This document shows positions 1 through 64,000 of a DNA stretch of 64,000 nucleotides, piece by piece. Within the stretch, counting starts at the first letter, position 1. Every line of letters begins with the position of its first letter. The notes under the pieces are model-generated. The model ran no database searches. It was not told the origin of the DNA and saw only the letters and a program-made list of their open reading frames with translations. The stretch comes from Tetradesmus obliquus (Eukaryota > Chlorophyta > Chlorophyceae > Sphaeropleales > Scenedesmaceae): contig CP126196.1 of NCBI GenBank assembly GCA_030272155.1, forward strand, positions 2,108,001-2,172,000, read 5' to 3'. The translations under genes and the position numbers were made by a program.

Positions 1-595
1 GCAGTATGGCGGCGCTCATGCAGGCCCTGCTGGTATGGGGCCACAGCGTGCAAGCCAGATTCAAATGCAAAGCCAGAGCAGAGGCTTTCTTCAGCCGCCA
101 GCGGCAGGCAAAGCTGGCAGAGGTGGAAATGCAGTGCCGCTACCGCCGCCAGGCATGCTGCTGCCGTTTGGGATGCCAGGTGTGCCTGGCATGGCTGGCA
201 TGCTGGTTCCCTTCATGAGCATGGGTGGGCAGGTGCCGGCTGGTATGCCATACCCTACATATGCACTTGGGCCCGCTGCTGCTGGTTGTGGTGGTGGTGT
301 GGCTGGAAAAGGGGCTGGGGGAGGATTGGCTGGCAGCAATGCAAAGCATGGCAGGAGTGGGGCTGCTGCTGCTGCTCCTGCGGGATCTGCAGTAGGCTTC
401 ATGCCAGCAGTTGGTGGTTGGCCGGTGTCTGCTGTTGCTGGCGGTGGTCGTTATGGTATGGTGGCTCCGGGGGTGTATGGAGCAGCGGGCATGGCTGCTG
501 CAGCTGCTGGGCAGCAGCAGCATCAGGGGAGTGTGCACAGGGCTGGGGGTTCATGGGGTGCAGTGGGTGGCAGCAAGCCAGGTTGGAGCAAGTGA
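1..595 (+). CDS. C-terminal part of a Gly/Ala/Met-rich low-complexity protein (partial)
   Basis: A reading frame is open from the first bases of the window to a stop at 593-595, so this is the 3' end of a gene that begins outside. The visible part is about 197 residues, rich in Gly, Ala, Pro, Met and Gln, with runs such as GGGVAGKGAGGG and AAAAAGQQQ. No domain, signal peptide or membrane segment can be recognised. Low-complexity tails like this occur in many algal regulatory proteins, so no function is proposed. Other frames are open in parts of the same stretch, but this one has the most protein-like start-to-stop continuity. No splice site is needed within it. Confidence 0.5.
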   Translation, partial: QYGGAHAGPAGMGPQRASQIQMQSQSRGFLQPPAAGKAGRGGNAVPLPPPGMLLPFGMPGVPGMAGMLVPFMSMGGQVPAGMPYPTYALGPAAAGCGGGVAGKGAGGGLAGSNAKHGRSGAAAAAPAGSAVGFMPAVGGWPVSAVAGGGRYGMVAPGVYGAAGMAAAAAGQQQHQGSVHRAGGSWGAVGGSKPGWSK

Positions 596-1177
596 TGAAG
601 TTTCAGTTTCATTGCAGGCTGTTCTCAAAGCCTGGCGTTTTCTGTAGCAATCTGCGACCGTGAGAACACTAATCTGGCAGCTCGTCACTTGACGACATCC
701 GTGTGATGAAGTTTTTCCCAATGTGCCTGCAGCAACCCCGCAAGCCGATGTAGAAGTCACTTATGCTTAAGCGTTGATCGAGAAAGATATACCAGCTCCA
801 TCACTTGATGGCGCGGGCATTTAGGATGGCGTATTCACCATGTGGGAGGGATGATGTACTGCTCTGCAGCTGAAGAGGCTGTACGATGTACGGTGCACAT
901 GAGTACACGCTCACGTAAAACTTGCAAATATAATATTACACCTTGATCTGAACTCCATTTTAGAGTTAGTCGGTCGCTAAGTCTACTACGACACCTCGGC
1001 AGCAGCGGCAGTAGGCGGCGTGTTGCTTGCAGTACGCACTCCCGTGCTTCTCCCTCACTTTGTTGGGTGCCAGGCGACGCTACCTGATTAATTTACTACT
1101 TGTAACTTTGGCACACCACAATAAAGTCCATACATTAGCATAAGGAGTCAGCTCAAGAAGTGAAAAGCGCGGGAAAG
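596..1177. other. Intergenic region between two + strand genes
   Basis: About 580 bases without a supported gene. They should hold the 3' UTR of the upstream gene and the promoter and 5' UTR of the secreted-protein gene starting at 1178. No clear TATA box or repeat was recognised. Confidence 0.5.
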
Positions 1178-4100
1178 ATGAGGGCCACAATATGCGCCCT
1201 GGCACTGCTGTGCCTGGCAGCTGCTGCGCACGCAGAGATTATCGGCGACATTGAGTTGATGCGCCGTTCTGCGGAGCTGCAGAGCCAAGCCGTGATGGCA
1301 GCCAAGGCCAGCTCGAACACGACCGTGATGAGCAGCAACACGGCAGACAGCGAGACCATCGTGGACATCAGCAGTCTGCCGCTGCCAGCTCCCACCAAGG
1401 CACCTGAAGAGACTCCAGAGCCAAAGGCAGCAGCTGCTGCTGCCGCTCCTGTGTCTGACACCAAGGCATCAAAGCCCGCTGCAGGTATGGCATTCACTTT
1501 TGAGCTGACTGCCTGTCAGGCAGCCCCAAAGCTTTCTTGTCCTTGCCCAGCACACACTTTCATGGTTGCAGCTGCAGCAGAGCAGTTCGATCATCAGTTG
1601 TAACCGTGAACATGCATGAAACACGACTTTCAACCCGCTGCTGCATGGTATGTTTACCTTTGCAGGTGCGAGCAGGCCCAGGTCCACTGGCAGGGGAGCC
1701 CACCACAACAGGCCCATGTGAGTGCTTGCAGGAAATGGTTGCAGGAATCTCATCATGCATTTAGGCTGTGGCAAGGTCTTGCCAGCCCCATCTGTGTCTG
1801 TTGAGTGCACATGTATGCATGCACTGCCTTCCCCAGAAGACGCAGACACACCAGTTACTGAGCCAAACACCATTGTGGCAGCAGCAATAGTTCCTCTGTT
1901 AGCTGAGACTTGCAGTGCCAAATCACACCCTGACCACGCAGCTGCTGCTGCTGCTTCTGCTGCTACTTCTTTTATGTGTAGGGCCTTTGCACCCAAGGCT
2001 GCCAACCGCCGCGCAGCAATCCAGCGCAGGGCCGCCCAGGCCACTCGGCTGGCTGTAGCCGCCGCTCCTGTTGCTGCTGCGCTGATGCCCACTGTCCAAG
2101 TCAACATGAGCTGGCCCCAAGTTGCAGCTACTGATGCACAGCCATCTACCGCCACCCCCACCCCCGCCTCCACCCCAGCCCCTGCTGCCACTACTACTGC
2201 TACTCCCGCCCAGCAGGCAGCAGCAGAGCAGGTGGCTGCTGATGTGGCTGCAGAGCAGCAGTTTGGTGCTACTGCAGAGCAGCAGGCAGCTCAGGAGCAG
2301 CAGGCCCAGGAGCAGCAGCAGCTGAAGCAGGAGGCAGAGGAGGAGGTGCAGCAGCCTGCTGCTGCTGCTGCTGCTGCTGCCCCTGCCCCTGCTGCTGCGG
2401 CTGCACCCGCCCCTACCCCTGCTGCTGCGTCCGAGGTTGAGTCAACCGAGGAGTTGACCGAGGTTGAGTCAACTGAGGAGTTGACCGAGGTTGAGGAGGT
2501 GGTGGATGGGCCAGCGGCTGAGGAGGTGCAGAACGTTGAGGAGGCAACAGAGACTGCTGCTCCTGCCAGTACTGCCAGCAGGTGAGCCAGCAGCGCTTTT
2601 TGTGTAGACTCTGAAATGATTCAACTTGAGCAAGCGGGTTGTGATCGTCAGATGGATCAAAAGTGGCCTGAAGGCATGACTGCGCTGTGGTAACAGCAAG
2701 GCAGCTGCTGCTCGTGCTGAAGACATTGTGTTCAGCTGTTACATTCGCATGCATGTTCAGCGCACTGAGCACGTAGTACATATTGCATCTGGACCTCTAG
2801 CACAAATCTGTTGCGTCAGGCTCAAAACGCGCCCTGCTGCTATATCTAACGTGCCATCACCATGCTTTTTGCTGCCTGCTGCTGCAGGCGCCTGCAGTCC
2901 ACATCCGATGCAGCCAAGCCAGCAGCCGCCCCTGCCACAGATGCCACAAAGCCAGTCGTCATCACCCTCAGCACTGCTGCAGCCCCTGCTGCTGCTGCTG
3001 CATCCACCCCCTCTGCCAGCAGCAGCAGCAGCCCCAGCTCAGTCGCTACAGTTGCCACAGATGCCCTGAAGAAGGCCGGAGGCCAGGTGGCTGTGCTGCT
3101 GCTGTCAAAGGCACAGGATGCAATCAAGGCAGAGGATGAGAAGAAGAAGGCAATGACCAAGTCTGAGCCAGCTGCAGCAGCCACCAAGCCTGCAGCACCA
3201 GCAAACAAGACGGCTGAAACTAAGCCAGCTGATAAGGCAGCTCCTGCTAAGTCTGCAGCCCCTGCTAAGCCTGCTGCTGACAAGAAGCCGGCTGCAAAGC
3301 CTGCTACAAAGCCCACCCCAGCCAAGCCCGCTGCAGGCAACAAGCCAGCCAAGCGCTCTGCTGCAAAGCCTGCTGCAGGTGAGGTTGTGCACTGCATCTT
3401 CGGCTAATATAAGTGGCTACAAGAGCGACAGTACTGCTTGCAGCGTCTGTTGTGCCTCCTGCATCCCTCAGCTGCAACAGTCACAGTTGCAAAGCCCTTA
3501 TACATGCCCCAAATCCATGCCTGTCCGTTAAACTCTCCCCATATAGTCCCCTTTCATATTTGGCTTGAGTGCTTTGATAGATGATCAATGCATCATCATA
3601 CCCTCACACCCATTTGTTACACTGCCGTCCACTGTCACCACACCTGCTGCCACAGGTGCCAAGCCCAAGCCAGCCCTGGCCAAGGCCAAGCAGCAGCATC
3701 AGAAGCGCCCAGCTTTGACTGCCACACGCAAGGCAGCTCCGTGAGTACTACTTTGATACTAGCGGCAACAGAAGTACAATTGTTGATATTCATAGAAAGG
3801 ACAGCTTGAGTTAAAGACATGGCTGGTGAATGTCATGCAGTGGTGACACAGTCGAAGCAGTGACAGGTGTATCATTTCAGGCAACGTCTGATTGCACTAT
3901 CTATGGCAGCGAACTGCTGACAGCCGGCGCGTGCGACCACTTCGTCAACCCACACGTCTATGAAGTTACACGGTCTCTTCAACCCTGCTGCTGCTGCTGC
4001 TGCTGCTGCAGGGTGCACCGTGCCAACCCTGGCGCAGTCAGGGCGCAGCAGGCCAGGGTGGCGCCCCGCCCAGCAGCCCAGGCCCCCCACAGGCCTGGCA

Positions 4101-4721
4101 TGGCAGCTGCCCACAAGGTGAACAGCAACCGCAAGATGCAGCCCGGAGGCTTTGACAGGAAGATGGCTGGCCAGGCGGCAAGGTGAGGCTTGTTATTATT
4201 ATTGTTACAATATTATTGGTGACTATTGAGCCGATAACGTACCTTCACCGTCATCATGATGCAGCCGGGAGGCTTCGACAGGAAGATGGCTGGCCTGGCA
4301 GCAAGGTGGGGGTGACAGGGGTGTTATTTTCTCACTATGATGGTCATGCAGTGTTGTGTGAGATGGTGTGAAGATTCTGGTAGCTTGATGTGTAAATGCT
4401 GCATGGTTTGAATTGAAGAACAGGGAGATGCCGTTGTGCAGCTGCCCTGGCCGAAAATGGGCAGACATTGTTTCAGGTGGCACATATCATCTGATGTATA
4501 GCACAGAGCACGAGGCCTCGCAGTACTAGCTGCACTGTAAAGGCCAGGCAGCATGCATGTACTGTTTGCAGCATTTGCAGATGGGATGAATGATGACAAG
4601 CTCATGATTGACCATCATTGACGAGCCAGGAATGTTCACACTGCTGCCGCTGCTGCTGTTTGCCCCTTGCAGGAAGTCCCATGTTGTGGCTGCACCGCGC
4701 CGCCTAGCCAACAAGGCATAA
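1178..4721 (+). CDS. Secreted Ala/Pro/Lys-rich protein, 615 aa, function unknown
   Basis: Exon model: 1178-1484, 1837-2581, 2888-3378, 3656-3740, 4012-4182 and 4673-4721. These sum to 1848 nt, exactly 615 codons plus stop, and all junctions are GT-AG. The protein opens with a signal peptide (MRATICALALLCLAAAAHA), so ATG 1178 is preferred over an in-frame GTG at 1160. The middle is Ala/Gln/Glu-rich, with a repeated STEELTEVE motif near residue 300. The last third is strongly basic, with Lys-Pro-Ala repeats (for example KPAADKKPAAKPATKP). A short segment, NRRAAIQRRAA, resembles RRQDAIARRAANRK in the neighbouring secreted protein at 6012-9583, suggesting old paralogy. No enzyme or binding domain is recognised. 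A cell-wall or extracellular matrix role is a guess. The intron after exon 5 holds an echo of that exon's end. Confidence 0.7.
4258..4308 (+). repeat. Exon-edge echo: copy of the end of exon 5 of the 1178-4721 gene
   Basis: This intronic stretch repeats the last ~46 bases of exon 5 (4137-4182) plus the splice donor, with only a few differences. It encodes the same MQPGGFDRKMAG residues. The donor has become GTGGGG instead of GTGAGG. It is a direct duplication about 121 bases downstream of the original. Confidence 0.85.
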
Positions 4722-6011
4722 GCAGCAGCAGCAGCAGCTGAGCCAGCATTAGCGCCTAACAGCAGTTACAAGGCAACAGGGCATGAACAAATGAGAAGAT
4801 ACATAGCAGCAGGCTGGTAGATCTGGGGAGGGTGTGCAATGGCAGCATGTAGGCGTAGTTTGTGTAGCGGGGACTTGTACATCTGGGATGTAGGTAGATT
4901 TTATAGGCTCCTTAGCGCAGTGCTCAGGGGCTGAGACAGGCCACTAGGATATCCCAGACAAAGGCCAGCTGCCTACAGCATGGCAGTGGTACTGTTGTAC
5001 CGGTTTGCCTTGCTAACAAATTGCAATAGTAGGCAATCTGGAGCAGTTTGTAACAACAATGTCACAAATGAGCACCTCCGTGCTTGGCATGCCAAGTGCA
5101 TGCCAAGTTCTGGATTAACCCCATGCATATGCCTGCTGGGTCGGCACTCAGGCATGATGAAGCACCACAGCATTGCTGGCTCCTGCAATGCTCATCAAGA
5201 GCTGCTTGCTGGTCCTTAGCAACACAACTAGCCTTCACAACACAACGTATGTGCTCAGTCCAGCACTAGTGCTGCTAGCACTGAAAGCTTCAAGCAGCTG
5301 CAGCACTAGTTGCAAGGTTTGCTTGCAAGCTGCCACTGGCTACCAGACAGCGAGCAGTACAGCAGCCCACAGACGGACCTTGAAACGTGCAATCCGGCCG
5401 ACTTGTTTTTGCTGTACGCAGATAAACATAGATCAAGGGATCACAAGCCATCAATACCCGTCTTCAGAGCACCTGCAGGTACAGCTGTACAGCGTGTACA
5501 TATGCTTTAGTCACCTGAGGCTGCTTACGCCGCCATGGCGTCCGTGACCGCGGTCACGTATACGCTACAGGATAAAAATTACTAGATGCTGCACCTACCT
5601 CTTGCTTCGACGTCTTCATCGAATCGACGGAAATAGTAATGCAGCACTACCAAGCTGATTGGCCCACGTACTCAGGTCGATCAGCAGCTGCATCCCGGCT
5701 GAACCACGTCGACGCTACACAATACAATATGTACAGTTCAGCATCATCTCAGAATCAGGCTTTGCTGTACACATAATGACAGTCAGCAGAACCCGCAGTA
5801 CGCTCGTGACTTCGTTATGCTGGCTCAGACCTCAGCCAGCTACAAAAGCTGCTTCGTTATAGTAGTTGATGTATTGAACGTTTGAACACCAGCAACATCA
5901 GCATATCAAGAGAGCTGTTTCATCTACCGCGTTCTACCGCGCGTCTTGTCGAGCAATCAGCTAGGTCAAAGAACGACAGCCAACAACTGTAGTGCACACT
6001 AAAAATTGAAA
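4722..6011. other. Intergenic region with a candidate poly(A) signal
   Basis: About 1.3 kb with no supported gene. TGTAA, the usual chlorophyte polyadenylation signal, occurs at 5049-5053, about 330 bases after the stop at 4721, and is a candidate end for the upstream transcript. The remainder should include the promoter of the gene starting at 6012. Short open frames here show no protein-like features. Confidence 0.4.
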
Positions 6012-9000
6012 ATGAGGAATCTTCTGCCCTTTGCGGCGCTATGCGTGCTGCTGTGCCTCGCTGCATCGGCGATGGCTGACAGCCAGGCGGGCGCGCCAAA
6101 GGACGCCACCACAGAGCAACGGGGTGCGGTACAAGCTGGTGCAAAGCTTGCAGCAGGTAAAGATGGTTTGGTATTGTTTGTGGCCTAGCAGCAGTCGCTG
6201 AGCAATGTCAGCAGCACAAACAGGTCAGCAGCAGCAGTACCTCCACCACCACCAGCATCAGCAGCATGACAATGCCTTAGCCGCTTCAAGCAGCAGAACT
6301 GCCTCATCCTATGCTTGCTTTGTTTGCAAAGAGCCAATGATAGCTAAAAGCACAAGTAACTAGGTTGCCTGACTTCCTGCATGCCATGCTGTGCAGGTGA
6401 CGTAGCCCGCCCCCGCGCTGACCGTACAGCCGCGAATGCCCAAAGCGCTGCAGCCCAGAAGTGAGTTTGCTCGGTTGTTGGCCAAGCACCAGCCCAAACA
6501 ACCATGTGCTCTGCTGCTGCAGCTACAGTATGTATGCACCAAAGTCGTGACCTGGACAGCGGTGCTGCTGTATATGTCACAGCTGTGGTGTCCATCCAGG
6601 CTCCAGCATCAACATGGTTGGCAGCTGCAGCTGCACATTCAGTCTTGCAAGCTGAGCATCTGTTGCTTCTTCTGACTCTGCTTACGCTCTTTCACTGCCT
6701 GCAGGCGCCGCCAGGATGCCATTGCCCGCAGGGCCGCCAATCGCAAGATGGCTGCCGGCAGCACCCCTGTCGCCGCTGCTGCTGTTGCTGCTGCTGCTGA
6801 GGCCCCCACTGTCGCCGAAATCGAGGGAGAGGGCATCTTCAGTGTTGCTTCTGTGATGGATACAGAGGGACCCACCCGCGCCAACGAGCTGACTGTGATG
6901 CCCAAGCCTGTGGCAGTACCTGTGGGCATTGCTGCTGCTGCCACTGAGGAGGATGAGCCCAGGGACTACAACTCGCTGCTGCTGAACCCTGGCACGTGAG
7001 TGGCTTAAACCTTAAACCTTAAACCTTAGGGGTTGTGAGTTGGGGGAGACAGCTTCAATACTGTGCCTCTGTCAGTAGTGCTGTTTACAAGTAAATTGAT
7101 ACGTGTACACATCACACCTTGAAGTGCATCTCGCTGTGGTGGTGTACAGTCCTGTGAGACGGCAGTAGCACTACAGCTGACACCCTTTGGGTGGAAGCAG
7201 CTACCCACACCATTGCCCTGCAAACATTTCACCAACCCAGCTACTGTCCTTGACATATGTTGCTGTCTGCCGTCGTTGCTTGCCCCCTGCAGCATTGTCG
7301 ACCCCTTTGCAGGCACGACGATCTACCGTAGGGACCCGAAGACAGGCAGGCTCATCGCAGACAACTGGGGGGAGGAAGTGCCCACACTTGACATGACAGG
7401 CAGCAGCAGCAGCAGCAGCAAGGCACCCGCTACCCCGGCTGCCCCAGCTGCTGCAGCTCCAGCTGCACCTTCAACCGCTGTGCCAGCTGACTTTGTGTGG
7501 ACTGACAAGCAGTCAGGAGAGATCGCCGCACCTCCTGCTGCTGCCGGCACCACAGCCACCCCGTGAGTTCTGCAAATCTGTTATTTTTCACATGTAACAG
7601 AGTGTTAGTTGCACAAGTGTGAGGCCCAAATGAATGTGCAGAGGTCATCTTGTGTCTGCTGCGCATCTGGCCTACTGTAAAAACCTGCTGCGCCATCCAT
7701 CCACACTGCAAGCGGCCAGCTGCAAGGTTGGCAATAGTGTGTAGTAGAGCCTGACATGTAGATGAGTGATGGCTGGGCCGGTGACACAGATGCGTTCCCC
7801 GCCTTGCCTCTTTTCATATTCACCAAGCTACTCAGACTACTGCATGCTGTGCCTTGTTTTCTTTTGTTGCTTTTGCTGCTCACAGAAGCCAGCAGCCAGC
7901 ACCTGCTACACCCGCAGCCACCCCTGCTGCTGCCACTACCCCTGCCACACCAGCAACACCAGTGACTGCCCCAGCAGCCGCCACCCCTGCCCCAGCAGCA
8001 GCTGCACCTACCACCACCCCCAGCACACCAGCAGCAGCTCAGCCCACCCCTACCACCCCCACCACCACACCAGCAGCACCAGCCCAGCCTGCCACCCCTG
8101 CTGCCAGCACCCCTGCACCAGTTGCAACACCAGCAACACCTGCTGCTGCTACCCCTGCAAGCCAGCCTGCCGCTGCTGCGTCCACCACCACCATCACCCC
8201 TTCCAAGGCTGATGAGCCTGCTGCAGCCCCCACCACCCAGCAGCCAACCCCTGTCACAACACCTGCCACACCAGCTGCCAACCCAACCACCCCAGAGCCA
8301 ACTAAGCCTGCCACCCCAGCAACCCCAGCAGCAACCCCAGCAGCAGCACCAGCTGCTGCTGCCCAGCCCGCCGCTGCTGATCAGCCTGCCACGTCAGCAC
8401 CCACCCCCGCCAAGCCGGCGGCTGCTGCGTCAATCGAGGCCGTGGATGACGTCATTGCAGTGCCAGCCACTGAGGATGAGCTGCTGACTCAGCATGTTGC
8501 TGACCTGGCGGCTGAGTCAGACAGCACCGACCTGCAGCTGCCAGCACCGGACAGCAGCAACAATGCAGTGACAGCAGCCACAGCAGCTGCTGACAAGCCG
8601 TCCTTCACCAACACACCTGCTGGTGCTGCTGGCGACAAGAAGCCGCTGCCTGTGCCTGCCAGCCGCGCAGCAGCTGCACTTGCCAGGTGAGCACAAGGAA
8701 CCTTGTTATCTCAATGTTTGCAGAGTGCTGAATTCTTGTGGTTTAGTTGCTTGCCAGCTAGCCGCGCAGCAGCAATGGCTGGATGCGCTGCGGTGGAGAT
8801 CTGCAGATTCTGTGATTAAATTGCCATTTTGTTGCCGCCACATGAAGCAGGCTGGACTTGGCCTCATCCCCGAACCCTAGATGCTTGCAATGATGAGCAA
8901 ACCCCCTATGCTCCAGCAATGCCCCCTGCCTCCCCGTCTCCCTGCCTCACCCACACCGCCACTGCCTCTCTGCCTCCTCTCCTTCTCTTCTCTCTCCGCG

Positions 9001-9583
9001 CCGCAGGCGCAATGCCACTGCCGCAGGCAGCGGCAGCGTGACACTGCCAGCCCCCACCCGTTGCGGCACAGAAGCCGCATTCACCTGCGAGGTCACCGGC
9101 CTCTGCACAGCTCGCGACGGCTGCGCCTGCAACCAGAAGCTCGGCACCAAAGCAGCAGACACATCAAGCTCCTGCAACTGCAATGCTGCGCGCGGCTTCC
9201 GCCTCACCACCCAAAACGGCATCGCTGCATGTGCTTGGGACCTGAGCTTCGGCGGTACCAAGTATTTTGAGGTGCCTCGCCTGGGTACGGTTGAGCTTCC
9301 GGTGACTCTGGGCAGTGACGCGTGCCCTTCTTTCCCTCAGAAGGTTATCTCATCAGTTGACTTGGCAGCAGCAAAGCCGGTGACTTGCCCTAGAGATGGA
9401 AACTTTGTGAGGCTTGAGAACAGGCGCAGTAGCCCTTGGGGCACTGAGGTATGCAACAAGGGTACTGGGGGCCATTATGTGCTGCGTACTACGCTTCGGG
9501 GCACTGATAGGGGCGAGTGCCGCATGGTCAAGGTGACTAGCACTGATGACAGGTCACACACCGTGGTGTTCAAGTACTACTAA
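6012..9583 (+). CDS. Secreted Ala/Pro/Thr-rich protein with Cys-rich C-terminal domain, 715 aa
   Basis: Exon model: 6012-6156, 6397-6460, 6705-6995, 7293-7562, 7886-8686 and 9007-9583, summing to 2148 nt (715 codons plus stop) with consistent phase and GT-AG junctions. It begins with a signal peptide (MRNLLPFAALCVLLCLAASA); the first ATG is 6012. Exon 3 holds RRQDAIARRAANRK, similar to a segment in the upstream secreted protein. Exon 5 is a long Thr/Pro/Ala linker of the kind that carries O-glycans in algal wall proteins. The final ~180 residues are different: compact, with about twelve cysteines (CEVTGLC, CACNQKLG, CNCNAARGF, DACPSFP, GECRMVKV) and a Tyr-Tyr end, and look like a folded disulfide-rich domain. 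No named family was recognised. An extracellular or wall location is inferred from the signal peptide and linker. Confidence 0.75.
7003..7030 (+). repeat. Short tandem repeat (CTTAAAC) in an intron
   Basis: Three direct copies of a seven-base CTTAAAC unit lie a few bases after the donor of exon 3 of the 6012-9583 gene. The unit resembles, but is not, a plant-type telomere repeat. Confidence 0.7.
8751..8778 (+). repeat. Exon-edge echo near the end of exon 5 of the 6012-9583 gene
   Basis: About 28 intronic bases repeat, with changes, the PASRAAAA-encoding end of exon 5 at 8655-8686. The echo lies downstream of its exon, like the one in the neighbouring gene. Confidence 0.5.
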
Positions 9584-9972
9584 GTACTGTTGAGCTGCTG
9601 GGATTAGGGAGGGGGTGAATAAGGTTTGAAGGAGTTTTTGAGTGAGTCGGCTGCAATGCTATTGATGCGGCGCAGGCACTAGTGATGTGGCGTAGTGTTT
9701 AGGCAGAGATGTAGGGTAGGGTAGGATGGCTGTGAGTAAAGTAGACAGGAAAATGTTGGTGTGTGTAGCAGTACTGCTCGAACTAGTTCTAGGATAGAAG
9801 CTGGCATAGTTGCTGATGTGTGCAGGCGTCTGATTTGTAGGTTTCAGCTGCCTTTGAAGGTGGGCAATTCAGGGCGTGAGCATGTGCTGCTGCTGTAGTT
9901 GCCAGCTGATGGTGGCTGGCTATCTTTAAAAATGGGACCAGGCGTTGCACAAAGTCTTGATGAAGCTAGCAG

Positions 9973-9999
9973 TGTAATGAACACAATCAATCAATGTAA
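9973..9999 (+). terminator. Candidate TGTAA polyadenylation signals
   Basis: Two TGTAA motifs lie at 9973-9977 and 9995-9999, 390-416 bases after the stop of the 6012-9583 gene. TGTAA is the established poly(A) signal of chlorophyte nuclear genes. Position is the only support. Confidence 0.4.
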
Positions 10000-10035
10000 T
10001 AGTGTATCATGTACGTGGGTCGTCTGTACCAATCT

Positions 10036-10073
10036 CATCATCATGTTACCCATCAAGCCATAGCATCAACGCC
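10036..10073 (+). repeat. Dispersed ~38-bp repeat, copy 1
   Basis: A sequence with the core TTACCCATCAAGCCATAGCA recurs in reverse orientation at 19056-19096 and 45889-45925. Copy 1 is intergenic; the others are in introns of two unrelated genes. It may be the remnant of a small mobile element. Confidence 0.7.
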
Positions 10074-10623
10074 ATGGCTGGTCTGTACCAATCTGACCAC
10101 TTCGTTCATGGGTAGTGGGTGCAGCAGCTGCGGCGATCCGTGTGTGTCAGGTCATCATTTGCAATCCTTGACTCGGTCAAAGATGTGCTGTTCGAAACTC
10201 CTGATTCATCATCACGTTTGTCATAAGCCGATGTATAGCACCTTCCAACGGAGAAAGGAGTGAAGCAGTACAACTTGATCAGCAGCGCCAGTACAGGACG
10301 GTCAGGCTGACCGTCGAATTATCCAAGGGTGGCTGCCATGCGACAGCATCTCCAAAACAAAACCAGGGTATCGAATTCAAAGTTTTGCTCGTTTTTGTTG
10401 TCTGCAACTCAGATGGCTCGTGCGTCTATCTGACGACACTCTGCGGTTGACAGTTGCAGAATTCCCGGCGAACCCACTGCTGGCCCCTTCACTGACTGCG
10501 TAGCGTTCGCATACTGTAAAAAGCTCAAAAAAGAAATTAAGTGTAATATCAGTGTTGTTGATTGTTGTGGGGTCAGCAGCAGGTGCTGCAGGCGGCAAAG
10601 CAGGCCCTCATGCGGAGACAGCA

Positions 10624-13047
10624 ATGAACTCGCTGCCATCGAGGGCTGCCGTGCAGCAGGAGATGGAGCGCATCTGTAGCACGAACAAGACGACTCACAC
10701 CATTGAACAGGGTGAGCTTGAAAGCTCGACCATGTTTGCTGGTCATGAGCACGCTATGGTTGAACCTGTCAGCAGTGCGGCACGCTGCTGAAACCTGCAA
10801 GGTGCCTTTTCAGACATTGCTGTTTACTGGCTGTTGTACCTGACCTTGCAGGAGACTCGCGCATGAACCTCATGCTCAAGTTCTACCCAGCCACAGCAGA
10901 CTGGCAAGCCATGTGGTCGCTTGTGGCGCGCTGTAACAGGCTGCCACGGCCTACTGCCAACAACAGCGGGCTAGCTCTCGGCACGAAGATTGCCCTGCCA
11001 GAGTTTGACGTGCCGGTTCCTGCAAGGGGACAAGGACAAAGCGACTGCAACAGCACCAGCTGCTTGCGGCTGCAGCCCAAATGTAACAGTCATAAATCCT
11101 GCAAGCCTCCTGGAGGTTGTCACAGCCAAGTACCCGGGGGTAGATGCCTTGGTGGCAGCGAACATGCTGGTCGCATGCAACCCCGGAATTCAAAAAAGCA
11201 AGGGACAGCTGGCAGCGCAGCAGCAGCTTGCAGGCATCTGCCCTCCCAAGAATGAGACCAGTAGTACTGCTGCAGGGCTCTGCTCCTGCGGAAACTACAC
11301 AACAATGAAAGGCGACAACATCAGAAAGATCATGCGCAGCACCTGCCCCGACTGCATGCCAGATGCAGCAAGCCTGCGGCTGCTGCTGTCCTGCAATGTG
11401 GATAAAGGAGTGGGCAGGGGGCAGCTGCCGGCTGGCCTGGAGCTGCAGCTGCCATGCTACCAAAAGCTGCAGGAGTTCCAGCAGAGGCAGGCAGCAGGTG
11501 GGTTGTTATCAACACTTTTCACCGTTGAAGTGTGCTTTGACGCCTATAATGGTGGGTGTAGGGGATGACCAGATGTCCCCAGAAAGCACCGATGTGTGTG
11601 TTACCTGCAAGTGGGTTTTGTACATGACGTTAGCTGTAGCTGAACAGAGGGCATGAGAGTTGGTGCAGCTCAAGATGAAGGATGATATTGCAGGCTAAAA
11701 CTAAAAAGCATGCCAGCATTTGGCAGCGTTCAGCTGTGCTCTGCTGATCATGATGTGCACATCAACGACACCTTCACCATTGCAGTGACATTAATACCTA
11801 GTGCACAGCCGTAACGGCGCTGCTCCAGCCTGGAGTAGATACAATCTTTCAAAAATGCTGATGCCTGCTCTGCTGCTGGATTTTGCAGTTGCTGCTGACA
11901 GCGCCGCTGCTGCAGCAGCCCCGGCAGCTGATCAAACGTGCAGTGGCAACGTGTCATTTGTCGGGCAGGGTCCACTGCGGCTGGCAGACATCCCACCCTC
12001 CTGCAACAGGTGAGTTTGAGCAGGCGCCTGGCATGTGCATCTGTCGCAGCTGGCACAGCTGCTGTAGCTCACTGGCTGTTCATGCCTGCATCAACAGATT
12101 GCCACACTGAGTCGGCACTTCTGCCGCCAAATGTCAGCGGGACTCACCACTTGATTGAATGACATGAGGCTTTGAGCAGATCAGTGCAGCTGTATATCAA
12201 AACCATTCGAAGCATCTACTACCACTGCTCATTCTACCGCCTGCGCTGCCACTGCTGCTGCTCTACCTTGGGCATCACCGCGGCTTCTGTGCACAGCGCA
12301 TGGGACAACGGAACAGGTGCGAGCCGCGCGCAGTCTGCATGCCATGTTGTATGGGCAATGCAGCAAGCTATGTGACTGCGGCTGCACACAGATGTTGTAG
12401 TTTTGCTCAGCTAGCTGTGCCTTGCATTACGCCTTGAATTGGTGCACTTCAGTGCCATGCGCGGCATGAGGGGTGTGTGCAAGCCAGCTGGGACAAGGCA
12501 CCACACACTTGTCTATGCACCACCACCTGATCGGGTCACGGCCTGTACACTTCCACGCACCCTGCAGCTGCAACCTGGTGTCTGACACACAGCTGCTGCT
12601 TATGCTGCTGCTGCCAACACTGCCGCAGACGGCTGCTCCGCGCCGGATGACTTCCTGCGGGGCATCTTCATGGACATGACGCCCTGCTGCTACATGCACG
12701 ACTTCTGCTACAGCTGTGCCTTCCGCCTTGGCTGGGAAGGCAGCGAAGGCGTGCTGCGCTGCGACGACTTATTCAGAAATAACATGCTGGCATTCTGCGA
12801 AGCGCTTTACCCGGGAAATGCGTTCATGCGCGTGTGGTGCGACGTGCGTGCGCAGCTGGCGTACAACGCCGTGCGTGCTGCAAACAACACGCTGAACACG
12901 GATGCGGCGGCCTGCCCGGCGCCGTTTGCAGCACTTGAGGGACGGACTTTTGCTTCCAGCAGCCCTAGGGCCTCGCAGCTGCAGCTGCTGCAGCTGCCAG
13001 GTGTGTGTGATCCGCAGACAGTCGCGTGGCGGTTGAAGTTTGTGTGA
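10624..13047 (+). CDS. LysM-repeat protein with C-terminal phospholipase-A2-like domain
   Basis: Exons seen: about 10624-10711, 10852-11497 (with a one-base frame change near 11025), 11889-12009, a 20-nt microexon 12297-12316, and 12629-13047. The N-terminal half has LysM-like modules: THTIEQGD...LALGTKIALPEF, a weaker one at NPASLLEVVTAKYPG, and YTTMKGDNIRKIM...LPAGLELQLPC. LysM binds N-acetylglucosamine polymers. The C-terminal exon carries DGCSAPDDF followed by PCCYMHDFCY, the CCxxHD catalytic signature of secreted phospholipase A2, with the His-Asp pair intact and more cysteines after it. The microexon supplies AWDNGT, which reads smoothly into DGCS. The 5' end is uncertain: the first in-frame ATG is 10624, but the frame is open from 10504 and encodes a hydrophobic LLIVVGSAAGAAGG stretch that could be part of a signal peptide spliced from an upstream exon. 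A secreted lipid hydrolase held on a glycan is the likely role. Confidence 0.7.
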
Positions 13048-15042
13048 CATCATTGAACTTTAGTAACGCACTTCTGCTTCTGGCGGCCGCAGTAGCCGCT
13101 ACTGCGCAGCGGCTGCCAATGCGTGTGGTCAGCAAGTAGCTGTAGACATGCGCCATCGGAGTTGCATTACTACCAGCGGGGCGTGAAATTGCAGACGACC
13201 AGCAGCCTGCTGAGGGTTCTGCAGCAGCCGTCAATTGAGCCTTTCACATGACTTGTTAGTACTGCCAGCCGCCAGTCCGTGTGGCATGCATGCTGTGTGC
13301 GGGTTTAATGATTGCTGCTGCATCAATTGCTTATGAGCGGCTCGCTCAGATGTGATGCTTGTTATGAGGGATGCGCTGCTCTTTAACTGGTGATGCTTGT
13401 TCCCAAGTTGGTTGCACGACTTGCCATGACAGCTGCTGCTATGGTACTGCACTATGGTCCTGCATTGCCGATAGTGTAAAGTTTGAGCATGATCAGGATG
13501 ACCTGGATGGGAAACAGATTCAATAAGTTCGACAGCATTAGCGTGTTACCGTTCAAATTAGTTCACGACGTCCGTGCACCACACAGCCATCGGCGGTAAC
13601 AGGGTTCGCTACAGCAAAGTATCATCAGCACATGCACGCAGCATGCAGCCGCCGCCACGTGGCAACATGCATGCCAATGCCACGTCAGCAGGTGCCAACA
13701 CTTGGCACACAGGTGGCGCTGGCAAGCATTGGCAGCGGTGCCGCCACCACCCTGCACATGCGCGCAGCATGCAACCGTCGCCACACTCACCCAGCCACAA
13801 CCCACACCGCAGGTGTGCTGCAAACAGTTGCACTACTGCTGCAACTCACACAAGAAGTGCCGCTTGTACATCAGCACAGCATGCCGTGCAAGCCAGCTGG
13901 CGCTCAGCATACACCACAGCTGCTGCAGTACACCTGTACATCACAGCACAGGAGAACAGCCAGCCAACTGTGAAGGTAAACAATCACACAGCGCCCAATT
14001 ACTTTCGGCCCACTGAAATGTATACTGCAGAACTACAGGTCAAACAAACAACAACACTGTGCACTAGCTATGTGAAGCTGATGCGCAAGTATGGGCATGC
14101 AAGCAGCTGCAGGTGCGCCCTGAAAGTCATGCTTGAGCGCTGCTCAACGGCACCAACTGGTTGCAACCAGCACTCCATGTGGCAGCGTCGACCCGTCGTA
14201 TTCCATCATGGATGCATGATGCATCACAAATGCATGCAAATTTGCTGCACTGCTGATGTATATGTGGCCTGACTTGTCTAATTGTGACAAGTCAAACCAG
14301 TGCACAGCTGCCGAGAACAGCAGCAGCAGCTGCCAGCTGCTGCTGGCAAGTACTCTTTCCAATGCCTGCTGCACACACCGTGATACACAGGTCATCGCAC
14401 AGTGCAGGCGACCTCACAATATGGACAAATGATGAGCTGAGCAGCAGTGCCAGTGGCTAGCAACCTACCAAACCAGAGATACAGCGTGCTGCGAGATACA
14501 TGCAGATATACACGGCAAGGCGCACCAACACATGCTGCAGACGCTGCACACGTCCTCTGCCCCGCTGCTGCACACAGATGGCATCAGTGGCCCATTTGTT
14601 TTGGAAACACGTAGGTCAAACACACATACACCAGCTGAACAGATACCAGCACTGGCAGCAACAGCAGCAGTGGCAGACAACAGGTAACACAGCATACACC
14701 CAGGCCCCTGCCAAACATGCGCCAGCACCGACATCCACTACGCCTGCAAGCTACCACACAGTGCGTGGGTGATTGGCTTCTCCCTACACTGAAGTGTTTC
14801 ACCGTAACTGTAGTTGTACAAGCGGTACCCGTCCTTGACTTTCAGGTACAATTCTGCCAACACACTTCCTTCAAACAGCAGCCACCCCAGCCCAGTACAA
14901 GAGGCGCAAGAACAACCCGCCCCGGCGCATCTGATACACAGTCATCGCTGTTGTACAGCAGTGTACGTCACACCTCATCATGCAAGCTGCAGCATGCACC
15001 GCTCAAAAACCTTCAACGAGCCGCCACTCCCTCACTCTTGCC
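13048..15042. other. Intergenic region between convergent genes
   Basis: About 2 kb between the ends of the LysM-PLA2 gene (+) and the trimethylguanosine synthase gene (-). It contains several open frames up to ~230 codons, rich in His, Thr, Cys and Gln, but none resembles a known protein or shows conserved structure. The 14900-15042 part is probably 3' UTR of the minus-strand gene. Confidence 0.5.
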
Positions 15043-15431
15043 TCACTCCTGCCAGCCGCAGTACACGGTCACTCCTTTGAAGTGGTCATTCAAAATGTTG
15101 CGCTCAACTCGCCACCACCCCGCAGCAGGCGCTGCCTCCACAGCAGCAGCAGCAGCAGCAGCACCATCATCAGCAGCAGTTGCAGCAGCATGGGCAGCAG
15201 CAGCGGCAGCAGCCACTGCAGGGCTTATGTATGCGCCAGGCGATGCTGGCTGCGGTACTGCTGCTGCTGCTGCTGCTGCTGTTGCTGCTTCTACTTCTGC
15301 CAGGACAGCAGCACCTGGTGTGCAGTCCTGCACAGCAGCAGCAGCAGCACCGGCAGCGGAGCCGCAACCATCGGCGGCAATACCGACAGCTGGCACCGCA
15401 TGCTCCCCCTGCACTGCATCTGCATCTTCTG

Positions 15432-15465
<34 letters not shown>

Positions 15466-15639
15466 GTCTTCTGGCTCTGCTGCTTCTTCCTCCTCTGCCT
15501 CTGCTTCTGCAATCGCCTCTGCCAGCAGCGGATGTGCATCAAGCGAGCGCAGGCTGTGCAGCAGCGGCAGCGGATTGTCTACACTGAAGGTGCTGTCAAT
15601 GCTGTAGAAGCGCTCTGGAGGCCCCCTCTCAAGCACATC

Positions 15640-15676
<37 letters not shown>

Positions 15677-15818
15677 GATGAGGCTTGATGCACCACCTCA
15701 GGATCTATGCTGTAGAACCGCAGCAGCTCTCCGCTGTTGCAGTTGCTGCTGCTGCCGCCGCCGCAGGAAGTAACAGAAGGCAGCTCCACGCTGCTGTCCA
15801 TAGCAGCAGCTGCCGTCA

Positions 15819-15860
<42 letters not shown>

Positions 15861-17559
15861 CAAACGGATTCACATCCTCCTCCTCCTCCTCAGCAGCAGC
15901 AGCAGCCTTGGAGCCAGCCGCGCCACCTTGCTGCTGCTGCTGCTGGGGCAAGCAAAAGCACTGCCCTGCTAGCTGTGAGAGCTGCTGCAGATCTGTATTA
16001 CGAGGCAGAAAAGCAACCACGCCAGCCCTGGCACTACGGATGGGCCTGCACACACACTGCCCGCTGCTCACTCCTAGCTGCTGCATCTGGCGAGCCACAA
16101 TGTCAGCCTGCTGCTGCTGCTGCGGGTTGAGCTCTATGGTCTTCTGCTTGTGCGTCTTCTGGCGCTTGCTGTGCTGCTGCTGCTGCTGCTGCTGCTGGGT
16201 AGGGATCACAGGGATGTTTTGGCAGCTGTTGTCATTGTCAGCAGCTGTTGTGGATGGTGCGCTGTTGCTGCTGTTATGATGCAAGTTGCAGTCTGCTGCT
16301 GCTGCTGCTGCTGCTGCTTGAGGAATGCTGGCATACGCCTCCTGCTCAGCTGCTGCTCCAGCCTCCTGCTGCTGCTCCGCGTCCTGCTGCACCCAGCCCA
16401 GCTGCTGCTGCTGCTGGTGTTGCTGCTGCTGCTTCTGCTGCTGCTGGCCCCGTGCCACGATGTCGTGGGAAATGGCCAGCAGCTGGGCCATGGTCACCGG
16501 CAGGCCCTCAAGACGTTGGTGCAGGTCAAAGGTGTCGCTGTACCTGAACACATCGCAAACAGCACAAGAAACACATGCTTAAGACAGTGCACTATCAATT
16601 GACGAAGCAGCAATGACATATATTGTAGAAACGGCACAGAGTTATACATGCACGCGGACAGCAGGTCCACAGCATGTGATGCAGAGAGCATGTTGCATGC
16701 ATGCGGATGGCAGAGGCGCAGACACATACACGTGCAGACCACGCAGTGCAGCAGCACTCACTGGTACAGCGGGCCTCCCCAAGGTGGTGACAGGACCACG
16801 CCATCAGCAGCCATGCAGCGGCACATGAAACAACCTGTTCAAGCAAAAACCTCAACCGAGAAGCAGCAGCAGTGCCACTCACTGGTACAGCTGGCCTCCC
16901 CATGGCGGAGGCAGGAACACGCCATCAGCAGCCAGGCAGCTGCAAATCACACAGCCTGATCAAGCAAGAAGCTCAATCAACCAAGAAGCAGCAGCAGCGC
17001 CACTCATTGATACAGCGGCCCTCCCCATGGCGGTGACAGGAACATGCCATCAGCTGCCAGGCAGCAGCAGATCAAACAGCCTGATCAAGCAAAAAGCTCA
17101 ACCGAGAAGCAGCAGTGCCACTCACTGGTACAGTGGCCCTCCCCAGGGCGGTGACAGGAACACGCCATCAGCAGCCAGGCAGCAGCAGATCAAACAGCCT
17201 GATCAACCGCCAAGCTCACTCAACCAAGAAGCAGCAGCAGCGCCACTCACTGGTACAGCGGGCCTCCCCAAGGTGGTGACAGGAACACGCCATCAGCAGC
17301 CAGGCGCGGCGCGACATCGAAGAAGTCGCCACACACAAATTGGATCTTGTGCTCTAGGCCGTACAGCGCGGCGTTGTGGCGCGCCATGGCCAGGCGCTCG
17401 GCTGAGATTTCAACGGCGATCACCTGCAGAAAGAACGGAGGGCAGGTTGCAGCGTGTGAGCCAAAGTGTGAAATGAAAAAGCCTGCTGGCGGTGGAAGAA
17501 CCGGTATCAGCTGAGACAGCAGCGGTGGCAGTTATTAGCAAAAGCGGCAGCGGTGTCAT

Positions 17560-17591
<32 letters not shown>

Positions 17592-19416
17592 GTCAGCGCA
17601 CAAGAAGGTGATCTTGTGCTCCAGGCCGTACAGCGCGGCGTTGTGGCGCGCCATGGCGAGGCGCTCTGCTGAGATTTCAACGGCGATCACCTGTTTGCAG
17701 CAGCAGGTGAGGGCAGGTCAGTAAGCTACGGAATGAGGCGAGCTGGCGGTCGCGGAGGGAAATGGAGGCAGGTTGAAGACGTAACAGCAGCAGATGGGGG
17801 CACAGCGGCAGCGGTGTCAACAGCAGCAGTGGTCAGCGCACAAGAAGGTGATCTTGTGCTCCAGGCCGTACAGTGCTGCGTTGTGGCGTGCCATGGCCAG
17901 GCGCTCTGCACTGATCTCAACTGCAATGACCTGCACGCAGCAGCAGGTCAGAGTAGTTGGTGAGTAAGCTGACAAGCGAGGCGAGCTGGCTGTGGCGGAG
18001 GGAACTGGAGGCAGTTGAAGACGTAACAGCAGCAGATGGGGGCACAGCGGCAGCGGTGTCAACAGCAGCAGCGTTCAGCGTACAAGCACTGAATCTTGTG
18101 CTCCACGCCGTACAGCGCGGCGTTGTGGCGCGCCATGGCGAGGCGCTCCGCAGATATCTCTACGGCAATGACCCGCACGCACGGGCAGACACATGTGGGT
18201 GAGTAAGCTGACAACTCAATGCTGGAGGAGCCAGCGGCCGTGAAGACGCAGCAGCAGCGGCGGCAGATGAGGGCGCAGCGGCAGCCATGTGTCGGCAGCA
18301 CAAGCGGCAGCGGTGTCAGCAGCAGCAGCAGCAGCAGCAGTCAGCGCACAAGAAGGTGATCTTGTGCTCCAGGCCGTACAGCGCGGCGTTGTGGCGCGCC
18401 ATGGCGAGGCGCTCTGCTGAGATTTCAACCGCAATGACCTGTTTGCAGCAGCAGGGTAGGAGTGGGCAAACGGAGGAGATGCGAATTGTGGGGTGGGGAA
18501 GATACCGGCGGCGTTTTGACACAGCAACAGCAGCAGCAACACTGTCACCAGCAGCGGCGACAGCTTGGCGGCAGCAGTTGCTGAAGCTCCTATACACATG
18601 ACCACATGCACAGCTGGGCCAGCAGCTGGTTGAGGTTCGTTGCCGCACCTTCTTGCATGTGCGTGCAAACTGAATTGCATTGCCGCCGCAGCCCGCAAAT
18701 GCGTCCACCATGACGTCACACGCACACATGTCTGCCTGGTGCGCAGCAACAACCTCAGGGGTCACCGAGTACCAGCCCTGCGGCAGCAGCAGCAGGCGTA
18801 TGCTTGTTCAGCGCTGTGCGCAGTGAAGAGCAGATGGCTGTGCAGCTGCATGACGTGCAGCACACGTTGCCTGGACTTCCTAGCATAGCATAGCAAATAC
18901 ACAGCTGCTGCTCAACAATCAAGGCGTGCATATGCAGTGTCGGCACAGTGAACAACACGCTATCGCTTTGCAAGGCGCTGCTTTATTGTGCTGACAGCCG
19001 CAGGTAGTAAGACATTTGAACAGAGCTGGCAGATGTGGTCGCACGCACAAGCTGCGGCGTTGATGCTATGGCTTGATGGGTAACATGATGATGATGAAGC
19101 TGCGGCTTTTTCAAAGCCAACCTAAACCTCACCTGCACGTCCATTTGTGCGCCCATGTCAAACCTGCTGAACAGGCTGTAGCGCTGCAGCCAGTACTTGG
19201 CCATCTTGCGAGGCAGCAGCTTGCGCACATACACAGCAGTGTCCACGTCCAGACCCGCAGCAGCAGCAGCAGCAGCCTGCGCGCCGGCAGCAGCGCACGC
19301 GGCAGCAGCGCCGCTGCCGGTGGCAGCAGCAGCAGCGATGGCGGCGGCTGCGGCGTCTGCTGCAGCACCTGTGGGGGTGCTGGGGCGGCTGCTGTTGCTG
19401 TAACTGGGGCTGTGTG

Positions 19417-19456
<40 letters not shown>

Positions 19457-19517
19457 GGTTGGTGAGTGGTAGGGGGAGCCCCTGGGGGATCCCCTGGGAG
19501 AGTGCCTGGGAGAAAAG

Positions 19518-19555
<38 letters not shown>

Positions 19556-20370
19556 AGCAGCGTACCTGGGTGAGTACCTCTGGCCCTGCTGCTGCTGCTG
19601 CTGCCACTTGCTGTTGGCACGCCGCGTGGGCGTGTCTGGGCCGCCATGCTGCTGCTGCTGCTGCTTGTCCATACTCCAGCGGGCACTGTCGGGATCAGAA
19701 CGCCTGCGCCACGGCTGCTGCTGCTGCTGCTGCTGCTGCTGACGTGTTGGCGAGTGATGCGGAGAGTGCCTGGGCGATTGTGCAGGTGACGAGCCTTGCT
19801 GCTGCTGCTGTTCGCTGATGTGATGCCTGTTGTCATCCTGCGGCTGCTTATTCTTGCCCCGCCCAGCAGCACCCACAGCTGTCCAAGCCTTCTTACCCTC
19901 ATCACGCCCAGCCGCAGCAGCAGCAGTAGCAGCAGCGCTGCCAGCAACGGCAGCCGTGTCAGACGGTATGTCAAATGTGCTGACCTTCTCAGTACCTTTG
20001 GGTGTGAGGCTCCTGCGCTCCCTCCAAGTCTGCTGCTGCTGCTGCTGCTGCTGGTGCTGCTGCTGCTGCTGGCTGGCACTGCTGCGCCGCCATGGCTGCT
20101 CGGTGCGTTCGCTGGCAACAGTGACAGGTGCATCATCCCCACCAGCAGCATCAGCAGCAGCAGCAAAGGGGCTGTGAGCCCTCCCAGAAGCCACAGGACT
20201 CCTGCCTCTGTGCTCCACTCCCTGCTGCTGCTGCTGCTGCTGCTGCTGCCGCCAAGTGTCCATGGTCCGACCCCTAGCTCCAGTGGCAGCAGCAGCAGCA
20301 GCAGCAGCAAGGTTGCCTGCTGAGCTATCACTGCTGAAGCCCCTCCAGCTGCTGTCAGACCCACTCCTCT

Positions 20371-20404
<34 letters not shown>

Positions 20405-21251
20405 GGGTGCTGCTGCTGCTCCGCTGCCGCCGCTGCTGCTGCTCAAGCTGCCGCTCCTGCAGCTGCTGCTGTCGGCCATGCTGCTGCTGCTGCTGATGAT
20501 GACACCATCTGTGTAGAAGCTGCTGCTGGTGGTGTCCCAGTGAGTGTGGATGCCCTGGGCAGCTGGGATCTGCGGCATACAGCCTGTAGATTCCATGCGA
20601 GGCCGTGGCCTGCTGCTGCGGCCTTCATCTGCCACAGCTGCTTCACCTGCCACAGCTGCATCTTCACAGTGACGTGCTGCTGCTGCTGCTGCTGCAGGGC
20701 TAGCTTCACCAGCATCAGTTGGCTGTTCAGATGGCTGCACTGCAGCGGTGGCAACATCAGCAAACGGACTGTAGCGGCTGCGGCCAGCACCAGCAGCAGG
20801 CGATGCCGCCCTGCCGCCCCGTGGGCTGACTGCAGGGCTGGCTTGTGGTTTAGGACTTGCAGGGGCCTTGAACCCTAGCGCAGCACTCGCTGCTTGCTGC
20901 GCCCTGCACTTCTCCTGCTGCTGCTGCTGCTTCTGCAGCAGTGTGGGTGAGGTAGTGCCTGAGCTTCCATTAGACCCCGGTAGTAGCCTGCCAAACCCTG
21001 CCCAGCTGCCTTGTGGCATGAGCTTGCAACCACCTGCTGCTGCAGCTGCAGCCTCCGCATCCCCTGCTGCTGCTGCTGCTGCCGGCCCTGCTGCTGCTGC
21101 TGCTGCTCCTGCTGCTGCAGCAGATAGCCCAATCACATCAAAGGAGATGCGTGGGGCGTTGCTGGAGGTCCTGATAGGTGCCAGGGACGCTACCCTTACT
21201 ATGTCCAAGCTGTCCCTGACACTTGGAGGCTCATGCTGTGGGGACTCTGCA

Positions 21252-21286
<35 letters not shown>

Positions 21287-22609
21287 ATCAGCTGCTGCTG
21301 CATCTGCTTCTTCAATGGGCCACACACCCACACACGGCAGGTAGGGCTCGGCAGGCGGCTCCCACTGAGTGACCTGCAATCAACAAAAACAGCAAGATGC
21401 TGAAATGATGAGACTTGCTTTTGATGACACATGTGAGCCAGAGGCTAAGACAAGGCAGGTAGGGCTCAGCAGGCGCCTCCCACTGAGTGACCTGCAGCAA
21501 CAAAAACAGCAACACGTTAAAATGATAAATTATCATACGACGACACATGTGAGCCAGAGGCTAAGCCAAGGCAGGTTTGGCTCAGCAGGCGCCTCCCACT
21601 GAGTGACATGGACACAGAGACAGATGCAGACAAGAAACATACACGAGTGTGCAACACACTCTTACGTGGTGCAACACACTTGCAGCACAAAGTGCGGATG
21701 ACACGAGGACTGTCGCTTGTCGAGCAGCATGCAACAGTACTGCCTGTTGCATCAATCACTCCTGCTTTGCCTGTGTATAAAATTCCGTATTGCCACACCC
21801 ACCTGCTGCTCCTCACAGTAATAGTAATAGCAGCAGCTGCTTGAGTCATATGCCTGCTGCCACCGCGGCACGCCAGCACCTGAGCCTGCCGCCGCCGCTG
21901 CTGCTGCTGTTGCTGCTGCTGCTGCATCAGTAGCATCACCAGCGCTGCCTGCTGCAGGACACCCCAGGCACGTTGCTGAGGCTGCAGCAGCTGCATGCTG
22001 CTGCTGCTTCTGATTGCTGCAGTCACCTGCACACAGAGGAAGACGCACAGGTCAACAGCCACACACTCAGGGACGACAAGCGATGCAGAAAACAGCCTGG
22101 CTAGCCAACACAAGCGCAGCCCCCCTGTGCACGTATGTGCCGCTGCCCCAAGCATGTGAAGAGCGGTCGTGGGTCAAGCTGCCCCAAGAGCCTAAACCCC
22201 ACATCAAATAAATGTGGATGCATGCAAGGCAGCACGTGCAGCTGTAGGTGTTGAGGGCAGGCAAGCAGCGCTAGTTCTGCAGATGCCTGTGATCAGCACC
22301 TGGAGCACTGGCCCTACATGCCTGCCCTTGACACCTATTGCTGCACGTGCTGCCTTGCATGCACCACGTATCACTGCTGTTGTTGCCACACTGGAGCCAA
22401 ACGACTCACACACAACATACATTCTCACACATACACACGCCAAATACTCATGTCCCGTATGTAGTTGCCCACCTGCTGCCTCTTCTATTCGGTTGCGCCC
22501 TACATGCTGCTGCTGCTGCTGCTTCTGCTTGCCCTGGTCGCTGCTGCTGCTGCTGCTGTTGTGGCCTGCCGCCTTCTCCTTGATCTGCTTGCCTTTCTTG
22601 CCCTCCTGC

Positions 22610-22647
<38 letters not shown>

Positions 22648-22946
22648 GCAGCAGCAGCTGAAGATAGTTGCCACTTAATTGGACGCTGACCACTGCTGCA
22701 ATGAACACATTCACCAGCAGCTGCAGTATGTTGTCGCCAGGGTGTTGAGCCCTTGGCACGTCACAGCAACTGCACAGCTACTGTGGCTCCAGGCAGCAGC
22801 AGCGGCAGTATCAAGGCCAGCTGCCATCAATGCCTCTGCTGCCGCGTTTACAAGGTGTAGCTGCTGTGCGTTGCCTCGCACCTGCTGCCTGCCAAAGCCG
22901 ACTGGCAGCCCCAGCGCTGCCAGCTCATCACTCTGGTCAATGACCT

Positions 22947-22982
<36 letters not shown>

Positions 22983-23574
22983 GCAAGTTTGTCGATATCA
23001 TGTGCAGTGGTGTGTGCAGCAGGTGCAGCAGCACACCAGGGTACAGCCAGATGCCAGGCACTGCCGGACTCCCAAGACGTGTCAGGTTGCAGGTGCGCTC
23101 TAGCGTGCATCGCCAGTAGCGGGGCACTTGAGACTCTCAGTATAAAGGGAATGCCACTGAGGTGACTATGTGCTGCTGCTGGGGCGCTGTTTGGTGCTAA
23201 AATGCGCATTTGGTGGCATGTGCAATGTGACACTATGAAAATGGGTTCGGCAAGCAGCTCATGTTGCTCACCTGAGGGGGCGGGCTGCGTGGTGTGCGTG
23301 GTGATGATACACTCCTGCAAGTAACATCGTTCAAATTCATCAGCGCCACTATGCAGGAGGCAGCTAGAGTACAGCGAGCATGCTGCTGCTGCCTAGCACT
23401 GCTGCCGCTGCTGCTGCTGCTGTTGTGACTAGCTACATGGCTAGCTAGGCCTCACCCGACCAAGCCCACATCATGTTGATAGAAGGTGGTGATCTCCAGG
23501 TAGGGAAGCGTGTGTGTAGTGTTGTCTTTCAGGGGTATGTCAAGGGCTGTCCGCAGAAGGTGATGGGCAGCCAT
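15043..23574 (-). CDS. TGS1: Trimethylguanosine synthase (snRNA/snoRNA cap hypermethylase) with WW domain, 1541 aa
   Basis: Nine exons on the minus strand: 23574-23456, 23314-23272, 22944-22882, 22605-22473, 22026-21803, 21373-19133, 18777-18649, 17423-17251 and 16543-15043. They total 4626 nt, 1541 codons plus stop, all phases fitting. TGS1 methylates the m7G cap of snRNAs and snoRNAs to m2,2,7G using SAM. Family marks in order: [13 protein letters not shown] (~60-70), a WW domain split over exons 5-6 (RWQQAYDS...YYYY...VTQWEPP, ~172-203), [14 protein letters not shown] (~922), GWYSVTPE (942), the SAM site [14 protein letters not shown] (~965), VIAVEIS (985), the catalytic SPPWGG (~1032), FLPRN (~1221) and the C-terminal [15 protein letters not shown]. 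Plant TGS1 also has a WW domain. Exon 6 adds ~700 Gln/Ala/Ser-rich residues, and a ~290-residue polyQ/polyA insert splits the catalytic domain. Introns 5, 7 and 8 hold arrays of exon copies. Confidence 0.9.
16757..17182 (-). repeat. Four tandem echoes of the SPPWGG-encoding exon end (TGS1 intron 8)
   Basis: Downstream of exon 8 the intron contains four more copies of the exon end with its donor, at about 17120-17182, 17003-17064, 16877-16938 and 16757-16818. The unit is ~120 bp and includes a conserved stretch of intron. In transcript sense each reads [18 protein letters not shown] with the donor. Copy 17120 differs from the real exon only synonymously over 15 codons. The next has one replacement (V to M), the third two (S to P, P to Q), and the last one (F to V). 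Confidence 0.9.
17597..18444 (-). repeat. Four tandem echoes of the SAM-motif exon start (TGS1 intron 7)
   Basis: Upstream of exon 8 (17423-17251), the intron holds four more copies of the exon's first 81 bases at 17690-17610, 17930-17850, 18172-18092 and 18438-18358, in units of about 240-270 bp. Each reads [15 protein letters not shown] and onward. The protein sequence is the same in all copies except one L to V change in the 18172 copy, though 14 of 27 codons vary in DNA. Three of the four keep CAG directly before the copy; the 18172 copy has CGG. After about 100 bases each copy breaks off into CTG-repeat sequence. Confidence 0.95.
19056..19096 (-). repeat. Dispersed ~38-bp repeat, copy 2 (TGS1 intron 6)
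   Basis: Reverse-orientation copy of the repeat at 10036-10073, lying just downstream of the exon 6 donor in TGS1. The match extends about 38 bases, from the CATCATCATG end through GCCATAGCATCAACGCC. Confidence 0.7.
21447..21608 (-). repeat. Two echoes of the WW-domain exon start (TGS1 intron 5)
   Basis: Upstream of exon 6 (start 21373), the sequence encoding [14 protein letters not shown] recurs at about 21447-21492 and 21563-21608, each time with a Pro to Ala change. The spacing is ~116 bp and the preceding intron piece is copied too. The nearer copy keeps a CAG acceptor; the farther one has CATG. Confidence 0.85.
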
Positions 23575-25317
23575 TGCTGGCCGTCTGCAGCGCTAGGCGC
23601 ACAGCTGGAGTATTTGCAGATGATTTAGCGCTGCATTGTGCGAAACGGCATGCGATGGCAGCAGCCGAAGGGTGGATGCACAGCAGCGAGCAGAGATGCC
23701 AAACAGGGAAGCGAGGATCCGGGCCTGAACAGAGGCCTCGAAGATACTATTCGTCTTCTGGTAGGCCTCCTTAACTAAGATCGCCGCCTCGTAAGAGACA
23801 GCCAAACCTCAATAACATTGGGACCGCGGGCAAGTCATCCTGCAAGCAGCAGAAAGCAGAGAGGGTCCGCTGTGCCAAGACGCAAACAACAAGTTCATCA
23901 CGTGTGTACGCACAAATTTGCTAAATACACATCACCTGGACACCCCAAACACTAGCAGGTAGTCCAGCAGGTTCCAGCCTGGCACGCCTATAGTCAACCT
24001 GACACCTGAGGGCCAAGAGGAGTGGCACTGCTGTCATTGGCTCCCCAACGGCCGAGTTTACTCTTGTAACTTCTAATATTTGGAGTGGCACTGCTGTCTG
24101 AGTCTGTAGCTGCAGTGGAAGCATCCGCTGAGCTAGCTTCACTTGCTCTCTGCCGTGACACGTTATCGGACTGCTCAGCGGATGCTTCCACTGCAGCTAC
24201 AGACTCAGACAGCAGTACCACTCCAAATATTAGCGCTGCAGGATGCAGCAGCAGCTCAAGCATCTGCAAAGCTGTCACAGCTGACAGTGTCAGGCTGGCC
24301 GTGTCACACCCTGGTGATTGCAGCACACCATGCGCTGCATGCTGCATGTTTGTCAAAACAAGCAGCTTGCTGCACAGGGTGACCGTTGCTGCATAGTGGC
24401 ACAGCTGCAGCTGTCACCAGTGAGTTTCTGTGTGCGGGCACCGACAGATGCATACGCAGAGAATATATTAGACTCAGCTCGGACACCGTGTGCCAGTTCA
24501 CCACCGTCACGGCGTGCCACACCAGTGGTGTGACAGTGTCATGGTGACACCATCATGATGTCATGTTCGCTGCGACGGTGTCGCGTTGACTAGGCCCGAG
24601 GAGGAGCCTTTAGTTCGTTTGCGCCCACAGGAGGGTGTAAGCATAATTAATGCTTGTTACATCAGGTGTAAAGCAAAGGCGTTTGCGAAGTGCAATGCAA
24701 CACACAGGTGCTGTTACACCTGCGGTGCAAGGATACTCAGCACCGGTGCTGCCTTGGGAGGCTGCTACCCAGCTGATTTCTTTTTGCCAGACAAGCAGGC
24801 CAAGCCTGCAGTGCTGCTGCTGCATCAATCTGAAGCAGTGTCGCACAGCGACCCGCGTGCAGTGCTGCGTGCAGGGGAATGTGCGCTGTTCTGTTTTTGC
24901 AGCGCCGCAAGGAGCAGGAGTTCAGGTGGACATGGGTGGATTGCTCAGGTGATTTCACGTCATGTTCCGGTCATCAGCAGTTGCCACTGGCAGTGGCTGT
25001 GGGTCAGTTGAAATCTGGAGACAAGCTGGCGCAGCGACACACCACGAAGTATTTGATGAAAACATCAGCAGTGGGCTTTTTAACTTTTACACAATCAACA
25101 AATGCAGCAGTTCTTGCTGTGATCGGCTGCCCCACTAAACCTTGACCAAGGTGGCCTGAAGCGCAAAGCCACGAGGTCGCTGTTCGACTGCTTGATCGAA
25201 TGCTCAGCACGGGATCTTGCTTTCTCTGGTGGTGCATCGCACACACCAACCATCTGCTTTCACAAACCTTTCACAGCTTTCTCTGCGCTCTTACAAATCA
25301 GCTTCTACTGTCTTTCG
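23575..25317. other. Divergent promoter region between TGS1 and the eIF4A-like gene
   Basis: About 1.7 kb between two divergently transcribed genes. It contains a 61-bp-arm inverted repeat at 24073-24233, listed separately. Short open frames around 24586-25011 show no recognisable features. The two promoters are expected here, but no core element could be assigned. Confidence 0.5.
24073..24233. repeat. Near-perfect inverted repeat (61-bp arms, 39-bp loop)
   Basis: Arm 24073-24133 is the reverse complement of 24173-24233 with a single mismatch. The loop is 24134-24172. A transcript would fold into a long hairpin of the kind processed to small RNAs in algae. It could also be a remnant of a foldback/MITE element, but no target-site duplication was recognised at its edges. 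Confidence 0.9.
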
Positions 25318-28300
25318 ATGGCTGCCGAGGCTGCCTACGATGCCAACTTCCTTCGCGATCAGATTGATGAACGGTGAGAACTTGTTTGTGATCAACAAAC
25401 CGCCAGAACAGCGGGGTGGTGGTCAGTTCTGCTGGTGCCAAGCAGCCAGCGAGGCACGAACCACCTCAGCGAACGATCAGCTCATCATCAACTGTTTTTC
25501 TGCTGAAGCATTTAGGATCTTAGTTCATCTTACTGGCCCTGTGCGATCTCCAGCAGCAGCTGCGCTCACACGCGCGGTCACACGTGTCTTCTGCTGCTTG
25601 TGCTGTGCAGCCTGGGCGCTGCTCAGGGCGTTGAGGGCGAGTCTTTCTTCACCAAGTGGGAAGAAACCTTCAAGTCCTTTGATCAGATGGGTCTGAACGA
25701 GGTGCTGCTGCGTGGCATCTACGCGTATGGTGAGGATTGAGGTCTAGATCAGATCTGCCTGGCAAGCTGCATCAGCTCATCTTTATTTATGTAAGGTTGT
25801 GGTGTGCATGGTTCACACCATTCCTCAGCCTGGGCATATTCTAAGCAGCACGGCGCTGGCAAGCCTTTTTGAGCTGTAAAGGGCTGCCACTGCGCTGTGT
25901 GGCACCTGTGCTGCAGTATAGCACTGTACTGCCGCTCTTTGCCCACAACACACCTACCCCGGTAAGCTCTTAGCTGGCGCTGACGTCACACATCTCCACA
26001 ACTGCTGCTTCTGACATCTGCTAATGCTGCTGCTGTTGCTGCTGCTCAGGTTTTGGAAGGCCCTGCGCCATCCAGCAATGGGGCATCGTGCTCTTCACCG
26101 GGCATTGTGGTCGCAAACTCGCACCTCACCCACCCTGCTGCTGCTACTGCTGCTGCCGACCACCCCAGGTTTTGAGAAGCCCTTGGCCATCCAGCAGAAG
26201 GGCATCGTGCCCTTCACCATGGGCCTCGACGTGATCCTGCAGGCACAGCCTGGCACGGGCGAGACAGCCACCTTCTGCGCAGGTGCGACTTGATCCGAAT
26301 GCAGCAGACTGATTTAGCAGCCACAGTGACAGATGTGGGACGGTCGAAACCGCCACTGTCTGCGCAGATGCGGCTTGCAATATGCAGCGTGGCAGTACAT
26401 GAAACATGGAGCAGCAGCAGCAGTGCATGCAGCAGCAGGAGCTACTTGAGCAGCAGGAGCAGCAGCAGCCTGAAGCAGCAGCAGCAGCAGCAGGAACAGC
26501 AGCAGGAACAGGAGCAGCAGCACTGTATATGGTAGCATTCACGTTACCCTATAATATGCTGTTTTCATGTGCTTGCTCAAATGCAGGCATCCTGAACAAC
26601 CTGGACTACGGCCTGCTGCAGTGCCAGGCCCTGGTGCTGGCCCCTAAGCGCGAGCTGGCGCTGCAGATTGGGTGATTACCTGCGGGTGCGTGCTTCACAG
26701 TGGCTCAGGGGTGTGGTAACTTTCTGGGTTTAGTGTTTGCGGTTGAGCTGGTGCTGTGGCCACCGCTCGCAAGCATTTGCTAAGGTCCGAGGGTGCGTGC
26801 ATGTAACAGTTACCGCGCCGTCGGCACTTCAGGCCTTTGCCAGACTCTCGCGGAGTCGCTACATGCTGCCTGTGTGTGCGTGTTGCCCCTGCTGGTTGAA
26901 TGCCACGTCTGCGTGGGCGCAGTTCAGTACAAACGCTTCCTCGACCTCTACTGAGCAGCTGCTGTTACATGCTGTGTGCATGTTGTCCTTGCAGCTGAAG
27001 AGCCTCGCCTGTGTGGGCTGCACCAGCAACAATGAGGAAGCGGACGTCTTGAAGTCAGGTAGGACACAGGCTTTCCTGCAGGAAATTACACATTCAAGTT
27101 GTTGATTACGGCCGGCGTTAGGATTCAGGGTGTGTGCGTGCGTGCAAGCGTGCGTGCGTGCGTGATGCTAACACCCAGAGAGCACGTGAGAGTTTGCAGC
27201 CTGCAGCGGTCCATGCTGCTGGCAATCAATGAGCAGCAGCAGCAGCAGCAGCAGCAGCAGTGCAGCAGCAGGGGAAAGGTCGTATCAGCGTCTGCACACC
27301 AGCAGCTGTAGCGTCACTGCAGTGCTGCATCTGTGGCAGCCTCTGCCAGCAATATCATTGGTGACATCAAACAACAGCCATGCGCAGACGCACCCGAGCA
27401 GCTTTTTTTCCATGCGTATCTCTTGTGTCACATTGCGCCTGTTGATGAGCTGGCACCTGCAGGTGCACACCAGGGTTGCCGCCACCCGCAGTCGCGTGCT
27501 CAACATGCTGCGCCGCCACTGCTGCATCATCATGTGTGGCAACACCCAACTACCTCCACTGCCCCTAAACGTTACATTACATTATATAGTACACCTCATC
27601 TTTGCAGGCGTGCACGTGGTGGTGGGCACACCCGGCCGGGTCATGGGCACGCTGCACCGTGGCAGCCTGCGCACGGACTCCATCATCAAGGTGCTTGTGC
27701 TGGCTGAAGCTGATGAGATGCTCTGCTACAGCTCAATGGAGGACCAGGTCCGCAGCATCATCCCGCGGCTGCCGCCCAAGCTGCAGGTGCGCTAGGGCTG
27801 GACACAATGTGCTGCAGGGTTGAAAGCAGTGACTGGCAAGCAGCAGCAGATGCTGCATGCAGTAACAGCTGCCATGGACAGGGCTGGATATGCCGCATCT
27901 GACAGCTTCTTGTTGCCATCTGATCACAAGTGCTCCAGCTGCTGGGTGCAGTTGATTGCTGTCTGACACGATTCAAGAGCCTCATAATATCGTGTGTCGT
28001 AGTCTGCTTGTGAATGTGTTGCCAGTAAGTAAAACTGCCAGTAAGTAGCCTTGTTCTGTTGCACATTCGTTGCTGCCGTGGCCGCAGGTTGGCGTGGGGT
28101 CTACCACCCTGAGCCCCGAGGTTCTGGAGTTTGCCCATGCCTGCATGAGGGAGCCGGCGAGTGTGAAAAGTCTGCACACAGCACCTCACCGTGAACATAT
28201 ATCTGCAGTCGGTAGTGTGTGGTTGAGAGTTGTCTCTCTGGCATGTGCCTGGCACAGGCTGGCTTGTCAGTATGCGTTCAGAACACTTTGCAGTCATGTG

Positions 28301-29989
28301 TGCTATGGCAAATGACATCTGGGGTTGGCTGACTTGCACGGGTGGTTAGAGTTGTTTGACCAACACAGCGGAAGTTGATCACCCCAGGAGCAGAGTTGAA
28401 GCTTGCTGGGTTGCTGCCAGGCGGCCTGGGTTTAGGTTCAGTCCAAGGTGTTTTGTGTGTTTCTCTGGTTTCTGGCGCATTCTGCCATCCATGTCCGCCT
28501 CATCACTGATGGATACTTTGACAGTATCTTGAGCCAGCTTTGGTTCGCCATCCACGCGATTGCTACTTGGATGTCGTACTATCACATGCCGTGTTGCAAA
28601 ATGCGCTGCAGGTGCACATCCAGGTCCCACTGGAGTTTGAGGGCGTCAGGCAGTGTTATGTCAGCTTGGAAGATGACGGGAAGCTGGAGACGCTGAGCGA
28701 GCTGCTCAAAACCCTGGACCACGGGCAGTGTGTCATCTTCACAGGCGGCGGCAAGGTACGCATGTTGTGATGGATGCGCATGCATGCCAGCCTGATCAAG
28801 CCCCGCACAAGGGTGTCGACCCTGTGTGCATGCCTGCTGCAGTGTCTGCCATGTCCTTGGGTCATCGTAACCTGCCATGTGCCTTGCAAGCGCATGCGTC
28901 GCCCTCCTGCCACCTGCGCTGACTCCCTGCCAGCGCACTTTGTGTGTTGTGAGATCATGTCAGCTTCCCCAGCGCACCTGTGATGCTCATCTTATATAAC
29001 ACCTGCTGCTGGTCACTTCTTGCCGATCCCTGCAGGTGGAGTGGCTGGCAGACGAGCTGCGCGAGCGCGGTTACTCAGCGGCATTCACGCACGGCGAGAT
29101 GGATGTGAACACGCGCAGTTCCGCGATGCGCGAGTGGCGCTCTGGCTGCTACCGCGTGCTAGTCACCACCATCGGCCTGGTGGCCTCCTGCAGCGATTTC
29201 AAGCAGGTGACAGAGCTGCAAAGCGGCAGCTTGTAACATATGTGTCGTCTATTCGGTATGCTCTCTGCCAGCGTCTGCTCTTGCTACCCCCTGAGAAGCA
29301 TGCTGTAGAACAGATATGTCGGCTGATTGGGTGCAGGGTGCCTCATTTGCCTGCGTTGCAGCAGCTTGGCGTTGAACTTCATTTGTTTTGTTCTTTAAGT
29401 GACCTTTGATGATGTGCTGGTGCGATGTGTCATGGGTTGTGCAGGTGCGGCTGCTGATCAACTGCAACCCTTCCAATCAACGTGTCTTACAGTTCAGTTG
29501 ACTCGTTACTGCCTCTGATACTGTGCTTGGGGCTGCAGGGGCGTTGTGCTTGTGCACTGTGCTATGTGCTGCGTAGGTGCGGCTGGTGATCAACTACAAC
29601 GTCCCCAGGGAGCCAGAGAAGTGCCTGCGCCACCTCAGCCACTTCCACAGCGTTGGCAAGGCAGCTGGCCGGAAGGTCGTGATCATCAGCCTTGTCAACC
29701 GCAGCGACGAACGCAGGCTGCAGGTGTGTTGCTGCCTGCTGGTTGCTTCTGTGATGATTGCTTTGAGAAGGGACAGCTGCGTGTGTCTGGTTGCTCAAGT
29801 TTTTCAAGTTGAGCCAGTATCAGGAGGCTTCATGCCTTGACATGCTTGATGCATGTCATGTCCTGCACAGAGACTCACTGTTCAGTCTGCTTGGTGTGTG
29901 TCACCCCTGCTTTGTGCTTGCAGCACTACGAGCGCTGCTGCAGCACCGCAATTGAGGAGCTGCCTACAGACCTGGCACGCCTTTTGTAA
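25318..29989 (+). CDS. eIF4A-like DEAD-box protein with degenerate catalytic motifs (probable pseudo-helicase)
   Basis: Exons: 25318-25373, 25611-25729, 26169-26282, 26587-26671, 26995-27058, 27608-27786, 28088-28162, 28612-28755, 29036-29206, 29577-29723 and 29924-29989. The join 26671/26995 does not keep phase, so a small exon is missing from the model or the frame is broken there. Alignment by eye to eIF4A runs from GIYAYGFEKP to the C-terminal [12 protein letters not shown]. eIF4A unwinds mRNA 5' UTRs in translation initiation. Here the ATPase/helicase motifs are altered: AQSGTGKT is AQPGTGET (Walker lysine lost), APTREL is APKREL, DEAD is AEAD, SAT is STT, the ARGxD motif is absent, and HRIGRSGRFG is [13 protein letters not shown]. 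Yet the frame is open through the other exons and splice sites are sound. It may be an inactive regulatory paralogue or a young pseudogene. Introns carry exon echoes. Confidence 0.8.
26040..26100 (+). repeat. Exon-edge echo of eIF4A-like exon 3 start
   Basis: About 60 bases before the real exon at 26169, the intron has a diverged copy of its first ~55 bases with its own CAG acceptor. GGTTTTGGAAGGCCCTGCGC corresponds to the real GGTTTTGAGAAGCCCTTGGC. Small insertions have shifted the frame. Confidence 0.85.
26321..26376 (+). repeat. Diverged exon-edge echo of eIF4A-like exon 3 end
   Basis: The sequence around 26321-26376, ending GTCTGCGCAGATGCGGCTT, resembles the exon 3 end and donor CTTCTGCGCAGGTGCGACTT at 26264-26290. 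The donor GT has become AT. Weaker than most echoes here. Confidence 0.5.
29446..29475 (+). repeat. Exon-edge echo of the exon starting at 29577
   Basis: GCAGGTGCGGCTGCTGATCA followed by ACTGCAACCC repeats the acceptor and first ~28 bases of the exon at 29577, which encodes [10 protein letters not shown]. The copy lies about 128 bases upstream. Confidence 0.8.
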
Positions 29990-29992
29990 GCA

Positions 29993-30772
29993 CTGGCAGC
30001 CAGCACCCCCGAACGAACCGCAGGCGCCAGCAATGGCAGCCCACACCTTCAGAACTACTGTTGGCGCCAGCAATGGCAGCCAACAACCCCAAACAGAACC
30101 GCAGGCGCCAGCAATGGCAGCCCGCACCTTCAGAACTTCTGTTGGCGCCAGCAATGGCAGCCAGCACCCCCGAACGGAACCGCAAGCGCCAGCAATGGCA
30201 GCCCGCACCCTCAGATCTTCTGTTGGCGCCAGCAATGGCAGCCAACAACCCCAAACAGAACCGCAGGCGCCAGCAATGGCAGCCCGCACCTTCAGAACCT
30301 ATGTTGGCGCCAGCAACGGCGGCCAACACTCCCAAACAGAACCGCAGGCGCCAGCAATGGCAGCCCGCACCCTCAGATCTTCTGTTGGCGCCAGCAATGG
30401 CAGCCCGCACCTCCAGAACCTCTGTTGGCGCCAGCAACGGCGGCCAACAGCCCCAAACAGAACCGCAGGCACCAGCAATGGCAGCCCGCACCCTCAGATC
30501 TGCTGTTGGCGCCAGCAATGACAGCCAGCACCCCCAAACACAACCGCAGGCGCCAGCAATGGCAGCCCGCACCCTCAGATCTTCTGTTGGCGCCAGCAAT
30601 GACAGCCCGCGCCCTCAGATCTGCTGTTGGCGCCAGCAATGGCAGCCAGCACCCCCGAACAGAACCGCAGGCGCCAGCAATGGCAGCCCGCACCCTCAGA
30701 TCTGCTGTTGGCGCCAGCAATGGCAGCCCGCACCCTCAGATCTTCTGTTGGCGCCAGCAATGGCAGCCATCG
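29993..30772 (+). repeat. Minisatellite, 19 units of 40 and 41 bp
   Basis: Nineteen copies of a unit starting GCGCCAGCAATGGCAGCC begin at 30024, 30064, 30105, 30145, 30186 and so on to 30751. Two unit types mostly alternate: a 40-bp one ending CTTCTGTTG and a 41-bp one ending GAACCGCAG, giving an 81-bp (27-codon) higher-order repeat. The array begins within a few bases of the eIF4A-like stop codon, so it probably forms that gene's 3' UTR. Long open frames on both strands are products of the 81-bp period. Confidence 0.95.
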
Positions 30773-30775
30773 TGT

Positions 30776-31804
30776 GGTATTTTTGACCAACAGTGCCACT
30801 TGGTGTTGTGATCACAACAGTCATGACTGCATCTTGCGCATGATGTGTGCACCTGCAAGCGAGAACCAACTGTGGTGTGCTGGTGTAACACCAGCAGCGC
30901 CTGGCAAGTATATGGTGATAGGCTACTATGATGACCACTTCAGCGGATCCCTGGTACATCGCCAGACGGCGCAACAGGATGTGTGGGTAGCAGCACCAGT
31001 ATGGCCATTGTCATGTCTCAGATGATTCCAGTTGATTAAAAAGCCGTGAACAGCGCAGCAGGGGCTACCATCGTACTATGCTAGCTGGAGGCGGTCCTCA
31101 AGCTCTTGAGGCTTGCTGTGTGCGGCTTGCTGTGTTCGGCTGAGCCTCGATGTGCAGCAGGCTGCCTGCAGTTGAGCAGATCATCAGCATGTGAGATGCA
31201 GTTTCCAGTGTAAATGTGCGATTCCAGCAAAACTCCTTCTCTGCATAGTTGCAGCAGACCCTGTGCGCATGTGATTTGAACATTGATGTTTGTTCACTCT
31301 TTCAATCCAACCAAGCCCGCGGGTGCCACCTTGATTGAACAAACCAGGAAACCCAGATGTGCCCGTCACAGCAGCCAGCTGATCAGCTTTTGCAGTCCAA
31401 GGAATGGCTGTTCCCGCGGGCTGCTGCAGTAGGCCGTGCTGAATTAATCAGCTGAATCACTACGTTGCGCAAGGGGTCGTTCAAATGGGCCGCTCAGCTT
31501 GCATTGCAGACTGTCGGCAACGTGCACACTAGCTGAGCTGTCGCTGCACTGTCAAGGTTTGGACGCCTGAGTCATCCTAACCAGACCCTAGTGCAACAGC
31601 GGCAGCAAGCTTAGCTTCCTCGACGGTAGACGTGTTCAGCGTAGGGTAGTTGCATCACATGCTGCGCACGCCCAGACGGTGGGGGCCACGCGCTGAAAGT
31701 TGGAGCAAGCAACACCACTGAAATCCGCCGCCTGCTTTGCGCTGATATCGAACTCAAACGTATTAAAACACAGAATAAAAGTTCTTTATTCGTCTCTGCT
31801 CAGC
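30776..31804. other. Intergenic region, no gene seen
   Basis: About 1 kb between the minisatellite and the CGLD27 gene. No protein-like frame, repeat or RNA gene was recognised. The promoter of the downstream gene should lie near its right end. Confidence 0.5.
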
Positions 31805-34800
31805 ATGGCCCAGGCTCTGAGGCAGCAGGCAGTGTGCTCCTGCTCTGGTGTTCGCAGCAGCGTGCAGCGTGGTCTGCCCCTGCTGGCACCTCGATCAGCC
31901 GCATGGAGGCTTTTAAAGACGTCCTGCGCTGCTATCAAGGGAGGTGCTGAGGACGACCTACTGATGGCAAGGTATGCGTTGGTGATACTACTGCCAGCTC
32001 GACGAGGATGCATCAGCAGGTGGTGCCTGGCATGAGAATGGTGCATTTGGGAGGTTTCTCGAGTCCTGAAGCGCAGCAGGATGCATGTGCTGCAGTGTTT
32101 GGCAGCAGCATGTGCAGCAGCAGTGGCAGCAGCAGTGGCAGCAACAGCAGCAACAGGTTTGGGTGGTGCTAATGGCAGCCGTAACACATAGTGTTGACCT
32201 TCCACACCAGTACTTTTTGTATTGCATTGACCTGCAGCAGTGTTTACATTGCTGCGCGGGCTGCTGTCAGAGCCAGCAGTGCATGCCTGTGCTGATTGCA
32301 GCTCCTGTGTGCCCCTGTGTTTGCTTGCCGCTGCCCCCTGCTGCTGCTGCTGCTGTGCAGTGGCTGCCCTGTGCCCCGTGACCAGCAGCCGATCCAGGAG
32401 CTCAAGCAGCTGCAGGTGGGGCAGCAAACCAACTCTTTCTCAAGCTGTGACGGCAGTTGCAGTGGGCAGTTTGGCAGTTTTCATCAGTTGCTGCAGTTGC
32501 TCCGCAATGCTCAGCCAGCCTTGTGCCAGGCGCAAGCTTACTGTGCCTTGTTAATCACCAAAACCAGAAACATCATCCAGATTAAGGAAGCACATTCATA
32601 TGTGCTGATACAAAGTTGCAGCAGCACTGCAGGTGTGATAATGCACGCATGCACAAATGCAGTGGCGGCAGACGTCACCCTTGTCAATCACATCAAAGTC
32701 AGCAGTATGCTTGCGCAGAGCTCTGTCACATGCCACATGTATACATGTCCTCTCGCCCCCACCGTCTGCAGGGAATGTTCCTCTTTGACGGGGCCACATG
32801 CCCTTCAACAACGTGGTTCTCCCTTTTCTCTGCAAATCGACCACCAGCAACTTGATCAACATCCATCAACAAACCGCCGCAAGCCACAGTAACACACCTC
32901 TGCCTCATCCTCCGTACCGCTCTGCAGGGAGATGTTCCTGTTTGACTGGGCCACCATGCCGGTGCCGTCCTTTGCCGGCAAGCTGGCAGCAGCATGGCTG
33001 GGCTTCTTCCTGCTGCTGGGCCTGCCAGTGTCTTACCTCACACTGCTGCCCCTTGTTTTCCACTCCTCCCACACCCGCCTTTCTCCAGGAGATGCTTCTC
33101 TGCAACCGGTTCAATAGCACGTCAACAGTATGTTATAACACTTTTTGCATGCCCCATCCTCTTTCCTGCTCACAGGAGATGTTCCTGTTTGACTGGGCCA
33201 CCATGCCGGTGCCGTCCTTTGCCGGCAAGCTGGCAGCAGCATGGCTGGGCTTCTTCCTGCTGCTGGGCCTGCCAGTGTCTGCTGTCACCTTTGACCTGCA
33301 CAAGGAGCTGCTGCAGTGTATCACAGCAGCCAGTGCGGGCAGCAGCTTCATCGTTACAGTGCTTGTGTGGCGGCTGTACCTTGGCTGGCAGGTGAGAATG
33401 CTGACCTGTATCTCACGATGCATAGCGTGTGCTGGGCTAGAAGCAGCAGCACCATCACCACCACCAGCAGCAGCAGCAGTCGCAGCAGCAGCTTCATTGT
33501 GACAGTGCTGGTGTGGCGGCTGTACCTGGGCTGGCAGGTGAGGGCAATGCACTGCTGATATGGCTTGATGCGCATTTCATTTTGTCAGCCTCACGGCAGC
33601 CAGTGCGGGAAGCAGCTTCATCGTCACGGTGCTTGTGTGGCGGCTGTACCTTGGCTGGCAGGTGAGAATGCTGACCTGTAGCTCACGATGCATAGCGCGT
33701 GCTGGGCTAGAAGCAGCAGCACCATCACCACCACCACCAGCAGCAGCAGTCGCAGCAGCAGCTTCATTGTGACGGTGCTGGTGTGGCGGCTGTACCTTGG
33801 CTGGCAGGTGAGCATGTGTGTGTGTTTCAGCTTCCAGGCTAGCAACAGCAGCAGCAACGGCAGCAGCAGTGGCAGCAGCAGCAGCAGCCAGTGCGGGCAG
33901 CACCTTCATCGTTACCGTGCTGGGGTGGAGGCCTGCCTGGGCTGGCAGGTGAGCACGCTGTGCAGTAGTTGAACATGCACAGGATGTATTAGGCTCAATG
34001 CCGCAGCAGCAGCGGCAGCAGCGTCACGGCAGGCGTTGAGCCTGACGTGTGCTTCTGCATGCCTACCATGCCTTGGCACGAGTGGCTCTTGCTGCCGTGT
34101 GGCTGCATTGAACAACAGCAGCAGGCAAGTACACGCAGGGTTGCAGCCAGCGCGAGCAGTACATCTGAACAGGAGCTGCTGCTGCTGTGCAATCGCTGCT
34201 GCGATAAACCTGCTGCCCTGTGCCTTTGCACTTTCTCTTCTGTGTTGCAGCACGTGGGTGACCGGCTGATCAGTGCCACAGTGGAGTACGAGGAGACGGG
34301 CTGGTATGATGGACGTGAGTGATAATGCACAGGCTTGCTGGTGGTGCTTGCTGCTCTGCTGCAGAAGCTGAAAGTGCGGCTTCCTGATGGCAGCAGCGTG
34401 GCGCGTCAGCATGTCCTGCAACCACATTCTTGTTGCAGCTGTTATCGCTGCCTGTATCTGTCTGGATGTGTTGTATGTTGCACAGAGGCTGTTGGGTATG
34501 CCTGGTATGCTATGCTAGTCGAGCTTCTAGGCAGGATTGACAAAACGTCACAACAATGCAACCCGCGCATTTGCTCCTGCTGCTGCTGCTGCTGCTGCTG
34601 CCGTGGCAATCGCAGAGGTGTGGGTGAAGACGCCGCAGGTGCTGATGCGTGACCGGCTCATGTCCAACTACACAGTCAAGCCGGCACTGGCGCGCCTCAA
34701 GCGCACACTGCTGGGCCTGGGAGGTGCGGCACAGCAGCAGCAGCAGCATAACAGCGGCTGTGGCGGGGTATTGCATCAGCTAGGGTCAAGATCTGCCTGC

Positions 34801-35230
34801 GATGGCAGTGCTGGGACAAGGATGCGTGTGGCAGCCGCCGCCGCAGCCACTTTGCACAGTAGCAGCCACCTCAAAATGTCATTAACACAGGGTTTCCAAA
34901 ATGCCAAACACCTGCAGCTGACGATGCTGTTCTGCTCTGTCCTGTTGATGTCTTTGTGCACCTGCAGGGTCCCTGGCGGCTGCAATGGTCCTGCTGGCTA
35001 CTGTACCTCCCCCAGCAGTCAACAGTGCCACATACTACGCAGCATACGATGGCAGCAGCTACAGCAGCAGCAGCAGCATTGCAGCAACTGGCCAAGGCAG
35101 CAGCAGCTACGATGAGTCAGTGTCCAAGTATGAGCCGTGGGCACTGGAGGATGCAGCAGCAGCAGCTGATGCCGATGGTGATGCTGATGCTCCGCGGTAC
35201 GACATGCGGACGCACATGATGATGCAGTGA
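31805..35230 (+). CDS. CGLD27: CGLD27/Ycf36-like plastid membrane protein (DUF1230), 290 aa
   Basis: Exons 31805-31971, 32361-32415, 33176-33391, 34251-34314, 34616-34723 and 34968-35230 total 873 nt, 290 codons plus stop, all in phase. The first ~55 residues (MAQALRQQAVCSCSG...) form a typical chloroplast transit peptide. The family core follows: CPVPRDQQPIQEL, then FDWATMPVPSFAGKL, a first membrane segment (AAAWLGFFLLLGLPVSAV), a second (SFIVTVLVWRLYLGW), then VGDRLISATVEYEETGWYDG, VWVKTPQVLMRDRLMSNY and VKPALARLKRTL. This matches the Ycf36/DUF1230 family conserved in cyanobacteria and plastids. The plant protein CGLD27 is linked to iron-deficiency responses; its biochemistry is unknown. 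A last hydrophobic stretch (SLAAAMVLLATV) and an acidic Ser-rich tail follow. Introns 2 and 3 contain exon echoes. Confidence 0.88.
32770..33033 (+). repeat. Echoes of CGLD27 exon 3 start (intron 2)
   Basis: Positions 32929-33033 match the first 105 bases of exon 3 (33176-33280) exactly as far as could be compared by eye. The copy has a CAG acceptor but one extra G before the first codon, so using it would shift the frame. A second, more diverged piece at about 32770-32805 reads GMFLFDGAT. The identity suggests a recent duplication or gene conversion. Confidence 0.92.
33480..33952 (+). repeat. Four tandem echoes of CGLD27 exon 3 end (intron 3)
   Basis: After the exon end at 33391, the segment encoding SSFIVTVLVWRLYLGWQ plus the GTGAG donor recurs at about 33480-33545, 33598-33667, 33755-33815 and 33885-33955. 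The first three keep the protein sequence; the fourth is diverged (TVLGWRPAWAGR-like in another frame). Copied intron sequence and CAG repeats join them. Confidence 0.92.
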
Positions 35231-37271
35231 GGGAGTAGTGGGAGTGCTGCAGTGGAGCCGAGATGCTTTGTTGGGTTTTGAGAGATGTTGATGCTGTTGA
35301 TGTGGCGGTCTCTCTTTTGTTATGGCGTGAGGTGTGAGGTGTTTGGGGGCTGCCTGGTCTGAGCAGCTGTCTGAAGTGTTGTTTTCTCTGGGAGTGTCAA
35401 CTGCGGTGCTGCTCTGTGCTGCTAATGCAGAGGCCTGTCGCAGTTGAGTCCACTGGTTGCAGTGCTTGCTGCTATGTTGGTAAGCAATGGGAGGGCAGGG
35501 AGCTGTGGCTGCTGTTGGTGTCTCGCGCGCTAGGAGCTGTGTGCTTGCCGCACGTGGACATCTGCATCACGCAGAGTGCACAGCATGTATGCATGTTGCG
35601 AGCCACAGAAGTGTGTATACTACGACGTGGCTCTTTTGACGTGTGGTGTGTGGCTGTGTCAGCTTTTGCTGTGGCTTGGCTGTCATGATGGTCAAGGAGC
35701 AACTTGGTCAACAGAGTGGCAGGGTGTCTGCCATGGCATCTGCTTGGTTCAGGTGGTGACCGTGCAACAAGTGCTGTTGGTTGGTTGGAGTCTGTGCTGC
35801 GCTGCTTACTTTGCACAATATTGGCAGAGTTGTCACATGTGAGCATGCTGCTGGTCATGGCGGCAATGTGCAGTGAGAGGCGGGAAAAGGCAGTCGTCTG
35901 TGTCGACCACCGTAACAACTCGTGACAAGGTCGTAAAGAGCGACATGCTGTCAAGCATATATGTGTGGTTGTCAAGGTTTGCAGTACTGTGTCATGAGTT
36001 TTTGAGATCCTGTGTGGAGCTGTGTGATGAGCTTTAAAAATGCATTTATTGGCGGGGCTGGCCGCACATTGGTTCAAGTAGTGTTGTGCAACAGCGGCAA
36101 CTGCTGCTGCTGCTGCAGCAGCCCTGCGGCAGGCTCTGCTGGGCACAACACCAGGTGGCAAGTTGCTGTGCTGGTAGGCTCAAGCAGGCTTGCCTGCTTC
36201 TGATGCATAGGACGTGCAACTTGTAGCTTGCTGTGCTGGTAATGCCACGCGTGCCATGAGGGCCCCTCTGAGCCACTGCTGAGCTCAGTATAAGGGCCAG
36301 TGTTTCAACGCCTGAGCCGGGAACTTGCCGCAAAAAAGCTCAGTTTGAGTGCGCTTGGCAACGCCGTTGGCATGGCAGCGTGAGTAGGCTGGCTCGTCAC
36401 CCTGATCATCAAGGTGCACCAGCTGCTGCCATGCCGTGGAGGGAGCGACATTGCAGGCAGCCGCACGTCTGCTAGCAAGTGCTTAGATGATTTGTATGGC
36501 TGCTGATGTATTTATTCTGTGCACGAACACCAAGTTGGATGCAGCACCGTGTTTCACGGGAGTGGATATGGCACATGTGTGGTGAAGTGGAGCGTAGAGG
36601 GCTGTTCGTAGGAATCTTTTGCTTTACGTTGATATTTATGTGTGCTCCCTTCAAGTATGGTCGTGTTTTGCATTAAATTCTGGATCACTTTCCGAAACAC
36701 TCCACACGGTTGGCACTGCCCAGCGCGCATATGCCGGGACTATCTTTTTTTTTGGTTGAATTTTTCAGCAACTTGGTATCTCAATAGCGACTCGCCTGCC
36801 TTGAAGCAGATTCAGGTTGGTGTCAGCAGCAGTCGTAACCCCGTGATCATGAACGCATCGCAGTTCTCCTCGCTGTGAATCCCAGCCACGTCATAGTGCA
36901 GCTTTACCCCTTGTATTTCGTCATCACAGACAAAATCAGTGCATGACTGCACTCGGTGCACCCTTGTTTTGCTGTGAAAGCAACGGATGCCGTGAAGCCC
37001 ATAGCAACGGTACATGCCTGAAGATACGTTCTGTCAACGTTCAAAACTTTGCATCTGCAAACTAATACATGTCGGGAGAGCCAAGTGTTGGCCACTGCGT
37101 CCAGCATGTGCTGGCAAGCAGCAGCCAAAGCAGGGCCACCAGCAGCAGGGCAGCAGCTCTCATGCTGTGGTGCTGCTTTTCCTGCAATGAAGCTCAAGGT
37201 TGGTTATAAATCTTGGCTAAACCAGTTACTAGTACTTCAGCTGCTGTTTTGCCGTTCCTGCAGGCTGAAAG
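35231..37271. other. Intergenic region, no gene supported
   Basis: About 2 kb between CGLD27 and the lectin gene, expected to hold the 3' UTR of the first and the promoter of the second. A 229-codon minus-strand frame at 35472-36161 lacks any recognisable domain and is not called. No repeats were recognised. Confidence 0.5.
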
Positions 37272-38363
37272 ATGCAAGTCCTCATCCTGCCGCTGCTGCT
37301 GCAGCTGCTGCTGGTGCTGGTGCTGTCAACAGCAGCCAGCCCTGGTGACATCTCAGGTGTGCTCACATGCCGTGCCTGCGGCAGCTGCAGTACAGCACAT
37401 GGCATGCATCCTGCTGTGTTAAGCAACACGATCCGCTGCAGTAGCCCGTCGTTGCTTGGCCAAGCACTGCAGCCATGGCACAAGCTGTACCAGAAACCGC
37501 AGGGCTCCCGATGATCTGCATCTTCTCCTGCAAGTGACTACCCAGGCAGCTCTGCAGCTCCTGGGTAAGTTAAGGCTAAGAGGATGTGTGTGGCCTGTGA
37601 GACGCGTCTGCTGTCGCCTTGCCACCCTCCCACACAGTCCACTTGGGGTACATCCGCTGCGTAGCGGCAGCTGCAGATTGCATTGCTGAGTTGTTGACAG
37701 TGTGTACTTGCAGTATGTTGCACGCTAATATGCTACTAGCACATCCTGCCAGCTACACATACTGAACTGGTTTGTGTGATGCCCTGGAATGGATCCGTAG
37801 CCATGCGTGCGCTGTGTAACCACAAACACAATGCGTGCGCTGTGCACCTGTTGTGGCATGATGTGAAGCAGCACTGAAACCCCACGGCATCAATGCCAGT
37901 AATTATATGTGCTGACTGAAGAGCATTGTGTTAAAACATGTACAGTTATGTTATGTACTGACTGAAGAGCATTGTGTGGATTGCTCTCGCGTGCTGCATC
38001 TCATGCAGGGCGTTGACCAGAACCTTGATGCCAGGAATTTCATACAGGTAAGAAAGGTCTTAAGACCAGCCTTCTGTGCCCTCTGCAGAAAAGCTCCCGA
38101 ACGTGCCAGCCTGTGCACACCCGTACCTGTTATGTAGCACAACTGCTGTACCCTCAGTTTATGGAACAGCACGAAATGTGGGGATGGACGTAGAGCAGCC
38201 GTCACCAGGGTCAGCGGCCAGGAAACCACTAGTGCTCAGGCAGCTGGTATAGCAGCAGCAGGGCAGCCGCAGCAGCAGGTGGTTGCGTGCTGTGATTTAT
38301 GGAGGCAACATTACCCATGGTCACTCATTTTGCAGGTGTTGGTTTGATGCAGACATCTGCTGC

Positions 38364-38399
<36 letters not shown>

Positions 38400-40026
38400 A
38401 GATGGTCTGGAAGGCAACAACCTCCATAGTAAGTGGGCCGTATGCAGCAGCTCCAGCAGCTTCGCAGCTTGCAGGCGCAACCGCTGCTGCACACTTGTGC
38501 AGGGCAGCAGCACCACATGTATATATGCACTTTGGTTGTGCAGGACTGCTCTTGGTCTTGAGGCCGCACATCTTTGACCTGCAAACCCGCAGATGCCCTG
38601 ATCATGATGCGATACAGGGCACCGCTCCCATGCTGCGACATGCATGCGTGCTCTTGTGCTGCCGCAGGGCTGTTCCGCGCACTACTGCCCTGCTATGAAA
38701 AGCTTTGCAAAACCCCAGGTGGTGGACTTTGTGGTGTGCCTGTACATGCCTCCCGTCAACCGCGACCACAATGAGCAAAATGTGAGCTGCTTGTGTGGTC
38801 GCGTTGTTGCGGTGTGTGGTATAGGGGCCCGTGCAGGGGCTATAGCCAGGCACTAGGCGTAGCTGTCGGGTTAGCTGGCGTTAGCTGGCCTTAGTAGGGC
38901 CTAACTAACCCTCCTTAAGGTAGGGTGGGCCTAGTAGGTGGGCCAGTCTGCTAGTAGAGGCTGCAAGGGGCTGCCGCGATGAATTTAGTGGCCTGCTTGC
39001 ACATGCCTCCCGGCAACCGCGACAGCTATGGGTGGTTTGTGGAGGCCACGTGATCATCTTGTTCTCGCTCATACCATCCGAAACAATGCCAACAGCAAAC
39101 GCAAACAGCCTCTCTCATTGCCTCTTGCACGTGCCGCCAGGTCTTCCCAAAACAAGGGTCAACACCAGCCCCGGCCCTTCTGCCCTGCCCAGCACGCCCC
39201 CAGCATGGCAACCGATGCACTTCACCCTCACCCCCACTCTCAACCTCGAGCAGCAACTTGCCTGCCAGGTGTGACACACTGCCCCCATTCCTCTGTGCTG
39301 CTGCCATGTATCACCAGGTCTTCCCAAAGCAAGGGTCCAACACCAGCCCACCACCCCTGCCCAGCCCACCACCCCCTGAGCCCAGCCCTTCCCCCAAGCC
39401 TGGCACATCTCCTAAGCCCCCAGGCATCTCGCCGTCCCCGCCTCCGGGGCTGAACCTCATCGGCAGCAAGCTGCTGCCAGGGCAGAGCTTTTCAACAGGC
39501 ACATGCATGCTCTCAGACAACCGGCTGTACAGGTGTGACCAAGCCTAATGCCTGCGCAGGCAGGCATGTTGCCCTAGCGATGACTTTGCACTAGACTGCT
39601 TCTGTTGTGGACTGTGCAAGCCTTGTGGCTGCTGGTGCTTGGGGTTGCATGGCACATGCATGCTTTTCAACAACCGGCTCTACAGGTGTGGCCCAAGCTG
39701 TGAGCCCGCCTGTTGCGCTAGCGATGCACTAGACTGCAGAAGCAGCTTCTGTTGTGGACTGAGCAAGCCTTGTGGCTGCTGGTGCTTGGGGTGTCAGGCA
39801 CATGCATGATCTCAGCCAACCAGCTGCACAGGTAAGCCTGCACTGTTGCTGCGCATTTCAGGCACATCACGCTCTCACACAGCCGGCTGTACAGGTGAGC
39901 CTGCACTGCTGCTGCGCCAGCAATGTGCTGGACTGCTGCTGCTGTTGTAAAGCTTAATAGCCGTGTTACTGCTGGTATTTGGCTGCTGGGGCTTGGCTGC
40001 TGGTGCTTGAGGTTGGGTTTGACACA

Positions 40027-40075
<49 letters not shown>

Positions 40076-40918
40076 GCGCTGCACTGCTGCTAACAAGAAA
40101 GACGGTGTACAGCCAGCAGCTATATCAAGTCAGCTGCAGCTGCACGCATGTTGCACGGTATACTCCAACTTTTGTTACCGGAATCACTGCTGCTGCTGCT
40201 GCTGCTGCTGCAGGCTGTGCTTGAACGCCTATGGTGAGATGGCGGTGTATCTGGGCCCCTCAGACCCGCGTGTGCGCTGGCGCAACCAGATGCCCCTGGG
40301 TGACAAGAAAAACCTCAAGCGGCCCTACACCCTAACCCTGGAGAAAGCCTTTGGTGTCATTGATGGTGAGTGACAGCATTGTGCACAACTCCCAAAGAAC
40401 ATACTAGTGCTTGCGTGCGCCGGCAAACCATAGCAATACAGGGTAGCGTGTGAACGCAGCTTTCACTTGTGTAAGGTCACGACACTCAGTAATCTGCTGT
40501 GATCCTGAACACATCCTCACAAAGCTGCCTTGAGTCATATTTTATTGACATGATGTGCCTGCGGCACTGTGCCCCATGAAGTGCTGAGCAGCAGCATATA
40601 CTGCACATATCAAACATATATGTGCAAATAAAAAAATTTGCACAAGTATGTGTGCAAATGGCGGCCGTCAGGGCCACAGCAACACAGCAAACCTATGCGA
40701 GACTGCCGTGCAATAACGTTATAACGTAGCATCCTTGCCATGCTGCTGCAGTGACGGATCGCCTCGGCAAGGCGATGATCGTGCTGTTCCCGCCTGCCAG
40801 ACCTGCACGAGGTTACAACCTGAAGCTGAGGAATGATGGCAAGGCCGTGCTGCAGGATGGAGCCGGCAAGTGCCTCGTTGCGTGGGGCACAGCGCCGAGT
40901 AAGCCTGCCGGCTGCTGA
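37272..40918 (+). CDS. Secreted bulb-type (GNA-like) mannose-binding lectin with Pro-rich linker
   Basis: Exons with good phase: 38009-38047, 38668-38781, 39318-39532, 40214-40365 and 40752-40918 (stop 40916). A likely first exon, 37272-37356, encodes the signal peptide MQVLILPLLLQLLLVLVLST. Its phase does not fit 38009 directly, so a short exon between them is missing from the model. A linker of SPPPLPSPPPPEPSPSPKP type, common in algal extracellular proteins, precedes the lectin part. That part has B-lectin features: LLPGQSFSTGTCMLSDNRLY, then CLNAYGEMAVYLG with RVRWRN, then YNLKLRNDGKAVLQD and LVAWGTA. B-lectin domains bind mannose and act in recognition or defence. The exact mannose-binding QxDxNxVxY motifs are not well kept, so sugar binding is uncertain. 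Echoes occur in introns and after the stop. Confidence 0.65.
37912..37977 (+). repeat. Short direct duplication (20 bp, 46-bp spacing)
   Basis: CTGACTGAAGAGCATTGTGT occurs at 37912-37931 and again at 37958-37977, shortly upstream of lectin exon 38009. Confidence 0.8.
38992..39180 (+). repeat. Lectin intron echoes: end of exon 38668-38781 and start of exon 39318-39532
   Basis: At about 38992-39031 the intron repeats the exon end encoding CLYMPPVNRD (as ACMPPGNRDS). At about 39138-39180 it repeats the acceptor and start of the next exon (AGGTCTTCCCAAAACAAGGG against AGGTCTTCCCAAAGCAAGGG), then diverges. Both edges of one intron are therefore echoed. Confidence 0.85.
39645..39898 (+). repeat. 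Three echoes of lectin exon 39318-39532 end
   Basis: The segment encoding GTCMLSDNRLYR with its donor recurs at about 39645-39690, 39792-39836 and 39853-39898. The donors are GTGTGG, GTAAGC and GTGAGC, so all three keep GT. The last two are the more diverged in coding sequence. Confidence 0.85.
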
Positions 40919-40984
40919 AACACATGCATACATGCATCAACACGAGGTAGGGTTTCTTTGTGGGCTTGACATGGCACCCATACA

Positions 40985-41365
40985 ATCCAAACCACCACGT
41001 GTTACAGGCTGGAGCCGGCAAGTGCCTCGTTGCCTGGGGCACAGTACCGGGTAAGCCTGCCGGCTGCTGAGCCTGTTACGCCACAAAGGCAGAAGCAGCC
41101 TGTGGGGGACTACAACTTGAAGCTGAGGAATGATGGCAAGGCTGCACTGCAAGATAGATGGCAAGTGCCTTGTTGCGTGGGGCACAGTGCCGGGTGTGCC
41201 TGTTGGCTGCTGAAACCCATGCACTAACACGAGGTAGGGTTTCTTTGTGTGCTCGACATGGAACCCATACAAACCAAACCACCTGTTACAGGCTGGAGCC
41301 GGCAAGTGCCTTGTTGTGTGAGGCTCATGTGCACTCTACAGTGCCGGGTGTGCCTGCCGGCTGCT
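40985..41365 (+). repeat. Echoes of the lectin C-terminal coding end, beyond the stop codon
   Basis: After the stop at 40918 the last ~60-100 coding bases recur at about 41005-41070, 41105-41214 and 41290-41368. The copies encode parts of NLKLRNDGKA, GKCLVAWGT and the final KPAGC or VPVGC. Each still ends in TGA at the equivalent place. One further short piece (AGTGCCTCGTTGGGCGGGG) lies near 41400. Confidence 0.88.
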
Positions 41366-41549
41366 GAGACTGCTTCATCACAGGATCAGAAGCGGCATAA
41401 GTGCCTCGTTGGGCGGGGTGTGGTGGCAGGCATAGCTGCTGGCTGTTGGAGCTGTGGTGTAGTGCCATGTTGTGTCACAGGATGCAGACTGTTCAGGAAC
41501 GTGCTGCCATAGAGGATTGCAGCTGTATAGTGACTTGTCACTATGGTCA

Positions 41550-41706
41550 CCGAGATGTCCAGCTGCATGTCCAGGCATGTCCAGTTGCATGGTGTGCAAC
41601 TGGACATGCCATGTGGCATGTCCAGTGTGAGACTGGACATGGCCATGTCCAGCATGCTGCTGGACATCGAGTAGGTGACTGGACACGATACTGGACACGG
41701 CAATTG
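41550..41706. repeat. Left subterminal repeat cluster of the CACTA element
   Basis: At least ten copies of a TGTCCAG/CTGGACA core in both orientations lie within 160 bases of the left end and form several small palindromes, for example around 41586-41640. The right end has a matching cluster. Confidence 0.85.
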
Positions 41707-44135
41707 GACTTTCATAAACTGCCTATTACCGTTATTTCAAACGTATCTGATGCAGTAAACAAGTGTTCGCGGCAGGACAGCAATGTCGAGGTGCTTGGGT
41801 TGGCGCCCTCGACCCCCTGGTACCAAGTCACTGCAGCTGCAACTGCCAAGTGGGCAAGTGACCCATGGGCTGTAACACAATCAGCATGTAGCTGCTGCAA
41901 TACAAACAGAATCTGGCAGCTGCTGCAATCACAACAACATCAACAGCACGCAGCTGCTGCATGACAGCAAAGGCACCCAGCTGCTGCATTCACAACATGA
42001 GCAGTGAGGACACCACGCGGAACAGCTGCCAAGAACTGCATTGACAAGATTGCGTCTCTACCACTTGTACAGATGATGCCTATGCCAACTGCATTCACTG
42101 TGCATCCTGTTGCAGGCAGCGCCAGCACAGCAATGCACCAGCTGCCACTACCGCTGCATGCCACCATCTGCCAACGAAACAATACAAGTTCCAGCAGCTG
42201 CTGATCGCGCACTGGTGTCTGCGTAGCCGGCATCAACTGCGAGTTGGCAGGCTGCCACTGCCTGCATTGATCACAAGTGTAGCGGTTGTTTCAAAGAACA
42301 TCCCTGCAGCAGTGCAGCAGAAACAGAGCAGCTGCACTTACATTTGCATGCTGCAGCGTAGGATGTGGCACTTGTTGAGGTTGGCGTTATCTCAATCAAG
42401 GTCTGGGCCAACCGGCGTTTGCGCGTTGATTGGCGCCCGCCACGCACCACTACATGCAACACTACAGAGCAGCAGCATCTGCGCCAACATAATCGCTGCC
42501 ACTGAATCGCACATATGAGGCAGACTGCTTGCAATGCCACACCGCTCAAGCTCACCAGGAAGTGCATCAGCCATGCCACGCTGCCGGAAAGTCGGCCCCT
42601 GTGTCTCTATAGGGAAGGTCTGCGCACCAACAGAGGTCTCATGTCAATATATCACAATGGTGGTCTCCAAGCAGGCTGTCTGCTGCTGCATTAGATACAG
42701 TGGCGCCATGCTGACTGCAATCAAGTAGGACCCATGCACGCAGGAAGTAAAAGCTGGATGGGTGGCGCGCACACCACATGGAGGGCATTGCGAGCAAGTA
42801 TGGTGTGTGTGAAGTGCGTCGCAAGCACGTTCCACATTATGCAACTGCTGGCCTGCTGGGCATGCTGTCTGCTGCGTGCGTATGTTCATGCAAGCGTTGC
42901 CAAGAATGATCACGACAAGCCCTGCAGCAAGCGGCATGCTCTTGATTGGGAGAGCTGTCACTTCACAGCAGCAGCAGCAGTAGCAGCAGCTGTAACCTGC
43001 TACCTGTTAGGTTCTAACGTTTTCGTTATTCTGACCTACCTGTGATGCTGGGAGACGGGCAGCTGACAGGAGCCTGCACACAGCAGCAGCAGCAACGCAG
43101 GTGACACACAACTGCACCTGTGGACAACCTGCATGCACCCAGCCTCTACAGCTGACATAGCACGGCTGATGCTGCTGTACCTGAAACTGATCTTGATCTG
43201 GTGATGGTTTGATCATTCCTGCGACAGTACTGCTGCACTGCTGCAACTGTAGCTGCTGCTGCTGCTGCTGTGAGCTGGGCGCCCTAGCAGCTGCAGGGCT
43301 GGGTGCTGTCGTTTCAGCCGCTGTTGATCTGGGTAAGAGTCGCTCACCATGTCATCAAAGTATCAAGATAAGCAGTAGCAGCTCCATGCGCTTGCTACAG
43401 CATTGAAATCCTGCAGGATCAACCTTGCAGCTGCATAGTGCTTCAAGGACTGCTGCTGCTCAATGAGCAGGCGTCTGCAGCCTCACAAACGCCCAATAAC
43501 CGCATTGATCTGTTGTCATTCATTAACGCTTTCAGCGCTGGTCTCTGCCAGTGGACACGAGCTTGCAGTCTGTTTCAGCCCCGTGCACCATGTGCAACGC
43601 AGCAGCAGTGCGCGACACAGGTGCGATCGCTGTAATGCTTCAGCATAATCATATTGATAATCGTTTGCAGCTGTTTGCTTACCAGTAAACGAACAGTTCA
43701 CGAGCGTATGCCATCTGACCATTTTGTATTTTTACAAGTGACACACCTTGCAGCAGCGCGCAATGGGGCTGTACGGGCCACTAAACTGACTGTAATAGAA
43801 CTAAACGATGTGTTCGGAAAGGCTGCTGCTTCGGCAGCGGGGGAAAGTCGTGCAATGCTGTAGTGACATGCTGATCATCGCCTTGAGGCGCTGTCGTGCC
43901 ATAAGACACCATAAATGCAGCTTTTTATGATGATTTTTTGCTCTATCGCACGCTTTGGCATGAATATCAAGCCGGTGTTGACGTGATATCGACAAACCCT
44001 ACAGCAAGCCCATGGGCTGGCCAGCTGACGTGCTGGCTGTTCAGCGACACAGTATAAGCGGCATACATGCAACAACACCTACTTGCGGCGTTTCAGCCGG
44101 GTATCGTGCCGTACAACGCATCAGCAGCAGCACAT

Positions 44136-44246
44136 GTCCAGTTGCAGGCAGACTGCCAGTCCAGTGGACCTGCAACTGGACATGCAAACCCACCAACTGG
44201 ACACGATTTGGTGCCACTGGACATGCCTGGACATGCAGCTGGACAT
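44136..44246. repeat. Right subterminal repeat cluster of the CACTA element
   Basis: Several copies of CTGGACATG and its complement lie inside the right terminus, mirroring the left cluster. Confidence 0.85.
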
Positions 44247-44265
44247 CTCGGTGACCATAGTGTGT

Positions 44266-45056
44266 TGCCTGAAGAGATGATGCAATGAAGGGGCCTTTGC
44301 ATGGAGCACGCTGCCAGGCGTCCCTGCCAGCTGCAGATAGCCTTCTGCGTGCTGCGCGCAGCGATCTTACTGTGCAGCATGTGATTCGTGATGCATGGAA
44401 ACATGGAGATTGCACGTAACATGTTACCTTGAAAGCGTTGACAGCAAGCACTTGTGTTTCGTGTCACACGTGGGTTGCCTTGAACAACTGGTGCGCGTTG
44501 CCATGGCTGTATGAACGCCAGGACCAGCAATGGTACCTATAGATGGCCAGTGGACACAGAGGATGGTGATTGGACTTCATCGTCTGCAGTGAACTTGTTG
44601 CGGTGACCAGCGATGCTCAGAGGAACCTGATTTCCAGCACTACAATCTGTGGACTTAGAGTTGAGGCAGGACTGCCGTGCACCAGCAGGAGCAACTTGCC
44701 TCTAAGCGCAGAACCAGGCTGCCGTCTTGGTTCAATTACTGCCTGCATTGCGTTGCTTTGCTGCGTGCATTACGTGATTGTGGATTTCTGGTTGCTTGCC
44801 GCTCCAGGCCTACACATGTATGCACACACCCTGTATGTCAGCATGTTGTCGGCTGGTTGCATTTCACGAGTCCTACACGTCCCACATACCAGAAGCATGC
44901 AAGCCTGCTTGCGGCTTGCGTGCTTTTTTTGCGAGCTGGCACAGACCTGTGCCACGTGGCACACAGCTGCTTGCACACAACTGCTTGCACATGTGAGCTG
45001 GCACATCAGGTCTGAGCTGCTACCTGTGACAAATGTCAGACTAATTGAACGAGAAT
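44266..45056. other. Intergenic region between the transposon and the FAD gene echoes
   Basis: About 790 bases. No gene was recognised. One CCAGTGGACA motif like those in the transposon occurs near 44548. The right part is probably 3' flank of the minus-strand monooxygenase gene. Confidence 0.45.
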
Positions 45057-45345
45057 GTGCCTTGCCATACAGCAGCTCTGCGTGCTCATCCACGGTTTGT
45101 GTGTTACACGACGGGAACACAGCCCGTTTTCGAGCCAATGACAGGCTCATTGGGCAACCACTACATCAGCCATCCACTCATCCAGCAGCTGCCGCTGTCT
45201 TGCAGCTGCTGCAGCCACAGCCGTCATTTTTAGGGGGCTGCTGCAGCCACTGGTTGCAGCAATTTGAAATGTGCCTGGCCATACAGCAGCTCTGCCCACA
45301 TATTCAGCAGCTGCCGCTGTCTTGCAGCTGCTGCAGCCACAGCCG
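45057..45345 (-). repeat. Echoes of the monooxygenase C-terminal coding end, beyond the stop
   Basis: Downstream (lower coordinates) of the stop at 45354, the sequence encoding AELLYGQAHFK...PVAA plus its TAA or equivalent recurs at about 45185-45300 and partly at 45057-45100. Spacing is ~110-120 bp. The copies are diverged in the last few codons. Confidence 0.85.
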
Positions 45346-45351
45346 TCACTT

Positions 45352-46959
45352 TTAGGGGGCTACTGCTGCCACTGGCTGCAGCGGCTTGAAGTGTGCCTGG
45401 CCATACAGCAGCTCTGCGCGCTCGTCCAGCAACTGCCGCTGCGGCACCCCTGCCTTCATTGCTGCTGCCTGCTTTGCTGTCAGCCCAAACACAGCCTTCA
45501 CACGTGGAATGCGCTCCGCCTCGTACGCCCGCAGCGCTGCTGCTGTGAGGCCCTGCTGCTGTATGTGCCAGCCTAGCACTGCTGCATCTTCTACGCTGAG
45601 CGCAAGCCCAGTTCCGTCAACGTATGCTGCATGCGCGGCATCTCCCACCTGCAGCATAGCATTCAGCCCAGCATGCAATACGAATTCAAGGAAGATTGGT
45701 GGAGAGCAGCGGCGCAAATTCTTGCTGAGAACAGGACTTGTGCTGGCTGCTCCCAGACCGTTCCAGCACGGTCATATGCATGCCCTCAACAATGAACTGC
45801 ATGCAGGACGATGTAGTATGCATCAGCAGCGTGAACGTGCAGGAAACATCCCAAGTCTTTACGCCGCTGCCACTCAGCCAAATAGCTATGATGCTATGGC
45901 TTGATGGGTAACATGATGATGAGCCAAATAGCCAGCGCCATGGAAAGCCGCCTCACCAGTGTGACATTGCCAGCTCCCCAGCAGCCGTCTGGTATCTGCT
46001 CTAGTGTGCGCTGGTACAGGCCATGCTCAGTGATGGCTGCTTCTGGCGTAGCCTCCACCACCTCCCTGAACACTGCAGGGAAGGACTCAAAGGCCTTCAG
46101 ACAGCGCTCCTTTGCGCTGCTGCTGCTGCTGCTCTGCTGATTGGAAGCATGGCTAGAGCTTGCCTCTCCTGCAAGCATCAGAGGCAGCATGATCGCAACA
46201 TGCTGGGGATTGATCATGCAACGGCTGCATGACAGATTTTGGGCAGCTCATGCAGGACAAGCAGCTGCTGGGGACAGCAGCAAGTAGCTTGCAACGACAG
46301 TGCTGTGATGGCAGCATCCTGCTCTAGCTGACCACCGGCAACCGCCTGCAGCTTGTTTTGCTGTGTGCTTGCGCGTAGCTGTTGACGGCTCGCACTGAAC
46401 ACTTATGATGCTGCAACTTTGACTGGGTGGCATGCGCGCCCCTACTGCTGCTGCTGCTACCTGCATGACACCCTCCAGCTGCTGCTGCTGCTGCTGCTGC
46501 TGCTGCATGCGCCACACACTTCCCATACAACGGGGCCGTATCCAGCCCCTTCTCCTGCTGCATGCATGACACACTCGTGCTGCTGCTGCTGCTGTGGCTG
46601 CTGCTGCTGCTACTGCTGTGGCTGCTGCTGCTGCTGCTGCTGTGGCTGCGGCTGCTGCTGCTGCGTCAGCCGCGCTGTCATCATCTCACCTATAACTGGG
46701 TCATACTGCAGGCCCTTCTCCCGCATCACAGCCACGGGGCAGTGGCACTGCCACACCATGTCCCCGCCAGGCAGCGGGATGAACACAGCCAGGGAGTCAG
46801 CAGAGTTGGGACCGGTAGGGGGTACCCACCTGCACAGCAGCAGCAACAGCGGCACACCAATGAGTTACTAGAACTTCTTCAGACCATTCTCGAAGTACAG
46901 GCGGATGAACACAGCCAGGGAGTCAGCAGAGTTGCGACCGGTGGGCGGCACCCACCTGC

Positions 46960-46998
<39 letters not shown>

Positions 46999-49764
46999 CA
47001 CCAATGAGTTACCAGAACGTTTTCAGACAATTCTCGCAGGACAGGGGGATACCACGGCAAGGGAGTCAGCGGAGTTGGGGCCGGTTGGGGGCACCCACCT
47101 GCACAGCAGCAGCAGCAGCAACAGCAGAAGTAGCAGCAGCAGGAGCAGCAAAAGAAGAAGCGAAGTACAGGCATTACCGCGATGAAGCAACGCATGACTT
47201 GGTATCAGGACAAGCTCTGCAAGCTCTCAGCTGCCAACACAGATCAACTGGATGCTTCCATGCAGGAAATCTAGTTGAGCTTCTGGGATGGCATTTAACA
47301 TTAAGCAGCAGTTCCACACAGCTGCCTGGCGCACGCTGCCTTGTGTGGTTGTGTGTGCACAAACATGCTCCGCATGTTATGGGTGCTTGTCACCATGCTG
47401 CTGTGCTGCGCATGTGCTGCTCACCACTTTGTGCGCTGCTCAGGCATGAAGTCAGGCTTGGGTATGCGTGCCCTGAACACCACTGCATCTTTGAAGGTGG
47501 GTGGGCCATCCTGCAGCACCTGCTGCCTGATGGGCGAGAACCAGCCGTCAGTGCCTGCGAGCAATGCACAAAGATTGTTACAGACATCCAAGCATTACAC
47601 AAGCAGCCTCATCGTACTGAAGTAAGATGCGGGTGAGTTTGCTGGGCGGGTTGATATGCGAGCTGGCGGCTGCCAGGTTTCGACTGAGGTAACAGTTATT
47701 ACATAAACCAACCAAGCTGCCTTCTCTGTTATAGGAATTACACGTGCCGTACGCCTCACCTATCAAGATGTTGCAGGTTGCAACAACCTCCGTGTCGCTG
47801 GCGCCGCTGCTGCTGCTTGCTGCCGGACCCAGCAGCTGAATGGTGCCATCCTCCTGCTGCTTGTAGGCTGTCACAGGGCAGCCGGTGCTGATGGAGCCTT
47901 GGGGCAGTGCTGCTTTGAGTGCGCCAGTGATGTCTGCAGCATGCAAACAAAATATGTGTGTTGCCTAACACTGAAAGGCACTACCGGCCGTCGCTTGTGC
48001 AAAATGACGGTAAGCATTGCCAAAGAAAGTTACACCTAGCGGCTGCTGCGCTTGTGCAGGCAGCTGCATGAACATGGCGCAACTCTCATGACGTCTGTCA
48101 AAAAGCAGCAGACGTCACAGTATTGCTGGAAGGCTCAGTAGCCGCGCTCTGCCGCTGCTGCTGCTGTTCAGCAACTGCTGTGTTGCATCAGCGATGTACT
48201 GCCTCAATGGGCCCACCTGACCATCCGAGCAGCGCATTGTGGAAGCCATACTTTTCCTGCAAGGGCAAACAAACCAATTGAAATGAGTATGATACCAATG
48301 CAAGCGTCTGCGCATGCACGTTTGAGCGCAGCGAAATCGCAACAGGCAAGCTCAGGCAAGCACAGGCGCCAGGCGGCCACCTGGCGCTGCTGCCTGCCAT
48401 CCCACACAACTGCATCATTGCTCAGACAAGTGCAGGTGCCTGCCAGGCTAAGGATTACATTCCAGCAGCCACAACAGCTGAGCTGGATCTCACGGGCCGG
48501 GCTGCACTAACTGAGCAAGCAGTACGTGGTCAAAAGTGACAGTTAACACGATTCGATGACTCGATTTCGTACCTAACACAAACCCGCCCACCTGAAACAT
48601 GTCGTTGCGCATGGCCATGAACTCAATGTGCTCCCCAGTGATCATGTTGTAGCGGTCTACAGCAGCAGCCGTCAATGCATGTGTCATAATCATGATCAGG
48701 TAGTCCAGCCAGCAGCAGCAGCAGCAGTGCAGTGCTGCTTGTAAGCCGGCACGCGGCACATGCAGCTGCAAGCATTCGCTGGCAGCAGTCTGACAGTTGC
48801 TGTTCTTGCAGAAGACAACACTTGCAGCCATCTTTGCAAACAACCGCGTTGCGCCAAAAATCAATGACGCATGATGTAGCAGCCCACCAAGCAGCATAGG
48901 AACTATGCCTGCACCTTCTGTTGCTGCTGCTGTTACATCTGGTGCCGCTGTTGCTACTGCTGGCGCTGCCCGCTGCAGCTGTCGACTAAAAGTCAAACTT
49001 GGTCAAAGATAACTTATTTTGTAACGCACCGCTGCCCTCCAGCTTTGTGGCCTTTGCAAGCAGGCCAGCCAGCAGCTGCGGGTCGATTGCCTGCAGTGCC
49101 TTGAGGCCATTCACTCCAACCAGGATGGCGGCACCCCTGGCTGTCATAGCTGTCTTTTCAAACACGTGCACTGACTTTTGGCCCTTTGTGGCCACCCGCA
49201 GCGCTGCTGCTGCTGAGAGGCCTGCGGCAGCATAGGTGAGAGGTAGATGTCAACTGCATGTGAGAAGGGTTGCACTGGGTTTCCAGCACAGTTCAGCGCA
49301 GTCCTGCGAGGTGGCAACTTGCCTCTCACAATGGATGATCTATGTCACAGCGCCATTCACCAGCATGGGCAAGTGCAAGTAAAATCTGCTGCAACTGGGT
49401 ACTGCTGCAGAGCAGTGCATCTGCTGGTGAAGTGTTATGCACATGCGTGCTATCATGCTGCTGCTACTACAGTGCTGCTGCTAATGCCATAGGCACGTTT
49501 TTTCCAGCGGTCCTACATTCTTGGACGTATGATGTACTTCGTACATAATCAACGTCAACATAGTGACAGCAGTCCTGCAAGCCGTTGACTGCACCATGTG
49601 GGTGCTGCTGCTTGTCCAACCCCACCTGCTGGCCCCGCTCCCACAACAGCCACATCGTAGTGCTGCACCTGAGCCAACACACGCAGTCGATCGCGTCTAC
49701 TGTGTTTTACCAGATGATAAGGTCTGGAACCTGAGGCGACGCTACTGTTGTGCGTGTGCAGCAT
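45352..49764 (-). CDS. Plastid-targeted FAD-dependent monooxygenase, 462 aa
   Basis: Nine exons: 49764-49626, 49221-49030, 48656-48592, 48256-48217, 47933-47760, 47554-47425, 46829-46690, 46168-45957 and 45648-45352. They total 1389 nt, 462 codons plus stop, all in phase. It is a p-hydroxybenzoate-hydroxylase-type flavoprotein: the N-terminal dinucleotide fold VAVVGAGPAG (~40), a middle DG motif IGTDGWFSPIRQQ, and the FAD-ribityl GD motif VGDAAHAAYVDGTGLALSVEDA. Relatives include zeaxanthin epoxidase and aromatic hydroxylases; the substrate cannot be told. The usual prolines after GDAAH are replaced. The basic Ser/Arg-rich first ~33 residues look like a transit peptide. An in-frame upstream ATG at 49962 is an alternative start. 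Exon echoes occur at 46888-47110 and past the stop. The intron between the last two exons contains the dispersed 38-bp repeat. Confidence 0.85.
45889..45925 (-). repeat. Dispersed ~38-bp repeat, copy 3 (monooxygenase intron)
   Basis: Reverse-orientation copy of the 10036-10073 repeat, in the intron between the last two monooxygenase exons and close to the exon 8 donor, as copy 2 is close to a donor in TGS1. Confidence 0.7.
46888..47110 (-). repeat. Two echoes of the monooxygenase exon 46829-46690 start
   Basis: Upstream of the exon, the start encoding WVPPTGPNSADSLAVFI recurs at about 46900-46958 and 47040-47100. Both have CAG acceptors preceded by CTG repeats. The nearer copy keeps the frame for ~19 codons. 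Confidence 0.88.
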
Positions 49765-49964
49765 CTGTGGTTGACGTTTGGGGAGCGTGACGCCAGTAGC
49801 AGAGCGCTTCAGCGAGCTGCGCAGACGAAGAGATTGAAACACAGGAGTACGTTGCTTACATTTGTTGGCGTCTGTTTTCGACTCTGCACTCTTGTGCTGT
49901 AGAATGTCACCCGGTGACTTCTGTGCCGTGGTTTGAGGTTCGCACTTGCCAAGTTGGCACATGG

Positions 49965-51970
49965 TGCAATGAACCCTGTTCAGCAGCTGTCAGCTGGGCT
50001 GCATATCTGCAGCAACCCAAGATGATAATACGCTGCTCCAGCAACTCACAGACTCGCATGCAACTGTAGTAGCACTTGAGCCCTGCACTGGTGGGCAGTA
50101 CAGAATGACGCTGCAGCCAGCACAACGGTTGGGTTGTACTGCAGCACGCCTATGGGATACGCCAGGGCTTGACGCTGATGGTTGAAGACCCTTAAAAGTT
50201 GCGCAAGTTACATTTCAAGAAGGTAAGGGAAGCAACAGATCAGCGGATAGGCAGCCAGTGCACTGCTTGGTCTGAGACCAAGCAAGTACCAATCTGCACC
50301 CAGCGAGGTGGACCCGATCACGCCAATCCGTATGCAGCTGCACAACCACCACATGATATGGATTGCCCTGGACAGGGCTGCGGGTGAGATGCTGATATGT
50401 GTTGCAGCAATGCACAAGATGCATGCTGCTGCCTTGGCCAACCCTTGCTACAGTGACCACAATTCACTGAACTCCGATACAATTTTGGAGGTGGCGCGTG
50501 GCATAACAAAGCATACTCGGGGGGTGGGGGAGCTGACAATCACACGCGCAAAGCATTGTATAGAACACATCACCAGAGTGTTGCACCCATTATCGCAAAA
50601 TACTTGGGCTCCATCATGACAGTGGAGCACCTAAGACATACACAACACAACCATGATCAAGGAACATAGCACGCCGCAAAACCACAGCAGCGCAGCACTA
50701 CAGCAGCGCAGCGCTAGAGTGCCAAGGCACAGCGCTGGCTAGGAAGGTCAAACACAAACAGAGTGCATTGAAAGGACAGCGTCACCGCAGTGCAATCCAA
50801 ACCTGATACCCGGATGACTGCTGCCCACATTGCGGAGTGAGCGATTTACTTCTCAGATCAATGCTTTTTCACAGCCCATAAACTGTCCAGGTGCTGTTGG
50901 TGAACAGCCAGCAGCCTATTTTTTGGTGAATATCCAGACTGCGCATTACGGCAAGGTAACAGAGTAGCAGGAGGCCCTGCAGCATTTGCGAGACCTAAAC
51001 TGGTGGCACTGCAGCAATAGCAGCCAGCACACACCACAGCACGATGTCTATCATGACTGTACATGGCAATCATGCATCTTCAGCAGAAGGAGGTCAATGC
51101 AACCACACACACGAGGAGCAGCAACCGATGGAGCACAACAATGTGCACGTGTGTGTACACACGCATCAAGCACACCGTCATCTGAAAGCCCAACCTTCAG
51201 CACGCTGCAGTTTCAGGCATCCATAACTACATGGGAGAATCAGCAAACACATGCGAACCCACTGTCCAGTGAACAGTTGCAACGCAAACAGTTGTCATTA
51301 GTAACGAAACCCTTCACGGCACAGGCATACGTATGCAGTATATATTCAGCAAAGCAGCGGCATGACAGATTGATACATCTGCAAACACACAGCAGCAGCT
51401 GATCTCCGTGTATGAGGTGCCAGCATGACAGATTGATACATCTGCAAACACACATGTCCCCACGAGCTGCTGTGCGGCAGATTCCAACTGATGCTTGTCA
51501 TACAAGGCAGCAGCTGTCACAAATGACACAGACTGCTGCCAACGCAACTAGGCACGGGTAGTGAAGGATGCACACCAAGCGCCGCATGACAGAAAGCTTA
51601 TCTCCATGCGAGCGTGCAAGACTGAAACCACCGGATGTAAGGTGCAACTCCTACAAAGCATGAGCGTCTAAGCAGGCCAATCAAGCCCCACCTGGTCCAT
51701 CACACTGCGGCACACCACCACATTCTGCAGGGGCAGTGCTCAACACAACCTCAACCTCAACTGGCCCAGCTGTGCTGAAAATGAACTCCTAATACTTCCC
51801 AAGGCACACCTGCCACAGTGCAACGCCACAACTTATGACTGCATGCAGCTTGACGGATGCACTCAAGGCAATCCTGCGCCCCACTCTACTGCCAGAAGCT
51901 TCTCACAAGCCAGACCGTGGCAGCAGCAGCAGCAGCAGCAGCCACCGCCGCAGGCCTGTGCCCAACTCTG
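49965..51970. other. Intergenic region, about 2 kb, no gene supported
   Basis: Lies between the 5' end of the monooxygenase (-) and the 3' end of the SulP gene (-). No protein-like frame was seen. A ~30-bp direct duplication (starting CATGACAGATTGATACATCT) occurs at 51361 and 51424, spacing 63. Echoes of the SulP C-terminus begin near 51971. Confidence 0.5.
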
Positions 51971-52110
51971 CTTACTGCTGGTGTGTGGTAGCTGCCAGCC
52001 TTGCCAGTATCCTTCCATCAGCAACGCCCACGATGCAGCGGCAGCAGCACATCTGCGATAAAGTGCTCTACTGCTGGTGTGTGGCGTAGCTGCCAGCCTT
52101 GCCAGCATCC
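51971..52110 (-). repeat. Two echoes of the SulP C-terminal coding end, beyond the stop
   Basis: The last ~40 coding bases with stop, encoding [10 protein letters not shown], occur at 52165-52205 and again at about 52068-52108 and 51971-52012. The period is ~97 bp and the copies differ by a few bases. Confidence 0.88.
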
Positions 52111-52166
52111 TTGAAAGCAGCAATGCCCACAATGCAGCGGCAGCAGCACATATGCCATGACGCCCT

Positions 52167-55100
52167 CTACTGCTGGTGTGTGGCGTAGCTGCTAGCCTTG
52201 CCAGCTTTGCTGGTGATGTCATTGCCATCTGTGATGAGCACCACGCTGCTGCTGCTCTCCTCGTTGTGCAGCTCCTCCTGCGCAGCGCGCACCGCGTCGT
52301 GTGTGTGCACAAACACCCACTTGCGCGGCAGGCTGTCGTGGATGTGGATGCGCTCCAGCATGCGCATCAGCTGCAGGAACAAGAGATGAGACAAAGAGTG
52401 GCAGCAGCAGCAGCAGCAGCACAACAAGTGTGTCAGATCTTGTGGCAGGCTGTCGTGGATGTGGATGCGCTCCAGCATGCGCATCAGCTGCAGCAGAAAA
52501 AACAAAACACATAGCAGCGGCAGCAGCAGCATGGCATGGGTGCCAGCATGTGGGCCGACACTGAACTGGCTGTCCTGGATGTGGATGCACTCCAGCATGC
52601 GCACCAGCAGTAGAAAAAGCAATTGCCGCTCAAGGCAGCAGAAGAACTGGAGTGGGTGTCCGGGTGTGGCGGCGGTGCAGTGGCTGCTGCTGTGTACACG
52701 CATGCAGCTGTGCCGGGAGAGTTGCAGCAGCCTCTGCAAGACGACACACGTGAACAACCAATGAACAAGCACTACAAGCAGATAGCGGCCGTAACACCAG
52801 CCGGGAGGCAGCAGCAGCAGCAGCAGCAGCAGTGTCTCACCTGGTCTGTGGGGTTAGCCAGCACCAGCTGCACCCCCTTCTCCTGCAGCTCCTTCGCTAG
52901 GTCCAGCAGCATGTGTGCTCCGCTGCTGTCACTTCGTGTAACAGGCGACAGATCCAGCACCAAAAACCTGACACCGCTGACTAGGCCTGCCTCATTTGCA
53001 AGCTCCTGGCCTGCTGCCAGGTGGTCTGCAATGGAATTCTCAAAGTGGGTGGTGTTGGCAAAGAAGAGGGGCGCGTCCAGGCGCACAATGACAATGCCGG
53101 GGATGGTCTCTGCACCTGGGTACTTCTGTACACTCCTGCAGCAGCAGCGACAGCAGAGGGACCAGTTGGAAGTGGTTGAGCCAAATAAGAGTATGCTTGG
53201 TTTGACAGGGCTAGGGTGCGTCCAGGCGCACGATGACGATGCCGGGGATGGTCTCTGCACCTGGGTGCTTCTGCACACTCCTGCGAGGATTTTACCAGCG
53301 GACAAAGGGCAAATGCAGGGTGTTTTGAGTCCTTGTACAGTCATGGAACAAGAAGAGGCAGGCGGCTGCGCCTGCTGCCGTCTTGTTTTCTGGCGCGTAC
53401 ACGCAAGCTACAAATCCACACCAGGCATATCTGGCAGCTTCCAGGCACAAGCATGCATGAACATGCCACCACCATGTGCACATTGCTCTTGCCAACGCAT
53501 CCCAGCTGTAAAGTGTGTAGAAAGGAACACACAAAACACAACTGACAAGAAGCTACGCACCTGTACACATTGCTCTTGCCCAGCCGGCCTAGCTGTGCAC
53601 TGTGTGGGAATGACGACTCCAGCACCAGGATGAGCAGGCTGAGTGCGATGCTGCTCATCAGGCCATACTCCACGCCAGCAAAGGTGGTCACCACGAAGGC
53701 CACCAACCACACAAAGAAGTCACGCAGGTGCGTCTGCAGACACACAGACAGGCAGGCAGGCAGGCAATGTTGTTCAAGTGATGTTCAGCATTGGCGAGCC
53801 AGGACGAGGGCGAAGCAGGCCGTTGTGTTGTCCCTGTTGTTAGCTCAGCAAAGCAAGCCTCCTTACAAGACGCAACACTGCTGTGCAGTCACATGCAACA
53901 AGCGCATGCTTGCCACTGGTCTTGAACAACTGGCATAATACAGCGATCAAACGTGCACTGCATCAACACCATGCAGCCGCACAAAGCTGATGCATTTTAA
54001 ACAAAGCTGCTGTTGTTTGACCTCCAATCCTAGCCAACCGTAAAAACCTTGATATCTTCCGTCCAAACCCTAGCCATTGACTCACCCTGAACAGCTCGTA
54101 GGCCACGCCCACCTCCACCAGCTGGATCACGCCCACAATGATAATTGCGCCCATTGTGTTGTACGGCATCAGCCGGAACACCGGCGTCAGGAACAGCAGC
54201 ACGCACATCACAATGATGCTCGTGACAAAGCCGCTGAGGTTGGTCTTTGCGCCGCAGCTGTTGTTGATGGCGGAGCGGGAGAAGCTACCAGTGGTGGTGT
54301 AGCTACTGAACATGGCACCCGCAAAGTTGGCGAGCCCAAGTGCCACGATCTCCTGGTTGTACTTCAAGTCTGCATGTACCAATCAAAGAAGTGTGACAGC
54401 ACAGGTTTGAACAGTGTGAGAGAAGCTACCAGTGGTGGTGTAGCTGCTGAACATGGCCCCGGCAAAGTTTGCGAGGCCCAGGGCGACGATCTCTTGGTTG
54501 TACTTCAGGTCTGCAGCATGTGAAACGTGTAAGGGCACAGGTTTCGAATGTGTGAGAGAGGGAGCCTGTGGTCGTGTAGCTGCTGAACATGGCACCCGCA
54601 AGTTGGCCAGGCCCATTTGAACCAGTCATCTGCACGCAATACACCACGTCTGAAGTCGCCTGACTAGCAGACGAAGCCACCTTTATTGGAGCCAGCACCC
54701 ACCGTAGCCGTTCTTGCGGGCCAGAGCGCGTGCAATGGATGTTGACTCCAGCATGTCAACTGCCAGTACAATGAAAGCCAGCGGCAGCAGCTGTCCAATG
54801 TTGCCAATGGGCACCCAGTCCTGAATGGAAACTGGCGGCAGTCCTTGAGGGATGTTCTTTACGATTTTGATGGGGCCCTTGCCTGCAGCAGCAGCAGCAT
54901 CAGCAGCAGCAAGCACGGCATTCTCAGCATCATTCATGTAAGGGGCAGTCTGGAAAACAAACACTAGTGCAACCATTGAACAGCCGCTGTGCACCCCTGA
55001 CTCCCCACACTGCCACCACAGCTCATGCTCTGCACAGCTCAAGCAGCAGCAGCATCAAGCAGCAGGAACAGCAGCATCAAGCAGCAGCAGCAGGAGCAGG

Positions 55101-55635
55101 AGCAGCAGCAGCTCACCGTTGCCCCACTTGCCAGCTGCCACCACTGCAATGCCAATGGAGCACGCCAGGAAGGGGCCCAAAGCCTTGAGGAACATCGTCT
55201 TGGGCCACCTGCAAGGAGGGCATGTGCAATTATTGTTAGGGCCTGTGTGTTCGACGACAACAAACAGATCAGTTTGCGTGGGTGGCGCCACAACAAGCCT
55301 ACCGCATTGCGCTGCCAGCTGACAGTGCTGCGCATCTCCATGCAACTTGCGGTCCATGTCAAAGTGGCAGGCCGTGCCGCCACTGCGTGCAGCCGCCGCC
55401 GCAGGGCACAACATTGGCTGGCATCGGGTTTGTCCCGCTCTACTTCGTCATTCAAAGCATACTTTGGCATGTACAGGCATTCAACACACGCCAGGCGGTA
55501 ACACTAGTTGCACTCACTTGCGCTGGATGAACTTGAGTGACAACAGGAAGGCCAGCATGCTGAAGCCCATCACAAACTCCTGCCACTTGAACTTGCCTGC
55601 AGCCAGCTGCGCGATGATGTTGGAGATCTCACCCT

Positions 55636-55670
<35 letters not shown>

Positions 55671-58056
55671 CATCTTCACAAAACTTGCTAATGCCTCAAA
55701 CCCCAACACACTGCATGAAAGTACTGCTACTGCTGCCAACCTGCCAGCAGAGCTACTTGGGCTCACCACATTGCAATGCAACACAGCAGCATGAAGCAGC
55801 ACGACCAGCAGCGTCCTGCCCAGCCCACCTGCAGCGTGTCCTGCTTCTTGTAGCTCACGCCCAGCAGGTACTTGACCTGGCCCGCAGCAATGACCAGCGC
55901 TGCTCCAGATGTGAAGCCTGTGATCACTGGGTGGCTCAGGAAGCGGATGAGGAAGCCCAGCCTGAACAGGCCCACTGCTGTGTACAGGCAGGCCACCAGG
56001 AAAGCCAGCTGGATGACGTTCTTGTTGTACTCAGCCTGTTGTGGTGGTGGGGGAGGAGTGATGCAGCAACAGGGTCGGCAGTGTGATGCAGTGCACAGCG
56101 GGATGATGTGTACAGGCAGGCCACCAGGAATGCCAGCTGGATGACGTTCTTGTTGCATTCCGCCTGTGAAGTGAGGCAGGTGCAGCAGTGTGGGTGAAAC
56201 AGTAGGACTTGGGAATGATGCAATGCAGAAGCACGCCGCTAAGACGGTCAGGTGAACGCCTTTCACGCAGTCTCTTGACTAGGCTGTTTGTACAAACATA
56301 TTCTGTAGCAGAAGCTTGACTGCACTCACCTGGATCGCCACTTGCTCTGGCTTCGGATCATTGAGATCCAGGATGCCATCGCAGCCAGGCACAATCCCAG
56401 CCATGCCGCTGACGATCAGCCCAGCCACCAGCCCACATCAGCATCAAACTTTCCAGCTCTTCCCGAGACAACTAATGTTAAGCCCTTACAGCTGAACAAC
56501 AGCAAAAACACGAACATTGGTGCAGTGCCTCACCTGGATTGCCACCTGCTCTGGCTTGGGGTCATTGGGGTCCAAGATGCCGTCATAGCCAGGCACAATC
56601 CCAGCCATGCCGCTGAAGATGAGCCCGGATGTGACAGCCACAGGCCCCACACCCAGCTGCCGGCAGGAGCCAAACAGCGCGTAGATGAGCACCGGCAGGA
56701 ATGCGCCGTAGAGGCCCATGACGGCTGGCAGGCCTGTGATGTTGGCGTATGACATGCCTTGAGGCACGACTGTGAAGGCGACGGCAAGGCCTGCCATGAG
56801 GTCAAACTGCAGGGAGAGGGGTGCAGGGAAACAGGTTGGACGGCATGCAGTGATTTGATAATGACAATGAAGACGTGCGATGTTGGCGACGACATGCCTT
56901 GAGGCACGACTGTGAAGGCCACTGCCAGGCCCGCCATCAGGTAAACTGCAAGACAGCAAATAAACACAGGTTGAGATTAAGGGGGCAGCAGCCGCGTAGT
57001 GTTAGCGCAGCACATGCCTTGAGGCACGACTGCAAGGCCTGCCATCAGGCAAACTGCAGCCCGCAGCGGGAAGGGGTGCACGAGAGCAGTCAAAAGATAT
57101 GCGGAGGCAAGGGGTGCACGAGAGCAGTCAAAATAGATGCACTGATGTTGCCGTGCGCCCTGCCGCGTATGCGACCTATTCATGCAGGGGTGCCCGCATT
57201 CATCGCAGAGTGTCAAGCAGGTGTGAAGGCGGTAGCAGTCACAGCCTGCACACAGTTGCACACCACTGTCCTGCAGGGCCACCAGGGCTTACACAAAGCT
57301 TATGATGATCATCAGCACAAGTCGTTCATAGTGCATTCCAGCCTGCCAGCTGGCAGGAAGGTCACTGACATGATGTGATTACATATTTATAAGTGCACGG
57401 CCGCCGCACTCACCAGCAGCCACTCTCGCAGCTTGTAGCCTCTCAGCCAGCCCAGGCATGGCAGTGCGGTGCTGGCGATGCTCCATGCGGTGTACTGATT
57501 CTTGGAGCGCCTGGAACGTTCCAAGGAACAGCGGCAGCAGCAGCAGCAGCAGCAGTCAGTACACAGGCGTCTTGAGGACTGACCTATTGCATGCATGATC
57601 GAAGTGAATCAGCAGGGAATAAGCAGTGAAGCATTGATGCGAACAGACACATGCACAGGGACGCTTGCCCAAGAGGTCTGGACTGCTGACAGCCTGGAGC
57701 AAGGAACATCATCGGCATCATCGGCATCATCGGTGGGCGGGATGAGGCCATGGCTGGCTGGGATCACTAATTGCCACATAGAACAGCAAGTTGTTCCTTC
57801 TGCTGCAACAATTGGAGCAGCAGCCAGCCAGACAACATGAGACGCTTTGCTGGCGTTCCTAAGCAGCCCACCTGGTCTGGCGTCCACGCCACCATGCCTT
57901 CACGCTGTCCAGCTCTTCATGAGCGGAATCGAAAGGGTCAGGAGTGTCTTTCTCAAACGGATAGTCCAAGGGCTGGTTGCTGAGGGACATGCGCCGCATC
58001 TTGCTGCCTGTGACGTCCTCGTTATCCGCATCAATCTTGCCAAATGTTCGCTCCAT
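52167..58056 (-). CDS. SulP-family sulfate transporter with STAS domain, 728 aa
   Basis: Eleven exons: 58056-57872, 57510-57414, 56806-56534, 56035-55829, 55633-55518, 55208-55117, 54963-54703, 54369-54086, 53733-53561, 53135-52841 and 52370-52167. They total 2187 nt, 728 codons plus stop, all in phase. The acceptor at 54963 was chosen for phase; an alternative CAG lies eleven bases on. SulP (SLC26/SULTR) proteins move sulfate across membranes, in plants and algae usually with protons. Visible marks: the SulP signature [20 protein letters not shown] in exon 3, about ten hydrophobic segments from exon 2 to exon 9, [20 protein letters not shown] with [11 protein letters not shown], and a C-terminal STAS domain ([20 protein letters not shown]) of about 165 residues. 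The cytosolic N-terminus is acidic. Echoes flank most exons. Confidence 0.9.
52441..52612 (-). repeat. Two echoes of the last SulP exon start
   Basis: The start of exon 11, encoding [15 protein letters not shown], recurs at about 52441-52491 and 52568-52612, upstream of the real exon. The first copy keeps the CAG acceptor and the protein sequence. The second reads [13 protein letters not shown]. Confidence 0.9.
53219..53284 (-). repeat. Echo of the SulP STAS exon start
   Basis: The first ~65 bases of exon 10 (53135) recur upstream with a CAG acceptor and about six differences. The reading [20 protein letters not shown] is kept with one replacement. Confidence 0.9.
53484..53530 (-). repeat. 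Echo of SulP exon 9 end
   Basis: About 45 bases repeat the end of exon 9 encoding [12 protein letters not shown], here [11 protein letters not shown], downstream of the exon. The donor position reads ATGGTG, so the GT is displaced. Confidence 0.75.
54419..54625 (-). repeat. Two echoes of SulP exon 8 start
   Basis: The ~95 bases encoding [20 protein letters not shown] and following residues recur at 54419-54512 with a GCAG acceptor and near-identical protein. A shorter, more diverged copy lies at about 54552-54625. Confidence 0.9.
56100..56165 (-). repeat. Echo of SulP exon 4 start
   Basis: About 60 bases upstream of exon 4 (56035) repeat its start: [19 protein letters not shown] against [19 protein letters not shown], with an AG acceptor. 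Confidence 0.9.
56326..56430 (-). repeat. Echo of SulP exon 3 end
   Basis: About 100 bases downstream of exon 3 repeat its last ~33 codons with a GTGAG donor: [20 protein letters not shown] against [20 protein letters not shown]. Most other differences are synonymous. Confidence 0.92.
56878..57060 (-). repeat. Two echoes of SulP exon 3 start
   Basis: Upstream of exon 3 (56806) the start encoding [16 protein letters not shown] recurs at about 56878-56945 and, shortened by a few codons ([11 protein letters not shown]), at 57005-57060. Confidence 0.88.
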
Positions 58057-58968
58057 TGTGGGATTGACGAGTACCGCTGGTGCAAACGAAGACAGCTACC
58101 AAGTGCTTGACTTGTGGCTGCTGTGCAGTCTTTTATGCCACTGGCAGTCTGCTTGGTTGCTTGATTGCAAGAATCAAACAAACACAATGAACGGCTTTCG
58201 CTTACTGGCAATGATCAGGCAGTCGGGCTTTGAAGTCCGGCACGGCGTGACAAGAGCGTTCTTGGAACTAACATTCCCTACCTGTCCCTACCATCGGTTC
58301 CATCTGCCGCACAGGGCAGACCTTGTTGCGCTATGCCAGGTTGCTCTACTTAGCAGGATAACGTTCGAGTGATGTTAAAACGTGTAACTAATTGGCCAAA
58401 ATCGCGTCCAAGGAGCCAGAGAGTCAATCATGCATGGCTTGGACAGCTGGTGCTGCTGCTGCTCAAGAGTTCTGGAACAGTGGACACCACAGTTCCTCAC
58501 AGCCCGTCTTACATGCACAACAGATCACTTATTACATGCGTATCTTCAGCTGAAGTACCTCGTAGCCCAAGACATCATCTCAGGCTGGTGAATCATAAGA
58601 TATCTGCAGCACAACTGATACACACACTCAAACATGCCACCTCCACGTGCCAACGCCAGTACACCAGCACACGAGTGCGCCAATAGTCCAGGCATAGTTA
58701 TGCAAATCATAACCATCATGTGGGTGTTGGGCACCATAGCAGGCTTGACAACTATATGGTATGCATGTGTCGCCACTGCAATGCTTTCCCAACACCACAA
58801 ATGCATGCCTGCCAGGCACAGTGTGTGACACCCCATCAAGTCCTGTCACTGACGGCTGCAATACCAGCTGGCTCTCTCACTCATTTACTGCTACTTGTGG
58901 GCTTGCATCGCCGCTGTGTTCAGCACTTTGCTCTGTTGGTGCAACACCTTCTGGCGCATCATACGCAT
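58057..58968. other. Intergenic region upstream of the SulP gene
   Basis: About 900 bases between the SulP start and the end of the next minus-strand gene. No protein-like frame or repeat was recognised. The SulP promoter should lie at the left and the neighbour's 3' UTR at the right. Confidence 0.5.
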
Positions 58969-61549
58969 CTACACCACCTTTGACTGCTTAGCCAAGCCAG
59001 CCAGTGCCGGCTGCCGCACCACCACCCTCACCACAGCATCCGCAATGTCACCTGCAGCAGCAGCTGCTGCTGCCAGCGCTGTCATTGCTGCCACCTCACG
59101 CTGCTGCCGCGAGCCACCGCAGGCTGCTGCTTTGGCTGCCATGCGGGCGTAGCCGCTGCCTTGTGCCTGCACTCCGTTCGCAGCAGCAGCAGCTGCCGGC
59201 ACAGCGTGCGGCCCAGGGTGAGCCGTTACTGCACGGCTGTTTGCAGCAGCAGCAGCAGCAGCAGCAGAGGCAGCAGCATGCTGCATGCCCTGCATGTTGT
59301 GTGCAGCTGCTGCTGGCACAGCATGCGGCCCAGGGTGAGCCTGCACTGCTCGGCTGTTCACAGCAGCGGCAGCAGCAGCAGCAGCCTGCTGCATGCCCTG
59401 CATGATGTGTGCAGCGCGCTGCTGCGCCCTGTGGGCCATGGACAGCGACCACGTGCTGCCCTCTTGATACAGCAGTGCAGCCAGGGCTAGGTATGCTTTG
59501 CCGACCTGCACAGCAGCAAGCAGCACGGACAACAGCAACACAGTCAAACTGTGATTCTCAGCGGCACCTCTGGCAAGCTGTGCTTGATGGGTATCTGACA
59601 CATGTGCTGCAGGATGTCCTACCAGCCATCACCTGCCCACAAGGCATGCGTATGCATACGCATATGCTGCTGCTGCTGATGATGACTATGACTTGCTGTG
59701 CTGATGCATTCCTGCCTGCCCGCTCACCTGTGGGTGCATGTTGCCCAGCTGCTGCTCCAGCCGCAGGATGTGCTGCCTATGCTGGTTGATAACACGGCTG
59801 TCTGACGGCCCAGGAGCAGCACGCACAGCAGCATGTGCACGCTTGGCCATTGCTGTAGCACCAACAGCACCAACAGCTGCCTGGTACGCCTGCTCTGCAG
59901 GGCTGCCGTGCTGCGGTGCCGCATGCACAGCAGCAGCAGCAGTACCTGCACCATTGCCTGCAAAAGCTTTGGCACCTGCAACGCCACCAGCAGTCAGGCA
60001 GGCCTCCGATGCAGCAGCAGCTGTGAAGCCTGGCACAGCGGTGCTGCTGCACTGCCACGGCCTGCAGCGCAGGCTTGCTGTTGCAGGCACTGCCCGCATT
60101 GGCTGCTGCTGCTTTGCAGAGCCTGCTGCTGGTGACAGCATCAGGCCGGTGATGCTTCCAGTTGGCGACATGATGCCTCCTAGGGCTGCGCCACATGCAG
60201 CGCTGCTGCTGGCTGCGCTGCTGCTGCTGGAGCTCTGCCATGAGCCCTGCTGCATCAGCACCTGCTGCTGCTGCTGCTGCTCCTGCAGGTTGGGGTGAGC
60301 AGGGCCTGCAGCGGGCTGCACATGATGCTGCAGCTGCTCCTCAGCCTCCTCCTGCTCTTGCTGCTGCTGCTGCTGCAGCTGCGCAGCCTGGTTGCAGACC
60401 GCTTCAAGTCCATTGCCATGGCCTGTCATCACCCTCTCCAGGACTGCCATCAAGCTAGAGGAACTCTGGCGCTGTGCTGTGCAGGCTTGGTCCCAGCGCG
60501 CCGCATCATGCAGCGCTGCTGCTCCCGCCGCTGCTGAGTTCGCCACATTAGCTGCCCTGCGTCCAGCACCACTGCCGGCAGCAGCAGCAGCCGGCGATAG
60601 CCCTGCTGCTGCTCTTGCCAGCTGCTCCTGTGCAGCAAGCTGCGCCCCTGAGGGGAATAATGGCACTCTGCTCTTTTCAAAGGACCTATCTAGACCTGCT
60701 GTCCCTAGCCCTGTGCCTGCACCTTGCTGTGCCTGCCATCTTGCCCGTGCTGCGCTGCTGGCAGCATCTACCCTGCCTTCGAAGCACACTGCATCTCCTG
60801 CAGCTGCCACTGGCGCTGCTGCCCTGCCTGCTGCTGCACCTGCAGCGTTGCTGCTGCTACTGTCCTCTGTTGACAGTGACGCTACCATCTGCACCATTGG
60901 CTGCAGGAAAGCCGCCAGGTTCACTCCTTTGCTGGCTAGCCCTGGCAGCAGCAGCTCTACTGCGCTGCTGCAGCTGCTTGCTGCAGATGCACTGGGCACA
61001 CCCTCTGGTACCTCCGCATGATGCTGCCATGAGCAGCTGGCATTGCCAGCTGCTGTGCCAGGGCTGCAGATTATGCTCTTGTTGGCTGCTGACTTTGCTG
61101 CCAGGCCTGCTGCAATGCCTGCAGCCACCTGCCTCAGGAAAGGCTGGTACATCTGGTGCAGGCTGATGCTTGCAGGATTGTGGGGCATGGTGGGCTGCTG
61201 CTTGCAGGATTTGCGCTGCGGCTTGTATGGAGCAATCTTGTTGGCAGGGAAAGGTCCGCTGAAGCCATTGCTGTTGTTGTGGACATGCCTGCAGGGGTGA
61301 TGATGGCGTGGCACAACAACATTGATGTGAACATATTTTGGTATGAGTATCAGGCACAGGCTGTGCACAAGCAGCAATTGAAGTGCAGGCTACTGGCACA
61401 TAGTACATACACTGTACATACACCTGCAGTATGTGTGATGCACCAAAGTGCGAGGCTGACATGCATCAGTTTGCTATACCCTGCTGCTCCAGTGAGGCCC
61501 TGATCACAGAGTGACTCATGCAAAGACAAGCACGACAACAGCAGCAACA

Positions 61550-61598
<49 letters not shown>

Positions 61599-62021
61599 AG
61601 TTCAAGTACCTGGTATGGTAGTCACCCAGTTCCTGCTGCTGTGGCTGCGGCAATACTGGTTGGTCCGCTCGTTGGCGTTTGCTGCTGGTGTCTGCTGATG
61701 CCCCATCTGTGAAGTGACCGTGGCTGTCCGGCCTGCAAAATCAAAAGCAGGGAACACTTGGCAGCCCTTACTGCTTGCCATGCACACGGTTGTGAGCTCA
61801 GGTTCAATTGTATGATGACTGAAAGCAGCTGTAACTGATTAGCTCGCATGTGGCATCAGCTTCGCCTGGTGGTTTTAGTGTTGTTTGGCGTGCTACAACA
61901 GCCTGATGATAGTCCTGCAGGAGGCTGGCGAGTCCTTATGAAGTGGCAATTTGAACTTCGGGACCCACCTGGTGCGCTTCAGGCCGGTTTCAGCATGTGT
62001 GGGGCTCATGGTTGTCTGCAT
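58969..62021 (-). CDS. Ala/Gln/Ser-rich protein of unknown function, 757 aa
   Basis: Exons 62021-61969, 61732-61610, 61288-59728 and 59505-58969 total 2274 nt, 757 codons plus stop, in phase. The start MQTTMSPTHAETGLKR is the ATG that fits the phase of exon 2. Exon 2 has a basic SSKRQRADQP segment that could be a nuclear signal. It is followed by HNNSNGFSGPFPANKIAPYK, then long Ala/Ser/Gln-rich sequence with a polyQ/Glu coiled-coil-like stretch ([18 protein letters not shown]). Near the end, INQHRQHILRLEQQLGNMHP leads into VGKAYLALAALLYQEGS, a short helical region that looks folded. The last exon contains an in-frame duplication (~33 residues): MQGMQ...NSRAV.AHPGPHAVPAAA occurs twice. No family was recognised; a nuclear regulatory protein is only a guess. 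Confidence 0.65.
59225..59415 (-). repeat. In-frame tandem duplication in the last exon of the 58969-62021 gene
   Basis: Two adjacent ~100-bp units encode HIMQGMQQAAA...NSRAVQAHPGPHAVPA and HNMQGMQHAAA...NSRAVTAHPGPHAVPA. They differ mainly in the length of the Ala (GCN) run. It is the coding-sequence counterpart of the intronic echoes. Confidence 0.85.
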
Positions 62022-63601
62022 ATTTGCCTGTGCACACACTGCCGCGGCTCGTCACCCTGCACAGCAGCAGCAGCACATGTCATCAGGTCATGCACATGTA
62101 GACCGTGGCACAACGGAGCAGAGTATAGCCAAACAAGGTATCACGTTTGGCATTGGAGGCTGGACCGGAAGGTTACACTGCTTATCAAGCACGAACACAC
62201 AAATGGGCGGGCTGGTCAAGAGACAGTAGCGACTCACCTGGCGCCCGCTATGATCGAGATCTCCAGATGATTGCTTAAAACAATATACTGTAAAATATTT
62301 GATCCGCAGGTGCAGCGCTGTTCTGCGAGTGGTTTGTACTGCTGCTGTGCCGCTCGTATGCGGAGACACTGCAAGCAGAGGAAGTCAGTTTGCTAATAAG
62401 ACATGCGTTAAACAAAATGATGTATCGTGGCTGCATATAGGCTCCGATCGTCACAAGCTGAAACCTGCTCAACCTCCTTCGTGCAAACCCTAAGCAGGCA
62501 AAGTTTGAAAGTAGCCATTAGTGGGCCACCAGTAGCGGCCCTGCTGGCCAGGCGTGAGGCACTGCCAGCGACTTGTGGCTAAAGCTGCGGGCTGCTTATT
62601 AGCAGCAAAATGTCACGCATCTGCATCATGCAAGCCGCATGCGCCCGGCTCTCAGGGCCTGACATGGTACGCATGTGAAGGCGCCGATCGCACTGTCATT
62701 GCCAATCTGCGCTGCACGCTTGTCGGATGCAGGCTTGCACAGTTCTTATCAAATTGTTACACACTGCTTGGCGCTGTTTGCAATGACCACATCATGCTAA
62801 GACAAACACAAAGAATACTGTGAACTGGTTGCTGCACCAACATTAGCCACGTGTGCAGTGTAGTTGCCCATGACCATGCACGTGTAGCGTGATAGCTGTG
62901 CAGAGGCGCAGCATTGCACGTATGCAAAGGTGCTGTGACACAACGTGCGCGCAGCATGAAGCGAGCCGCCGATCAACCCTGCCAGTGGTTGCCAGGAAGT
63001 GTAAATTCATCCTTGAATGTGTCCACAACAACAGCCACACCAAACACACCATGCACGGCAGGCAATACAAGCAGACAATGCCGAAGGGCGGCTTGCCACC
63101 TGTGTACTGCTTGCATGTGCACACACACAAGACTGCAAGCAACGTAATCTGCCTGTCATGCACCCTGGGTGTGCGCACCACAATGGAAGCACACCAGCAT
63201 CATGCACATGCAGTGAACATGCAGTGAACATGCAGTGAAATTGCTGATGCCACGTGACTCGTCCTTTACAACAGCACCATACTTTTGCTGCTGTGCAGGC
63301 AACCATGCAACGATGCTGAGCAAAGGAGGCTGCTGCACAGGATTGCTGCGCAGCACTGCAGCCCTCAGACACGAACCAACATATCAACGAAAACAACTTC
63401 CGTGCATGTCACAGCCAAGGGCAACCCCTGTGCAAGAGCGGCTGCCGTGCTGTACGGTGCAGGAACGCTTACGCCCTGCTGCGCGCCACACACAAGGCTT
63501 ACATCCGACACTTCCACACGAGCCGGCGCACCCATACAACAGCTCCATCTCTGCCACACTGTGCGCCGCTGCAACGATGACTGAGCAGCTGCTGCTGCTG
63601 C
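62022..63601. other. Intergenic region, no gene supported
   Basis: About 1.6 kb between the start of the 58969-62021 gene and the end of the thioredoxin gene. Several open frames of 60-130 codons are rich in His, Cys and Thr and resemble no known protein. A triplicated short unit (CAGTGAACATG) lies at 63211-63238. Confidence 0.5.
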
Positions 63602-63718
63602 TCACAGCTCGTTCTTGATGATGTTCTTGATGGTCTCTGCTGGCAGCAGGCCCTCTGTCCTCAGCGCTGGCTTGTTGTTGTCCATGCCAATGAAGATCAT
63701 CGTGGGAAGGCCCTGGAT
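63602..63718 (-). CDS. Thioredoxin-z-like plastid thioredoxin, last exon (partial gene)
   Basis: This exon starts after a CAG acceptor at 63719-63721 and ends in TGA at 63602-63604. It encodes 38 residues: IQGLPTMIFIGMDNNKPALR then TEGLLPAETIKNIIKNEL. The cis-proline loop (GLPT) and the rest match the C-terminal third of a thioredoxin fold, closest to plant thioredoxin z (CITRX), which has IRGLPTMFFI...AIRTEGL and a similar end. Thioredoxin z is a plastid thioredoxin tied to the plastid-encoded RNA polymerase. The WCGPC active site and transit peptide would lie in exons beyond the right edge. The preceding intron ends in a long CTG tract. Confidence 0.75.
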   Translation of the reverse strand: MQGLPTMIFIGMDNNKPALRTEGLLPAETIKNIIKNEL

Positions 63719-63720
63719 CT

Positions 63721-63779
<59 letters not shown>

Positions 63780-64000
63780 GTCGCAGCAACCAGGAAGAAC
63801 AACAGCAGTAAGAGTCTGCAGCAGCGCCAACGTGGCAGCCAAGACAATGGCAATCCAGCAGATCCACCGAGTGCACAGCTGAACAGGCTGCACAGTTGTC
63901 ATCTCGAGTACAGTTATGCATCCTGCTGCTCGCTCCAGAACGTCATCAACCCATTCTGCTGCTGCTCCTGCTGCAAGTGCAACTGCTGCACATACGAAAG
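63719..64000 (-). other. Intron of the thioredoxin gene with (CTG)n tract
   Basis: In transcript sense the intron ends with about twenty CTG units directly before the CAG acceptor (plus strand 63719-63779 is CAG repeats). The rest to the window edge shows no recognisable exon. Confidence 0.6.

Follow-up and report, generated by a model that had tools for sequence, protein, structure and literature searches.

Do introns of the green alga Tetradesmus obliquus hold partial copies of the exon edges that adjoin them, and if they do, what produced these copies and are they of use to the genes that carry them? New introns and splice sites are known to arise by tandem duplication that spans an exon border, although this has rarely been caught. 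The question was raised by a 64,000-nucleotide stretch of the genome (the window, G000:C6:2108001-2172000, in an assembly of 104.66 Mb in 17 contigs), where a sequence-only reading had described direct copies of exon edges, here called echoes, inside introns or just past stop codons. The window has a GC content of about 0.56 and its genes are intron-rich. In the gene at about 52-58 kb, two exons joined together match Pfam PF00916 (sulfate permease), and the exon at 17253-17423 matches PF09445 (RNA cap guanine-N2 methyltransferase). Dense (CAG)n/(CTG)n runs occur at 15141-22985, in predicted exons as well as introns.

Exon edges are throughout the predictions of a crude, purpose-written hidden Markov gene finder that works from sequence and had as its training set the window plus 20 random loci of 10 kb each. 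It produced 409 introns (median intron 247 bp, median exon 103 bp), with a donor consensus of AG/GTGAG and an acceptor consensus of TGCAG/G. Arrays and their placement were counted in 304 kb, made up of the window and 24 random 10-kb loci, four of which (L029-L032) lay outside the training set and entered the placement count only; codon and flank tests covered the window and 20 random loci. These yielded a redundant set of 132 edge-containing pairs, and silent changes and indels were counted in the 93 of them that had correct geometry and at least 27 exon bases.

Direct repeats in the window and at random loci

A self-BLAST of the window returned 63 pairs, 58 of them less than 3 kb apart and 54 of these 58 in direct orientation. 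The echoes of the sequence-only reading are real at 12 of its 14 groups of coordinates, each of which contains a direct repeat close by at E ≤ 1e-2; the best E values of these groups range between 7e-174 and 3e-8. The groups at 8751 and 26321 have none at this threshold and show, by eye, a short weak likeness to the neighbouring exon end. Table 1 lists the arrays of the window. Across the window and the 24 random loci, local pairs were direct in 202 cases and inverted in 25, and the direct pairs group into 95 arrays. The random loci alone (240 kb) contributed 69 arrays, 42 of them at exon edges, with at least one edge array in 13 of the 24 loci. Echoes are thus not a matter of chance, and the finding is genome-wide. 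The density amounts to about 175 visible edge arrays per Mb, or some 18,000 by extrapolation if the random loci are representative, and such a genome would allow the rate of duplication origin, the spliced share and the speed of loss to be measured, and exon borders to be tested as mutation hot spots.

Table 1 Repeat arrays at predicted exon edges and gene ends in the window (positions count from the first nucleotide of the window).
Feature	Position	Strand	Details
Exon end with donor, 4132-4188; echo in intron, 4255-4311	4132..4311	+	Period 123; 89% over 57 bp; intron flanks not alike (p=0.078)
Cap-methyltransferase-like gene, exon-end echo array	16748..17305	-	Units ~118-125 bp; PF09445 on neighbouring exon
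Cap-methyltransferase exon start, acceptor 17423	17341..18455	-	Four echoes upstream in gene: 17690, 17930, 18172, 18438
Acceptor edge 21373, two echoes	21332..21610	-	Period 118
Acceptor edge 26168, upstream echo	26025..26218	+	
Acceptor edge 29576, upstream echo	29413..29600	+	Period 132
Acceptor edge 33175, upstream echoes 32927 and 32771	32761..33280	+	Nearer echo: 105 exon bases identical
Donor edge 33391, downstream echoes 33537, 33661, 33807, 33948	33321..34011	+	270-bp unit
Three sets: exon-interior copy 38728/38985; acceptor 39317, echo 39140; donor 39532, echoes 39685, 39831, 39894	38728..39897	+	
Last predicted exon repeated past its end	40814..41396	+	
Repeats at predicted gene end	45054..45441	-	122-bp unit
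Acceptor 46829, echoes 46955 and 47098	46768..47141	-	
Sulfate-permease gene, repeats at donor 52196 and around 52327-52622	51969..52622	-	
Acceptor 53135, echo 53280	53069..53284	-	Intron flanks unrelated
Acceptor 54369, echo 54510	54279..54615	-	10 differences, all silent; second, frame-broken copy ending near 54613
Acceptor 56035, echo 56163	55976..56167	-	Exon is PF00916
Donor 56533, echo 56329; acceptor 56806, echoes 56945 and 57053	56325..57059	-	

In the median, the aligned copy of an edge array is 79 bp long and its period is 123 bp (interquartile range 115-146), with 51 of 60 periods within 85-155 bp and 14 within 115-120 bp. Direct, adjacent copies of a short unit, as these are, are a feature of break-repair tandem duplication. 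Arrays confined to exons have a median period of 117 bp, and 10 of their 11 periods are divisible by 3. Period distributions did not differ significantly between edge and exon-only arrays (Kolmogorov-Smirnov p = 0.35) or between edge arrays and non-coding arrays (p = 0.09, the latter a small set of 15 that includes five periods of 550-671), so a single duplication process with a unit of about 120 bp can serve the remaining arrays as well.

Stacked alleles or stacked reads in the assembly could in principle mimic such repeats, and some copies do differ only silently, as alleles might. Against this, a single edge can have four echoes, in which as many as 12 of 81 sites are unlike the exon, arrays with a period of about 120 bp occur on many contigs, the exon-only arrays keep their multiples of three, and the assembly comprises just 17 contigs for 104.7 Mb, all of which makes an artefact extremely unlikely.

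Repeats of other kinds were also seen. At L009:2941-5139 a 551-bp unit that includes predicted exon pieces is repeated at 99% identity, probably as a very recent array. A minisatellite of about nine 81-bp units occupies 29989-30769, apparently directly past the stop codon of the gene that ends near 29989; the gene finder predicts part of it as exon, probably wrongly. A dispersed short element of 34-39 bp occurs in both orientations at 10035-10073, 19056-19094 and 45889-45923 with 100% identity. Long imperfect palindromes (self-inverted repeats, 73-85% identity) lie at 22214-22367, 24073-24233 and 41554-41668, and 41539-41589 matches 44212-44262 in inverted orientation at 98%.

Placement, geometry and intron flanks

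The 95 arrays comprise 60 at exon edges, 15 in non-coding DNA only, 11 within exons, 6 with exon-interior copies in non-coding DNA and 3 at a start or stop codon. In 2000 random placements of segments of equal length, 26.3 edge arrays (sd 3.9, maximum 40) and 45.2 non-coding-only arrays (sd 4.7) were expected, so that echoes are indeed commoner at exon edges than random placement gives. The 24 random loci taken alone (42 of 69 arrays at edges, 12 of 69 non-coding only) agree, and the four held-out loci point in the same direction (8 arrays at edges, 4 in non-coding DNA, 2 in exons). Duplication by break repair should, in an expectation of our own that is no published definition, disregard gene structure in its placement, and this is not what these arrays display. 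An earlier permutation that shifted the annotation (72 edge against 55.8, sd 4.8) mixes both copies of a pair and is superseded by the random placement.

Part of this excess could reflect what is visible and what is tolerated. We simulated duplications placed at random under five settings, with introns and echoes decaying freely and exons constrained; units with two or more edges or with a start or stop were dropped, and decay rates were assumed. Among the simulated arrays that were detected, 20-38% were edge and 46-56% non-coding, against 63% (60/95) and 16% (15/95) observed. In setting one, detection favoured edges just 1.4-fold (373/586 against 880/1972 events). As modelled, visibility and tolerance account for the edge excess in part, not fully, in a comparison whose weak points are the home-made gene models and the assumed decay rates.

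The sequence-only reading had also stated an order rule, according to which exon starts are echoed upstream and exon ends downstream. Among the 132 redundant edge pairs, 54 acceptor edges are echoed upstream and 41 donor edges downstream, as the rule has it, while 18 acceptor and 19 donor pairs are reversed. We think that the opposite geometry is partly due to the gene finder calling some echoes exons. The predicted acceptor at 52487, for example, probably belongs to an echo, as the exon predicted there holds the repeated segment twice. A special process is not needed to explain the rule, because only one copy can remain joined to the rest of the exon.

On the intron side, 21 of 74 edge events lose their similarity 2-9 bp past the splice site, 12 of them at 3-5 bp; in the others it extends further. 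The flanks of this short-flank class are not alike: only 3 of 21 reached p < 0.05 against other introns, and an anchored flank test gave 4 of 30 redundant pairs. These echo flanks nonetheless score as splice sites, near real ones. The polypyrimidine score of the short-flank acceptors (n = 9) is 0.15 (sem 0.62), compared with 0.68 (0.70) for real acceptors and -1.92 (0.19) for random intronic CAG. Divergence of the exon parts at codon positions 1 to 3 is 7.7, 9.2 and 16.0% where there is no alignable intron and 7.8, 5.3 and 13.9% where there is, a small difference overall. The unrelated flanks could belong to old duplications that lost their intron parts, with the exon parts kept by chance, selection or conversion, or could result from copying that has its edge at the splice site. 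When a fixed splice-site boundary was compared with eroded old duplications, the data were compatible with both. We also considered an origin from divergent alleles, in view of the silent differences and unrelated introns, and rejected it: the ratio of third to first-and-second position differences is 1.89 where the alignment includes fewer than 12 intron columns (26 pairs) and 2.13 where it includes 20 or more (25 pairs).

A rival reading is a process aimed at splice boundaries, in which an exon edge and a few intron bases are copied at breaks, or by template switching, in connection with transcription or splicing; exon edges would then be hot spots, and copies would begin at the splice consensus. 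The excess of edge arrays is what such a process would produce, as are the peak of intron extension at 3-5 bp with flanks that are unlike yet resemble splice sites, and the rarity of exon-interior copies in non-coding DNA. Periods are, however, much the same in the short-flank and long-flank classes (medians 121.5 and 124 bp, p = 0.34), so that one process may serve both, and old events would erode to the splice consensus in any case. In a sulfate-permease relative (L036, contig 15), moreover, about 76 bp of intron and 69 bp of exon are present as a plain tandem copy (period 142; 85% identity in 150 columns), one of whose breakpoints lies deep in the intron and the other in the exon. We regard a boundary-directed process as a tentative and less likely alternative. 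In a broader form of the idea, this lineage would have a duplication process that favours exon-intron borders, advances in steps of about 120 bp, perhaps at staggered breaks from splicing-coupled transcription, and continually seeds introns with ready-made splice sites and in-frame exon pieces; we consider this conceivable and rather doubtful.

A test for coding constraint on the echoes

The 93 edge pairs contain 323 silent and 302 amino-acid-changing differences (52% silent), 8 stops in 1775 codons, and 49 indels of which 42 are out of frame. For a neutral echo whose exon tolerates silent changes, a silent share of 37-46% is expected, a range set by transition bias and by the number of changing differences that the exon accepts. 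Echoes that the gene finder called exons are 57% silent (31 pairs, p = 0.0003 against 46%), and those that it did not call exons are 48% silent (62 pairs, p = 0.59). With the cap-methyltransferase array left out, 49% of differences are silent over 83 pairs (p = 0.14). Most echoes therefore look like passengers, while a minority may be something else, and general protein constraint on echoes was rejected, the methyltransferase array excepted. Mutually exclusive or tandem coding exons, in which a whole exon is copied with its frame intact and kept under protein constraint, were likewise not found among these pairs, since the copies are partial and their indels mostly break the frame; the methyltransferase array stands apart here too, yet it also consists of partial copies.

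In that array the four echoes of the exon start at 17423 (minus strand) differ from it at 3, 12, 11 and 6 of 81 sites and encode the exon's 27 residues save for one Leu to Val change. Over the five copies, 17 of 81 sites are variable, 14 of them at third positions, and 13 of the 14 changed codons are silent. This pattern is what would be expected if echoes were used, either as alternative or repeated exons or as regulatory splice sites under selection. The sulfate-permease echo at 54510, whose differences are all silent, would fit as well, as would the 8 of 93 pairs with at least five differences, at least 75% of them silent, and no frameshift or stop (several of these come from the methyltransferase array), the high silent share of exon-called echoes and the splice-site-like scores of echo flanks. 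On the other hand, the frame-breaking indels, the near-neutral silent share of echoes not called exons and of the pairs outside the methyltransferase array, and the absence of the rest of the exon from the copies all speak against use. The methyltransferase echo at 18172 lacks an AG at its edge and is nearly all silent nevertheless, which argues against simple exon use even there. Use as a general account of the echoes is thus very unlikely; for the methyltransferase array itself, the candidate explanations are gene conversion, a use of some kind, or a divergent functional exon as the source of the copies.

The sequence-only reading had proposed a lineage with an unusually active process of local duplication that makes or lengthens introns or supplies them with alternative sites. 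Active duplication, genome-wide and with an excess at exon edges, agrees with our counts. The useful outcomes find no support in them; most echoes decay like passengers.

Origin of the echoes and their turnover

The reading that we favour, with a probability of roughly 0.55, is that echoes are the survivors of frequent short tandem duplication, most likely from break repair, tolerated where one intact exon remains and mostly decaying as passengers. The mutation would be a tandem duplication with a unit of about 60-180 bp, typically about 120 bp, arising in the repair of staggered or nicked DNA, probably by end joining. Because such units exceed the median exon, many would cross a splice site. 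Where an intron end and the exon start that follows are doubled, the downstream copy would stay joined to the exon and the upstream copy would turn into intron; where an exon end is doubled, the upstream copy would stay exon and the downstream copy would become intron. We infer that duplications crossing an edge pass the filter of tolerance because they leave a complete exon, splice site included, and duplications within an exon would survive mainly as multiples of three. Arrays may then grow and shrink. Echoes would mutate nearly freely and the true exon mostly silently, with the intron parts blurring first, so that the exon edge stays visible. This account leaves the full edge excess, the unrelated flanks of 21 of 74 events and the nearly all-silent methyltransferase array unaccounted for.

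Several known systems resemble parts of this picture. In a potato gene, a new spliced intron, proven by RNA, arose from a duplication that spans an intron-exon border, and a second duplication of 83 bp lies in an intron of the same gene (2016, PMC4974935). As there, intron end and exon start are here tandemly doubled beside the original with the splice signals copied too; unlike that single gene with its RNA-proven intron, the present arrays are numerous, with about 175 visible at edges per Mb, and are seen in genomic DNA. In the Rogers AGGT model, an exonic AGGT is copied by tandem duplication and the duplicate is spliced out as an intron (described in PMC4974935). Tandem duplication near coding sequence could similarly supply new splice sites here, although most of our copies lie inside existing introns. 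Repair-mediated duplication in vertebrates captures proximal DNA, which can include exons and the splice sites of introns, and in the human genome 824 proximal cases were counted after pairs within 50 bp had been removed (Pace et al. 2009, PMC2671141). These too are short local duplications of neighbouring DNA, some with filler in vertebrates; copy-to-copy spacing in our arrays, in contrast, is about 120 bp and their visible density is far higher. Small tandem duplications also form at DNA breaks through CST/Pol alpha-primase and end joining, mostly as short (<100 bp) insertions (Schimmel et al. 2021, PMC8355091). Staggered breaks are the source in that system and its products are short direct tandem duplications like ours, while the link to exon edges that we see is absent from the passages on break duplications in that paper.

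Density and the excess at exon edges are what set the present arrays apart from the known systems. Short direct tandem duplications reportedly also follow adjacent nicks in plants (Schiml and colleagues, 2016) and are said to make up natural insertions in rice (Vaughn and Bennetzen, 2014). Among the open-licence titles listed by our literature searches, none reports an exon-edge echo pattern in an alga. Introners copy themselves into many genes, and the echoes are like them in that intron-associated sequence is mass-produced. Introners would leave many similar copies dispersed in unrelated genes, and the echo spacers do not have this feature. A search of the alga's own genome with 18 joined spacers, which skips very common words and so does not prove rarity, returned 21 matches: the 18 sources, two in the same 10-kb locus (L023) and one of 33 bp on another contig. 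Dispersed elements were accordingly discarded as the origin of these 18 spacers.

Arrays differ between paralogous genes, which indicates that copies were gained, or lost, after gene duplication. L033 and L034 form an inverted gene pair on contig 11, with 97 mismatches in 3396 aligned columns of a long block. Two donor edges of L034 are echoed (periods 94 and 75) and neither is in its close paralog L033, while in a more distant copy (L035, contig 5) both corresponding exon ends are echoed, with three copies at the second. That corresponding edges were affected in L034 and L035 would also suit a boundary-directed process. The lack of echoes in L033 may alternatively be due to deletion between repeats. 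L033 was taken as the empty site in a search for junction marks such as filler or microhomology. For one event in L034, the spacer has a weak likeness to the intron next to it in L034 (p = 0.011) and none to that of L033 (p = 0.20), and for the other it resembles neither at p < 0.05 (0.097 and 0.064), in a comparison in which L033 may itself be a deletion.

Exon and echo end in CAA in L034, whereas exon and echoes end in CAG in L035 (partly by eye). The last exon base is thus gene-specific and common to exon and echo, so the echoes either arose separately or were homogenised. Homogenisation would mean gene conversion between echo and exon, which would preserve the likeness of the exon parts as the introns drift apart, the border of similarity at the splice site being the limit of conversion. 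The array at 32927/33175 could be read in this way, with 105 of 105 exon bases identical and a diverged intron flank. Where the alignment has 20 or more columns each of exon and intron (24 pairs, near-identical L009 rows excluded), intron divergence is 1.40 times exon divergence; this counts in favour of tandem duplication with decay, since by our reasoning a free echo beside a constrained exon predicts a ratio of about 1.6. Tested pair by pair against this simple model, the exon part is significantly too similar in 3 of the 24 (in L020, for example, 0/47 differences against 23/74), as conversion would have it, but significantly more diverged than predicted in 5, and independent origin after gene duplication explains CAA and CAG equally well. 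We consider conversion unlikely as the main explanation, and tandem duplication with passenger-like decay remains our preferred one.

The sulfate-permease relatives L036 and L037 (contig 15) have arrays of their own. In relatives on contigs 5 and 13, the searched permease edges matched once each among the best candidates scored, with no second copy reported, in selected segments where echoes may be missed. Gain and loss of echoes thus seem to recur, and a given edge can be struck more than once. At 1430 of L036 (reverse complement) and 1004 of L037, the intron lies about 48 nt further into the coding sequence than that of the window gene at the echo-rich exon 54369. In another sulfate-permease relative, at G000:C14:2163644-2164663, one exon piece is matched five times in steps of about 213-241 bp.
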